This document shows, piece by piece, positions 1 to 64,000 of a DNA stretch of 64,000 nt. Under the pieces are notes generated by a model. The model did not search any database. It was not told where the DNA came from and saw only the letters and a program-made list of their open reading frames with translations. Made by a program: the position numbers and the translations under genes. The first letter of the stretch is position 1; each line of letters starts with the position of its first letter. Source of the DNA: Microglena sp. YARC (lineage: Eukaryota; Chlorophyta; Chlorophyceae; Chlamydomonadales; Chlamydomonadaceae); assembly GCA_022414725.1 (NCBI GenBank), contig CM039462.1:17508577-17572576 (forward strand). The letters run 5' to 3'.

Positions 1-452
1 CCCCCCCCCCCCCCCCCCCACACACACACACCACACACACACACAGAAGGCAGACAAAGGCAGGCCTTGCCCAGTCCTCCACCACCACCGAGGTTTGTAC
101 CCCACCCCACCCACCCCACCCCCACCCACCCCCCCACCACACACACCACCACACCACCACCACGCACACACACACACAGGAGGCAGAGAAAGTCAGCCAT
201 GCTCCCAGCCCTCCCCCCCCCCCCCCCCTCGTGTTTTGTAACCACCACAACCCCACACACAACCCCACCACCACCACCACCACCTCAACAACAACAACAA
301 CAATGACCACACACGCACACACGCAGGAGGCAGACAAAGGCAGGCCATGCCCTAGTCCTCCACCACCACCCCTAGGTTTGTAACACACCTCAACAGCAAA
401 CACAACAGCACACACACAACACACAGGAGCAGACACACACACACAGGACACT

Positions 453-487
<35 letters not shown>

Positions 488-562
488 AGGCACACACACC
501 ACACACAGGAGACACACACGCACACACACACACAGGAGGCACACACACACATACACAGGAGA

Positions 563-607
<45 letters not shown>

Positions 608-1043
608 ACACACACACAGGAGGCACACACAACACACACACAAGGGAGGAAAAAGAAAGGGATAAGAATTATTCACACACACACACACACAGGAGGCAGA
701 CCAACCGCACACACAGGAGACACACACACACACACACACAGGGGGCAGACCACACCACACAACACAGGAGCAGACACACACACACACACACACACAGGAG
801 GCAGACACACACACACACACAGGAGACACACACACACACACACACAGGAGTAATAGACACACACACACACACACACACACACAGGAGACAACACACACAC
901 ACACACACACGGAGGCAGACACACACACACACACACACACGGAGGCAGACACACACACACACAGGAGGCAGACACAGGAGACACACACACACACAGGAGA
1001 CACACACACACACACACACACACACACAACACACACACACACC

Positions 1044-1080
<37 letters not shown>

Positions 1081-1181
1081 AGGCAGACACACACACACAA
1101 GGAGGCAGACACAGGAGACACACACACACCACAGGAGACACACACAACACACACACACAACACACAGCACACAGGAGACAC

Positions 1182-1213
<32 letters not shown>

Positions 1214-1382
1214 ACACAGGAAGGCAGACACACACACACACACACAGGAGGCAGACACACACACACACACACACAGGAGGCAGACACAGGAGACACACAC
1301 ACACAGGAGACACACACACACACACACACACACACACAACAGGAGGCAGACACAGGAGACACACACACACACACACACAGGA

Positions 1383-1428
<46 letters not shown>

Positions 1429-1455
1429 AGGCAGACACAGGAGGCAGACAAAGAG
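1..1455. repeat. (CA)n/(C)n microsatellite block
   Basis: Nearly pure (CA)n broken by poly-C runs and by a recurring AGGAGGCAGACA spacer. Two copies of a short CCTCCACCACCACC-containing motif lie at about 75-105 and 355-385 and recur at about 1523-1550 and 1768-1800. Minus-strand open frames of Cys/Val runs are by-products of the dinucleotide repeat. No gene is seen. Confidence 0.95.
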
Positions 1456-1460
1456 AAAAG

Positions 1461-1757
1461 AGCCTAGAAGCTGCTACACGTAGCCCCAAAATGAAACAGT
1501 GACAGGCAGGCCCTGCTCTCAGTCTTCCACCATCACTCCGAGTTCCATAACGCCACTGTTTATTTGGGGGATTAAAAGCAGCAGCTTCGAGGCAGCTCCC
1601 TTTCCCTGTTCTTAGGCCGGACTTGAAGCAAGCTAGTGCAAACCAAAATCTGAATGGCAGGCATTCCAAATGCAGCTGAAAGTTTGGGGATAGACCCAGT
1701 GGCTGGCTGTTAGAGCTGGCTGGGAGCTGACATGCGTAGCCCCCAAAATAAACAGTG
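1461..1757. mobile_element. MITE family A, one full copy plus a terminal fragment
   Basis: Bases 1554-1757 form a roughly 200-bp element with terminal inverted repeats: the left end starts CACTGTTTATTTGGGGG and the right end finishes in CCCCCAAAATAAACAGTG. A second right-end fragment lies at 1461-1501. The same element recurs at about 13.5, 17.6, 19.0, 20.4, 25.9, 36.1, 36.7 and 60.8 kb. There is no coding capacity. I see no convincing target duplication for this copy. Confidence 0.7.
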
Positions 1758-1847
1758 CTTAAAGAGTTGCAGTCCTCCACCACCACCCCGGACTTGGTAA
1801 CGCTGTTTCAGTTACGTTGCCTGGCTCCAAACTTAACTGAGGAAACA

Positions 1848-1915
1848 AAAGATAACGCCTGGAGGGGCGTGGTGTTAAGGGGACCCTCCCGGACGCCGCA
1901 GCTGGGGAAAGTCAT
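1848..1915 (-). mobile_element. SINE 3'-tail fragment
   Basis: Contains the GATAACGCCTGG...GGTGTTAAGG segment that forms the 3' tail (minus strand) of the tRNA-derived SINEs at 24.9, 28.5 and 51.9 kb, without the tRNA-like head. The following segment (GCAGCTGGGGAAAGTC) is shared with 26.75-26.83 kb, so the two are related 5'-truncated copies or one subfamily. Confidence 0.5.
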
Positions 1916-2159
1916 CATGCCCGATGAGACATACCTTATGTTTGTGTATATAGTATCCTCGAGGATTATATACACCCTGGATTGTTACAAGTGACGCAAC
2001 CAACACAACAAAACTCACACAATGCAACGCAAACAGCAGTTGTGCAGCTCGATGAAACACAACGAATCACATCACAATAACGCAACGTAAGCGCACAACC
2101 CATTACACAACACTGTACAACACAATACAACACAATACAACACAATAACACAGCACAAC

Positions 2160-5100
2160 TAGGGCACAACAAACAAACAAATGCGTAGGAGTCTATCTTT
2201 GTGGCAGCTTTGGTAGTGGCAAGATAAACCACAACAAAACGTAAACTCACCCACTCACACCACTGAACTCATCAATGCGTATGAGTCTGCCTTTGGGGTA
2301 GGTTTGGGTATCGGAGATGGTAGTCGTAAGATAACATACCCACTCCACACCAAACTGAACACAAGAAAACAATACATTATTGGTAGTGCAAGATAAAACA
2401 GACAGTAAATCTTTGGGTAGCGTTGGTAGTGCAACATGAAACAATCATGAAATATACAACTCACACCACTGACACAAAAACGAAACATCTACTTTGGGGT
2501 AGCGTTGGTAGTGGCAAGATAAGAAAGAAACTACAACTCCACACCAGACAACAACAAACAAAGATGAACACACAAACACAGAGCGTAAAACTTTTGGTTT
2601 AGCCCGACAGAACACCGACTACCAACGTCCACCCACTACCAACAAACACGATGCGTATGAGTCTACTTTGGGGTAGGTTGGTAGTGGCGTTGGTACACAC
2701 AGAAAGCTACCAACTTCAGAACACCAACTCCATGAACACAAGGAAACAGAATGAGTCACTTTGGGGTAGGTTGGTAGTGGCTTGGGGTAAGTTTGGTTAA
2801 AGGGCAGATAAACCCGACAGAACACTAAGCCAATCCACACCACTGATCATGCGTATGAGTCTACCTTTGGGGTAGCGTTGGTAGTGGCAAGATAAACCAC
2901 GACAGAACACTACCAACTCCACACTGACACAAGAAACAATCATCATTGCGTATGAGTCTACCTTTGGGGTAGCGTTGGTAGTGGCAAGATAAACCACGAC
3001 AGAAACACTACCAACTCCAGCAGCCACTCACCCAACTGCCACACACAACAAACAATCGATGCGTATGAGTCTACTTTGGGGTAGCGTTGTAGTGGCAAGA
3101 TGAAACCACACAAAACGCTACCCACACACACTGGGGAACACAACAAATCATGCGTATGAGTTTACCTTTGGGGTCGCGTTGGTAGTGGTAGCCAAGTGGA
3201 TAAACCACAACAAACGCTACCACTCCACACCACTGAACACAAGAAACAATCATGCGTATGAGTCTACCTTTGGGGTAGCGTTGGTAGTGGCAAGATAAAC
3301 CACTGACAGAACATGCTACCAACAACATCCACACCTGAACACAAAGAACAATCATGCGTATGAGTCTACCTTTGGGGTAGCGTTGGTAGTGGCAAGATAA
3401 ACCACGACAGAACACTACCAACTCCACCCACTGAACACAAGAAAAATCTGCGTATGCCGTAGCGTGAGTCTACCTTTGGGGTAGCGTTGGTAGTGGCAAG
3501 ATAAACACGAAGAACCACTACAACTTCCACACCACTGAACACAAGAAACATCATGCCGTATGAGTCTACCTTTGGGGGGGTAGCGTTGGTAGTGGCAGAA
3601 GATAACGGCACAACAAAACGCTACCACTCCAACCACTGAACAGTACATGCTGCGTATGAGCTTTACCTTTGGGGTCCGCGTTGGTAAATTGCACGAACAC
3701 TTCCACACACTGAACAAGAACATCATGCGTATGAGTCTAACCTTTGGGTTATTGGTAGTGGCATAAAACGCGTACAGAACACTACCACTCCAACACTGAA
3801 CACAAGAGGAGAAAACAATTTAATATGGTCCTTTGGGGGAGCGTTGGTATGTGCAAGCAAGAATAAACGCTACCCGCACTTCAAACTCTGACGAAACATC
3901 ATAATAGCGTATGAAGTCTACCTTTGTGTAGGTTGGTAGTTGGCAAGATTCCAACTTCCAATGAACACAAGTAAACACAAGAAACAATCAATGCGTATGA
4001 GTCTACCTTTGAAGCGTTGGTAGTTGGCAAATAAACCACAACAAACGCTACCATCACTGACACCAGAAACAATTCATGGCGTACGAGTCTACCTTTTGGG
4101 GTAGCCGTTGGTAGTGGGAAGATAAACCCCAGAACACTACCAACTCACCCACTGAACACAAGAAACAATCATGCGTATGAGTCCTACCTTTGGGGTAGCG
4201 TTGGGGGTAGTGGCAAGATAACCACAGAACACTAACAACACTACCAACTGCACACCACTGCAAAACTTGACAAGAAACAATCATGCGTATGAGTCTACCT
4301 TTGGGGTAGCGTTGTAGTGGAAGATAAACTACCACAACTTCGACCCACCAATGGAACACAAAAACAATCATGCGTATGAGTCTACCTTTGGGGTAGTGTT
4401 GGTAGTGGCAAGATAACCACGACAAGAACAGACTACCACTCACACCATGAACACAAGAAACAAATCATGCGTATGAGTCTACCTTAGGGGGGTAGCGTTG
4501 GTAAGTGGCAAGATAAACCACATACAAAACGCTACGCGCACTCACACCACTGACAAAGAAAGCAATCATTGCGTATGAGTCCTACCTTTGGGGTAGCGTT
4601 GGTAGTGGGCAAGATAAACCACGACAGAACACTACCAACTCTCAATCACCACTGAACACAAGAAACAATCATGCGTATGAGTCTACCTTTGGGGTAGCGT
4701 TGGTAGTGGCAAGATAACCACAATAAATCCACGTCACAAAGAAACTAATCATGCACTAACTTTGGGGGTAAGCTACCATTGGCAAGAATGAACACCGAAC
4801 CTACCAATCACATCACTGAAACAACAAGAAACAATCATCAGCGTATGAGTCTACCTTTGGGGTAGTGGTTGGTGTGGCAAGCGTTGGTAGTAAGATAAAC
4901 CTTTGGGGGTATGGCGTTGGTAGTACCAACTCCATAAAAACAACACGCGTAAGTCTACCTGTGGGTAGCGTTGGTAGTGGCAGATACACCTCCACTCCGC
5001 TACACTCCAACAAGAAACAATCATTGCGTACGAGTATGCTAAGCCTTACCCTTTGGGGTACGTTGCGTAGTGGCAAGATAACAGAAAACTAACCAAACTC

Positions 5101-8100
5101 TATTCCGACCTACCTTGGGGTGCGTTGGTACAGATACACTACATCACTGAACCTAACAACATCCACATACGTGACACCACTGAAAACAAAGAAAGCAGTC
5201 ATTGGCGTATGAGTCTACCTTTGGGGTAAGCGTTGGTATGTGGCACAGAACACTCAGAACACAAGAACAATCATGCGTAAACAATAGCGTTGTATGGCAA
5301 GATAACCACTACAGAACCACTTCCACATCACTGAAGAACACAGAAAAATCATGCGTATGAGTCTACCTTTGGGGTAGCGTTTGGTAGTGGCAAGATAACC
5401 ACGACAAAACGCTACCACTCACATCACTGAACACAAGAAACAATCATGCGTATGAGTCTACCTTTGGTAGCGTTGGTAGTTGCAAGATATACCCCAACCA
5501 CACCACTGAACACAAGAAACAATCATGCGTATGAGTCTACCTTTGGGGTAGCGTTGGTAGTGGCAAGATAAACCACGACAGAACACTACAACTCCACATC
5601 ACTGAACACAAGAAACAATCATGCGTATGAGTCTAACCTTTGGGGTAGCGTTGGTAGTGGCAAGATAAACACGACAGAACTACCAACTCCACATCACTGA
5701 ACACAAGAACAATCATGCGTATGAGTCTACCTTTTGGGGTAGCGTTGGTAGTTGGCAAAGATAAACCACGACAGAACACTACCAACTCCACATCACTGAA
5801 CACAAGAAACAATCATGCGTATGAGTCTACCTTTGGGTAGCGTTGGTAGTGGCAAGATAAACTCACGACAGAAACACTTACCAACTCCACATCACTGAAC
5901 ACAAGAAACAATCATGCGTATGAGTCTACCTTTGGGGTAGCGTTGGTAGTGGCAAGATAAACCACGACAGAACACTAACCAACTCCACATCACCTGAACA
6001 CAAGAAACAATCATGCGTATGAGTCTACCTTTGGGGTAGCGTTGGTAGTGGCAAGATAAACCACGACAGAACCACTACCAACTCCACATCACTGAACCAC
6101 AGAAACAATCATGCGTATGGGTAGCGTTCTACCCGACGACAGAAAACTTTGCACAATACGTTGGTGAGTGCCAACCACAAGATAAACCACGATCAGAGAA
6201 CACTACCAAACGTCACATCACAACCCTGAACACAAGAAACAATCATGATCCTATGTATGAGTGTCTAACCTTTGGGGTAGCGTTGGTAGTGGCAGATAAT
6301 CCACGAGACAGAACACTACAACTCACATCACTGACACGAAGAAACAAGACACAATCATGCCGTATGAGTATGAGTCCCTTTGCGTGCGTTCGGTACCTTT
6401 GGGTAAGCGTTGTAGTGGCAAGATAAAACCACGACAGAACAAACTCCACATCACTGCAACTCATGCGTATGAGTCTACGATTTGGGTAGGAGTTACCCTC
6501 TTGGTAGTGGTAGTGTGCAAGATAAACCACGACAGAACACCGACCTTTACAAGTTGGTCTGTGGCATCAACTGAACACAAGAAACAATCATGCGTATGAG
6601 TCTACCTTTGCGGGGGCTTTGGTTTTGGCAAGATAGTACAACTATCCACACCACCTGCACAGATATGCCTGGAGTCTAAGCCTAACAAACCACTACAACT
6701 CACACAAAATCGCAAACACAAAAACAATCATGGTATGATCTACTTTGGGGTAGCGTTGGTATACAAGCTGGCAAACTACTAAACCTTTGGGGTACTCCAC
6801 ACCACTGACACAAGAAACAATCATGCGTATGAGTCTACCTTTGGTAGCGTTGGCGCAGTGGCAAGATAACCACGACAGTACACAGCTACAACTCCACATT
6901 CACTGAACACAAGAAACATCATGGTATGAGTCTCCTTTGGGGTATGCCGTGGTAGTGGCAAGATAAACCACGACAGACACTACCAACTCCAACAACATGA
7001 ACACAGAAACAATCATGCGTATGAGTCTACTGGGGTAGCGTTGGTAGTGGAAGATAAACCAGACAGAAAACCCCACATCACTGAACACAAGAAACAATCA
7101 TGCGTATGAGTTACTTTGGGGTAGCGTTGGTAGTGGCAAGATAAACCACGACAGAACACTACCGAACTCACACACTGAACACAAGAAACAATCATGCGTA
7201 TGAGTCTAACCTTTGGGGTAGCGTTGGTAGTGAAAGATACACACAAACGCTACAACTCCACATCACTGAACACAAGAAACAATCATGCGTAAATGAGTCT
7301 ACCTTTGGGTAGCGTTGGTAGTGGCAAGAAAAACCACGACAGAACTACAACTCCACACCACTGAACACAGAAACAATCATGCGTATGAGTCTACCTTTGG
7401 GTAGCGTTGGTAGTGGGCAAGATAAACCACAACAAAGCTACGCCACATCCACTCCACACCGAAAACACAAGAAACAATCATGCGTATGAGTCTACCTTTG
7501 GGGTAGCGTTGTAGGTTTGGCAACGGATAAACCACGACACGAACACACACCACTCCCACACCACTGAACACAAGAAACAATCATGCGTATGAGTCTACTT
7601 TGGGGTAGCGTTGTAGTGGCAAGATAAACCACGACAGAACACTACCGTACTCCACATACTGAACACAAGAAACAATCATGTGTATGAGTCTACCTTGGGT
7701 AGCGTTGGTAGTGCAAGATAAACCACGACAGAAACTACCAACTCCACATCACTGAACACAAGACAAATCATGCGTATGAGTCTACCTTTGGGTAGCGTTT
7801 GGTAGTTGGCAAGATAAACCACGACAGAAACACTACCAACTCCACACACTGAACACAAGAAACAATCATGCGTATGAGTCTACCTTTGGGGTAGCGTTGG
7901 TAGTGGCAAGATAAACCACGACAGAACACTACCAACTCCACATCACTGAACACAAGAAACAATCATGCGTATGAGTCTACCTTTGGGGTAGCGTTGGTAG
8001 TGGGCAAAGATAAACCACGACAGAACACTACCAACTCCACATCACTGAACACAAGAAACAATCATGCGTATGAGTCTACCTTTGGGGTAGCGTTGGTAGT

Positions 8101-8635
8101 GGCAAGATAAAACCTACGACAGAACACTACCAACTCCACATCAACTGAACACAAGAAACAATCATGCGTATGAGTCTACCTTTGGGGTAGCGTTGGTAGT
8201 GGCAAGATAAACCACGACAGAACACTACCAACTCCACATCACTCGAAACACAAGAAACAATTATGCGTATGAGTCTACCTTTGGGGTAGCGTTGGTATTG
8301 GCAAGATAAACCACGACAGTACACTACCAACTCCACATCACTTAACACAAGAAACAAACATGCATATGGGTCTACCTATGGGGCAGCATTCGTAGTGGCA
8401 AGATAAACACACAACAAACCACTAACAACTCCACACAACTCAACTCACACAACAACCATGCATATGGTGGACCTATGGGGCAGTGTTGGTAGAGGCAAGA
8501 TAAAACACAACCGAACACTAACAACTCCACACAACTCAACTCACACACAAGAACCATGTGTATGAATTTACCTACCTACACAGCACAACAGCACACAACT
8601 GAACACGACTTAACACAAGATCAAACCATGCACAG
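2160..8635 (+). repeat. 97-bp satellite derived from the AFG1 P-loop exon boundary
   Basis: About 66 tandem units with a 97-bp period, measured between clean units at 7861 and 7958. Each unit contains GAGTCTACCTTTGGGG and GTAGCGTTGGTAGTGGCAAG, which matches the start of the AFG1 P-loop exon at 8636-8673 with about two differences. The sequence just upstream also matches the intron end, but the acceptor AG has become CGTAT. Each unit carries a perfect 10-bp inverted repeat (GTTGGTAGTG/CACTACCAAC). Units at 5.3-8.35 kb are homogeneous. Those at 2.2-5.2 kb and about 6.1-6.9 kb carry many single-base indels. The last units (8.36-8.63 kb) are the most exon-like in arrangement but diverged. Short minus-strand frames here are not genes. 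Confidence 0.93.
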
Positions 8636-8763
8636 GAGTCTACCTGTGGGGCAGCGTTGGTAGTGGCAAGAGTCTCCTCATGGACTTCTTTTATGAGGCT
8701 GTCTCAGAATCTCTAGGCATGAAGCACAAACGCCGCATGCACTTCAATGCAGCCATGCTGGAG
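8636..8763 (+). CDS. AFG1: AFG1 exon with Walker A motif
   Basis: The acceptor is CACAG|GAGTC and the donor is GAG|GTGAGT. It reads [13 protein letters not shown], the nucleotide-binding P-loop, then [10 protein letters not shown] and [12 protein letters not shown]. The codon is split after its first base at the acceptor and the exon ends in phase 0. The intron upstream is the 97-bp satellite, whose unit copies this exon's first 38 bases. Confidence 0.9.
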
Positions 8764-11700
8764 GTGAGTGTCGGGATGTGTGGGGCTGTGTGGAGTAGGG
8801 TAGTGAGAGTAGTTGAACGTAGAAGTGCTGCATACAAAACAAACACTCATGTGCACTCACACCCACAATCGTACACACAAACATACACACGCATACACAC
8901 ACATAAACAAACACATGCACGTACATAAACACACACATGCACGCACATAAACACACATACACACACAGACATACACATACACACACAAACACACACATGC
9001 ACAAACACACACATACAGACACACACACACGCACACCCATGCGCACAAGTGTACGCACAGGCAAACACAAACACACACACAAACACACACACACACACAC
9101 CTGCATACATAACAAACACACAACACACACACACACACACATAAACACACACATGCACACACATACTCACGCACACACAAACACACATGCACACATTTAC
9201 AAACCTGCGCACACGAACACACATGCACACACATGTACACACACTCACACTCACATAAACACATACGTACGCACGCACACATGCAAACCTATTTTCCCCC
9301 AGGTGCACTGCCGCTGCATCGCATGGACAGGGAACGCACACTCACGCCACACCCCAGTCACACAACAATTCACACCCACACAGACACACACACAGACGCA
9401 CATGCACATGCCAATTTCCCCAGGTGCACTGCTCCCCCCCCCCCCCCCCCCCCCCTTGCATGCACAACACACACACAATATTCCCCCAGGTGCACTGCCG
9501 TATTTAGTTTTAGCTTTTTTTGGTTTTAGCAGGTGCACTGCAATCCATGACAGTAACCATGCCCTGAAGTTGTTGAGCCAGGAGGCCGAGGACAACGCAA
9601 TGCAGTCAAACAGTGGGGATGACCCACAAACACACACACGAGCACACACATAATATATACACGCACAACGCCTATTTCCCCCCAGGTGCACTGCCGTTTG
9701 CATCGGATAGACAAGGACCATGCCTTCAAGTTGTTGAGCCAGGAGGCTGATGACAACGCAATGCATTCAAACAGTGGAGATGACACACAAACACACACAT
9801 GAACACACACGAGCACACACATAAATATATACACACGCACACGCCTATTTCCCCCCCGAGTGCACTGCCGTCTGCATCGGATGGACGAGAACCATGCCTT
9901 GAAGTTGTTTAGCCAGGAGGCTGAGGAGTGCAGCATTCAAACAGTGGAGATGACACACGCTCAAACACGCACATGAACACACACACGAGCACACAATAAA
10001 TGTATACACACACACACACACACACACACCTATTTCCCCCAAGGTGCACTGCCGTCTGCATCGGATGGACAAGGACCATGCCTTGAAGTTGTTGAGCCAG
10101 GAGGCTGATGACAACGCAATGCATTCAAACAGTGGGGATGACACACAAACACACACATGAACACATACGTGCACACACATTAATAAATACACACACACAC
10201 AACTATTTCCCCCAAGGTGCACTGCCGTCTGCATTTGGATGGACAAGGACCATGCCTTGAAGGTTGTTGAGCCAGGAGGCTCGATGACTTCAATGCATTC
10301 AAACAGTGGAGATGACACACAAACACACACATGAACACATACGAGCACACACATTAATAAATACACACACACACACGCCTATTTCCCCGAAGGTGCACTG
10401 CCGTCTGCATCGGATGGACAAGGACCATGCCTTGAAGTTGTTGAGCCAGGAGGCTGATGACAACGCGATGCATTCAAACAGTGGGGATGAGGAGGAGGAA
10501 GAGGAGGAGGAAGAGAAAGATGTGGACAAACCCCTCCGAAAATATTGAAAGTAAGCAGGGCATCTTCAGGTGAGACAAGAGTTGGCAGTTGTTTTGTTTT
10601 TGTTTTTTTGTTGTGCGATTATGCTATGTTGTGTTCTAGTCTATCATGTAATGTATTGTGTTATGTAGTATATTATGAAATTGTGTCGTGTCGTGTCGTT
10701 ACGATGTGTGCACTCATCTTCAGGTGAGACAAGCGTGTGAACACTTTACGATCCCGACCTGCATGATTTGGAGCTGCACGATCTGCAGATGAGTAGTGAA
10801 CGGCAATATGATACCATGGCTTTGTATGATATAAAGTCATCATATGATATTGTACGATGCTGGCAGTCTGGCTAGGTTAGGTCACCATTTATGTGCAATA
10901 TCATGTCACGCAGTTTGTATGCTATCATATGATATCATACTCGCCTTTGGTCAACATAATATGATTTTGACATACGAACACGCACGCTGGCAAAAGGCAG
11001 GCTCCGCTCCCTAATCCCTAACAAATTTGTCAACTGCAGGTATTGGGATGGTGAGATGGCATGACAGAAGAGCGACAGCAATACTGGCAGCTTCACCACA
11101 CACCCGCACACACACACACACACACACCCGCGCACACACATGCACACGCGCACACTGCAGGCAGAAGGCAGGCTTATCCCTAACCCTAACACATCGTAAA
11201 CTGCAGGTATTGGGATGGTGAGGATGGCAAGACATAAGGCATCAGCAATAATGGCAGCTTCACCACACACCACACATACCTACCACACTCCCCCCCCCCC
11301 CCCCCCCAATACACACACAGCAGGCAGAATTCAGGCCCCATTCCCTAATCCCTAACGAATTGTAAACTGCAGGTATTGGGACGGTGAGATGGCACGACAG
11401 AAGAGCGCCAAAGCTGCCTTTTTGGCAATCAGAAGACACCTCAGGTACCTTTTGCTTTAGAACGCATGATTTATGTAACAAAAATATATGCTTTATCTGG
11501 CTTTATAATCAATTGTATGTATACCGGTAATACAAATAATATTAGGCCATGCTTGACAATGAATGGTGAATGCTTTATAATGTCATGCTTTAAAATGGAT
11601 GATTGTTTTTGGCGGTCAGAAGATACCTCAGGTACCTTTTGCTTTAGAATGCATGTTTAGCTGGAATGTAACAAAAATATATGCTTCGTCTGGCTTTTAT

Positions 11701-14700
11701 AGCTAGCTCCGGCTTACGCTGTGGTGTCCTTCACATCACGTCCTGTGAGTAACTGTATTACACGGATGTAACAATTTCAATTATTTGGCTTTATAATAAA
11801 TTGTTTATATACCGGTCATACAAATAATGTAAGGCCATGCTTTACGATGAATGGTTTGTGGTGAATGCTTTATAATGTCATGCCTTAAAATGGATGATTG
11901 TTTTGTTTGCTTTATACTGAATGATTTATATAATACAGATAATATAATACCATGCTTTACAATTAATTATTTAAGGTGAATGCTTTATAATGCCATGCTT
12001 TAAAATGGATTATTGTTTTTGTTATGCTTAATAATGAATGATTTTTATAATGGCATGGACATGGTAGTTTGAGTATACGCAGTCGGATTCTTTATAATGG
12101 CATGGACATGGTAGTATGAGTACACGCAGTCGGATTCGTTTATGAGTAGGGAACGGCAATATTATATCATATGATACCATGTCATCATATGTGATATCAT
12201 ATGATGCAATTTGTATGATATCAAATGGAATCATACTCGCCTTTGGTCAGCATCTTATGGTATGCCGGCCCCTGCAAATATATGTATATGTACGGATATG
12301 TATAGCGTTTTTCATTCGATCGTCAGTTTACCACCTTGTTTTCACTTAAAGCTGCTCAAAGCCTTGTTTTCTTGTGTTGTCACTCAAAGTCGCCCAAAGC
12401 CTTGTCTTCTTGTGTTGTTACTCAAACCCACTCGCACGAGTGTGTTGTCACTCAAACTTGCTCAAGGCCTTGTCTTCTTGTGTTGTTACTCAAACTCACT
12501 CGCACGAGTGTGTTGTCACTCAAACTTGCTCAAGGCCTTGTCTTCTTGTGTTGTCGCTCCCGCTCGCTCACACGAGTGTGTTGTCAATCAAACTCGCTCA
12601 AGGCCTTGTCTTCTTGTGTTGTCGCTCCCGCTCGCTCACACGAGTGTGCTGTCAATCAAAACTCGCTCAAGGCCTTGTCTTTCTTGTGTTGTCGCTCCCG
12701 CTCGCTCACACGAGTGTGCTGTCAATCAAACTCGCTCAAGGCCTTGTCTTCTTGTGTTGTCGCTCCCGCTCGCTCACACGAGTGTGCTGTCAATCAAACT
12801 CGCTCAAGGCCTTGTCTTCTTGTGTTGTCGCTCCCGCTCGCTCACACGAGTGTGCTGTCAATCAAACTCGCTCAAGGCCTTGTCTTCTTGTGTTGTCGCT
12901 CCGCTCGCTCACACGAGTGTGCTGTCAATCAAACTCGCTCAAGGCCTTGTCTTCTTGTGTTGTCGCTCCCGCTCGCTCACACGAGTGTGCTGTCAATCAA
13001 ACTCGCTCAAGGCCTTGTCTTCTTGTGTTGTCGCTCCCGCTCGCTCACACGAGTGTGTTGTCACTCAAACTCGCTTAAAGCCTTGTTCGTCAGTTGACCA
13101 CCTTGTTTTCACTCAAGGCCACTCAAATCCACTCAAAGCCACCTCAAGCCGTTCAAGCCATTCAAAGCCAACCCCCTTTGGCTTCAAAAAGCATAATGGA
13201 CCTTCACAAGTATAAAAATATAACGAATCCTATACAAGTCAGATAAGTAGATAACACCATGACACTTAACTCTTATAAAAACAAAAAGTATGCTACCCCA
13301 CCAGCCTGGCCAAATCAGCTTCTGACCAAATCCAGCCCACAGGTCGATTCTCGAAACTAAGGGTTTCATTGCAGGGTCGATTCCCAAAACGATGGGTTTT
13401 ATTGCATAATGCAAAAAATTGCACTTAAAGAAACCCTGCCTCCAGGCCAGCTTCATCTTATCATTACCCGCCCAAAGTGTAAACAGCAAGGCATGGTATT
13501 GAAAAGCTTTGTTTATTTTGTTGGATACACGAAGCAGCTTCTAGGCCGCTACCTTTCCCCGTTCTTGGGCTTAGCCCAAAGCTATCCAGTGTATCTAAAC
13601 GCTGACAGAGCAGGCATTCCAATGCAGCTAAAAGTTATGGGATTGACTCAGTGAGTGGCTGACAGAGCTGGCTGGAAGCTGCCATGCGTAGCCCCAAAAA
13701 GAAACACGGTTTAAAACGCTTGTTGGAGCCGAGCCCGAGCCCTGGCCAGGTTCACAAAATCTCAGATTTGCCGCCTTGGATGAGGTAGAGAACTTCCCTC
13801 TATGCTGTAGCGCGGTAGTCCAAGCTGAGGTGCAGAGGGTCTGCAAAACCAAATAAACCCAACATGGTAGCTTTCTCCAGAATGTACGCATGCATGCAAA
13901 TGGGAGAGTTCCCTCAATCTCATGCCTGTGGCTAATTAATTTTCAATTTTCATCGCCCATTGGTAGTTTGGTCCCAGCACAAGCGAACGGGCTGGCCCTC
14001 TCAACCTCACGCCTAGCCATAAGCTGTGATATTTATTTATTTAAACACAAATGATGGTCCACCCCTTGCAGGTTGAATCGTACAGGCCGAGTGCAGGCAG
14101 CCGGCCTTGGCCGGGCTAACAGTGCGCAGGTATGTAGGGAAAGGTAGGAGGGTACAGTTTGAAAGGTGGTTGGAGGGTGCAGTCTGGAAGGTGTTTGAAG
14201 GGTACAGGTTTGAGGTTGTTTGAAGGGTACAGGTTGGAGGTTGGTTGGAGGGTACAGGTTGGAGGTCGCTTTCTCCCAACTGCTTTCAATTGGCCTCTTT
14301 CCATCAGCCCCCTATATGTATAAAGCACTGACTGGCATACACTGTGGTTTTGGGGGGGTCTTTGGCACCCTTTTCTGCACCCCTACGGCACCAAGCAGAA
14401 TGCATCCTTTAAAGCTAAATACAAGGGTGCCACAGACCAAAGTTGCTGTGACAGGAGTAGGTAAAAGCTAAGTTAGTTAAAATTAGCGAATGAATAATAT
14501 TTGTGAATGTTATATATAATATTAGGCTGACGAGCTGTCTCACCAGAATTTTGAATTTATTTGAAAAACTAAGATTATTGTGACCCTATAATAATATTAG
14601 TTAATATTAGTTTTTCAAATACTAAAATTAGTTGCCGTTCCCTACAGGTATGGCTGCGGACACTGGACTTCAATTCGATGCGTTATGTTCTTGTGTCATG

Positions 14701-15799
14701 TTCATGTTCATATTATTTGCATGTTCTGATATTATGTTGAGGCGTTATGTTCATGTGTTACTTTATGTTTATGTTATTTTGATGTTACATTCATGTTTAT
14801 GCTCATATATTATGTTCAGGTGTTGTGTTCATGTAAATGGAAAACAACATTTCTTATTTTTGTTCCACTCACATAAAGTATTATGATAATTGAATTTCCA
14901 AAAATGTACACAAATTTGAAATTCGAATGGACAAAAAGCGAAAAATAAAGCCGTAATGCCTTTTGTTTACACCCTTACTAAAGACATATATTCAAGTAGG
15001 TCTACAATTTAAAAGTAACTGGGGCAGGCAACCCTTGGTGAATGAAATATGCAGTGTGACAAGTAGAGTAGTGGAACATGCAATATACTGTATGCTTAGG
15101 ATAGGCACTGCAGGGGTGGTGGGGGGGTGGTGGGGGGGTGGTGGTGGGGGGGGGGGGGGGGGGGGCTCCTTGTCCTTTCTGTGCAGTGGGACAAGTGGAG
15201 TAGTTGAAAGTGCAATAAACTGTATGCTTAGGATAGGCAATGCAGGGGGGGTGGGGGTGGGGGGGCTCCCTTGTCCTTTCTGTGCAGTGGGACAAGTGGA
15301 GTAGTTGAAAGTGCAATATACTGTATGCTTAGGATAGGCAATGCAGGGTGGGTGGGGGTGGGGGGGCTCCCTTGTCCTTTCTGTGCAGTGGGACAAGTGG
15401 AGTAGTTGAAAGTGCAATATACTGTATGCTTAGGATAGGCAAATGCAGGGTGGGTGGGGGTGGGGGGCTCCCTTGTCCTTTCTGTGCAGTGGGACAAGTG
15501 GAGTAGTTGAAAGTGCAATATACTGTATGCTTAGGATAGGCACTGCAGGGTGGGTGGTGGGTGGGGGGGCTCCCTTGTCCTTTCTGTGCAGTGGGACAAG
15601 TGGAGTAGTTGAAAGTGCAATATACTGTATGCTTAGGATAGGCAATGCAGGGTGTTGGTGGTGGGTGGGGGGGCTCCCTTGTCCTTTCTGTGCAGTGGGA
15701 CAAGTGGAGTAGTGGAACATGCAATATACTGTATGTTTAGGATGGGCACTGCAGGGTGGTGGTGGTGGTGGTGGTGTGTTTGTGTGTGTGTGCGTGTGT

Positions 15800-15843
<44 letters not shown>

Positions 15844-18137
15844 TCTCTTGTCCTTTATGTCCAGTGGGACAAGTGGGGCAGGCGACCCTTTGTGAATGCA
15901 AAGGGTTGCTTGCCCTACTTGTAAGCGCAGCTAACTGAGCTTCGACATTTATGATGACAACTTGAGTCAAAAAGGAATAGGAAAACCAGGGTCTGCATGT
16001 TTATCTCTTTGACCCTCTTTGAATCTCTTCGAGCGCAAAGAATCCATTTATGTGATCTGCTCTCTTATATTTGTGTGGTCTGTTCCATTTGTGTGATCTA
16101 TTCCATTTGTGTAATCTGTTCCATTTGTGTGACCTGTTCCATTTGTGTGATCTGTTCCATATGTGTGATCTGTTCCATTTGTGTGATCCGCTCTATCTGC
16201 TCTCTTAAAGCACATCATATAAGCTGTGATCCTCGCATCTCTCCTATTCCTAGTCTCCATATAAGTCTCTTATACTTTGGTCACCCCTAATCATTCTTGC
16301 GCAAATGGCAAGAATGGCTGCTGACTTTATTCGCATCTTCCATATTATCATATTATATAATAGCTTCGCAGCATAGCATCATGCCATAATATATCATCAT
16401 ATCATAGCATCATAGAACAACCTCATAGCATCATAGCATATTATATCGTCATAGCATCATTCCATATAATCATATGGCCACACTAAACAGTATTTTGTTC
16501 ATTGAATGTCCACTTTGGCCAAAAATACAACTTTTTCCTATTAGAGTTTAGCTCATCCACAGATGTGACAGAACCGTAAAGGATATTTTTGTAACATATG
16601 GCCCAGTAAGGTTTTTGGCCCCCCCCCCGTCGCTTATGATTTGTTTGGTTTCAGTTCACCAGTGCTCGTGCTCGGAGTGGGCCCAGATTCACCCCGTTGT
16701 CCTTTTGACAGTCCAACCGAACAACGACTGAGGCGAACCTGACACGTCAGCCAACTGTCTCGTTACTAATTGGCTTTAGTCAGCTCAATCCTTGCCACCT
16801 GTCGTTCCGGTACCAAGACTCTCCGCCAATTTTCCGCGTCGCTTGCAACACTGCATGGGACTTGATTTAGTAGAGCCATCTAACCCTAAGAACTCCTGAT
16901 ATATTTTTGTGTAGCCATCAACATCCGTATTGTTTTTGCTTCACTGTCAACTGCCATGGTAGCTTTGTCCAGGTAAAGTAGCAGCCCGCTCTCTACCGCC
17001 GTAAACAGGGCTCCCTTTATACCATGTCCCACCAGGCGTTCTCATCTCATTACATAAGTGTCGCCATCAACATCCGTATCATATGATTTTTGTGCAGATG
17101 GCAAGAATGTCAGCGGACTTCATACGCGGCCAAAACAACCCTAGCCATGTACAGGCTGGCAGTGAAGGAATGAAGGGCACACAAGAAACGGAGCATGATC
17201 GAGTCTTTGCTATCATGTGCTTTGACGAGATGCAGGTAGGGGAGGGCAGGTGGTAGGGGAGGGTAAGGTGCTTGGACAAAATGCAGGTAGGGTAGGTGGT
17301 AGTGTACAGTAGGGTGCTTTGACAAAATGCAGGTAGGGGAGAGTAGGTGGTAGGGTAGGGTAAGGTGCTTCGACAAAATGTAGGCAGGGTAGGTCGTAGG
17401 GTAGGGTAAGGTGTTTGGACGAAATGCAGGTAGGGTAGGTGGTAATGTACAGTAGGGTGCTTTGAAAAATTGCAGGTAGGGGAGAGTAGGTGGTAGGGTA
17501 GGGTAAGATGCTTCGACAAAATGCGGACAGGGTAGGTGGTAGGGTACAGTAGGGTGCTTCGACGAGATGCAGGTAATGTTCACCATTCATTAGTTGGACC
17601 TTGTGCGTGCAACACAGTTTCCTTTTTGGGCTACGCATGGCAGCTTCCATCCAGCTCCAATAGGAAGTCGCTGGTTCAACTTGAAAGCTTTCAGCTGCAT
17701 TGGAATAATGGAATGCCTGTCATGTTTGCTATCAGATGCAGTACAGGGATATGCAGTACAAGGATTTGGCGTGGTCGTCGCGTGCTAGAGGCAACGTGGC
17801 TGTCGCCCAGGTGCCACCTCACCAACTTGCTGGTGAAAGCGCGCGATGCCCTCGAACTGTTCAAACATTAAAAATCGTGGCAACCACCGTCATGTTTGCT
17901 ATCAAATGCAGTAGCTAGCATCAGGTTTGGCCCAAGGACAGGGGAAATGAGCTGTCTCAAAGCTGCTAAGCGTAGCCGGAAACAAAACTGTGGCACACAA
18001 AAATACACATGAAGCATACACAAACTCATACACCGAAAGACACACACAAACAGACAGTCCAACCAACAGTTCTATGTGGCAGTGTTAATTACTGATGAAT
18101 TTACTGAGTAACTAACTGATTAACTGTCTGACTGATC

Positions 18138-18174
<37 letters not shown>

Positions 18175-21100
18175 ATTAGCTGATTAACTGACTGATTTTA
18201 TGGCTGGCTGGCTGGCTAACTGACTGACCAACTTGCTGGTTAACTGAATGACTGGCGGTCTGGATGACTGACTGCCTGGCTAACTGACTGACCCACCGAC
18301 TGACTAACTTACCGATTAACTGACTCACTGCACGCCTCAGTTCAAAGCAGCCGTGATGCCCTATGACCAGACACCCGAGCATAGTTGTGTGCCTTATTTA
18401 TTTTGCAAACACTTTGACTGCTATTTTACCTTTATATTATTTTATTCATATTCTATCTATGTTTTATTTTATTTATTTTGCAACAATTTGACTGCTATTT
18501 GATCTATATTGAATGTTTATGTTGCCTGAGCCTATGTATCCCGGCAGGACCGCTCTTAACGTGTGTTAACCATTTCTCCGCAAGCAAGCTGACAGCCAAA
18601 CAAACAGACACAAATAAATAAATAGTACCCTGTTATGAAGTGTGAGGTTGAGGGGGGCAGCCCGTATGCTTGCTCTGGGGTGAACCACCAAAAACAAAAA
18701 TAGCACCAAAAACAAAAACAATCACAAAAAGCAACCACAAAACAGAAAACCACCAACAACAACCAAAACAATCACTAAAACGACCACTGAAAAAAACGAT
18801 TGGCCTCCACAGGTATCAGATGTCTTCAGTGCAGTAGCCTTGAAAGGACTGATGGAAGTGTTGACCTCAAGTGGCTGTGTGGTGGTTTGCACCAGCAACA
18901 GGGCTCCTAGGGATCTGCCTCAACATGGGCTACATGAGGCAATGTTTGAGCACTTCATTCAAACGTGAGGATGAGACATAAAATGATGTGGGCCAAGTGG
19001 GAGGGTGTGGGAAAGCATGTGGGATGAGTGGGCACTGTTTCTTTTGGGGCTTCACGCAGCAGCTTCTATGAAGCTCCCTTCCCCCATCCTTAGGCTAAGC
19101 CAAAAGTTAGCTAGTGAGTCTCGACGCTGACAGGGTTGGCATTCCAATGGAGCTGAAAGCTATGGGATTGGCCCAGTGACTGGCCGATGGAGAATGCTGG
19201 AAGCTGCCATGCGTAGCCTCAAAAATTAACAGTGTGAGCGGGAGGTCATGTGGGACGAGTGGGTGGGCATGATGTGGGATGAGTGGGAGGGCAGCTTTTT
19301 TCCTCATCAAATGAGGGGCGGGAGTGAAAGTGTGAGTAGGAGTTGGAGGAGATCATATCTTTCTATGGCTGCAGATGGGGGTAGGGGGGTAGGGAGAGAG
19401 GATGGTAGGTGGCAGTGGTAGTAGTGGTAGGTGATGGTGGTGGTGGGCAAATACCAATCCCCCCCCCCCCCAACATATCTGTACCTGTTGGCTAGGTTAC
19501 CCATATATTTTGCACACACACACACACACATGAGGACGTGCTCCTCATTCTATGGCCGTAGATGATGCATTAGAAGAGATTGCATTCGCGTATTTGATTA
19601 TGGTTGGCTAGTGGGCATGTTGGTGGGTGGGTGGGTTAGATGTTAGGGGTGGAGGTATGTTCTCACATGTTGGTGGGTGGGTGGGTTGGATGTTAGGGGT
19701 GGAGGTATGTTCTCACATGTTGGTGGGTGGGTGGGTTAGATGCTGGGGATGGAGGTATGTTTGCACATGTTTATGGGTCAGACTCCTGGCATAGCCTGTG
19801 ACATGGGCACTCTCTTCTAGAAACGCACTGGCTTCTAGACCCACATATGTAGGGTAAGGCAAAGTTAGTAAATATTAGTGAATGAGTAATGTTAGTGGAA
19901 CAAGTTTGCAACGTGGCATAGCACAAGCAACCTGTGTGTGTGTTTGTGTGTGTGCACATGGGTGTGTGGGTGTGGGTGTGGGTGTGGGTGTGGGGGGGGG
20001 GGGCACCGTGGAACAAGTTTGTTCATATTAGAGTGACTAGCCGTCTCGCCAGAATTATGAATTTATTTGAAAAACTAATGCAAATGTGACACTACAATAA
20101 CATTACCGGTAGTTAATATTCGTTTTTCAAACACTAATATTAGTTGCCGTTCCCTACACATATGGACCCAGACTAACCTAATGGTTGCAACGCAGGCTGC
20201 CCTAATGCTCCTTATGCTGATTACTTGGCGAGCGTCTCTCTTGAATTTAATTTGAATTTGAATTGATTTTATAACACTTTTCTGTCAGCTAGCGTGTTCA
20301 CCTTTGTTACATATGAACACACATAGATACATAAATAAAGAGAAGTCTTATTACGAGGCATGAGGTTGAGGGATTCATCCCGTTTGCTTGCACTGGGGAC
20401 AGGCATCAAATATGAACCCTGACCACGAGCTGACCACCATAGTTTTTCTTTGAAGCTACAAGCCGCAGCTTCTGAGCAGCTCCCTGAGCCAGCCACCCGG
20501 CTGAGCCCCAAGATTTCAGCAGTTCTGGGAAGATGATGCTGTCAGCTTCCAGATGCAATATGTTTATAGAAGTTTGGCTGGGTAGCATTCCAGGGGAGCT
20601 ACTTAGAAGCTGCTGCTCGTAGCTGAAAAACAAAGCTATGACACCAACCTCATTACCCCTGGCCCCCTTGATGTAGGATTGAAACAAGTTGCGAGGTAAT
20701 CGAGCTGACTTCGGAAAATGACTACCGGCGTTTGATGCTGGAGGATGCAGCTCGCTTCATCGTTCCCTCACACACTCACACACACTCGTCCACTTCTGAT
20801 GAATTCGCCAAACTGCTTGCTGGCCGCTCGTACCTCCAACCAGAGGGGTCGCAAAGCAGTACAATGCTTGAGCTGCTGTGGCAGCAGGTGGTTCAACAGG
20901 AAGTACAGCGTACCACGAATAGGGGGCCTAGCCCAAGTATCTCCCCTCGCCCCCTCTCCATACCTGTCATGTTCGGGCGCACATTGGATGTCCCTTCATC
21001 AGTGGGGGGCCTTGCCCGGTTCAAGTTTACAGACCTGTGTGCTGTCCCATTGGGGCCTGCCGACTACATCGCGGTAGCGTCACACTTCCACACAGTATTC

Positions 21101-24100
21101 ATCAGTGATGTACCGCTCATGAGTATGCAGGTACGGCTTGAGGGTTATATGTGTGCTTGTGTGCGTTTATGTGTATGTGTGTGTTTGTGTGCATGTATGA
21201 TCACTGATGAAGCAGTAGTTAATGAGTATGCAGGTAAGGCTTGGGGGTGGCGTCACACTTCCACATTGTATTCTTCACTGATGTACCGCTCGGTAGTATG
21301 CAGGTACGGCTTGAGGTTTATATGTGTGTGTGCGTATATGTGTGTTTAAGTGTGTGTTTGTGTGTGTATGATCACTGATGCACCGCTCATGAGTATGTAG
21401 GTCCGGCTTGAGGTTCATATGTGTGTGTGCGTATATGTGTGTGTTTAAGTGTGTTTGTGTGTGTATGATACTGATGTACCGCTCATTAGTATGCAGGTCC
21501 GGCTTGAGGTTTATATGTGTGTGTGCGTATATGTGTGTGTTTAAGTGTGTTTGTGTGTGTATGATCACTGATGTACCGCTCATTAGTATGCAGGTCCGGC
21601 TTGAGGTTTATATGTGTGTGTGTGCGTATATGTGTGTGTTTAAGTGTGTTTGTGTGTGTACGAACACTGATGTACCGCTCATGAGTATGCAGGTCCGGCT
21701 TGAGGGTGGCATCACACCTTATCGCCGTCTTTGCCTTTCATGCACTTCTTGCACTTCAAATTCCCCTTCTGTTGCCTGTCTGTGAATTGAAGGTATTGTG
21801 GAGGGTACAGGTTGGAAGGTGGTTGGAGGGTTCAGGTTGGAGGTTATTTATTCATTCCAGGTCATCCTTGGTGGTTGGCCCCAGTGCAAGCAAACTAGCT
21901 GGCCCCCTCAACCTCTCGTCTCGTAATAAGGCATACTATTTATTTATTGGTTCATTTATTTATTTATTTGTCACTCACAGCATTGTGCCTCCATTCCCCA
22001 TCTATTTTTCAGATCCGAGACCAAGCCCGTCGATTCATCACCTTGATCGATGAGCTGTACAACGCTCGAGTACGACTTGTCTGTACTGCTGCAGTAGCGC
22101 CAGATCAATTATTCAGAGGGGCAGAGTCAGATGAGCCTATTTTGGACTTAGAACAGCTCCAATTCGAAAGTGCGGTAGAAGGTGAGAACTTATTTAAGGA
22201 TTTGAATAAGGTGTTTCATTTCTGGCTTTTTAATCAATCTTGGACTTATAACAGCTCCAATTCGAAAGTGCGGTAAAAGGTGAGAATATATGAAGCGTAT
22301 TTGAAAGTCAGCAGAAAACGTATAAAGTATATTTGAAAAAATCAGCAGAACACAATTGAAGCGTATTTGAAAAAGTCAGCAGAACGCAGATGCAGCGTAC
22401 TTGAAAAGGGTTTATTTTCTCACTTATAAACCAACTTAGAGCAGCTCCAATTTGAAACTGCAATAGGAGGTGAGAACTTATTAAATCAAGTTCAAATCAT
22501 CTCCTGAACTGCTTAAATCATTAATCTGTCCTTCGATTAACATATCCATGCATCTCCTCTCCTCCACACCCTCTTCTATCCAAGTCTTCTTTCTGTTACC
22601 TTGACACGATACGTGGGACCCCGTTTTGGCCAAAACTTTCGCTACCTTGACACCAACCCCCCCGGGGCAGCCCTTCGGGCGGCCCTATCTAAATCACTAC
22701 CTGGACCCCACCTTCGGGCGGCCCTATCTAAATCACTACCTGGACCCCACCTTTGGAAAGTGCCAAATCCCTGAAAGCTACCAGAAGACACCCTTTCTGA
22801 AAGAACAACAAGTTCTATGCAGCGTCGGAAGCGACGCTAAAAATTGGCTTAGACTGTTTGCATCGGAGCGACAGGTGTCAACGGAAGCGAGTTAGTTACG
22901 AGACCGTTGGCTGACATGTCAGGCTTAGTCTAGGTGAGACAGATGGTCGCTGGTCGGTCGGTCGGACACATGGGTAACCCTGGGGGCTCCCGCCCCCTTG
23001 GAGAGGGGGCTCCGCCAAAAAAACTCTGCTTCCACCAACCATCCTTTGGTCTGTTATCTTATCATGTATCCATCAATTTGTCTGTTCATCTATCCATCTG
23101 TTTGTCTGTTCATCTATCCATCCATTCGTCTGTTAATCTATCCATCCATTTGTCTGTTCATCTATTTATCCATTTGTCTGTTCATCTATCCAGCCATGTG
23201 TTCATCTATCCAGCCATCTGTTCATCTATCCAGCCATCTGTTCATCTATTTATCCATTTGTCTGTTCATCTATCCAGCCATCTGTTCATCTATCCAGCCA
23301 TCTGTTCATCTATCCAGCCATCTGTTCATCTATTCAGCCATCTGTTCATCTATCCAGCCATCTGATCATCTATCCATCCATTTGTCTGTTCATCTATCCA
23401 GCCATCTGTTCATCTATCCAGCCATCTGTTAATCTATCCATCCATTTGTCTGTTCATCTATCCAGCCATCTGTTCATCTATCCAGCCATCTGGCTGTTCA
23501 TCTATCCAGCCATCTGTTCATCTATCCAGCCATCTGTGCATGTATCTGTCTCCCCTACCAACTATTTCTACCTACTGCTGGCCATCCATCATCTTTCCAT
23601 ACACCCCTCCAGATGGGGGCTATTTCATACTCCTAAAATATTATTCTTGGGGGTGGAATTGAATTCAGATTGGATTTTCATTTTGGATTGGATTTGATCT
23701 GGATTGGATTGATTTTGGGATTTGGGTTGGATTTTGATTGAAATGGATTGTTTTTGTGTGTCTGCCTGTGACTACGTGCATGCAACATACGTACTGCCTG
23801 TGACTATATACTGCCTGTGACTGTGCATCCAACATACGTACTGCCTGTGACTTCCGAGCATGCAACATACGTACTGCCTGTGACTATATACTGCATGTGA
23901 CTACGTGCATGCAACATAGCACCCATTAACCCGGTCACCTAAACAATTGTCTTCCTGCAATTGCGCTTCAGATGGAAGGCTGCGAAGGGACGTCATGACA
24001 GCAGGAGGAGTGGCGCCCGTTGCCTCTTCACCAGCAGCTGCAAGGGAGGCAGCCGCAAGGTTGGGGGGTGCTGAGGAGCAGTTTGCATTCAGGTAGGTCA

Positions 24101-24344
24101 TGGTGCACATGGGGATCTAGGTAAGAGGTATGTCTCATAGACTATATTTTTATCTGCAGATGTGTAGTGTCTTGTATGTACGACATGCAGAGCCCCGTGT
24201 CCTAATCTAGCCCTTGTCCTAATCTAGCCCCTGCCCTCCACTCCACCTGCCTGCAGACGTGCGGTGTCTCGTTTATATGAGATGCAGAGCCCTATGTACT
24301 TGGCTTCAGCATCATCCATAGCAGCTTCCAAGCAGCCCTTCTGA
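8636..24344 (+). CDS. AFG1: AFG1/LACE1-family P-loop ATPase, nine exons, 5' end missing
   Basis: Exons: 8636-8763, 10393-10569, 11373-11444, 17098-17235, 18813-18964, 20677-21130, 22013-22181, 23972-24092 and 24257-24344, about 500 codons. All carry GT-AG borders. Phases agree throughout except into and out of the second/third exon region. Motifs in order are a Walker A ([11 protein letters not shown]), [19 protein letters not shown] (family HFHxFMLxVHxRLH), a Walker B (IMCFDEMQ), a sensor-like [10 protein letters not shown], a [11 protein letters not shown] strand, [40 protein letters not shown] and a C-terminal [18 protein letters not shown]. The order and spacing match AFG1/LACE1 (bacterial ZapE). 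In yeast and animals the protein acts at the mitochondrial inner membrane in quality control of respiratory-chain subunits. That role here is by homology only. The N-terminal exons (targeting peptide, region before the P-loop) must lie upstream, beyond the satellite. An acidic insert follows LHRM. Confidence 0.88.
8764..9300. repeat. intronic (CA)n tract
   Basis: Intron between the P-loop exon and the next AFG1 exon. After about 80 bases of ordinary sequence it becomes (CA)n with ATGCACACAC variants to about 9290. The frames it opens on both strands are repeat artefacts. Confidence 0.85.
9290..10392 (+). repeat. tandem copies of an AFG1 3' splice site and exon start
   Basis: Eight copies of CCCCCAG|GTGCACTGC-type sequence lie at about 9303, 9424, 9490, 9533, 9686, 9861, 10044 and 10217, before the authentic one at 10393. 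The last four before it are spaced about 175 bp and carry roughly 95 bases of exon (reading [19 protein letters not shown]), then (CA)n, then the next polypyrimidine tract. The copies contain an acceptor but lack the exon's donor half. Some acceptors have decayed (CCGAG, CCAAG). Whether any is used in splicing cannot be told from sequence. Confidence 0.88.
10393..10569 (+). CDS. AFG1: AFG1 exon with acidic insert; reading frame broken
   Basis: Starts [19 protein letters not shown] and runs into a Glu-rich stretch from a GAGGAGGAAGAG repeat. In the starting frame a TGA occurs at 10546-10548. A +1 shift within the Glu-rich stretch instead gives [11 protein letters not shown] and ends in phase 2 at CTTCAG|GTGAGAC, which joins the next exon perfectly. 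I infer a one-base error or mutation in the purine repeat between about 10485 and 10530. An alternative donor at 10551 (AAA|GTAAGC) does not avoid the stop. Confidence 0.6.
10708..10730 (+). repeat. duplicate of the AFG1 donor edge
   Basis: CATCTTCAG|GTGAGACAAG repeats the authentic exon end at 10561-10578. It sits about 150 bases inside the intron, separated by a GTGT/TGTCGTG-rich spacer. Confidence 0.7.
10787..10960. mobile_element. MITE family F (CATATGATAT-rich)
   Basis: Begins AGTGAACGGCAATATGATACC and ends near CATACTCGCCTTTGGTCAAC. Related copies lie at 12144-12258 and, inverted, at 25768-25930. The best-preserved copy has both ends reading GTAGGGA(A/C)(C/T)(G/A)GCA in inverted orientation. 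Non-coding, with internal palindromic ATCATATGAT. Confidence 0.55.
11030..11372 (+). repeat. two extra copies of an AFG1 acceptor edge
   Basis: AACTGCAG|GTATTGGGATGGTGAG occurs at 11040 and 11207 before the authentic exon at 11373, with a spacing of 166-167 bp. Both copies run about 55 bases into exon-like sequence and then into (CA)n or poly-C. Confidence 0.85.
11373..11444 (+). CDS. AFG1: AFG1 exon ([13 protein letters not shown])
   Basis: The acceptor is CTGCAG|G and the donor CTCAG|GTACC. It is phase 2 in and phase 2 out, reading [20 protein letters not shown]. This falls in the variable linker between the LHR helix and Walker B, so homology support is weak. The support comes from splice signals, the open frame and its use as an array seed on both sides. 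Confidence 0.6.
11445..12330 (+). repeat. intron with duplicated donor edge and AT-rich repeats
   Basis: The segment 11425-11515, which spans the exon end (AGAAGACACCTCAG|GTACC), is repeated at about 11604-11700. A GAATGCTTTATAATGTCATG motif recurs at about 11567, 11863 and 11980. A 50-base segment (GGCATGGACATGGTAGT) is repeated at 12052 and 12100. A MITE F copy ends the stretch at 12144-12258. Confidence 0.7.
12330..13090. repeat. 68-bp minisatellite
   Basis: About eleven units with a 68-bp period. The core is AAGGCCTTGTCTTCTTGTGT followed by TGTCGCTCCCGCTCGCTCAC and ACGAGTGTGCTGTCAATCAA. The central units are almost identical. Since 68 is not divisible by three, all three plus frames stay open and give long Leu/Cys/Ser-rich frames, which are not genes. 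Confidence 0.95.
13507..13710. mobile_element. MITE family A copy
   Basis: TIR pair GAAGCAGCTTCTAGGC...GCTGGAAGCTGCCATGCG. The internal sequence GCAGGCATTCCAATGCAGCT is shared with the 19.0-kb copy. The outermost bases are degraded. Confidence 0.65.
13711..14465. repeat. intron: dispersed repeat E and 23-bp minisatellite
   Basis: A dispersed repeat (CCCAGCACAAGCGAACGGGC, then CTCAACCTC and TTTATTTATTTA) at about 13970-14050 recurs at 18.6, 20.3, 21.9 and 50.1 kb. Bases 14145-14275 are a GGGTACAGGTTGGAGGTTG minisatellite related to 21.79-21.85 kb. No exon is seen. Confidence 0.55.
14466..14650. mobile_element. MITE-like family G copy
   Basis: An AT-rich element ending TTAGTTGCCGTTCCCTAC. A second copy lies at about 19862-20157 with the same right end, a shared GAATTTATTTGAAAAACTAA core and a (GT)n insertion. 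The terminal GTAGGGAACGGCAA (inverted) is also the end sequence of family F, suggesting mobilisation by the same enzyme. Confidence 0.5.
14651..15040. other. AT-rich intron, no feature seen
   Basis: Imperfect GTTATGTTCATGT repeats to about 14835, then plain AT-rich sequence. No exon or element end was found. Confidence 0.5.
15048..15900. repeat. 101-bp minisatellite with G-runs
   Basis: About eight units with a 101-bp period. Each has TGTGCAGTGGGACAAGTGGA, then GCAATATACTGTATGCTTAG, then a variable G/GGT run. Long G runs (up to about 25) at 15146-15165 and 15817-15842 have a strong G-quadruplex tendency. Pro/Thr or Gly-rich frames here are artefacts. Confidence 0.9.
15901..17097. repeat. intron upstream of the Walker B exon
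   Basis: Bases 16065-16195 are an 18-21-bp repeat (TGTGATCTGTTCCATTTG). Bases 16297-16327 (ATGGCAAGAATGGCTGCTGA) copy the start of the Walker B exon at 17098. Bases 16330-16480 are rich in ATCATAGCATC. Bases 16700-16865 match 22790-22935 in inverted orientation. A CCATCAACATCCGTAT segment occurs at 16915 and 17066. Confidence 0.65.
17098..17235 (+). CDS. AFG1: AFG1 exon with Walker B motif
   Basis: The acceptor is TTTTTGTGCAG|ATGGCAAG and the donor ATGCAG|GTAGGG, 46 codons in phase 0. It ends [13 protein letters not shown], where DE are the expected Mg-coordinating and catalytic residues of the family CFDEFQV. The preceding exon ends in phase 2, so either the acceptor is eight bases further in (GGCAAG|A, which restores phase) or a small exon is missing between them. 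Confidence 0.85.
17236..17580 (+). repeat. tandem array of the Walker B exon's donor edge
   Basis: About eight copies of GTGCTTTGACGAGATGCAGGTAGG-type sequence (last coding bases plus the 5' splice site), spaced about 40-50 bp, ending near 17575. Most keep an intact ATGCAG|GTAGGG donor, so many potential 5' splice sites lie in series. Confidence 0.92.
17613..17993. mobile_element. MITE family A copy with an internal insertion
   Basis: Starts CACAGTTTCCTTTTTGGGC and ends near GGAAACAAAACTGTG. It is interrupted at about 17742-17888 by a GC-richer segment flanked by the direct repeat GTCATGTTTGCTATCA (17718 and 17889). The insert resembles no other part of the window. Confidence 0.6.
18100..18330. 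repeat. (GATT)n and (ACTG)n short tandem repeat
   Basis: TTGATTGATTGATTGATTGG passes into TAACTGACTGAC variants, all within the AFG1 intron. A repeat E copy with ATAAATAAATAG follows at about 18610-18685. Confidence 0.8.
18813..18964 (+). CDS. AFG1: AFG1 exon with sensor segment
   Basis: The acceptor is CCTCCACAG|GTATCAG and the donor CAAAC|GTGAGG. It is phase 0 in and phase 2 out. It reads [35 protein letters not shown] and [10 protein letters not shown], matching the family pattern VTDIADA...LVATSNRPPDDLYKNGLQR...FLPFI. The Asn of TSNR is at the sensor-1-like position. Confidence 0.88.
19033..19234. mobile_element. MITE family A, best copy with 8-bp target duplication
   Basis: TIRs CACTGTTTCTTTTGGGGCTT and (right end) CAAAAATTAACAGTG. 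It is flanked by TGAGTGGG (19025-19032) and TGAGCGGG (19235-19242), an 8-bp duplication with one difference. An 8-bp duplication with TIRs fits the hAT superfamily. Length 202 bp, no ORF. Confidence 0.78.
19240..20160. repeat. intron: minisatellites, (GT)n, family G copy
   Basis: A roughly 51-bp repeat (GTTGGTGGGTGGGTGGGTTA) is present three times at 19610-19760. G- and C-runs lie at about 19460 and 19990. The family G element at 19862-20157 ends in TTGCCGTTCCCTAC. No exon was recognised. Confidence 0.6.
20438..20640. mobile_element. MITE family A copy, diverged
   Basis: Ends CATAGTTTTTCTTTGAAGCTAC and GTAGCTGAAAAACAAAGCTATG are inverted repeats. The interior GAGCAGCTCCCTGAGCC...GGAGCTACTTAGAAGCTGC is shared with the family. 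It sits only about 35 bases upstream of an AFG1 exon. Confidence 0.6.
20677..21130 (+). CDS. AFG1: AFG1 exon, C-terminal ATPase domain
   Basis: The acceptor is GATGTAG|GATTG and the donor ATGCAG|GTACGG. It is phase 2 in and phase 0 out, 151 codons. It carries [15 protein letters not shown] (family HxSxxDYRRL), [31 protein letters not shown] and [15 protein letters not shown]. These match the family RxLxVP, F.ELC..PLGA.DY..L...FHT..L..VP. The segment between the two halves, rich in Ser/Thr/His, is a variable insert partly built from CACACT repeats. Confidence 0.9.
21131..21715 (+). repeat. tandem array of an AFG1 donor edge
   Basis: Five or six further copies of GATGTACCGCTCATGAGTAT followed by GCAG|GTACGGCTTGAGG, at about 21225, 21280, 21370, 21473, 21570 and 21670, alternating with (GT)n/GCGTATATGTGTG tracts. 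Most copies retain a usable 5' splice site (AG|GTCCGG or AG|GTACGG). Confidence 0.92.
21716..22012. repeat. intron end: minisatellite and dispersed repeat E
   Basis: Bases 21793-21850 match the GGGTACAGGTTGGA minisatellite at 14.2 kb. Bases 21875-21975 are a repeat E copy (GGCCCCAGTGCAAGCAAAC...TTTATTTATTTATTTG). A good pyrimidine tract and TTTTTCAG acceptor follow. Confidence 0.6.
22013..22181 (+). CDS. AFG1: AFG1 exon ([13 protein letters not shown])
   Basis: The acceptor is TTTTTCAG|ATCCG and the donor GTAGAAG|GTGAGA. It is phase 0 in and phase 1 out. It reads [20 protein letters not shown] and [14 protein letters not shown], matching the family [22 protein letters not shown], followed by an acidic variable tail. 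Confidence 0.92.
22182..22490 (+). repeat. donor-edge copies of the preceding AFG1 exon
   Basis: The exon end TTGGACTTAGAACAGCTCCA through GCGGTAGAAG|GTGAGAAC is repeated at about 22239-22290 and 22429-22482, each retaining AAGGTGAGAA or GAGGTGAGAA. Between them a GCGTATTTGAAAAAGTCAGC unit is repeated three to four times. Confidence 0.9.
22600..23050 (-). repeat. dispersed repeat H, inverted relative to 16.7 kb
   Basis: Bases 22790-22935 are the inverted match of 16700-16865 (shared on the minus strand: GACATGTCAGCCAACGGTCTCG). A 45-bp duplication CCTTCGGGCGGCCCTATCTA lies at 22670-22750. No coding signal is seen. Confidence 0.5.
23050..23545. repeat. 20-bp minisatellite
   Basis: TCTGTTCATCTATCCAGCCA, about 24 units with TCCATTTG variants. 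This is followed by GGATTGGATTT repeats (23660-23740) and ACATACGTACTGCCTGTGAC repeats (23765-23920), all in the last large AFG1 intron. Confidence 0.92.
23972..24092 (+). CDS. AFG1: AFG1 exon, Ala-rich linker to FAF motif
   Basis: The acceptor is GCTTCAG|ATGGA and the donor TTCAG|GTAGGT. It is phase 1 in and phase 2 out. It reads [20 protein letters not shown], then [24 protein letters not shown] plus the next exon's [10 protein letters not shown] is the conserved AFG1 C-terminus. Confidence 0.85.
24160..24205 (+). pseudogene. AFG1: decayed or alternative copy of the AFG1 terminal exon
   Basis: CTGCAG|ATGTGTAGTGTC parallels the true terminal exon and, spliced in the same phase, would read [15 protein letters not shown] then TAA. 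It keeps the acceptor and MQSP but has lost the conserved Arg-Leu residues. It is either a dead duplicate or an alternative last exon. Confidence 0.65.
24257..24344 (+). CDS. AFG1: AFG1 terminal exon and stop
   Basis: The acceptor is CTGCAG|ACGTGCGG. It completes [19 protein letters not shown] and then runs through [12 protein letters not shown] to TGA at 24342-24344. The family normally ends soon after YEM(Q/Q)SxxY, so the length fits. Confidence 0.88.
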
Positions 24345-24693
24345 TCATTGTTGGGAGAGACAAGCAGAGCTGGGGGTCCTCCTGAGCAACCCTGGCGTCT
24401 GCGGACCAGCCTGAGTGGTAGCAGCATCCAGGCAGCCCTTGTGAACCAGCCTTGGTGTAAGAAGTGTCCTGCCAATGTCTGTGAACCAACCTCAGTCAAA
24501 ACAGCTTCCAATCAGCCCTTCTGAACTTGCTTGGGAAAGACAAGCTTCCTGGCAGCTTCTGTGAACAAGCCTCAGTGATTGAACTTATAGGCAGCCTTTC
24601 TGAGCTTGCTTTGGAAAGACAAGCTTCCTCGTAGTGTCTACAGACCATCCTGAGTGATGGTAGCATTCACGCAGCCCTTGTGAACCAGCCTTG

Positions 24694-24888
24694 CAGGGTA
24701 CTTCAAATGGCCAAATTGGCCAGCGCTTTAGCGCACTTGAAAACAAAAAAACTGCGCTTTGTAGAGCAAAAAGCGCAAAGATTGCTTGCAGCGCCCACAA
24801 GAGGTTGCAAAAAACTGCGCTTAAAGCGCAGAGGGGGTCAAAAAGTTAGCGCTCAAAAGCGCAAAAGCGCGCGCTTTGAATTACCCTG
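24694..24888. mobile_element. hAT-like MITE with perfect 8-bp target duplication
   Basis: TIRs CAGGGTACTTCAAA and (inverted) CAGGGTAATTCAAA. It is flanked by CAGCCTTG at 24686-24693 and 24889-24896. The interior is built of AGCGC/GCGCTT motifs on both strands, so it is strongly self-complementary. No ORF. Confidence 0.88.
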
Positions 24889-24902
24889 CAGCCTTGGTGT
24901 AA

Positions 24903-25114
24903 TGATAACGCCTGGTAGGGCATGGTATTAAGGGAGCCCTGTCTCATGTTGGTAGCGAACGGGCTGCTGCTTAGGTACAGTAGCATCTATAGACAAAGCT
25001 ACCATTGCGGTTGACAGCAACCGTGAACACTAAAGCGCACCCATAGGGATTTGAACCCCGCACCTTCTTGTTTTGACGAGCTCTACCATTGAGCCATTCG
25101 TAGAAACGGGATTA
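24903..25114 (-). mobile_element. tRNA-derived SINE with 11-bp target duplication
   Basis: On the minus strand it starts with a tRNA-like head: box A TGGCTCAATGGTAGAGC and box B GGTTCAAATCC. It ends in the tail GCCCTACCAGGCGTTATCA. Flanking direct repeats CCTTGGTGTAA lie at 24892-24902 and 25115-25125. The left repeat overlaps the right target duplication of the adjacent MITE, so the MITE inserted first. Confidence 0.9.
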
Positions 25115-25640
25115 CCTTGGTGTAAGAAGCTTCCTGGCAATGTCTGTGAACCAACCTCAGTCAAAGCAGCTTCAAGGCACCCCTTCTAAACTTGCTTTGG
25201 AAATAGAAGCTTCCATGCAGCCCTTGTGGACCAGCTTTGGTGAAAGAAGCTTCCTGCCAGCATCTACGTACCAACCTCAGTGATGGACCTTGAAGCAGCC
25301 TTTGTGAACCACTTATGGTAAAAGAAGCCTCCTGGCAGCGTTTCTGGACTAGCTTCAGTGATAGCAGCTTCCAGGCAGTACGTGTGGACCAGCTTTGGTG
25401 ATACCAGCTTCCAGGCAGCTTCTGTGAACCAGCCTCAGTGATAGAGGCTTCCTGGCAGCCCTTGTAGACCAGTCTCAGAGATCGAACTTACAGCAGCCTT
25501 TCTGAACTTGCTATGCAAAGAAAAGCTTCCAGGTGGCGTCTGCAAACTAGCATCCGTGATGAAGCTTCAAGGAATTACGTTTGGATGAGCCTTAGTGATA
25601 GCAGCTCTCGTGAGGCCTCAGTGAGCGACCCATTGCACTC

Positions 25641-25935
25641 GTGGAAAAAGAATAATAGGAGACTAGATAGGTATGCAGAGATTTTTAAATCCTCAGCTAT
25701 GATAGTGATAAGCACTGAATTATTTTTCTCTTGTATTTTGGTGTCCGTGCCTCACTTGCTTCAGGAACGAGTAGGGACTGGCATGTCATATGATGTTGAC
25801 CAAAGGTGAACATGATATCACATGGTCATAAATGCGTGGTAACTTTGGCCTAGCTAGATGGCCGTCATCACATAATATCATATGATGGCATGTATCATAT
25901 GGTATGATAATGCTGTTCCCTACGAATGAGTGAAT
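25641..25935. mobile_element. intergenic stretch with inverted MITE F copy
   Basis: Bases 25768-25925 carry GAGTAGGGACTGGCATGTCA at one end and GCTGTTCCCTACG at the other, i.e. inverted termini, with ATCATATGAT palindromes inside. The rest shows no feature. Confidence 0.6.
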
Positions 25936-25942
25936 GAGAGAT

Positions 25943-26288
25943 CACTGTTTCCTTTTTAGGCTTCGGTGGCAGCTTCCATCCAGCTCCATTAGCCAGCCAG
26001 TAGGTTAAGTCCAAAGCTTTCAGCTGCATTAGATCGCCCATCATGTCAGCTTCTAGATGCACTAGCTAGCTTCCGGTTAGGCCCAAGGACATGTAAAGGG
26101 AGCTGCCTAGAAGCTGCTTCCGGTTAGGCCCAAGGACATGTAAAGGGAGCTGCCTAGAAGCTGCTTCCGGTTAGGCCCAAGGACATGTAAAGGGAGCTGC
26201 CTAAAAGCTGCTTCCGGTTAGGCTCAAGGACGTATGAAGGGAGCTGTGTACAAGCTGCTGCAAAAAGCAAAAAAAAAGAAACACTGTT
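25943..26288. mobile_element. MITE family A copy with internal triplication
   Basis: CACTGTTTCCTTTTTAGGCT...AAAGAAACACTG. A roughly 52-bp segment (GCTTCCGGTTAGGCCCAAGG) is present four times near the right end, lengthening the element to about 346 bp. Confidence 0.7.
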
Positions 26289-28500
26289 GTTGGTGTGGTT
26301 TGGGACCAAAACGAGGATTTTTACTTTGTGTTGTTGTTTTTGCCTCACACAACTGGTGCTTGAAATTTAACTTGGTTACATGGCTCCAGCCAGCAATTAC
26401 AATACATAGCTTCAGCCAGCAACAAAACTGGTATCATGTGAGTATGCTACAGTCCAGGGGGTAGCCAATTAGGCTTGAGGGACGTGCCCATCCTCAAATA
26501 ATCAAAATAATTAAATGTTTTCCGAAAGATCGCTAACAAGAACTATCGGTATAGGATCTGGTCCCCAGCAAATCGTAGTGATGCAACGGAAGACCTGATA
26601 TTTAGTACTACTAAATCAATTTGGTATTGAAGTAACCGTTTTTTCAACACACTTGACCATCTTACCATAAAGCACTAACTATTTATTATATGGATTGTTC
26701 CAGCTGCTAGGATCACTTGTTGTCTTGTTGAACTTGAAGAGAAAAGAAAAAGATAATGCCTGGAGGGGCGTGGTGTTAAGGGACCCCCTCCCCCTCCCCC
26801 CCCGTACAACGCAGCTGGGGGAAGTCGCCTTGGCAGACACAGTAAGTCTCACCCTCCAGGCGTTAGGGACTTCTTCATGCGACGTGTGGCACGAATGCTG
26901 GTGCAGGAGGCAATATATTTTCTGTGAACTTGAACTAAATTGTTGTGTGCTTCTTCAAGCCTCCTGGTAGGTAGGAGTATTGTGGCACTAGCACTCCTTT
27001 ACTCTGCGATTGGATGGATCCCATTTATCATATTATTATCATATATTGGTCCACCCCATGATGTGTAACAAAGGTTTGACAACAACACAAGTCGCATGGG
27101 AATCCTCCTGTAGCTCGACCTCGAGGCCCCCGTTGATAAAACAATTTGGGGGGGTCAATTCATAAGTGCTTTTCTGTTTGGCACCTCCTGATATCATATC
27201 TGAGGCTTCTGCAGCTTTGTTTGAAATTGGTTTCAAATGGAGTAATGAGTTTCCCTTGCCCCGCGCTGCTACACCCATAGCTTCAACCTCTTACTCCTGC
27301 CACGTGCTGATAGGGCAGTGAAGAGCCGGGCTGGGTGGCGTGATAAAGAGGGCTGGCGTCATACATCCTCCCAGCCTTCATCCTCCTCCGAAGCTACTTG
27401 AAATTTAACTTGGTTTCATAGATCCAGCCAGAAATTTGGCTGCTCGCCATCTTGGGTAGTAAATACAATTATAACCAAGAAAATGTAAACGCGAATAAAG
27501 CATTTTTTCATTTCGAAGTCAAGGTACTTGAAATTGAACATGGTTAATTGGTTACATAGCTTCAGCCAGCAATTTTCTTCTCGCCGTCTTTGGTAGTAAA
27601 TACAACTATTACTGGTACCAAGAAAATGTAAACGTGAACAAAGCATTTTCCCCATTTCGGAGTCAAGGTTCGAGATCGGGGGTGACTTGCAGATGGTAAG
27701 TCAGTTCCAGTTAAACGCCCTTGGTTTAATTCAGTAAAACCTGCACGTAACGGTAGGGTCACTCCCGGACAAACTTCTACATCACTTTTTTATTACATGT
27801 GTGCAGGTCGGGGGATAGCCCAAGGATAGAAGGGATTGGGGCTGCCCATACAAATATAAGATCAACATAATTCGCTCGGTGTGCTCCCCAGTCTACGACA
27901 GTATTGCGAGAGTGGACTTGGGAATGGAAGTGGCAAGTATCACTGAGTTGGCTGAAAAAACATGTGACGCCGCTAGTTTAACGTCCGTGGCCGTGGTGGA
28001 ATTGCAATGAGCATCTCTAGTTTCGCACCAGCTACACCCTGTCATCACACCATACAGTATCCCCAGGGGGGCACTGTAGAAAAAAACAGGAGGCATTGTG
28101 GAAAAGTTTCAGGGCTTTTGAAACAGTTTTGTACTGACAGGCTAAGCTTGGCCTGGGCAACTTTTCCAGAGGTAGAAAGAGGTATAAGCTAATGTCGAAA
28201 TCATTCAGTAGCACCTATTCAAATTATGCTTTGTTTTTTTTGAAGAACAATCTATTGAAAACATGTGTTGAATATTATTACGTATACTGCCTCAGACAGC
28301 AATCAGCCAAATTTCTGACTGGACTAATGGAGCCATGTAACGAAGTTAAATTAGTACCGGTAGATAGGTTGTACATTACATTACATGTTAAAGTCTAGTT
28401 GACACCGCGAGGGTGTATGAGACTCTGTGCTTTAAATAAAAAGAAAAAGCACCCACAAAGCAAAAAAACCCATTACATCAGGGTACATGTGGGTATCGAG
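26289..28500. other. repeat-rich intergenic region, no gene recognised
   Basis: Bases 26450-26495 are a dispersed repeat D fragment (ACAGTCCAGGGGGTAGCC). Bases 26748-26830 are a SINE tail related to 1.85 kb. Bases 27395-27530 and 27530-27665 are a tandem duplication of about 135 bp (shared ACCAAGAAAATGTAAACG). None of the open frames has a recognisable domain. Confidence 0.5.
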
Positions 28501-28515
28501 CTCAGTTCAGTATAA

Positions 28516-28732
28516 AAAGGTAATGATAACGCCTGATGGGGCGTTGTGTCAAGGGAGCCCGTCGTACGCGGGTGGGGGGCGGTCTCCTACCTCAACAGGA
28601 CAAGCTACCATCGCGATGGACGATGACCTGCAACGCCAAGAGCGACGGAAGGGGGAGTCGAACCCCCGACTCTTCATTCTTAAAGTGACTCAGTCTACCA
28701 CTATACCAATTTATATCACTGAAAGAGGCTTA
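28516..28732 (-). mobile_element. tRNA-derived SINE with 13-bp target duplication
   Basis: On the minus strand it has box A TATAGTGGTAGA and box B GGTTCGACTCC inside a GGGGG-TTCGACT-CCCCC arm, then a body with GGTAGGAGACCG. The tail is AGGCGTTATCATTACC. Flanking CAGTT(C/T)AGTATAA lies at 28503-28515 and 28733-28745. It is very close to the 51.9-kb copy. Confidence 0.9.
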
Positions 28733-28811
28733 CAGTTTAGTATAATCCATCAAACTAACAGGTCTGTTGTTCGAGCTCTTGCCAGGTTTCTATATTCCAG
28801 ACCTGCCGCCT

Positions 28812-29864
28812 TCAGCGACTCACATGGCAACATGCTGGCAGGTCCATGGTTTCCATGCACGGATAAGATGAATGCAGAGCTAGAGAATGCAGATTGCCAC
28901 ACCTTGACAAGGCTGAGATGTCCTGGAGTTTCTCACAAAAAGACAAATTCAGGGTATGCAGATTGCCACACCCTGACAAGGCTGTGATGTCCTGCAGTCG
29001 CTGACAACCAGACAGATGTAGAGTATGCAGATTGACACACCCTGACAAGGCTGAGATGTCCTGGAATTTCTCACAATAAGACAACTCCAGGGTATGCAGG
29101 TTGCCACACCTTGACAAGGCTGTGATGTCCTGGAGTTGCTGACACCAAGCCAGTTTTAGAGTATGCAGATTGCCACACGCTGACAAGGCTGAGATGTCCT
29201 GGAGTTGCGGACATGAAGCCTGATGTAGAGTATGCAGATTGCCACACCCTGACAAGGCTGAGATGTCCTGCAGTTGAGCACACGAAGCCAGATCCAGGAT
29301 CTGCAGATTGGAACACACTGGCAAGGCAGTGATGACACACCAAGACAGAAGTAGAGTATGCAGATTGCCACACCCTGACAAGGCTGTGATGTCCTGCACT
29401 TGATCACACCGAAACAGATGTAGAGTGCGCAGATTGCCACACCCTGACAAGGCTGTGATGTCCTGCACTTGATCACACCGAAACAGATGTAGAGTGCGCA
29501 GATTGCCACACCCTGACAAGGCTGTGATGTCCTGCACTTGATCACACCGAAACAGATGTAGAGTGCGCAGATTGCCACACCCTGACAAGGCTGTGATGTT
29601 CTGGAGTTGCGCACACCAAGACAGATCCAGGTTCTGCAGATTGGAACACACTGGCAAGGCAGTGATGTCACACCAAGACAGTTCTAGAGTATGCAGATTG
29701 CCACACCCTGAAAAGGCTGTGATGTCCTGGAGTTGCGCACAATCAGACAGATGTAGAGTATGCAGATTGCCACACCCTGACAAGGCTGTGATGTCCTGGA
29801 GTTTCTCACAATAAGACAAATCCAGGGTATGCAGATTGCCACACCCTGACAAGGCTGTGATGTC
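28812..29864 (-). CDS. LRR gene, C-terminal open segment
   Basis: About fifteen further LRR units (SGCGNLHTLDLSYCEKLQDI type). Three consecutive units near 29.4-29.56 kb are identical at DNA level, showing recent unit duplication. It ends LALHSSYPCMETMDLPACCH then a stop. Confidence 0.6.
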   Translation of the reverse strand, partial: DITALSGCGNLHTLDLSYCEKLQDITALSGCGNLHTLHLSDCAQLQDITAFSGCGNLHTLELSWCDITALPVCSNLQNLDLSWCAQLQNITALSGCGNLRTLHLFRCDQVQDITALSGCGNLRTLHLFRCDQVQDITALSGCGNLRTLHLFRCDQVQDITALSGCGNLHTLLLSWCVITALPVCSNLQILDLASCAQLQDISALSGCGNLHTLHQASCPQLQDISALSACGNLHTLKLAWCQQLQDITALSRCGNLHTLELSYCEKFQDISALSGCVNLHTLHLSGCQRLQDITALSGCGNLHTLNLSFCEKLQDISALSRCGNLHSLALHSSYPCMETMDLPACCHVSR

Positions 29865-31624
29865 CTAGAGTTGCTGACACCAAGACAGATGTAGAGTATG
29901 CAGATTGCCACATGCTGACAAGGCTGTTATGTCCTGGAGTTTCCCCCAATCAGACAAATCAAGGGTGTGCAGATTGCCACACCTTGACAAGGCTTTGATG
30001 TCCTGCAGTTGCCAACAACCATTCAGACACAGGGTATTCAGATTGATACACCCTGACAAGGCTGTGAGGTCTTGCAGTTGCCGACAACCACCCAAATGCA
30101 GGGTATGCAGATTGCCACATGCTGACAAGGCTGTGATGTCCTGCAGTTGCCGACAACCACACAGATGCAGGGTATGCAAATTGCCACGCCTTGACAAGGC
30201 TGTGATCTCCTGGAGTTTCGAACAATAACACAAATCCAGGGTATGCAGATAGGAACATGCTGGCAAGAATGTGATATCCTCAAGCTGCTTACAACCAGAC
30301 AGACCCAAGGTATGAAGGTTGGAATAAGTCGGCAAGGCTGAAACATCAGTCAAGGAATACCAGTTGTTGAGGTGGAGGGAGCGCAGGGCATTGCAGAACT
30401 TGAAGGCAGGCAGACTGGTGTCCGGGAAGTTATCTAGAACAGCCTCCTCAAGCTGAGTCAGCGCTGACAAGGCAGACAAAGCGGCGGACATCGGAAGATC
30501 AGTCAGCCCTTCAACTTCTGGAGTAATATCAGAATCATCAGATTGATTGAAATCACCAGGATCATCGGATTCATCAGGATCATCGGATTCATTAGGATCA
30601 TCAGATTCATCAGGATAATTGAGAGCAGGCATGAGCCGCACCTCTAGGCAACGCAAGCTGGGTGGCAAGCCAGCTAGGCCAACACCCCTGGGAGCATTCA
30701 AAATGCGAACTCTCTCAAGCATCGTACACCGGTGGAGCATAGTCGTGTCTGGTTGACCATCCCCATGGCTTACTGAGTGACTGAGAATGGATTGGGCATC
30801 CTAGCTTTGGGCTATCCCGCAAATGGGGAACAGTGCTCTTGGTATCAGCACTGATACATTTGTGGTCATTTAATGAGTCATGTGCATGAGTCATGATTTC
30901 ATTGATATTGGTACCAGCACTGATCAACCCACAGGAGTGGATGATTATGACGTTTTTCCTGAGGCCCAACTGGACTCTAAATGTGACCGCGGCCTGACTG
31001 TGTCAAAAGGGGAACTTATAAACATCACAAAACATTTATGTGGCAAACAGTGTATGTGCATGAGTCATGATATGCTCCTTGTTCACTTGCCGTTGGACCT
31101 ATCTGGCGACCCACAGAGTGCCACTGATCGCCACCGGGGTAGGACATCGACATCGGGGCAGGATCACAGCTCCTGTCTATGTTAAATCAACGCCTGCATC
31201 ATCCTCATACCTTATTTATGAACCCTAGCTACATCCCGTAGTTCTGTACACGCTACCATTTATTCTGAACAGTTTTGGGTGCTACATTGGATGCCATGCA
31301 TGGCCCTCAACACTCCAATGGTCATTCAGCACTGGCTCCCGCTCACTTTATTTCCAAAGGAAGGGGGTACATTATGCAAACTTTGAAGCAGACTGTAGAA
31401 TAAATCAATCTATAACTCACTTTGTTGATTTTGCCATCCCAAGTTAAGATTCGGGTCGCAGCTTCGACTTCTTTGCAGGCTCGTCTGCAAACCAACCTCA
31501 ACGTGCCTCGTGTCTCTGAGTCCAAGCAAGGCAGCAAAGCTTCGTGATCCAGACAGATCCAGAACGCATCGTTGGTAAATTGGCTTTGGACAACGACACC
31601 TTCTCGACCTGCTTGACACGCCAT
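28812..31624 (-). CDS. F-box-like LRR protein gene, split by one TAG
   Basis: First exon candidate 31624-31421: the ATG is in good context (AACATGG). It reads ALLPCLDSETRGTLRLVCRR, an F-box-like helix pattern, and ends at AACAAA|GTGAGT. The main part runs leftwards from about 30780 to the stop at 28812. It has an N-terminal segment with a (DESDDP)n acidic stretch, then about twenty-four LRR units of the form SGCGNLHTLxLxxCxxLQDI. A single in-frame TAG (29867-29865) sits where every neighbouring unit has CAG (CQQL-[stop]-DITALSG). The frame is open on both sides, so it is a recent nonsense change, a base-call error or a true end. The join of the first exon to the LRR part is not phase-consistent with the acceptors I see, so an exon may be missing. 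The LRR face suggests protein binding, possibly as a ubiquitin-ligase adaptor. That is inference. Confidence 0.7.
29869..30740 (-). CDS. LRR gene, N-terminal open segment
   Basis: Starts at an in-frame ATG (MLHRCTMLERVRILNAP) and has an acidic (DESDDP) linker. LRRs follow from about residue 130, ending at the TAG after SWCQQL. If the TAG is genuine this is a complete shortened product. Confidence 0.6.
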
Positions 31625-32355
31625 GTTGCTGCGTTGGTCTGCGCAGTCTGGCCAAGTCTCCACTGTGGAACAAATGAAGAGAGAGAAAAGCTTCTTGGGG
31701 GTCGGGAATGAAATGGTAAGCTCCGGCCCGGGGGGGGCACAGGCCCAAAACTGGTTCTCCTCGCGGGTCCGACCAGAGTAGGAGCGAGTAGGAGCTCTGA
31801 GTAGGGCGGAGTAGGAGAGTGACCTGACTGGGTCTGACGGGTGTGACCGCAACCCGCTCCCACCTCGTCCAAAAACAATTATCATCCCGTCCGACCTCCT
31901 CATACTATAGAGCAGCCCGGAGCAGCCCGGAGCAGCCTGCTATATAGCGAAGGCGATCGCGATCGGCCTCGCAATCCTAGTTGCGTCGTATTGGCTGTAC
32001 AAGATTCGTATTTTCGAACATGCAGCTCGCACCATCTTTGCACAACCTGCGCGTTCCTTCAACAATCGCGTAATCGCTCAACCTTCGTTTCAACCTAAAG
32101 CCACGCCTACCGGCGTTCCTTCAATTTCACTGTATTTATCGCACTTGAACTGAGAGTGAATAGCCATTTTCACTCCATGCACCAAGAAAGTGCAGTGATA
32201 AGCTAGTTTCCATAAGGTAGCTGATGATGCCCGAAATCACGACAGTTGAGGACTTCAGTTCCGTCGGAAGGCACAATCTGCCTCGCAATCCTAGTGCGCA
32301 GAATTGATCCAGCTGGCAGTCCAAGGCTAGGCTAGTCCCTACAAGGCAGCTAATA
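31625..32355. promoter_or_regulatory. divergent intergenic region between LRR gene and MRNIP
   Basis: 731 bases separate the two start codons, which face away from each other. A TATATAG lies at 31941-31947 next to three AGCAGCCCGG repeats. CCTCGCAATCCTAG occurs at 31964 and 32281, and a CATAAGGTAGCTGATGATGC copy of the MRNIP start edge lies at 32211-32230. Promoter function is inferred from geometry only. Confidence 0.35.
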
Positions 32356-32906
32356 ATGCCCGAGTTCCATGTGATTCGTTGCTGCTCGTGCTCCTCCTTT
32401 CAGGTGAGCCATTTCCCTAACTTCATTACAGCTAGCGTATCGATGCAAGGTGCTCGAGACGTGTCTTGCCAAGCCTCCTTGTGTCTTCCTATCTACAGTG
32501 TTTTCATGTTGAAAAATAGTGAAACATTCCTGCCTGCCTACCGACCGACCGACCGACCGACCGACCGACCGACCGACCTACTTGCCTGCCTGCCTGCCTG
32601 CCTGCCCAGCTATCTTCCCACCTACCTATCAAGGAATTGAGTAAGCCATTTGTCTATCCTTCCATCCTTCCGTCCATCCATCAATCATTTTATCAATTTG
32701 TGCATTCATTCTCATCTATCCATCCATCCATCCATCCATCCATCCATCCATCCATCCATCCATCCATCCATCCATCCATCCATCCATCAACCCCTCCATC
32801 CATCCGTCCACCCCTCCATCCATCCATCCACCCCTCCATCCATCCATCCATCCATCCATCCATCCATCCATCCACCCCTGCACCCCTCCATCCACCCATC
32901 CATGCA

Positions 32907-32940
<34 letters not shown>

Positions 32941-34747
32941 GTACATTGTCATCAACAGGCTATTGTTGGCCCAAGACAAGCCCGCTCCATAACATCCGGG
33001 AGGGGTCTTCCAACAAATCCTCAGAAAAAGAAAAGTAATATTACAACAAGCAAGCAAGATTGCAGCAAGGAGGCATTATTATCAGCACTAGTTCCATATT
33101 ATATCTATCTATCCACCCCTCCACTTTCAGGTTCAGCAGGCCAAGAAGTCACCCAAGTGGTCATGCGTCCTCTGTGGGCAAAAACAAAGCCTGACCAAAG
33201 TCTACGCCATCAGCACTTCAGCCAAAGACTGCCGCCTTTGCTGCTCTGAGCTGAACCTGAGCCGGGGAGAGGAAGAGGAGCAGGAAGCAGCTCAAGCGGA
33301 AGAGGCCGAGCAGCTGGCGCTCGACCGCATGGACCAAGACCACCCAGATCATGACTTCGGTTGGGACTCACACCCAAATCCGAGGGAATGTGCCCATGGT
33401 GCTCCGGAAGCTTCCAGGGTTGGGCCCTCCAACCAGTGGGCAGAGTATGCAGAGGCTGAGGAGGATATGAGTGGCAGTGACGGAGAGTGGGAGGCAGACC
33501 ATCGCTTTGTGACCACCGTAGGAGATCGCAAGCGCAGAGGAGGAGCTAGTGGAAAGGCTCCTGATAGGCAACGCTCGCGCAATAGGCAAAGTGCCGCTGA
33601 GCTTGAGGACGACGATGACATGAAGGCTTCCCATGGCACCATAAATGGGAAACATAGACTGGCCAATACAAATAATGGGGTTGGGATTGGGGGAGGTTTC
33701 AGACATGGAATTCAAGGACTTTCTGGCACCGCAGCTGCTCCTGCTCAACCGCACATATCCACTCCCTCAGGAAGAGCACCATGGCAGAAACCAGCTGCAG
33801 CCTCCTCGACAGCAGCAGCAACAGCCTCCCTCTTGGGCGGTGTATCAGCTCCCTCTAGAACAGCACCGATGTGGCAGAGACCAACTACAGCCTCCTTAAC
33901 AGAGACAGCAGCCGCAGCCTTCCGCTTGGGCGGAGTATCAGCTTCCTCTAGAGCAGCACTTATGTGGCAGAAACCAACTGTATCCTCGGGTGCTTTCAAG
34001 CAGGCTGGAGACTGGGCAGCACCTCCTGCGGCTAAACCCACACAAGGTGGACCCTGGGCAGCTCCAGTAGAGGCATCAGCTCACTGTGCCACAGCCGCTG
34101 CCTGGAGCACAGCAGGGGCAGCAGCGGTTCCAACATTGCAGAAACCCGCAGCAGCAATAGAAGCAGGTGCAAGAGCAGCAGCTTCAACTTGGCAGACGCC
34201 AGCAGCAGCAAGTGGAACGGGAGCAGTGACATCCACTTGGCAGAGACCAGCAACAGCGGCGACAGGTGGACAAGTGCCAACTTGGCAAAAACCAGCAACA
34301 GCAGGAGGTGAAACAACAAAAGCAGGAGCAGCAACAACGTCGTGTTGGAGCACACTTGGTGAGGCCCAAAGAATGCCCCTGGCTCCCTCCCAGGCCAGGT
34401 GTAACCAGCCCTGGCAAGCTGCGCGTGCAGACCAAAGGGCTGGCAAATTTTCCAGCACACTCTCAGCTTCACCTTCAGCCACACCTCAGACAGGTCTACC
34501 CTGGCAGCGTTCGCAAGCAGGTACAGACACAGCAGGCAGGCATTCAGCTACAGGCATAGCATCTGCTCTGCCAAATAGGGTATTGGGTCAGGGGGGCTTT
34601 GCTGGACCTCAGCTGGTGGAAGCAAAGCCTGCTGCTGCTGCTGCTGGTGTGAGCTCATCAAAATGGGGAGGATTTGTTGAGGAGGAAGAGGAGGAGGAGG
34701 ATGACGATGGCGGTGGTTTTGACGGTGTCTTCGCCACAGCACTTTAA
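32356..34747 (+). CDS. MRNIP: MRNIP homologue (MRE11-RAD50-NBS1 interacting), two exons
   Basis: Exon 1, 32356-32403, reads [16 protein letters not shown] with donor TTTCAG|GTGAGC. Exon 2, 33131-34747, follows TTTCAG| and reads [20 protein letters not shown], then [15 protein letters not shown]. Both are phase 0, total about 554 residues. The N-terminal block matches the MRNIP domain (RCCSC..FQ..QVKK..KW.C..CGEKQS), with a CCSC and a CVLC pair as likely zinc ligands. The rest is low complexity: an acidic stretch, then Ala/Ser/Thr-rich repeats with WQKP/MWQR motifs, ending [14 protein letters not shown]...ATAL. In animals MRNIP binds the MRN complex and supports double-strand-break signalling. 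The function here is by homology of the N-terminal domain only. The 3' coding end is duplicated twice downstream. Confidence 0.85.
32404..33130. repeat. MRNIP intron with (CCGA)n, (CATC)n, (ATC)n
   Basis: (CCGA)n at 32540-32578, (CTGC)n at 32582-32605, (CATC)n at 32640-32910 and (ATC)n at 32911-32940. Bases 32945-33015 match 56385-56465 (CCCAAGACAAGCCCGCTCCA), a dispersed repeat. Confidence 0.88.
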
Positions 34748-35705
34748 AACCGCAAGCAGTAGCTAGAGACACAGCAGAAAAAGGCATTCAGCTACAGATA
34801 TAGCTATTGCTTTGCAATTTAGCTACATACATAGCTACTGCTCTGCATTCAGCTACATACATCGCTACTGCTCTGCATTCAGTTACAGACATAGCTACTG
34901 CCCTGCATTCAGCTACAGACATAGCTACTGCTCTGCTCTGCATTCAGTTACAGACATAGCTACTGCTCTGCATTTAGCTACAGACATAGCTACTGCTCTG
35001 CATTCTGTTACAGACATAGCTACTGCTCTGCATTCAGCTACAGACATAGATACTGCTCTGCCAAGTAGGGGATTGGGGCATGGGGGCAGTGCTGCACCTC
35101 AGCTGGTGAAAGCAAAGCCTGCTGCTGCTGCTGCTGGTGTGGGCTCATCGAAATGAAGAGGATTTGTTGACGAAGAAGAGGAGGAGGAGGATGACAATGG
35201 CGGAGGTTTTGACGGTGTCTTCGCCACAGCACTTTAAAACTGCAAGCAGTAGATAGAGACACAGCAGACAGGCATTCAGCTACAGACATAGCTACTGATT
35301 TGCATTCAGCTACAGACATCGCTACTGCTCTGCATTCAGTTACAGACATAGTTACTGCTCTGCATTTAGCTGCAGACATAGCTACTGCTCTGCTCTGCAT
35401 TCAGTTACAGACATAGCTACTGCTCTGTATTTAGCTACAGACATAGCTACTGCTCTACATTCCGCTAAAGACATAGCTACTGCTCTGCATTCAGCTGCAG
35501 ACATAGATACTGCTCTGCCAAGTAGGGGATTGGGGCATGGGGGCAGTGCTGCACCTCAGCTGGTGAAAGCAAAGCCTGCTGCTGGTGGTGCTGCTGCTGG
35601 TGTGAGCTTATCAAAATGGGGAGGACTTGTTAACGAGGAAGAGGGGGGTGATGATGTCGATGGCGGAGGTTTTGCTTGTGTCTTCCCCACAGCACTTTAA
35701 ATTTG
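34748..35705 (+). repeat. MRNIP: tandem copies of the MRNIP 3' coding end
   Basis: The last about 190 coding bases (CAGCTGGTGGAAGCAAAGCC ... GACGGTGTCTTCGCCACAGC ACTTTAA) recur at about 35055-35240 and 35515-35700, each ending with the same stop. Between them a 30-bp unit (CAGCTACAGACATAGCTACT) is repeated about 8 and 9 times. The period of the large unit is about 460 bp. Copies have diverged by substitutions and codon-sized indels. Confidence 0.9.
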
Positions 35706-35739
35706 ACCAGGCTTGGCACTGTGTACCTAGCCTTGTGTA

Positions 35740-35900
35740 TGTTCTTACAGTCCAGGGGGTGGCCAAAAAGGCTAAAGGGACTAGCCCGGCCGTGATATCA
35801 GGAGGAGCTAAAAAGAAAAAGCACTGATGAACTGAACACCAAACAATCGTTCTACCGACGAAGGCCCTGAGTTCGTGCTACAGTGACCATTTAATTTCAC
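35740..35900 (+). repeat. dispersed repeat D, long copy
   Basis: ACAGTCCAGGGGGTGGCC...AAAAAGCACTGATGAACTGA...CGAAGGCCCTGAGTTCGTGC. Full-length match at 41815-41970; partial matches at 26.45, 49.9(-), 51.7, 52.2(-), 61.1 and 61.8 kb. No coding capacity; class unknown. Confidence 0.6.
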
Positions 35901-36060
35901 GATTTTGTCGCATTTTTTTATACATTTTATAAGATATTTTAATTCTTCAAATGATTCAGGATTCATGACCAGCCTCATGCTGGAGTCTTTATCAACCAAC
36001 TCAGGTTCAATTATCAGTTTCTTCCTCAATGCTCCCAGTCTCTTTTCAACCCACTAGTAG

Positions 36061-36265
36061 CAGTGTTTTTCTTTTGGATTGCTAGTGGCAGCTTCTAGGC
36101 TGCTCCCCTGTCTGGCTACTCAATCAAAGCTAGCGCAAGCCAGCGCGTCTGACAGCTGGCATCGTTAGCTTACCAGCGCTCCTGGAACCTTTGGGTTTAG
36201 TCTAGTGACTGGACCAGGGAGCTGGCTAGAAGCTGCTATGTATAGCCCAAAAGAAAGACACAAGT
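36061..36265. mobile_element. MITE family A copy
   Basis: CAGTGTTTTTCTTTTGGATT at the left and GCCCAAAAGAAAGACAC at the right are inverted. The interior includes GGCTGCTCCCCTGTCTGGC and GCTGGCTAGAAGCTGC. Confidence 0.65.
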
Positions 36266-36309
36266 GGTAGCAACATGCATGCCAAGAAACCATGGAAGGG
36301 AGGTTGTCT

Positions 36310-36640
36310 GTCTTGGTAAACTGCCTTGGTTACTCCCAGGAGTGACACTGGTCAGTGGCAGGGAGCTAGTCTGACGTGGTCAATAGGGGTAGTGGTGAAT
36401 GTTCGTTTGGTCGAGGGCCGGTATCTCCTCGCGTGCGGGACTACGGGACTACTACTAGTAGGCACGAGTAGGCACAAAAAAAAGTAGGCGCCATGTAGGC
36501 CCACCATATCTCAAGCCCTAAGTGCGCCTACTCTGTTGTAAGAGTGGCAACGCCACTCGAACTGAATCCTCGGTGCCGCTGGTTTGCGTAGGGAGACCCA
36601 CCTCCTTGGGTGAAATTCCTTTCATAACTTTAAAAAGCAT
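36310..36640 (+). repeat. dispersed repeat B
   Basis: The 3' part GAATCCTCGGTGCCGCTGGT...GGGAGACCCACCTCCTTGGG...TTTCATAAC recurs at 42130-42212, 44605-44815 (inverted), 49650-49722 and 54755-54920. The 5' part (TAGTGGTGAATGTTCGTTTG) is shared with the 44.6- and 54.7-kb copies. Copies end at a common TTTCACAACTT followed by A-rich sequence, which suggests a retroposed element. Confidence 0.55.
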
Positions 36641-36670
36641 GATATGAAGCGCCTTAACCAAGCTGCTTCC

Positions 36671-36873
36671 GCTATTTCTTTTTCTGGCAACTGATGGAAG
36701 CTTCCTGCCAGCTCCAATAGCCAGCCACTGGATCAACCCCAAAGCTTGCAGCTGCATTGGAATGCCTGTCATATCAGCTTTCAGACGCACTAGCTAATTC
36801 AGGTTTGTCCCAAGGACAGGGAAAGAGAGCTCCCCAGAAGCTTACACGCGTAGACCCCAAAAAATAAACAGTG
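36671..36873. mobile_element. MITE family A copy, inverted orientation
   Basis: Right end ACGCGTAGACCCCAAAAAAT then AAACAGTG. The interior CAGCTGCATTGGAATGCCTG is the reverse of that in the 19.0-kb copy. Confidence 0.65.
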
Positions 36874-37150
36874 GATCCTTCAGGGCTGCTTCTCCTATTC
36901 TTTTTGTAACTGACTCGTCGATAAGATTCATTTACGGTGACATGATGGTGGTTCTGGCATCCATGGTTTCGAAAAGTAAAACTATACATAGCTTCGATCC
37001 ATTGAACTACCATGCATTATTCTTCTCATGTCTGTGTAATAAATAATTACTGCTGTGCATGAAACAGTTTGTTTCCCCTTGCTTCTGCGTAGTGCATGCT
37101 TTCTTAGTCGTTGGCATGCTATGATGAATATAATCTTCATTAATCATTAT

Positions 37151-37345
37151 GTGTTATTGTCCGTTGAGTCGGACTCTGAGTTGGCATAGGACCCGGGTTG
37201 CCTGCCGCCAGGCCATTGGCTAGCTATGGCCTGCACGTGTCTTCGAAATCTTCCTGAAGACTTCCTTTTCTATATAGCCGCACGAGCTACGATGATAAGC
37301 TATCTGCTCTTCAGTCTTCACTGTGTAACTACTCTATCGATTGAA
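37151..37345 (+). repeat. 5' LTR
   Basis: Shares GCCAGGCCATTGGCTAGCTA and TTCACTGTGTAACTACTCT with the 3' copy. It lacks about 25 bases (CGCACGCGTGGTCCTGTGGC region) present in the 3' LTR. TATATAG at about 37273 is a plausible promoter element. Confidence 0.85.
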
Positions 37346-37953
37346 AGGTTATCAGCCCGACCGCTACCCGCAGACAGCGCCCCTGCGCCCGTGCCAAGTG
37401 GATCTTCAGCCCTGCACAAGGTGACAGTTTTCCCTCAGACTAGCTCGACGGCTTGAGTACTGCTTTTGGCTCTGGATTGTCTACGTATTCACGTGAGAAA
37501 TCTAACCTGCGCTGCCTCGCCTACTGCCCACACAATTCTCCCGTTGTCTCTACCATCCGTCACAGACGAAACGTAGACGCAGTCCAGGAGTCTGAGTAGA
37601 TCTTCGACGTGAGTTGTACACTCATCAGATCACACACAGCGTTGCGCAATCCCCTAAAGATTGCTTGTGCCACAGAGAATCAACCCTGCACACCCTCGAA
37701 GACCCCCCCCCCCCCCCCCCCCCCCCTCTAATTCCGTCACCCATTCCCTACTTCCTGCTACTACCTCCACAATTACAGACCAACAGGACCCATTTGGTTC
37801 CCCCTTTGTTGTCAACACTCCTTCACCCCTCCCTCCGAACCGCACACCCAAGACTGAAGCCCGACAAGCTTCACACCCGGATTACCCACAGGCCGGTTTA
37901 TTAACCCGGTGTGAAGACCAAGACCCCAAGACCCCAGCGCCGCGACAGACAAC

Positions 37954-40839
37954 ATGGCGACTCCAGGAGCAAAGCCCCCTACACTCATCTTCGACGGCAC
38001 GCCTGCTGTCCCATGGCACAAGTTTGGACCCTTCCTCATCCGCCACCTCAGGTCCCACCCTGGGTGCATCTCCGTTGCCATTGAGGCAGCGAAGGCCGTT
38101 GCCCCCGCAGATGAACTAGCAGATGCCGACGGATACCCGCTGGAAGAGTCTCATTATCCGAATGTGGACCATGCTAATGCAGCTATTGCGGCTCGTGCTG
38201 TTTCCTACCCCATCAACATGGTAAAGAATGCTGTTGCCCTGAATGAGATCCTCAAGCACTGCTCTGAACCTATCCAACAGGCCGTCCTAGCTAACACTAA
38301 CGTTGCTGCTAAAGCCTACAGGTTCCTCAAACTCACATATGGAGAACGGAACTCTGACCTGGAGACAGGGGCAGTGAGATCCATGTATAACCTCAGCATG
38401 ACAGCAACTGAGCCACTACAAATGTACCTCTCTCGTAGTTATGAGCTCTATACCTTGCTTCCCCAAGTGAATGGGGTCAGCAACACTTCCATCCCTGCAT
38501 TCCTCAGCATTATTGTCCAAGGACTTGCACCTCGTCCAGAATACAATGGATTCAGATTCTCCTTTCACAACTCTGTATGCCTTGATTTTGCCTCTTTCCA
38601 GACCCAAATCATCAGGTACCAAGTGTCAAACCAAATCTCTGACTCCAGTATCTCCCCAGAAGAGACTGAGCACATGGCAGCTGCTGCCTTCCATGGCCGC
38701 CCAAGGAAGGACCGTCTCCCATCTACCCAAATGACATGCTGGAACTGCAATGGTTTTGGGCACAACTCAATTACTTGCCCCAGTCCCTCCTCAGACCTGA
38801 AGTACAGGCCCCCCCCGTTCTCATCCACATCTGCACGTCGGGGATCCCCATCACCCCCCAAGGATGCAGCCAAGAGGTCCTCCAGCAAATCCAAGTCACC
38901 TAGGAGAGACAGCAGAGCATCTGCCAGAGACCCCAGGAACCGCCGTGACAGACGTGGGCATGCCCATGTTGCAGATGATGACTGTTCCACCTCCCAGTCC
39001 AACATAGACAATGAGGATGAGCACAACTTCATGGCCTTGACTACTGATGAACCACAGCCCCTCAAGTTCGCTGACTCAAGAGGCAAGTCCACACCCCTGT
39101 CTAACCCACATGCCCCCATGGATGACACTGATTTCTCTGGACCCACACCTGATCCTGATGCCTGTCATATTAGGAGAAATGAGTCTATGCCAGCCCTAGT
39201 TTCAAGTGATGGCACTTCTGATGATGATGATGATAAGGATGCAAATGAGGATCAGTACAGTACACCTCATGTCCGGTTCCAGACAGCCCTCCTGACAGAG
39301 TGGATTTTAGACTGTGCAGCCCACTCCCACTGCACCAGTAACCCGTCCATCTTGCATGACATTCAGGATCTCCCCCAGCCTATTAGTCTCCACCTGGTTG
39401 ACCTTGGAGCATCACCACTGCTCTGCCTCCAGAAGGGAAAAGCTACCATCAGGGGTCACCTTGGATCTCTGATCACACTCCACGACGTGCTCATTGCCCC
39501 ACCCTTGACTGTGGTCAACATCATCAGTCTGCATGCAGCACACAAACTCTGTCCCAACCTCCAATTCCATGCGTCCAGTGTTGCTGCTACCCTCTCCCTC
39601 CCCACAGCCAAGGGACCCAAGACTATTCTCTTATGCCCTAAAAGGCATGGCCTCTACATCACTAGCACCTCTAAGAACCCTCCCTCTTCCCCATACCCCT
39701 GTAACCCCCTCCCTTTGGTCATCATGATGGTCACCCAACAAGACCTAAAACACATCTGCTACAATGATGACGCTACTGCCAGTTGCACCATCCCACACGA
39801 CAATGCAAGCAGCTCCAGCAGCCTACCAGATCTGGTTCCAGCAATTGGTGAGGATGACATGCCTGACCTTCTTCAATCCATCGTCCCCTCCTTGATCCAG
39901 TCAGACAATGGGGGGGAATTCTCACCACACCAAGATGACTTGCTGGAGGATGACTTGTACACAACATCCTCCCATGACTTCATCCCAGACCCTGATTACT
40001 CAACAGCCCCTACCCAGCAGCTCCCCACTGTTCCCCATGATGAGCTCTGTAACCTGACAGAAGCACAAGCCAGAAGAGAGATGGACCTCCTGCTGGACCA
40101 AGCCAGAACCAGCTATGAGAATCCTTATCCTATTGATGGACAGGGGTCCTGCACCCAACAAGAGCACTCCCAAGCCCTTAGATTTGACCAGTGGATTCCC
40201 CCAGCTACTTCTCTTTCCCCTGACCAGCCCCTAACTCATGTCAACATGAACACCTACCCAGTCCATTTCCTGAACAACTCTGGCCTCTCCAGAACCAAGT
40301 TTGGAACCCTGCTGACTACCCTCAACAATTCCCCTTCTTCCCTTAGAGCCTTTAGCATCAGACCTAGACAGCCTGTCCCCACCCTCGTTGCCCAGCTAGC
40401 CACCAAGTTCCCTGCCCTTTTAGCTGCTGAAATGTTCAAGTTCCCCAGCAGACAGATGCACAACAGCCACTTCTCAGTTTGTGGACCCCTCCTCAAGCAT
40501 GTCAACAGATTGCAGCACATGGTCCACATATACCCAACTGTCTCCACAGCTGACAGGCCCACCATTCAGTGGGCCATTTCCCTACAAGCAGCTATGGTCC
40601 AAGCACATGCAAGGGTACTGGTTTCCTGGCCCAAGATGCTCATGCACCCCATCAGCTGTGTGAATCCTGGGGGCAGAGTAATATGTGTCAACAACCTCAG
40701 CATGCACTGGAGCCCTATGGATTTCACATTCATCAACATGCTGGACACCCCAAAAATGTCTAGAAAATCTTTCTCCACCCTCCTGCAGAAACTCCACACC
40801 CAGCTGGACCTTGATGGATACCCAGCATCTGGTACCTAA
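37954..40839 (+). CDS. Gag-like polyprotein with inactive protease motif
   Basis: 961 codons, ATG in ACAACATGG context. Residues 1-240 are a helical Gag-like domain. Residues 262-275 are a CCHC zinc knuckle (CWNCNGFGHNSITC). This is followed by a basic Ser/Arg-rich region. At about 445-600 the layout of a Copia protease/GAG-pre-integrase region remains (WILDCAAHSHCT; LCPKRHGLYI), but the catalytic D-S/T-G is D453-C-A. At 650-656 SDNGGEF resembles the integrase catalytic motif in isolation. Residues 660-960 resemble nothing I can name. The frame is intact, so the protein may be made. It most likely depends on another element for reverse transcription. Confidence 0.82.
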   Translation: MATPGAKPPTLIFDGTPAVPWHKFGPFLIRHLRSHPGCISVAIEAAKAVAPADELADADGYPLEESHYPNVDHANAAIAARAVSYPINMVKNAVALNEILKHCSEPIQQAVLANTNVAAKAYRFLKLTYGERNSDLETGAVRSMYNLSMTATEPLQMYLSRSYELYTLLPQVNGVSNTSIPAFLSIIVQGLAPRPEYNGFRFSFHNSVCLDFASFQTQIIRYQVSNQISDSSISPEETEHMAAAAFHGRPRKDRLPSTQMTCWNCNGFGHNSITCPSPSSDLKYRPPPFSSTSARRGSPSPPKDAAKRSSSKSKSPRRDSRASARDPRNRRDRRGHAHVADDDCSTSQSNIDNEDEHNFMALTTDEPQPLKFADSRGKSTPLSNPHAPMDDTDFSGPTPDPDACHIRRNESMPALVSSDGTSDDDDDKDANEDQYSTPHVRFQTALLTEWILDCAAHSHCTSNPSILHDIQDLPQPISLHLVDLGASPLLCLQKGKATIRGHLGSLITLHDVLIAPPLTVVNIISLHAAHKLCPNLQFHASSVAATLSLPTAKGPKTILLCPKRHGLYITSTSKNPPSSPYPCNPLPLVIMMVTQQDLKHICYNDDATASCTIPHDNASSSSSLPDLVPAIGEDDMPDLLQSIVPSLIQSDNGGEFSPHQDDLLEDDLYTTSSHDFIPDPDYSTAPTQQLPTVPHDELCNLTEAQARREMDLLLDQARTSYENPYPIDGQGSCTQQEHSQALRFDQWIPPATSLSPDQPLTHVNMNTYPVHFLNNSGLSRTKFGTLLTTLNNSPSSLRAFSIRPRQPVPTLVAQLATKFPALLAAEMFKFPSRQMHNSHFSVCGPLLKHVNRLQHMVHIYPTVSTADRPTIQWAISLQAAMVQAHARVLVSWPKMLMHPISCVNPGGRVICVNNLSMHWSPMDFTFINMLDTPKMSRKSFSTLLQKLHTQLDLDGYPASGT

Positions 40840-41521
40840 CTATACCATAGTTGACATTCTTGTTTTAGCCATGAACACTCTAAGATTAATGTGATGCTCT
40901 GTACTGCCCCATGTACTGCTGGCCCCTTGTTTTTTTAGTGTCCCTCTCTTAGCTTCTACAGTATGTCTGCAATTCTCTAATTTAGGGTAATCCCAAATTA
41001 TGGGGGGGAATCATTCCTATCTGACAGACATCCTGGCAGCCCCACTGGCAGCTACCTGACAGCTTCTCCTGTGCTTTAGCCTGTCTCCTATGCTGCCCTG
41101 ACTCTTAAGTATAGTCCATAGCTTCCCATAGTATTAGTAGTCGACTCTGAATTAATGCTACCTTATAGATGACTTTGGAAGTACCTCAGCATATCTCTCC
41201 ATCTGGATTGATTACATGAGCCAGCGGGGGACGTCTACCTTAAAGAAGTTGCTTACAGCCAGTCAGTCTTTTATACTCCTAGTTCCCCCTGCAGCCTTCC
41301 TCTGCCACCCTAGCAGACTGACATTGGCCTAAAGATCCCTGCCCTCAATGTGCCGTGCCCCCTTGGATCCTGTCCCAAATAATTTATTATTTACAGCCTC
41401 TCTTGCCAGCCGTTAGCATATCTAAATAGCCCTGTCAGCCTTTATACTCCTGTATTTTCTTTATGCCCCTCAGCTAATTCCAGGGATTCTTGTATCCAAG
41501 AATACCTTGAATTGGGGGGGA

Positions 41522-41740
41522 TGTTATTGTCCGTTGAGTCGGACACTGAGTTGGCATAGCGCACGCGTGGTCCTGTGGCTCCAGGACCCGTGTTGCCTGC
41601 CGCCAGGCCATTGGCTAGCTATGGCCTGCACGTGTCTTCGGAATCTTCCTGAAGACTTCCTTTTCTATATAGCAGCACGAGCTGCGATGATAAGCTATCT
41701 GCTCTTCAGTCTTCACTGTGTAACTACTCTGTCGATTGAA
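41522..41740 (+). repeat. 3' LTR
   Basis: Direct repeat of the 5' LTR, preceded by AATTGGGGGGGA and followed by the ATTAT target duplication. Confidence 0.85.
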
Positions 41741-41814
41741 ATTATTACTGGTCGTTGATTCAAAGATGCTGCAAAATGTAGGGCATTCTACGAGGAAGCG
41801 TGCTTCGTCCTACA

Positions 41815-42212
41815 ATATGTGTGTATGCTACAGTCCAGGTCGAGGCAAAATAGGCTAAAGGGACTTGCCCAACCGTGCCAGGGAGGGCTAAAATTAAAAG
41901 GCATTGATGAACTGAACCCCAAACAATCGTTTTACCGACGGGGGCTCTGAGTTCGTGCTATAGAGATAATGTACAATATAATTAAATCATCATCTCATCA
42001 TATTGGATGATAATTCAATTGTGCGATTCTTATCGCATTTGTTTATAAAATGTATTAGGTACATCCATCCTTCAAAAGAATCAGTGCAAGGAACAAATAT
42101 AATCAGATCACAGCACTTGCACATTCTACCATATCGAATTGAATCCTCGGTGTCGCTGGTATGTGTCGGGAGACCCACCTCCTGGGGTGAAAGTCCTTTC
42201 ACAACTGTTTTT
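41815..42212 (+). repeat. dispersed repeats D and B in series
   Basis: Bases 41815-41970 are a full repeat D copy. Bases 42130-42212 are the 3' part of repeat B (GGGAGACCCACCTCCTGGGG...TTTCACAAC). Confidence 0.6.
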
Positions 42213-42973
42213 TAAATGTCTTGGCCTCGGGATATCGTGTGCCAGAGATTATTATACTTGGAGTATGAGCCCCCTGCCCCCATCCTAAATTTGTTGAGCT
42301 CGTGCTTCATGAAGGAAGCTTTCATTTTATATTGGTCTCCGCGCTTCCCGAGCCAAGAGGCACACGCCCTTTTGCGCAATCCATATCGTCTCGTGAAGAG
42401 GTAAGAGCTGCACAAATTTCCAGTGTCAAACAACGTTCTGTAGTGTCCAATTTCGGAGACGAAGGATGTACAGCCTGAAATGAGTGACGCCGACACTGTG
42501 AAGATGACGCTTGCAGCTCGGAGCTGGCAGAGCAGCGAATGAGCGAATCCAATAAATCTTGCTGGCATCCTCGCCGCAGGCACAGGTGCTACATGAAGCG
42601 ACGAGCGAGGAATGGAAATCATACTCGCAACCTTCTCGCAACCTCGGAGCTTCACATCTCTTTCCACAATCATGCGCAATTCCTTCTCACCTGCGATCTT
42701 TGCGTCTAGGCATCGCCACCTCCCTCCCCTGTCACTCACCCAGACTCTCGCATGGAGAGCAAAGGGTATTCAAATGATCAAAATACAAGGTTGCGAGCAA
42801 ACCTTGGCGGCTATCAAAATCAAAATCAAATAAAAACAGGGGTTCACGGACCCTGGACGAGGATATATCCCTCACCAGAGCGAGACGAACTCCTCAGTAA
42901 TTCATAAGGCCGCCTTACCTTCGAGGGATATCGTTATTTCGCCTCATTCTTCTTTCGTTTCCACCTTCGCACC

Positions 42974-43183
42974 ATGTCAAAAGAAGGTGATTGGGAGGTT
43001 AGGCAGGCGTACAGGGAGATGGATCGCCAGGACGCCTACGCTAAGCAGACCGGGTCTACCCCTGAGTACCAGAACACTGGAGTCGTGGAAATAGGAAGGT
43101 CGGTCCCATCTGCGCCTACTTATTCCCAGGGACAAGGCCAGGGGCGCGGAGGACAAGGAGGCTCCGGCCAGGGGCGCAGATAA
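42974..43183 (+). CDS. small basic Gln/Gly-rich ORF, unrecognised
   Basis: 69 codons in good start context (GCACCATGTC). It begins MSKEGDWEVRQAYREMDRQD and ends in QGQGQGRGGQGGSGQGRR. I recognise no domain. Just downstream, TCGTGCTGCGTCATCTGGGA then GGTGAG occurs at 43209-43230 and again, diverged, at 43349-43370, and GGGCGCAGATAATTGC occurs at 43173 and 43516. This is the same exon-edge duplication style as in the neighbouring genes, which mildly supports a real gene with further exons. It may also be chance. Confidence 0.35.
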   Translation: MSKEGDWEVRQAYREMDRQDAYAKQTGSTPEYQNTGVVEIGRSVPSAPTYSQGQGQGRGGQGGSGQGRR

Positions 43184-43559
43184 TTGCGTCGAGCTTGATG
43201 AAACCATCGTGCTGCGTCATCTGGGAGGTGAGTCGATTTTTTGCAAAGCACGTGCATTTCGACTATCTCACAACTTTCTTTAAACCGTCCTCCATCTGCT
43301 TCTTTTCTTTTCTCACAGGTTATCGCCTGGAGCCAGATGAAGCCCTCGTGCTGCGTCGTCTGGGAGGTGAGGTGATCTCGGGTGAGCCGCTGCCAAGCAT
43401 GCGGGCATACCCACCGCGACAGCCCCACAAATTGCACGGGAGGGCGCCATCTACGCCCATCTCTTCCAATAATCCAAGATACAGGAGTGAAGAGTGCGGG
43501 GAGGTTGTCCGACCCTGGGCGCAGATAATTGCTAGGATGGAAATATAAAAACTTGCAAC

Positions 43560-45110
43560 CCTCGTGCTGGGTCGTGCTGTGCCGATCTGGATCTGTGAAC
43601 TGACTTTGCCATGCTTCGCTGAGTCGCTGCTATGCTGAGTTTACAGATTCGTGCTGACATGAGTTTGCATGTTCAAAAGTTCATCGTAGGCCTGAGACAT
43701 ACCAAGCCTAGTAGTGTGCCGCTGTCGCAACAGTGCCGACACGCCTAGCTTCTGTGATGAGCTGGGTAGCGGTTATGATAAATGGACAAATGGAAGTACA
43801 CATCTTGAGCATCTCCGTTTGTCTCGCGCCTACGCGCGTTCCCTTCTTTTGTGCCCAGCGTCTTGACCTCTTGGCCTCCGATTGTCTCTGATCGCACAAG
43901 GGAAGTTACACGCAAAATGTCACGTGGTTCTAGCTAAGTCAGAATATGATGCACGTACCAACTACCAAGTACCGACCCAGAGGCCTCCAGTGCTTGAGTA
44001 TCTAAGTTATCGTTGTGTCTAGTGTCTCCTGATGACAGTGTTTTTTTGTGTGGTGTAACAGCACCAAAACATCTGTCCCCCTCTGTCTAGTGTCAACCCT
44101 CTCTTCCTGACTTTCCAAGCCAGTCGATAAATTTGAAACACGTTGTTGGTCCATCGGCATTCCTTGGTCTCTTAGTGTTTATATTACGACTTACACGTCG
44201 TACTACTAGTGGCCAAGTGCGCCCTCGGTCCGAGTCCCCACCTGACTTTGTACCGCTTGGCTTAGCAGTGCTGGTTGTACTGCTACTGCCCTTCTTCTTA
44301 TGGTTTGCATATATACTATCTCTTGGGACCGACTACAAATCGAACATGCTAGTATCTTTTACCTCTTAAACAGAGTATTGGCCTCCGCGAGTCTGCAGTC
44401 CCTGTATGTATGTAACAGTCCAGCGGTTTGAGATGTAACTGAATTCAAAATCCGTGTCGCATGAGCAAAAATATACTTGTACAACGTAACGAATCCAAAA
44501 AAATCTGTGTTCCATAATTGAGACGTGAAACGTAATGTTTTTAACACACCTCACCTGCCTACGATGTGGCACATAAGTGCAGACTGCCTCTATTTTTTTT
44601 TTTTTTTTTAGTTGTGAAAGGATTTTCACCCCAGGAGGTGGGTCTCCCGACACAAACCAGCGACACGGAGGATTCAGTTCGAATGGTGGTGCCACTCCTA
44701 CAATATGCAAAGTAGGCGCACTTAGGGTTGGTGAGAGATACCAACCCACGACCAAACGAACATTCACCACTACCCCTGTTGACCACGGCAGACAAGCTCC
44801 CTGCCATGGTCGGTAGAGGCGGAATCAAGGAGACATAACTAGAGAACCACCCGAGGGCAGAAATCCGACAGTGCTTCCCTACAAGGTTTGCTTAGGGCCA
44901 GGACGCCAAAATACTGAGGAATCGAACCTCACCACCCCCTTCCTACTCTCGCAAGTAGGGTCGATACAGCAAGGGTACTGTAGATCACAAGGGATGTAGA
45001 ACACACCACATTTGTAACTCAGCCTGCGTGTCCTGCGATCTAACGCCGCCCCCTAACCGCTAAGGTAAACCTCGGCAAGATAGGAAAAGAGCAATCTCCC
45101 GTGGAACTGT
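43560..45110. other. intergenic, no gene recognised
   Basis: Bases 44605-44815 are an inverted repeat B copy beginning after a poly-T run (44590-44609). A GAGGAATCGAACCTC motif at 44916-44930 looks like the reverse complement of a tRNA T-arm, but its possible box A partner (45051-45063) is too far away. Nothing else is supported. Confidence 0.45.
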
Positions 45111-45821
45111 GGTCTGGGCGATTTTCACGCCCAGACCGGTCTATGTAGGCGAATTTCACGCCCAGACCAGGGTGGTGGTGGTGGTATGGGGGTGAGGTGT
45201 GTGTTGTGGAGGTATGGGTGAGTGGTAAGCTGTAAGGAGGGGTGTGTTGTGGTGGTAGGGGGGAGAGTGTGCGGTTATGTGTGTGGTGGTGGGGGAGTGA
45301 GTGTGGGTTAGGTGGTGAAGAGGGAAGGTGTGAGTGTGTGTGTGTTAGGAGGGGGTGATTTACTGGCCCAGACCGGTCTAGGCGACTTGCACGCCCTAGC
45401 CAATGTTGTGGTGGTGGGGTGGGGGTGGGGGGTGCAATGTGAAGGTTGGTGGTGGTTTGTAGAAAGAACGTGCTGTGATAGGGGGTGAGTGTGGGGTTAT
45501 GGGCGGTGTGGTGGGGGAGTGAGATTGTGGGTATGGTGATAAAAAGGTGTGTGGTTGTGTGTGTGTGGGGGGGGGGGGGGGAGTGTTTGGCTGTGTGAGG
45601 TTGAAGAGGTGTGATAGAGGGGGAAAGTGTGTGTAGGTGGAGCGTTAGGCTGTGGGCAAGGAATAAGGGTGGAGAAAAATAGAAGTTGAAAAGAAACTTT
45701 GACCACAGGAGGAAGCATACCTGAGCATACCATATAAGGTCTAAAAAGGAGGTGCCGGGAAAAGGGGGTGAAGGAGTAGAGCAGAAAAATCATTTCAACG
45801 GGAGCGAGGTACGAGCTCCAC
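45110..45821. repeat. GGT-rich region flanking the satellite
   Basis: TTTCACGCCCAGACCGGTCT-type motif at 45125, 45155 and about 45365, with TGTGGTGGTGGGG-rich sequence between. G-run at 45568-45580. Confidence 0.6.
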
Positions 45822-45849
45822 GGCAATCACGTCTTTAGGCGTGATTGCC
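45822..45849. other. perfect hairpin left of the 152-bp satellite
   Basis: GGCAATCACG and CGTGATTGCC form a 10-bp perfect stem with an 8-base loop, about 50 bases before the first satellite unit. Confidence 0.75.
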
Positions 45850-45894
45850 AAAATTTCGCAAATCGGGTGTGGGGGGATTGATGTGTGAATAATT

Positions 45895-48800
45895 GTGTAG
45901 ACTGACAGCGCCGCGGTACAATGATGAGGGGGTCCAGGCCAGGTCCACTGCGTGCCAGCGTTCACTGCGAGGGATGGGGAGTAAGGAGTTGCGAGAAATG
46001 AGGGAGATAAGGTCTGGTGGCCGGCGTTTAATGAGCCTGAAAACCAGTACAGACTGACAGCGCCGCGGTACAATGATGAAGGGGTCCAGGCCAGGTCCAC
46101 TGCGTGCCAGCGTTCACTGCAAGAGATGGGGAGTAAGGAGTTGCGAGAAATGAGGGAGATAAGGTCTGGTGGCCGGCGTTTAATGAGCCTGAAAACCAGT
46201 ACAGACTGACAGCGCCGCGGTACAATGATGAGGGGTCCAGGCCAGGTCCACTGCGTGCCAGCGTTCACTGCGAGGGATGGGGAGTAAGGAGTTGCGAGAA
46301 ATGAGGGAGATAAGGTCTGGTGGCCGGCGTTTAATGAGCCTGAGTACAGACTGACAGCGCCGCGGTACAATGATGAGGGGGTCCAGGCCAGGTCCACTGC
46401 GTGCCAGCGTTCACTGCGAGGATGGGGAGTAAGGAGTTGCGAGAAATGAGGGAGATAAGGTCTGGTGGCCGGCGTTTAATGAGCCTGAAAACCAGTACAG
46501 ACTGACAGCGCCGCGGTACAATGATGAGGGGGTCCAGGCCAGGTCCACTGCGTGCCAGCGTTCACTGCGAGGGATGGGGAGTAAGGAGTTGCGAGAAATG
46601 AGGGAGATAAGGTCTGGTGGCCGGCGTTTAATGAGCCTGAAAACCAGTACAGACTGACAGCGCCGCGGTACAATGATGAAGGGGTCCAGGCCAGGTCCAC
46701 TGCGTGCCAGCGTTCACTGCGAGAGATGGGGAAGTAAGGAGTTGCGAGAAATGAGGGAGATAAGTCTGGTGGCCGGCGTTTAATGAGCCTGAAAACCAGT
46801 ACAGACTGACAGCGCCGCGGTACAATGATGAAGGGGGTCCAGGCCAGGTCCACTGCGTGCCAGCGTTCACTGCGAGAGATGGGGAGTAAGGAGTTGCGAG
46901 AAATGAGGGAGATAAGGTCTGGTGGCCGGCGTTTAATGAGCCTGAAAACCAGTACAGACTGACAGCGCCGCGGTACAATGATGAGGGGGTCCAGGCCAGG
47001 TCCACTGCGTGCCAGCGTTCACTGCGAGGGATGGGGAGTAAGGAGTTGCGAGAAATGAGGGAGATAAGGTCTGGTGGCCGGCGTTTAATGAGCCTGAAAA
47101 CCAGTACAGACTGACAGCGCCGCGGTACAATGATGAGGGGTCCAGGCCAGGTCCACTGCGTGCCAGCGTTCACTGCGAGGGATGGGGAGTAAGGAGTTGC
47201 GAGAAATGAGGGAGATAAGGTCTGGTGGCCGGCGTTTAATGAGCCTGAAAACCAGTACAGACTGACAGCGCCGCGGTACAATGATGAAGGGGTCCAGGCC
47301 AGGTCCACTGCGTGCCAGCGTTCACTGCGAGAGATGGGGAGTAAGGAGTTGCGAGAAATGAGGGAGATAAGGTCTGGTGGCCGGCGTTTAATGAGCCTGA
47401 AAACCAGTACAGACTGACAGCGCCGCGGTACAATGATGAGGGGGTCCAGGCCAGGTCCACTGCGTGCCAGCGTTCACTGCGAGGGATGGGGAGTAAGGAG
47501 TTGCGAGAAATGAGGGAGATAAGGTCTGGTGGCCGGCGTTTAATGAGCCTGAAAACCAGTACAGACTGACAGCGCCGCGGTACAATGATGAAGGGGTCCA
47601 GGCCAGGTCCACTGCGTGCCAGCGTTCACTGCGAGAGATGGGGAGTAAGGAGTTGCGAGAAATGAGGGAGATAAGGTCTGGTGGCCGGCGTTTAATGAGC
47701 CTGAAAACCAGTACAGACTGACAGCGCCGCGGTACAATGATGAGGGGTCCAGGCCAGGTCCACTGCGTGCCAGCGTTCACTGCGAGGGATGGGGAGTAAG
47801 GAGTTGCGAGAAATGAGGGAGATAAGGTCTGGTGGCCGGCGTTTAATGAGCCTGAAAACCAGTACAGACTGACAGCGCCGCGGTACAATGATGAAGGGGT
47901 CCAGGCCAGGTCCACTGCGTGCCAGCGTTCACTGCGAGAGATGGGGAGTAAGGAGTTGCGAGAAATGAGGGAGATAAGGTCTGGTGGCCGGCGTTTAATG
48001 AGCCTGAAAACCAGTACAGACTGACAGCGCCGCGGTACAATGATGAGGGGGTCCAGGCCAGGTCCACTGCGTGCCAGCGTTCACTGCGAGGGATGGGGAG
48101 TAAGGAGTTGCGAGAAATGAGGGAGATAAGGTCTGGTGGCCGGCGTTTAATGAGCCTGAAAACCAGTACAGACTGACAGCGCCGCGGTACAATGATGAAG
48201 GGGTCCAGGCCAGGTCCACTGCGTGCCAGCGTTCACTGCGAGAGATGGGGAGTAAGGAGTTGCGAGAAATGAGGGAGATAAGGTCTGGTGGCCGGCGTTT
48301 AATGAGCCTGAAAACCAGTACAGACTGACAGCGCCGCGGTACAATGATGAGGGGGTCCAGGCCAGGTCCACTGCGTGCCAGCGTTCACTGCGAGGGATGG
48401 GGAGTAAGGAGTTGCGAGAAATGAGGGAGATAAGGTCTGGTGGCCGGCGTTTAATGAGCCTGAAAACCAGTACAGACTGACAGCGCCGCGGTACAATGAT
48501 GAGGGGGTCCAGGCCAGGTCCACTGCGTGCCAGCGTTCACTGCGAGAGATGGGGAGTAAGGAGTTGCGAGAAATGAGGGAGATAAGGTCTGGTGGCCGGC
48601 GTTTAATGAGCCTGAAAACCAGTACAGACTGACAGCGCCGCGGTACAATGATGAGGGGGTCCAGGCCAGGTCCACTGCGTGCCAGCGTTCACTGCGAGGG
48701 ATGGGGAGTAAGGAGTTGCGAGAAATGAGGGAGATAAGGTCTGGTGGCCGGCGTTTAATGAGCCTGAAAACCAGTACAGACTGACAGCGCCGCGGTACAA

Positions 48801-49484
48801 TGATGAGGGTCCAGGCCAGGTCCACTGCGTGCCAGCGTTCACTGCGAGGGATGGGAGTAAGGAGTTGCGAGAAATGAGGGAGATAAGGTCTGGTGGCCGG
48901 CGTTTAATGAGCCTGAAAACCAGTACAGACTGACAGCGCCGCGGTACAATGATGAGGGGGTCCAGGCCAGGTCCACTGCGTGCCAGCGTTCACTGCGAGG
49001 GATGGGGAGTAAGGAGTTGCGAGAAATGAGGGAGATAAGGTCTGGTGGCCGGCGTTTAATGAGCCTGAAAACCAGTACAGACTGACAGCGCCGCGGTACA
49101 ATGATGAAGGGGGTCCAGGCCAGGTCCACTGCGTGCCAGCGTTCACTGCGAGGGATGGGGAGTAAGGAGTTGCGAGAAATGAGGGAGATAAGGTCTGGTG
49201 GCCGGCGTTTAATGAGCCTGAAAACCAGTACAGACTGACAGCGCCGCGGTACAATGATGAGGGGTCCAGGCCAGGTCCACTGCGTGCCAGCGTTCACTGC
49301 GAGGGATGGGGAGTAAGGAGTTGCGAGAAATGAGGGAGATAAGGTCTGGTGGCCGGCGTTTAATGAGCCTGAAAACCAGTACAGACTGACAGCGCCGCGG
49401 TACAATGATGAGGGGTCCAGGCCAGGTCCACTGCGTGCCAGCGTTCACTGCGAGGGATGGGGAGTAAGGAGTTGCGAGAAATGA
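45895..49484. repeat. 152-bp satellite with alternating unit types
   Basis: About 23.6 units with a 152-bp period, each with GACTGACAGCGCCGCGGTAC, CCAGGCCAGGTCCACTGCGT and GGTGGCCGGCGTTTAATGAG. The units are nearly identical. Two linked variants (ATGAAGGGG with GAGAGATGG versus ATGAGGGGG with GAGGGATGG) alternate over about 46.9-48.4 kb. Since 152 is not a multiple of three, long minus-strand frames that drift between reading frames are artefacts. Confidence 0.95.
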
Positions 49485-49521
49485 ATACCACACAAATCTA
49501 TGCAGTAGATTTGTGTGGTAT
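49485..49521. other. perfect hairpin at the right edge of the satellite
   Basis: ATACCACACAAATCTA and TAGATTTGTGTGGTAT form a 16-bp perfect stem with loop TGCAG, starting one or two bases after the last satellite unit is cut off. Confidence 0.85.
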
Positions 49522-50330
49522 ACTTTACATGTTTATTTACTCCGCCCATCTGTAACATTCAAACCCAAGCTTTCCATCGTGAGCATGGAGCAACATTATT
49601 TATTAAAACAACCTAACCGCCCTTATCAACCTGAGGTCACCAGCCCGTGACTGAATCCTCGGTGTCGCTGGTTAGTGTCGGGAGACCTACCTCCTAGAGT
49701 GAAAATCCTTTCACAACTTAAAAACAAAAATGTCGCGGGTTCATGCGCAGGTGGCGTAGATTGAAGGGCTAGGCAGACGCCTTATCCTCAAGTAAAATCG
49801 GCACCTCCAGTGTAACTAGTGTAACAGTAGGGTTTCTGCCGCACTGAGGGCGGTAATTAGCCTCTTCTAACATAGAGTTGATCTTGAATGCAATATTGGG
49901 ACAAGTCCCTTCACCCCAAGTGGCTTCCCCTGGGCGGTAACATAAATTTGAATAGGAAGAACAGTGCACAGTGAGCAGTGAAATGCGTGCCTAACAAAAA
50001 TGAGTGAATCCTGGAGTGATCATGTGATGGTAACAAACATACACATTTAATCCGCCTACAGGTGGATTGTGAAATCAATACTTTCATACCGACACAGTAT
50101 GTCCACTGTTGGTTGGACCCAGTGCAAGTAAACGGGCTGGCCCTCAACCTCATGCCTTATCTACGGTATATAATAACGCGTCCTTTTGATTTATTGCAGT
50201 ATGTCCTGTGCAAGCATATTCACAGCTGAACGTATTAAGGTAGCAGGCCACACGAGCCGTGAGTTATATGCATATTCATCTTAGGTGTTAAGATTTTAGG
50301 TTCAAAAATGAATTCTGGCTTCTGCCTTTA
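49522..50330. repeat. dispersed repeats B, K, D, E
   Basis: Bases 49650-49722 are repeat B. Bases 49755-49865 (GGCTAGGCAGACGC...GTGTAACAGTAGGGT) match 50705-50800. Bases 49885-49942 are an inverted repeat D fragment. Bases 50105-50170 are repeat E. No gene is seen. Confidence 0.55.
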
Positions 50331-50889
50331 CCCCGGAAGGTGAAGCAGTAGAGAGCCCACCAGCACAGACCCAGACATCCTTGATCTACTTTACTGGTGC
50401 CTCGTCTGGCTTTTGTTCAATACCCATCTTGGCTGGCTTCTGCCTCTCCCCCCAAAGGTGAAACAATAGAGAGACCACCAGCATGGACCCAGTCATCTCT
50501 TGATGTACTTTGCTGGTGCCCCACCTGGCTTATCTTCAATGCCCATCTTGGCGGCAGCCTTCGACATGGACTCAGCTGTCTTGTCGTCCCATTTGTTCAT
50601 CCCACCCGTCCCCGCCCAGGCTTGTTCCCGCACACAAACACCGAGCCGAGCATGAGCGGGTCCCTCCCTCAGCTGAAAAAGTGGCAGATGTCGATGGCAT
50701 GAGAAAGGCCTAGGCAGACGCTGAACCCTTAAGTATAATCGGCCCCTCCAGTGTAACCAGTGTAACAGAAGGGTCTCTGCCCCCTTGAGGGCGGTAAGGC
50801 CTCCTGGGCTTGTTCCCGCACATAAACACCGAGCCGAGCATGATCGGGTCCCTCCCTGAGTTGAACAAGAGGCAGATGTCGGTACCCCT
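50330..50889 (-). repeat. copies of the TBC gene's 3' coding end
   Basis: The last coding bases and stop of the exon at 50890-51066 (plus strand CTATTTTGCTGGTGCCCCGC ... CTTATCTTCAATACCCATCT) recur at about 50388-50440 (diverged) and 50503-50600 (close). The CTTGTTCCCGCACA(C/T)AAACACC block downstream is also repeated (50620 and 50812). Confidence 0.85.
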
Positions 50890-51066
50890 CTATTTTGCTG
50901 GTGCCCCGCCTGTCTTATCTTCAATACCCATCTTGGCGGCAGCCTTCGACATGGACTCAGCTGTCTTGTCGGCCCATTTGTTCATCCCACCCATGAACTT
51001 GCCGAAACCTGTCTTGGTGGGCTTAGAAGCTGGGGGTGGGCTTCCACCCCTCTCCTCAAACTCCTT
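50890..51066 (-). CDS. probable TBC gene terminal exon
   Basis: The acceptor is TGTGCGCAG|AAGGAG. 58 codons and TAG: KEFEERGGSPPPASKPTKTG, then FGKFMGGMNKWADKTAESMS and KAAAKMGIEDKTGGAPAK. The phase fits a direct join to VLKQ of the previous exon. The amphipathic AESMSKAAAKMG helix is not diagnostic. That this exon is real is supported by edge copies on both its sides. That it belongs to the TBC gene is inference. Confidence 0.65.
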   Translation of the reverse strand, partial: KEFEERGGSPPPASKPTKTGFGKFMGGMNKWADKTAESMSKAAAKMGIEDKTGGAPAK

Positions 51067-54000
51067 CTGCGCACACCAGCGTAGGATGTGTGAGTGTGAG
51101 TGTGAGTGTGTGTATATGTCAAGTCCTGAGGAACGACGATAACAGAGCTAGGGGTGGGCTTCCACCCCTCTCCTCAAACTCCTTCTGCTCATGCCATAGT
51201 AGGACGTTTGTGTGTGAGTGTTAGTGTTTGTGCATCTGTCAAGTCATGAGGAACGAAAAAAGCCAAAGCTGGGGGTGGGCTTCCACCCCTCTCCTCGAAC
51301 TCATTCTGGCACGCCTAAGTAGGATATGTGAGTGTGTGTATGAGTGTGTTAAGTAATGAGCAACCACGATAGCCGAAGCTGGGGGTGGGCTTCCTCCCCT
51401 CTCCTCAAATTCCTTCTGCGCACGCCAGCGTTGGATGTGTGAGTGTGTGTGTGTGAGTGCGTGTGCATATGTCAAGTCATGAGGAACCACGGCAGCCTGC
51501 TGGGGATGGGCTTCCACCCCTCTCCACAATATCCTTTTGCACACGCCAAAGTAGAATGTGTGAGTGTGTGTGTTTTAGAGAGTGTGCGTGAGAGAGAGAG
51601 TTTGTGTGATTGTGTGTGTGTGTTTGAGAGTGTGTGTGTGTGTGCGTCTGACTGTCTGTCAAGTAATAAGGAACGACGATAGCTGCTATGAATGTATGAA
51701 TGTTACAGTCCAGGGTTAGGCCAAATAGGCTAATGGGACTTGCCCAACCGTGACAGGAAGGTTTATGCTAGTTTGTACTCCTGTGGTACCTAAATTAAAA
51801 CAAACTATGTAACAGGGGTCTGAGAATGGATCGAATCAACATAAATTATCTAGTTGTCCTTGATAATCGTACTTCCGTCGTATCCTTGCGATTAGCTAGG
51901 GACCAGATTTTAGTGTGCTTGTTAATAGGACCTTCAGATAGTAATAGTAATGATAACGCCTGATGGGGCGTGGTGTTAAGGGAGCCCGTCGTACGCGGGT
52001 GGGGAGCAGTCTCCTACCTCAACTGGACAAGCTACCATCGCTGTTGACAACAACCTGCAACGCCAAGAGCGACCGAAGGGGGAGTCGAACCCCCGACTCT
52101 TCATCCTCAAGCGATCTGGTCTACCACTAGACTATTGTATATCACTGAAAGGGGCTTCTTCAGATTGTACGGTATATAGTTATCCATAGCTTATTTGAGG
52201 AAGGGCAAGTCCCTTTAGCCTAATTGGTTCCCCCATGGACTGTAACATGAAAACGCTTTGGACCTCTCTTGAAGGGGTGGCCACAAGGGATTAAAGTGGG
52301 AGAAACTAACTTACAATTAAAAACCGGTATAGAGATGAAAACTAACTTACAATTACGATTAAATTTCACATTACATACCAGTATCTCTATACCTGTATCT
52401 CTATACCGGTTAAAAAAAATAAAAAAAATATATATATTATAATTATAATTATAATTAATTGTATCTCCAATGGTGCCTAATTATTGGCCTTTTGGGACAG
52501 ACGGTTTTGACCCATGGACTACAGTCCAGTGAAAACAAAAAAGTGCTACGAAGTTGCTTAACCACATCATCTCAACACATAAATACTTGGATTTGGATAT
52601 GCTCAGGGTTTGTGAACCAGATGAAGTAAACCAGATGAACCAGATGAAGTTTTTTTCTTCACTATGGGGGTCCCTAATTCAGGACAGATTTCACACAAAT
52701 GAGGGACGGAGCCAACCGCAGTCAATTTTTATTTTTTTGAAAATTGAATTAGGTAGGCCTGTTTTTCACAGCTTCCCTTACAAGACATTGTCACAGCAGG
52801 TTGTGGAAGATACTGTGCAGGCCGTACGGGCTGTACAAAGCCAAAAATCACTGAGTATTTGCACATTTTGGGCCAATTTAGGAGTCCCTCATTATGGTAC
52901 AAGCTGCACAGCCACAACTGCATCGTTTTGTGTCTTCGTCTTTTCAGCGAAGGGAACGGTATCACTTTTCGAAAAAAATGAAATTTGAAATTTGAAATTT
53001 CAAATCCCAATTTCAAAAAATATTTAAAAAACAAACTTTCTTTTCTTTTCTCATCAAACATCCACATCTGAAGTTGGATTTTGATTTGGAAAATTTCCAG
53101 GTATAGACCGAACAGGCAGGTGGAACGCTGGTATCGGCCGAAATGGCAGGTGGAATTGCTATTGCAGTTCACTCAGAAGCCGAGGCTGAAGCGCAGCCTC
53201 CGACCTTGCGGTAGGGGCTAGATATGCCTTTCATCCCGCGGAAACTTGATTCGCGATATCTCGCGCGACCTCGTATTTGACGCGGATTGGATTTGTCCCA
53301 AAATATTTCGTACATCTCGTGTACTGCCAACTGCCTGCCGGCCTGGGCTGCTCGCGACCGAATGCCCATCTTCAAAAAAATTGGTGCGCGTCTAGCTGAA
53401 ACACTGATGAGAATCGCTATATAACCAGAATTCGATTCCGAGCATTTTGGGGTGTGTACGGCTCTGTCCCACACTCTTGTCCCGAATTAGGGCGTTTTGG
53501 GGATTAGGCACCATCGGAGATAATTATAATTAATATTATTATAATTAATATTAATTAATTATAATTATAATTATAATAAAACTGAATACGTTTTTTAATT
53601 AATAGGTCATTTTAAAGTTAAAACTAATTTTAGCTGAAATATATTGATATAAATTAAAAACCAATCTTACCTGCTTGAGGACCCTAAATTTGTCGATTGT
53701 AGCCATAGGCAGGCTGCCCACACCATCGAATGCCACGCTCATAAGCTTGTCACGGTTGTGCATTGACTGAGCCGCACCTCGCACCAGCATCACAATATCG
53801 CCTGTGGATAAGTCAAAGGAAAGCATTATAATTGAACATTGTGACATAAGACGTGAAGTTGAAGGAAACTTAGCTTGCACTGGGGAAGGTTACTGTGTGT
53901 TTTGTTTTCGCAGACCGCTACTGCGCTCGGACTAGCTCGGACTACCGTGTGAAAGCACGGGAGAAGGAAACATTGGAATTGTGGGGTTGCTTGCTGATAA

Positions 54001-54199
54001 TTTGATAAATCTTCAGCTGCCTTGGAGTCTGCTTGGAGGCATAGCTATCAGCATCAGCATCAGTAGCAGTAGCAGCATAATCAACATCATTATCATATAT
54101 CGACCGCGGATAAGTCAAAGCAAAGCATTATTGTTGAAGGGTTGCTTGCCCACACAACTTCAGTTGCGTTAAGTTTGGTTTTGCATTAAGGCGTAGCTG

Positions 54200-54247
<48 letters not shown>

Positions 54248-57200
54248 GTAGCAGCAGCATAATCAAATCAGCAGCATAAATATTGCTATTCTGATAATAT
54301 GCCTTGGTTACTTGGTTTGGTTAGATTACATGGCACATCAGGCAGCAGGCTGCTCACCGGCTGCAGGCGAAGCAAACATAGGTAATAAAAACACTACTAA
54401 ACCACACTCCTGAGAACAGAATGCAGTCACTTTTTTTCCAACAACGGGTTGCCATTCCGTCACTGCATGGCGATGCATAGGTCTGGCTAAACTAGTCAGA
54501 AATGCCCCCACTAACCCCCCAGGATCCGCGCTTTGCTATCCGCAGGGTGCAGCACGACACACTGGGGTGGAAACGAGTTGCTAAAAAAACAGTGAATGCA
54601 GCCACACAGGCGCTGACAATTTTTTTTAAAATACAAATTGTGAATGCAGTCACACAGGCGTTGACATTTTTTTTTCTTTCTAAAAATAGTGAATGCAGTC
54701 ACACAGGCGTTGACAATTTTAAAATTTTAAAATCAGCGAATGCAGTAACACATGGGTAGTGGTAAATGTTTGTTAGGTCGAGGGTCATTATCTCCTGCCC
54801 ACCCCAAGTGTGCATACTCTTTTGTCGGAGTAGCAACGCCATTCGAACTGAATCCTCAGTGTCGCTAGTTTGTGTCGGGAGACCCACCTCCTGGGGTGAC
54901 ATTCCTTTCACAACTTCAAAAACAAAAGGCGTTGACAAACTCAATGTTCTTATGTGCCTTGACTGATCTGCGTTATCACGAGGCTGTTGTCAATCAACGT
55001 AACAAGACTCTATCATTATTATGACTACATTATTGTGTGATTATATAACTTGACTGTCCTGCGTTATCACGAGGCTGATGTCAATATACCGGTACGAAAC
55101 AAGACACTATCATTATGATGACTACATTATTGTGTGAGTATGTGCCTTGACTGACCTGAGTTATCAGGAGGCTGATGTCAATATGCGCGACAAGATTACA
55201 TCATTATAAGGGCGGTATTATGATATTATCATGTTCCTTGACTGACCTGTGTTATCACGAGGCTGATGACAATTTACGGTACAAGACTATATAATTACAA
55301 TGACTGTATACTATTATAATCATGTATACTAGAATGATGTATATTATAATGATGTATATTATAATGACGTATATTATACTGATGTATATTATAATGATGT
55401 ATATTATAATGATGTATACTATAATGATGTATATTATAATGACGTATATTATAATGATGTATATTATAATGATGTATATTATACTGATGTATATTATAAT
55501 GATGTATATTATACTGATGTATATTATACTGATGTATATTATAATGACGTCTATTATTATGATGTATATTATAATGACGTATATTATACTGATGTATATT
55601 ATAATGATGTATATTATAATGATGTATATTATAATGACGTATATTATAATGATGTATATTATAATGATGTATATTATAATGATGTATATTATAATGACGT
55701 ATATTATAATGATGTATATTATAATGATGTATATTATACTGATGTATATTATAATGATGTATATTGTACTGATGTATATTATAATGATGCATATTGCACT
55801 GATGTATATTATAATGACGTATATTATAATGATGTATATTATAATGACGTATATTATACTGATGTATATTATAATGATGTATATTGTACTGATGTATATT
55901 ATAATAATAACGACTGTACACTGTATATTATAATTGTAACGACTGTATACTGTATATTCTAATGATGGTTTTTATATTGATGGTTATTATAATGACATAT
56001 ATTATAATGACGTATATTATAATGACGCATATTGTAATTATAACGACTGTATACTGTATGTTCGAATGATGTGATTATGTGCCTTGACTGACCTGAGTTA
56101 TCACAAGCAAGAATCTGCTCTTCCAAGGACTTCAGAATTGCCAGTCCTACTCGAAACAAGATCTTAGGGCCCTCATTAAAGAGGGCATCCCACACACGCA
56201 GAGCTGTCTCGGATGGCACTGAGGATGCAAAAAGGCACAAGTACCTGTACAACGGTGGTAGGGTGAGGTCGTGGTGGTGGTGCTGGTGTGTAGTGAGCGT
56301 GTGGGTTGGGTTGGGTTGGGTTGGGTTGGGTTGGGTTGGGTTGGGTTTGTGCACAACGTCACAACATACATATTTTCATTGTTTCATTGTCATAGACAGG
56401 CCATGGTAGACCCAAGACAAGCCCGCTCCACAACAACCGGGGATGGGTCTTCCAACCAAACAAAAATACATCCAGGGATGGGTCTTCCAGCCAACCAAAC
56501 CGACTAACCAACCAACCAAACAAGCATCCGGGGATGGGTCGTCCAACCAAACAAACAAACCAACATAACAAACAACATCTGGGAATGTGTCTTCCAACCA
56601 AACAAATCAACCAAACAGCCAAACAAATCAACCAACCAACCAAACAAATCAACCAACCAACCAAATCAACCAACCAAACCAACCAAATCAACCAAACAAA
56701 CAAATCAGCCAACCAAACAAATCAACCAAACAGCCAAACAAACAATCAAACAAATCAACCAACCAACCAAATCAACCAACCAAACCAACCAAATCAACCA
56801 ACCAAACAAACAAATCAACCAGACAGCAGCACGTAATTGACTTCAATACATGATTTGGTGCCATCAGCCTTAAGGGGACCTGATAGGTGGTGGCACAGTC
56901 TGTGAGCACCAATATTTATGGCACCGATATTGTATACCGGTGTGCAGTGTAGTATTTTGTGTAGAATATTGTGTAGTTGTTTAGTATACTGCATAGATAT
57001 TGTATAGCACCGATATTGTATATGTCTTGTAGATATTGTATAGTATACTGCATATATATTGAATATCCATGGAAACCAGGGAGCATACAAAGCAGATTGA
57101 GCAATTTGCCTCCTCTCGCATGTCCTACTCTAGGTTCCTTGAGTACGTCAACTGATGCGATACCCACGGAAAACAGGGAGCATACAAAGTGGATTGAGCA

Positions 57201-60200
57201 GTTTGCCTTTGTTACCCATCACATGGAAACCAGGGAGCACACAAAGCAGATTGAGCAGTTTGCCTCCTCTCGTATGTCCTACTCTAGGTTCCTTGAGTTC
57301 AGCGACTGATGCGATACACACGTAAACCAGGGAACAAACAAAACAGATTGAGCAATTTAAATTTAGACAATAAGAAAGTTGTTCTCCTAGCTAGAGTTGC
57401 TTGACCAGAGTATGTTTTTGTTTCAGAAAGGGGGTCTTCTGGTACAATGTTTTTTATTTCAGATTTCTGCTATCCAGGTTAAGTAGCTACTTGGGCTACT
57501 CAACCCTGATTTCAGGATAGTTGCGTAGCCATCATATGGCGGAGGCCGGGGGGCAGCGCGTTCCGGTATCGAGGGGTCTGGGGGGTGCAGCATTCGACGG
57601 AATGGCGACGGAATGGCGGCGCGTCGTCGAAAAAAGAAGCACTGTTCTGGTAGCGATGAGGGATTTGGTGTCTGTCAAGGATGGGCTTCTGGTACCGATC
57701 TGGGTAGGCGGCCTGAGAGGCCGGCCTGGGGGGGGTAGCGGAAGGTTTGGCCAAATCAGGATCCCAGGTAGCGATCGCTACTGGTGGCGGAAAAAAAGCT
57801 CTGTGCTAGACCCATACAATTAAACTGAACACCAGTTCCCAAAGAAAGCAGGCTATCATGTCAATAACAGCCTACCCTGCCTTTCCAAAAGGTGCCTACT
57901 TAGTAGGGATGTTTCCGCCTACTTAGTGGGAATATTTCCGCCTTTCTTTCTGAATCCTCAGTGGGCGCTGTTTTGTGTACAGGGTCCCACTTCCTGGGGT
58001 GAAGAGCAAGGGCAGTTGGCTTGGCACCAAACTGGCCAGGCCTGGGTTGCTGTTTTGTGTACAGGGTCCCACTTCCTGGGGAGAAGAGCAAGGGCAGTTG
58101 GCTTGGCACCAAACTGGCCAGGCCTGGGTCGCTGTTTTGTGTACAGGGTCCCACTTCCTGGGGAGAAGAGCAAGGGCAGTTGGCTTGGCACCAAACTGGC
58201 CAGGCCTGGGTCGCTGTTTTGTGTACGGGGTCCCACTTCCTGGGGTGAAAATACTACAATAACATAAGTACAAAAGGTGCTGCAACACGCTCACCAGTCA
58301 GTTGCAAGTATGCTGATGTCACAGTCCGTAACATTCAGATGAGCATGTAGCCTTGGCAGCTTGTTGGAGATCAGCTCATCCAATGCATTCATCTCAATCT
58401 GTAGGGTGAGAGTGTGGATTATCATTTGGATACAAAGTCCAATATGCACAGCCTTGGCAACTTGTTGGAGATCAGCTCATCTTATGCATTCATCTCAATC
58501 TATAAGGTGCGAGTGCGGATTGTCCTTTGGATAGCAAGTTAAATGTGCCCAGCCTCAGCACCTTGTTGGAGATCTGCTCATCCAACGCATTCATCTCAAT
58601 CTTTAGGGTGAGATATGAAACATGAGATAGCATTGATATGAGGCAAGAGGCATAGGATAACATTGGCATGGCACATGAGATAGCATAGACACTAATACAG
58701 GCATGCTAGTACAGGCATGGGACATGAGATAGCATTGACATGAGGCAAGAGGCATGGGATAACATTGGCATAGGACATGAGATAGCATTGACAAAGGTGA
58801 GGGTGGCAAAATGCTCGGCACACAAACACCCCGGGGGAGTGCGGATTACCATTTGGATACAAAGCTCAAAGTCAAAATGAGCCTAGCCTTGTTGTAGATC
58901 AGCTCATCCAATGCATTCATCTCAATCTATAGGGTGAGAGTGCGGATTATCATTTTGATAGTACGTTAAATGTGCCCAGCCTTGGAAAGGTGTTGGAGAT
59001 CAGCTCATCCAATGCATTCATCTCAATCTATAGGGTGAGAGTGTGGATTATCATTTGGATACGATTTCAACATGCACAGCCTTGGCAACTTGTTGGAGAT
59101 CAGCTCATCCAATGCATTCAACACAATCTGTAGGTGTGAGATATGAAACATGAGATAGCATTGATATGAGGCAAGAGGCATAGGATATCATTGGCATGGG
59201 GCATGAGATAGCATTGACGCTTATACAGGCTTGCTAATACAGGCATGCAGGAACACTTTTACTCGTACTAGTACAGGCATGCTATTATAGGCATGCTAAT
59301 ACAGGCATGCAGGCATACTTGTAATAGTACTTGTAAAGGCATGCTAGTACAGGCATGCTAATACAGGCATGCTAGTACAGGGATGCAGGCATACTTGTAA
59401 TAGTACTTGTATAGGCATGCTAGTACAGGCATGCTAATACAGGTATGCTAGTACAGGGATGCAGGCATACTTGTAATAGTTCTTGTACAGGCATGCTGGT
59501 AAAAGCATGCTAATACAGGCATGCTAGTATAGGGATGCAGGCATACTTGTAATAGTTCTTGTACAGGCATGCTAGTACAAGCATGCTAATATAGGCATGC
59601 TAGTACAGGCATGCAGGCATACTTGTAATAGTTCTTGTACAGGCATGCTAGTACAAGCATGCTAATATAGGCATGCTAGTACAGGCATGCAGGCATACTT
59701 GTAATAGTTCTTGTACAGGCATGCTAGTACAAGCATGCTAATATAGCATGCTAGTACGCAGGCATACTTGTACTCCCATGCAGGCATACTTGTAATAGTT
59801 CTTGTACAGGCATGCTAGTACATGCATGCCTCCCTTGTAGATATCAGCAGACTGACCGCACCTGACATCCCTCAAGGTTGCGTGAGTATGTGCCGGGGTA
59901 CAAGATGTCCTCAACGAGGGCGGACAAGAGCCAGAATGCATTCTCCTCGTTCCGGTTCATGGCGATCAACAGCAAGCCGACAATTACGTTCATGGAGCGG
60001 CAGTAGCCAACCTGAAGAGGAAATGTTGGTTGAGGAAAATGGTGGTGGTGGTGGTAGTGGAGGTGGTGGTGGTGGTGGGGGGGGGGGGGTGCTGGTGGTG
60101 CTGGTGGTGCTGATGGTAGTGCTGGTGGTGCTGGTCACGGCCGCTGTCAGCTCCCAGAGGAAGGTGCATGCGCTGAAGCTGTTAACAAACTCTGAGATGT

Positions 60201-62274
60201 TGGATGGGACAAGTAAGGAGGGGACTGTTTTAAGTGTGTATGTTATTGTAGGGGATGGTGGTGGGTGGGGGGGTAATTGTAAGGGGTGGGGGGGGGGTAG
60301 GGGGGTAATTGTAGGGGGTGGGGTGGGGGTAGGGGGATACATGTGTAAAGGATATGTGTCGGTGCAGGATTAAGTTCGAGGATCACAGTGGATCACAGAG
60401 GTTCAGGTCAAAATGGCTCTCAAACAGATTGCTCACACACTCCATCCTTTCCTCCCTCTCCCCCCACCCCCGCAGCCCCCCACCCAACCCACCCAACCCC
60501 ACCTTGCAGCCCCCCACCCACCTTGCTGAACCCCAGAAGACTCCCAAGGTGTAGTCTCCCCCTCCCCCCACCCCAACCCACAAACATGCACAAAGGCACA
60601 CATGAATAGGCACACACACATTTGGACATAAATGTCCACGAATATCGGTACGCACACACACAAACACAAACACAAGAATTCAACCACTGGAAGTTTCCAC
60701 TGTCATTTTGGCCCCAGCCATTTTGGCCCCAGCCAGTCCCCAGTGTCATTTTGGTGCTACCAGGGGCATCGATGTCCTGCGCTTCCACGCCAACGTCGAA
60801 AGGGGAATGTGAAGCAGCTCTGAGCACCGGGATAAAGAGGCTGTTTAACAGCTTCTAAGCCTTTCCTTTCCCCCGTCCTTGGGCCAGACCTGAAGCTAGC
60901 TAGTGCGTCTAAAAGTTGACATTACAGGCATTCCAATGAAGCTAGAATCTTTGGGCTTCACCAAGTGGCTGGCTAATGGAGCTGGCTGGAAGCTGCCGTG
61001 TGTAACACAAAAACGAAGCCTGGAAGTCCCTCAGCTAATAACGTGTTAAATCTACACGACTAGGATCACATTGTTGTTGTGCATGCTGTATGTGTATGTT
61101 GCTGTAGTCCAGGGGTAGCCAAATAGGCTACAGGGACTTACCCAACCAAGGTTTATAAGAGGGGCTAAATAATCAGCTCGCATCCGGCCGCGGGAGACTA
61201 ATGAGGGGACAAGGGCAAGAAGCCTGGGGCTGTGTAACTGTACTCAGGAATACGAACGTCATTCGAAAGGAAAGAAATGGGAGTACAGAAACAAGAGCCG
61301 TACCAGTCGTGTTGTCGGTGTCTTTTTGTCCCGATAAGAGATGCGGGGAGAATGGCCTGTAGGTTGGCCCATCATGGCATTCAGGGAAGTCTGGGACAGG
61401 GACCAATCCTGATGGTTAAATAAGGTCTACATTTGCGCAACCTGAGCTAGGCTTGCTAAGATCAGGATAAGAAACTACGACAGTGGGACGCGGTACTGTA
61501 GCAGTGGGAAGCGGCACATTACCACAGTGTGCCGTAACACGTAGCAAAAGCAAAGGCAAGTTCTTTACAATAAGGTCTACATTCGCGCAACCTGAGCCAG
61601 GCTTGCGTAGATCAGGATAAGAAACCCCGACAGTGGGACGCGGCACCGTAGCTGTGTACTACAAACGGGTAGTCAAAAAATTCGGTCTCAAAAAAGTCTC
61701 GGGAAACTGCTCTTGGTTTACACTAAAAAAAGTGACGAAGAGGACTCGAAGCTTATAGTCTAGTTTGGCACTAGTCTAACAGAACAAGCACTGATGAACT
61801 GAACCACAAACCATGATTTTATCGAGTTTGTGCTTGGGAGATAAACTTCAGTGATAAATTACCTTGTTTTTGTGCTACAGTGATAAATTACATTGTCGTT
61901 GTGCTGCAGTGATAAACTACAGTGATAAATTATCTTCTCGTTGTGCTACAGTGATAAACTACAGTGATAGATTACCTTGTCGTTGTGCTACAGTGATAAA
62001 TTACAGTGATAAATTACACTGTCGTTGTGCTACAGTGATAACTTTCCTAGCCGTTGTGCTAAAGTGATAAACTACAGTGATAGAATACCTTGTCGTTGTG
62101 CTACAGTGATACATCACAGTGATAAATTACCTTGTCGTTGTGCTACAGTGATAACCTACAGTGATAGATTACCTTGTCGTTGTGCATGCTGTAAGCAGAC
62201 AAGACACGAGTCAAGGCAGCCTGACCATCCTCCGTTTGAATCCATGCATGAGTTGGGAAGGTGTGTTGGCAGTC
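50890..62274 (-). CDS. TBC-domain (Rab-GAP family) protein, six exons, 5' end missing
   Basis: Exons in transcription order: 62274-62173, 60011-59862, 58398-58295, 56244-56093, 53801-53671 and 51066-50890. All have GT-AG borders and matching phases (0, 0, 2, 1, 0). They read DCQHTFPTHAW...AYSMHNDK; VGYCRSMNVIVGLLLI...ENAFWLLSALVEDILYPGTY; LDELISNKLPRLHAHL...ILAT; DWYLCLFASSVPSETALRVW; EEQILACDNSG; DIVMLVRGAAQ. This is the TBC fold of Rab GTPase-activating proteins. The catalytic Arg finger (DxxRTFP) is DCQHTFP and the Gln finger (YCQ) is YCR, so both are replaced and the protein is probably not a conventional GAP. The last exon (KEFEERGG...APAK, stop) joins in phase but is assigned by position only. 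Further 5' exons must lie upstream. Confidence 0.85.
51067..51560 (-). repeat. tandem acceptor-edge copies of the terminal exon
   Basis: Four further copies of CCACCCCTCTCCTCAAACTC then CTTCTGCGCAC (minus strand: 3' splice site plus the start AAGGAGTTTGAGGAG) at about 51170, 51285, 51400 and 51520, each followed by GTGTGAGTGTG tracts. Period about 115-120 bp. Acceptor CAG is retained or mutated (CATGAG, CCAG). Confidence 0.92.
51695..51770 (+). repeat. dispersed repeat D fragment
   Basis: ACAGTCCAGGGTTAGGCCAA then GGGACTTGCCCAACCGTGAC. An inverted counterpart lies at 52200-52250 on the other side of the SINE. Confidence 0.6.
51944..52157 (-). mobile_element. tRNA-derived SINE with 12-bp target duplication
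   Basis: On the minus strand it has box A TAGTCTAGTGGTAGA and box B GGTTCGACTCC. The tail is CAGGCGTTATCATTACT. Flanking CTTCAGAT(A/T)GTA lies at 51932-51943 and 52158-52169. It is nearly the same sequence as the 28.5-kb copy. Confidence 0.9.
52200..53670. other. TBC intron, AT-rich, no exon recognised
   Basis: Inverted repeat D (52200-52250), (ATA/TAT)n at 52415-52460 and (ATAATT)n at 53518-53580. The segment 53100-53480 is GC-richer and without stops in places, but shows no recognisable domain. Confidence 0.5.
53671..53801 (-). CDS. TBC gene exon (DIVMLVRGAAQSMHNRD)
   Basis: The acceptor is TATCCACAG|GCGATA and the donor AAGCAG|GTAAGA. It is phase 1 in and phase 0 out. It reads GDIVMLVRGAAQSMHNRDKL then MSVAFDGVGSLPMATIDKFR, the C-terminal helices following the TBC core. 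Confidence 0.85.
53802..54590. repeat. TBC intron: flank duplication and (CAT)n
   Basis: GGATAAGTCAAAGGAAAGCA (53806) is repeated as GGATAAGTCAAAGCAAAGCA (54108), so the sequence just outside the exon's acceptor is duplicated. (CAT)n at 54198-54246. Confidence 0.65.
54590..54920. repeat. 41-bp minisatellite then repeat B
   Basis: Four units of AGTGAATGCAGTCACACAGG separated by T-runs (54590-54745), then a repeat B copy (54755-54920). Confidence 0.75.
54950..55275 (-). repeat. donor-edge array of the TBC W-CLF exon
   Basis: Four copies of TGTGCCTTGACTGACCTGAG then TTATCACGAGG (minus strand: GATAACTCAG|GTCAGTC) at about 54955, 55042, 55140 and 55232. The authentic exon end is at 56093. Confidence 0.9.
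55310..56040. repeat. 15-bp array (TGATGTATATTATAA)n
   Basis: About 40 units with ACTGATG, GACGTAT and other single-base variants. Since 15 is divisible by three, both strands stay open for about 200 codons (Met/Ile/Tyr on plus, Tyr/Asn/Ile/His on minus). No start context or domain supports translation. Confidence 0.92.
56093..56244 (-). CDS. TBC exon (WYLCLFASSVPSETALRVWD)
   Basis: The acceptor is TTGTACAG|GTACTTG and the donor AACTCAG|GTCAGT. It is phase 2 in and phase 1 out, 50 codons. LCLFASSVPSETALRVWDAL then FNEGPKILFRVGLAILK is the highly conserved TBC W-CLF..SLP.ETTLRVWD.LF.EG..VLFR.ALA.L segment. Confidence 0.92.
56285..56825. repeat. (GGGTT)n, dispersed repeat J and (AACCAACCAAATC)n
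   Basis: (GGGTT)n at 56304-56346. Bases 56385-56465 match the MRNIP intron at 32945-33015. GGGGATGGGTCTTCCAACCA recurs at 56440, 56478, 56527 and 56580. (ACCAACCAAATCA)-type repeats run to 56820. No exon is seen. Confidence 0.8.
57065..57350 (+). repeat. exon-like tandem repeat, two and a half copies
   Basis: GGAAACCAGGGAGCATACAA followed by AGCAGATTGAGCAATTTGCC and CTCTCGCATGTCCTACTCTA occurs at 57068-57145 and 57224-57300, with shorter pieces at about 57170 and 57325. In one frame each copy reads ETREHTKQIEQFASSRMSYS then RFLE. The source exon, if any, was not identified. Confidence 0.6.
57920..58250. repeat. 82-bp minisatellite
   Basis: Three and a half units of GCTGTTTTGTGTACAGGGTC, CCACTTCCTGGGG and AGGGCAGTTGGCTTGGCACC. 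The GAATCCTCAGTG...CTTCCTGGGGTGAA frame resembles the end of repeat B, so the array may be seeded in a repeat B copy. Confidence 0.88.
58295..58398 (-). CDS. TBC exon (LDELISNKLPRLHAHL)
   Basis: The acceptor is CCTACAG|ATTGAG and the donor GACTG|GTGAGC. It is phase 0 in and phase 2 out. It matches the family DQRVLDELV.E.LP.L..HL...D..LLAT.W. The Trp codon is split across the next intron. Confidence 0.88.
58399..59150 (-). repeat. acceptor-edge array of the TBC LDELI exon
   Basis: Five extra copies of CTTGTTGGAGATCAGCTCAT then CCAATGCATTCATCTCAATC and TGTAGGGTGAG (minus: CCTACAG|ATTGAGATGAATGC...) at about 58465, 58570, 58890, 58990 and 59090. Most retain CTACAG or CTATAG. Between them is a GAGATAGCATTGACATGAGG repeat. 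Confidence 0.93.
59150..59840. repeat. GCATGC-rich minisatellite
   Basis: CAGGCATGCTAGTACAGGCATGC-type units of about 14-18 bp within a roughly 70-bp higher period (ACTTGTAATAGTTCTTGTAC recurs). GCATGC palindromes occur throughout. Confidence 0.9.
59862..60011 (-). CDS. TBC exon with altered Gln-finger motif
   Basis: The acceptor is CCTCTTCAG|GTTGG and the donor TGTCAG|GTGCGG. 50 codons, phase 0: VGYCRSMNVIVGLLLIAMNR then NEENAFWLLSALVEDILYPG. The conserved YCQGMN is YCRSMN, so the catalytic Gln is replaced by Arg. Confidence 0.9.
60030..60350. repeat. (GGT)n/(GGGGT)n low complexity
   Basis: GGTGGTGGTGG-rich from 60040 to 60130, then GGGGGGTAATTGTAGGGG repeats at 60245-60340, on either side of an ordinary roughly 110-base segment. 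Intronic for the TBC gene. G-rich on plus, i.e. C-rich on the transcript. Confidence 0.8.
60838..61015. mobile_element. MITE family A copy, ends degraded
   Basis: GCTGTTTAACAGCTTCTAAGC...AGCTGGCTGGAAGCTGCCGT. The interior GACATTACAGGCATTCCAAT matches the family. Confidence 0.6.
61100..61845. repeat. dispersed repeat D pieces and 150-bp duplication
   Basis: Repeat D fragments lie at 61105-61165 and 61785-61845. AAGGTCTACATTTGCGCAAC...AGGATAAGAAAC is duplicated at 61423 and 61571. No exon is seen. Confidence 0.6.
61845..62172 (-). repeat. donor-edge array of the TBC Arg-finger exon
   Basis: About nine copies of TTACCTTGTCGTTGTGCTAC plus AGTGATAAACTACAGTGATA (minus: CACAACGACAAG|GTAATCTATCACTG). 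Spacing is about 20-60 bp. Many retain AAG|GTAAT, giving a ladder of potential 5' splice sites. Confidence 0.93.
62173..62274 (-). CDS. TBC exon with altered Arg-finger motif
   Basis: The acceptor (minus) is ATGCAG|GACTGCC and the donor GACAAG|GTAATC. 34 codons: DCQHTFPTHAWIQTEDGQAA then LTRVLSAYSMHNDK. The family pattern is DLPRTFP.HPWL....G..ALRRVL.AYS..NP. His (CAC) stands where the catalytic Arg is expected, one base change from CGC. Confidence 0.87.
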
Positions 62275-63300
62275 CTGCATAGATAGTATGCAGTGTTTTA
62301 AATGAAGTAATGATAACGCCTGGCAGGGCACGGTTTTCAGGGAGCCCCATTGGTTTGAATCCATGCATGGGTTGGGAAGGTGTGTTGGCAGTCCTGCAGA
62401 GATAGCACATAGCGTTTTAAATTAAGTAATGATAACGCCTGGCAGAGCATGGTATACAGGGAGCCCCATTGGTTTGAATCCATGCATGAGTTGTGAAGGT
62501 GTGTTGGCAGTCCTGCAGGACAGCACACATCATGTTTTTGATATATTCTTTATCCATGAGGCATACTTGCATAATATCAGTGCTGGTGGGTGACAGCACA
62601 CAGCGTTTAACATAACAAGCCTGGTGTAAGTATGCAAGCCATTGGTTTGAATCCATGCATGAGTTGTGAAGGTGTGTTGGCAGTCCTGCTTAGACAGCAC
62701 ACATCACGTTTTATATATATTCGTTGTCCATGGTGCATACATGCATAATATCAGTTCAGGTAGGTGACCGCACACAGCGTTTTTAATTACAAGCCTGGTG
62801 CAAGTATGCAAGCTATGGAAATTTGCTGTAAATAAAAGTTTAATTGTTAAAAACTAGAAACAGGCGTGTTTAGTGTTGGCAGTCCTGCATAGACAGTACA
62901 CATCGATTTAAATTATAAGCGTAGTGTAAGTATGCAAGCTACGAAAAATTGCTGTAAATAATAGTTTACTATTTTTAAAATAGAAACAGGCGTGTTTAGT
63001 GTTGGCAGTCCTGCATAGACAGTACACATCGATTTAAATTATAAGCGTAGTGTAAGTATGCAAGCTACGAAAAATTGCTGTAAATAATAGTTTACTATTT
63101 TTAAAATAGAAACAGGCGTGTTTAGTGTTGGCAGTCCTGCATAGACAGTACACATCGATTTAAATTATAAGCGTAGTGTAAGTATGCAAGCTACGAAAAA
63201 TTGCTGTAAATAATAGTTTACTATTTTTAAAATAGAAACAGGCGTGTTTAGTGTTGGCAGTCCTGCATAGACAGCACACATCGTTTTAATTATAAGCGTG
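62275..63300 (-). repeat. acceptor-edge array of the TBC Arg-finger exon
   Basis: Long copies containing GAATCCATGCATGAGTTG then GGAAGGTGTGTTGGCAGTCC and TGCA lie at about 62355, 62470 and 62650. Shorter ones (GTGTTGGCAGTCCTGCATAG) lie at 62873, 63000, 63125 and 63251, in a nearly exact 125-bp tandem. Two units also carry the SINE tail (62311, 62431), so the SINE tail was duplicated with the exon edge. Confidence 0.92.
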
Positions 63301-63414
63301 GTGTAAGTATGCAAGCTATGGAACTTTGCTTTTATTTTATTTAATTTATGCATTTTAAACTTGTAACAGGCTAGAAGACATATTTGTCTAGGTTATAATA
63401 TTTTGAAAGGTGAA

Positions 63415-63640
63415 GTGCTTCCCAGAAAGAGTGAGAGCAAGAGGAAAACAGTGAGGAAGAGTATGAGCAAGAGTAAAGCAGTGAGGAAGAGTGAGAGCAA
63501 GAGTAAAATAGTGAGAAAGAGAGAGCATGAGTAAAACAGTGAGGAAGAGTGAGAGCAGGAGTAAAACAGTGAGGAAGAGTGAAAGCATGAGAAAAACAGT
63601 GAGGAAGAGTGAGAGCAAGAGTAAAACAGTGAGGAAGCAT
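63415..63640. repeat. 30-bp purine-rich minisatellite
   Basis: About seven units of GTGAGGAAGAGTGAGAGCAA followed by GAGTAAAACA. Frames open on both strands are artefacts. Confidence 0.9.
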
Positions 63641-63819
63641 AGTATGATTATAAACGGTTTCAATAAAAACAACATCAACATCACGTGGATCTTTTGGGAC
63701 CCCCCTATATCTCAGCCCCAGGCACATTTCAACGGTTTCGGGGTCTACGACTAAATCGTAGATGATTAACAGCGTGCGCCTCCCCACATACGTTTTGATG
63801 CCCCCCAGGCACAACTTAT

Positions 63820-64000
63820 AGTTATGAAATCTAACCCAACTCAACCCAACCCAAGCTAGAGTTATGAAACCTAACCCAACTCAACCCAACCCAAGCTAGA
63901 GTTATGAAACCTAACCCAACTCAACCCAACCCAAGCTAGAGTTATGAAACCTAACCCAACTCAACCCAACCCAAGCTAGAGTTATGCAGCGCACGACTTA
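63820..64000. repeat. 40-bp minisatellite at window end
   Basis: Four nearly exact units of GTTATGAAACCTAACCCAAC then TCAACCCAACCCAAGCTAGA. It is not a telomere repeat and continues towards the window edge. Confidence 0.92.

Follow-up and report, generated by a model that had tools for sequence, protein, structure and literature searches.

Local extra copies of exon edges in introns and gene flanks of Microglena sp. YARC

Roughly one in four to one in three exon edges studied in the Microglena sp. YARC genome has local extra copies stacked in the adjoining intron or flank, often with intact decoy sites. As the underlying process, pervasive local tandem duplication in non-coding DNA combined with one-sided selection is proposed, at a probability of roughly 0.7, perhaps with an added edge bias on top of both. 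The copied edges suggest a way in which introns can grow.

Copied exon edges in three genes of the window

The window, i.e. the whole stretch of 64,000 nucleotides that was analysed, harbors an AFG1, an MRNIP and a TBC gene, with domain E-values of 4e-62 (AFG1_ATPase), 1.3e-24 (MRNIP) and 2.3e-45 (RabGAP-TBC). The genome contains a second gene of the AFG1 family. In total, 36 exon edges of these genes were placed via tblastn with homologous proteins in combination with AG/GT sites. The homologues included P0001, a 99%-identical AFG1 gene model spanning exons A5 to A10. Copies were called at four levels of stringency (loose, mid, strict and very strict), and the reversed flank served as control. 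Exons and copies are given below.

AFG1 gene
8636..8763, +, exon A1 (Walker-A exon); tblastn with P0002/P0007; acceptor 8635, donor 8763
2206..8531, +, A1 array of ~97-103 bp units: A1 acceptor region plus ~36 nt of exon start; 55 genome matches
10393..10569, +, exon A2; tblastn; P0002 is matched by 'GIFR' ahead of the donor and 'YWD' past the acceptor
9302..10340, +, A2 acceptor copies that extend up to ~100 nt into the exon; offsets -1090, -707, -533, -349, -176
10700..10740, +, A2 donor-edge copy (end of exon with donor); offset +154
11373..11444, +, exon A3; tblastn
11010..11270, +, A3 acceptor edge copied twice (acceptor with start of exon); offsets -333, -166
11605..11665, +, A3 donor-edge copy (end of exon with donor); offset +187
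17098..17235, +, exon A5; P0001 alignment; weak acceptor-edge copy near 16304 (offset -793)
17243..17575, +, A5 donor-edge array (end of exon with donor), unit ~46 bp; TRF and 5 edge copies
20677..21130, +, exon A7; P0001 alignment
21200..21705, +, A7 donor-edge array (end of exon with donor), unit ~97 bp; TRF and 6 edge copies
22013..22181, +, exon A8; tblastn; donor edge copied near 22279 and near 22469
24257..24344, +, last exon A10; tblastn; acceptor copy near 24159
about 24524, 24603 and 25189, +, A10 stop-edge copies

MRNIP gene
32355..32403, +, first exon; weak start-edge copy near 32225 (offset -129)
33131..34747, +, last exon; stop edge copied downstream in a 457 bp tandem unit, 34817-35701

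TBC gene
62173..62274, -, exon T1; tblastn
62330..63300, -, T1 acceptor plus exon start; 7 copies
61850..62160, -, T1 donor-edge array (end of exon with donor); 8 copies
58295..58398, -, exon T3; tblastn
58430..59141, -, T3 acceptor-edge copies (acceptor with start of exon), unit ~101 bp; TRF and 5 edge copies, AG kept in 5/5
56093..56244, -, exon T4; tblastn; donor edge 56092
54950..55305, -, T4 donor-edge array (end of exon with donor), unit ~91 bp; TRF and 4 edge copies
53671..53801, -, exon T5; tblastn; weak acceptor-edge copy near 54103
50890..51066, -, last exon T6; tblastn with P0121
51090..51574, -, T6 acceptor-edge array (acceptor with start of exon), unit ~121 bp; TRF and 3 edge copies, 4 by exon half

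Local direct copies spanning the edge were detected at 19 of the 36 window edges at the loose, 18 at the mid and 14 at the strict level, and the reversed-flank control gave 0/36 at each of these levels. Sorted by type at the loose level, copies accompany 9/17 acceptors, 7/15 donors, the single start edge and two of the three stop edges, leaving 17 edges without a copy. The TBC stop edge (50889) has an exon-end copy nearby, none spanning the edge. These counts come close to the original prediction, which had put about twenty copied edges in the three genes, each copied from two to about sixty-six times; several edges have just one extra copy, and the A1 unit reaches 55 matches. Likewise, the predicted direct orientation outside the authentic exon was recovered: all copies listed for window edges, no more than 14 being listed for any one edge, are found outside the exon, i.e. 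upstream of acceptors and the start and downstream of donors and stops.

The direct nearby copies hold both exon and intron sequence and thus represent tandem duplications across the exon-intron boundary. Moreover, the larger arrays are intronic minisatellites in the sense of tandem arrays with units of ~10-500 bp (TRF), whereas at several edges there are just one or two copies. The exon portion of the copies is short, with a median of 39 nt (30 edges) and one borderline whole-exon case. The last MRNIP exon contains an internal tandem repeat of 93 nt (TRF), which shows that the sparing of exon interiors is incomplete.

Other loci and the local origin of the copies

In order to extend the survey, 27 further loci of 10 kb each (20 evenly spaced, 7 random) were taken from the same genome; the contig ends L001-L003 were not used. 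Seven genes comprising 56 edges were modelled, originating from seven of these loci. Their edges were set from reading frame, AG/GT sites and relatives, and gene identities were confirmed with Pfam. For the eEF3 gene, the Pfam match is ABC_tran only, and its name and exon order are provisional. Two edges of uncertain position (ABC1K K2 donor, SCC3 S3 acceptor) were omitted from the counts, as were frames with unplaced edges, namely histone H3 (L008), LRAT-like (L009), a gene in L026, ankyrin (L022, L029) and retroelement-like frames (L030), and loci without a recognisable gene. The composition survey of the sampled loci is inflated in some by runs of N.

Outside the window, copies were found at 13/56 edges, in 6/7 genes. 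The pooled set of 92 edges from 10 genes on 8 stretches shows copies at 32 edges at the loose, 26 at the strict and 21 at the very strict level, the reversed control giving 1, 0 and 0, respectively. Nine of the ten sampled genes have copied edges. This recurrence bears on the question of an assembly artefact, i.e. wrong expansion of reads or of alternative haplotypes. The assembly does have gaps and seems to contain small indels (AFG1 A2, FBA F3); the one-base frame break in A2 near 10540 was taken for such an indel. However, the best edge-spanning alignments range from 64 to 100% identity, unit lengths differ, and the pattern was seen again in six genes elsewhere, which makes an artefact very improbable.

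Introner-like mobile elements carrying splice sites and inserted beside exons would also leave repeated units with splice-site sequence in introns, but the units observed here include exon sequence of the host gene itself. All 55 genome matches of the A1 unit (E <= 0.001, 568 Mb, with a tool that skips very common words) lie at its own gene, so this unit is not a mobile introner. Furthermore, 18 of 21 array units had no match in another locus of the 364-kb sample, and for the remaining three stretches (A3, T1, P1 acceptor) the matches elsewhere look like interspersed repeats within the stretch. Homologous units dispersed in many genes were thus found neither for A1 genome-wide nor for the 21 units within the sample, and an introner origin is hardly credible.

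Exon edges compared with introns and exon interiors

Of 3919 sampled intron points, 38% have a direct copy close by at the strict level (reversed control 201/3919), which bears out the strong tendency to tandem duplication that had been predicted for this genome. Per base, edges behave much like introns: 29/89 edges have copies at the loose level versus 26.6 expected from matched intron points (sd 4.1), and the stricter levels gave 23 versus 20.9 (strict) and 18 versus 14.2 (very strict). Copies are rarer at exon interior points (65/476) than at edges or in introns, a lower rate based on few genes; within MRNIP exons, 31/101 interior points have copies. Copy frequency declines smoothly from introns across edges into exons, and any local rise at the edge itself is slight.

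Since the per-base comparison counts each array many times, a once-per-array measure was added. It yielded edge/intron ratios of 2.95 (1.88-4.06), 2.24 (1.52-3.06) and 2.00 (1.43-2.61) at the very strict, strict and loose levels, respectively (bootstrap). The initial verdict of no enrichment, reached from the per-base comparison alone, was revised to a modest excess after this measure, the bootstrap and simulations. In our own simple simulation, uniform duplication gave once-per-array edge ratios of 0.6 to 1.5, compared with 2.0 to 3.0 in the data, so that a purely uniform process gives an incomplete fit. The conserved exon copy alone had been expected to produce an approximately twofold enrichment, but the simulations reach at most 1.5. 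The earlier claim that arrays are seeded at exon edges is therefore less certain than the duplication itself: the check proposed along with it, the per-base comparison, gave no clear excess, and a two- to threefold excess emerges only in the once-per-array count.

The excess can be read as true hot spots, in which duplication within ~60 nt of edges starts, or its copies persist, at about two to three times the rate of other intron positions, atop the background. The ratios are stable when any one gene is dropped and stay at 2.36, 1.90 and 1.75 (very strict, strict, loose) without interspersed repeats, but outside the window the excess is weak, amounting to 1.64 to 2.42 (lower bounds 0.97 to 1.19) or, after filtering for complexity, 1.70 to 1.94 (lower bounds 0.71 to 1.00). 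One simulated setting with 15 to 30% of events at edges reproduced ratios of 2.0 to 2.8, whereas a setting with 10% gave just 1.02. For window points at complexity >=35, edges (0.46 to 0.62, n=24) exceed introns (0.29 to 0.35, n=591); for those at complexity >=40, edges (n=6) do not exceed introns. Tandem repeats enriched near intron-exon junctions of C. reinhardtii and Volvox, as described in the accessible part of PMC3887541, are in line with hot spots, whereas neither the per-base excess nor a sharp peak at the edge is clear, and old insertions undetected in introns could dilute the edge-intron comparison. Altogether, hot spots are given somewhat less than even odds. In a stronger and slightly more doubtful form, edges would be genuine hot spots of this lineage with about twice the array starts of uniform duplication, splice sites that are redundant and often intact would stack up and ratchet introns to greater length, and among up to dozens of copies the spliceosome would have to choose the one on the whole exon. 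If hot spots are true, positional splice-site choice becomes directly testable in a natural setting.

Decoy splice sites, intron growth and known systems

Among copies found by the exon half alone, AG/GT is kept in 77% (mean of 21 families) and in 88% within 2 nt. All eight peroxidase donor copies and all five T3 acceptor copies have intact sites, as would be expected if decoy arrays were selected, i.e. retained for splicing regulation or for buffering of splice-site loss. Against such a function, the 77% retention is roughly what copy identity predicts, as judged by eye, and in the largest array (A1) 23/25 exon-half copies are without the acceptor AG, two keeping it; selected arrays are considered very improbable. 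AG/GT retention in the 21 families, assessed informally, gave no sign of selection against decoy sites either.

Introns with array-bearing edges are longer, with a median of 1629 nt (n=17) versus 563 nt (n=18), a difference with p=0.0007 in a Mann-Whitney test that excluded two SCC3 introns next to S3. The same comparison gave 1470 nt (n=5) versus 534 nt (n=15) outside the window (p=0.008) and no difference for the window genes alone (n=12 versus 3, p=0.63). The pooled result is consistent with the predicted growth of introns by stacking, growth over time being a reading of present-day lengths; intron length may also be the cause and not the effect of arrays.

Under the favored reading of local duplication with one-sided selection, non-coding DNA would undergo tandem duplication at a high rate, with units that range in length from tens of bases to a few hundred and are amplified later. 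A unit inside an exon or over a whole exon would alter the protein and usually be lost, whereas a unit crossing exactly one edge would be tolerated because an intact exon with its splice site remains, namely at the last copy for acceptors and the first copy for donors. Redundant edge pieces would then accumulate in introns and flanks and lengthen the introns, decoy sites would decay at about the neutral rate, and splicing would presumably stay with the copy attached to the full exon. The copy positions in the window and in the other genes support the earlier proposal that edge-crossing duplications survive with one intact exon left.

Such a process would offer a transposon-free mechanism for intron growth. 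Moreover, the arrays represent a natural splicing experiment, in which near-identical sites differ mainly in their position relative to the full exon, and in genomes of this type decoy edges may mislead both the prediction of genes and the mapping of short reads.

In the tandem genomic duplication model of intron gain, attributed in the accessible text of PMC4974935 to Rogers 1989 and Hellsten et al. 2011, duplication of an exonic AGGT segment creates a new intron. The Microglena copies share with it the tandem duplication of sequence with splice signals, but they sit in existing introns or flanks, and no new intron with both splice sites derived from exon sequence was found among them; the suggested link to AGGT-type intron gain is therefore unsupported. 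Closer in geometry to the acceptor cases is the potato RdRp gene, in which, according to the same text, an intron was gained by a duplication across the intron-exon boundary whose unit holds the acceptor and exon start. That case is a single event producing a new intron, whereas in Microglena both edge types are involved, arrays reach 55 matches, nine of ten genes are concerned and no new intron was found. Introns of C. reinhardtii and V. carteri have a high repeat density, higher near intron-exon junctions, and resemble those of Microglena in their junction-proximal tandem repeats; the available part of that study (PMC3887541) counts motifs and does not mention units holding exon edges. Introners, described in the accessible part of PMC9860276 as copying themselves into many genes, likewise are repeated intronic sequences with splice sites, whereas the Microglena units are local. 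Titles and abstract openings listed in literature searches, with most subscription papers beyond reach, contained no report of such exon-edge arrays. Single boundary-crossing duplications are known, but in this genome they occur at 32/92 sampled edges (13/56 outside the window), in 9/10 genes and in part as long arrays.

Copies of exon edges in the window genes

Within the window (C1:17508577-17572576; assembly of 568 Mb, 2390 contigs), exons of AFG1, MRNIP and the RabGAP-TBC gene, all assigned by Pfam, were modelled by tblastn and AG/GT boundaries, resulting in 36 edges (acceptor, donor, start or stop boundaries). Protein relatives of the window's genes point to a chlamydomonadalean green alga as its source. 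The EukProt AFG1 protein P0001 showed 99% identity across 72% of the query and, judged from this identity, probably originates from the same species. It backed AFG1 exons A5 to A10; its model lacks everything before A5. A one-base frame break in exon A2 (10520-10545), adjoining CCGAAAA, is probably an assembly indel. A second AFG1-family gene was located at G000:C2:69543323-69549915.

Edges were scored as copied when both 30-nt arms, left and right, had a direct-orientation match no more than 5 to 6 kb away. Copies were detected for 19 of the 36 edges (loose) and 14 of 36 (strict), the reversed-flank control for the same edges yielded 0 copies, and all listed copies were located outside the exon, confirming the original prediction of extra edge copies outside exons in these three genes. 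The unit of the largest array, carrying the AFG1 A1 acceptor, had 55 matches genome-wide (E <= 0.001), all on one strand and inside window positions 2206-8531.

Over the window genes and those sampled elsewhere, the exonic part of a copy had a median length of 39 nt and the intronic part one of 254 nt (30 edges; query limited to 300); in one case, the 72-nt exon A3, a loose alignment spanned the full exon length. Among copies found via the exon half alone, again in both sets of genes, AG or GT was kept in 77% (mean of 21 families) and lay within 2 nt in 88%, and in the A1 array the dinucleotide was kept in 2/25 copies. Judged informally, there is therefore no sign that decoys, i.e., extra copies holding a splice site, are generally purged or specially retained.

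Further features observed in the window:
28812-30740, minus strand: open frames of leucine-rich-repeat look by eye, containing a 69-bp (23-codon) tandem array (28887-30321)
37954-40839: 961-aa open frame with CCHC-like motif, gag-like by eye, probably a retrotransposon
45899-49484: satellite-like array, 152-bp unit, 23.7 copies, 98% matches

Edge copies in genes sampled elsewhere

In order to avoid bias from a window chosen as striking, 27 10-kb loci (20 regularly spaced, 7 randomly positioned) were sampled, open frames were ranked by coding score, and seven genes with placeable edges were modelled: aldolase, ABC1 kinase, eEF3, cohesin SCC3/STAG, casein kinase II beta, peroxidase and an ankyrin protein (Pfam). 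Gene recognition relied on the author's judgement, and the ABC1 kinase frame is itself extended by copies, so some sampling bias is possible. Copies accompanied 13/56 (loose), 12/56 (strict) and 8/56 (very strict) edges; the reversed control gave 1, 0 and 0. At least one copied edge occurred in six of the seven genes, including eEF3 (1/14) and SCC3 (1/21); casein kinase II beta had 0. With the window genes included, acceptors (15/41) and donors (13/41) were copied at similar frequency (loose). The peroxidase exon (L022:2400-4300) is followed by 16 donor-edge copies at the loose level, 8 of them at the very strict level, and preceded by four acceptor-edge copies. At L008:4853-9699, a histone H3-like frame (Pfam) lies beside several long open frames.

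Edges compared with introns

Edge counts observed vs. expected from introns, and once-per-array ratios (lower bounds in brackets)
Level; per base, simple sequence excluded (of 89); weighted (of 92); ratio; interspersed repeats removed; outside loci; outside loci with complexity filter
Very strict; 18 vs. 14.2 (z 1.2); 21 vs. 7.1; 2.95; 2.36; 2.42 (1.17); 1.70 (0.71)
Strict; 23 vs. 20.9 (z 0.6); 26 vs. 11.6; 2.24; 1.90; 2.00 (1.19); 1.94 (1.00)
Loose; 29 vs. 26.6 (z 0.6); 32 vs. 16.0; 2.00; 1.75; 1.64 (0.97); 1.71 (0.89)

Once simple sequence was excluded, the per-base copy rate at edges was about that of introns; without this filter it fell below expectation (strict 26/92 vs. 28.9, loose 32/92 vs. 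38.7). Exon interiors were below introns (27/476 very strict, 39/476 strict, 65/476 loose), MRNIP alone supplying 13/101, 15/101 and 31/101. Exon-interior duplication occurs where the frame is preserved, as in the MRNIP tail (33782-33979), a 93-nt (31-codon) tandem repeat. Across edges, copy frequency climbed gradually from the exon side to the intron side; any bump at the edge itself was slight (very strict).

The per-base comparison masks founders, because an intron base within an array is a copy by birth. When each intron point was weighted by 1/copy number, ratios of 2.00-2.95 were obtained, with bootstrap intervals above 1, and held with any single gene omitted; removal of interspersed repeats lowered them somewhat. 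Simulated uniform duplication plus selection gave 0.6 to 1.5. Forcing 15 to 30% of events onto edges gave 2.0 to 2.8 in one setting, and 10% in a denser setting just 1.02. The predicted seeding of arrays at edges is less certain: there is an excess when each array is counted once, and no clear one per base; a moderate bias toward exon edges is likely but unproven.

Possible intron growth and known systems

Local copies (strict) covered 38% of 3919 intron points, and for 17% a copy lay no farther than 150 nt from an exon edge; close to half of all duplicated points are therefore tied to the surroundings of edges. Where edges bore arrays, introns were longer (median 1629 vs. 563 nt, n = 17 vs. 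18, p = 0.0007), a difference for which the greater room that long introns give to arrays is an alternative account; among the window genes alone, lengths with and without such edges did not differ.

Edge arrays of this kind were not found in the literature searched, mostly as titles and abstract openings. The AGGT model is of long standing, and one potato gene already provides an example of duplication across an intron-exon boundary (PMC4974935); in two green algae, tandem repeats are reportedly enriched near junctions (PMC3887541). Judged by the literature searched, the geometry of the edge arrays is known and their scale is new.
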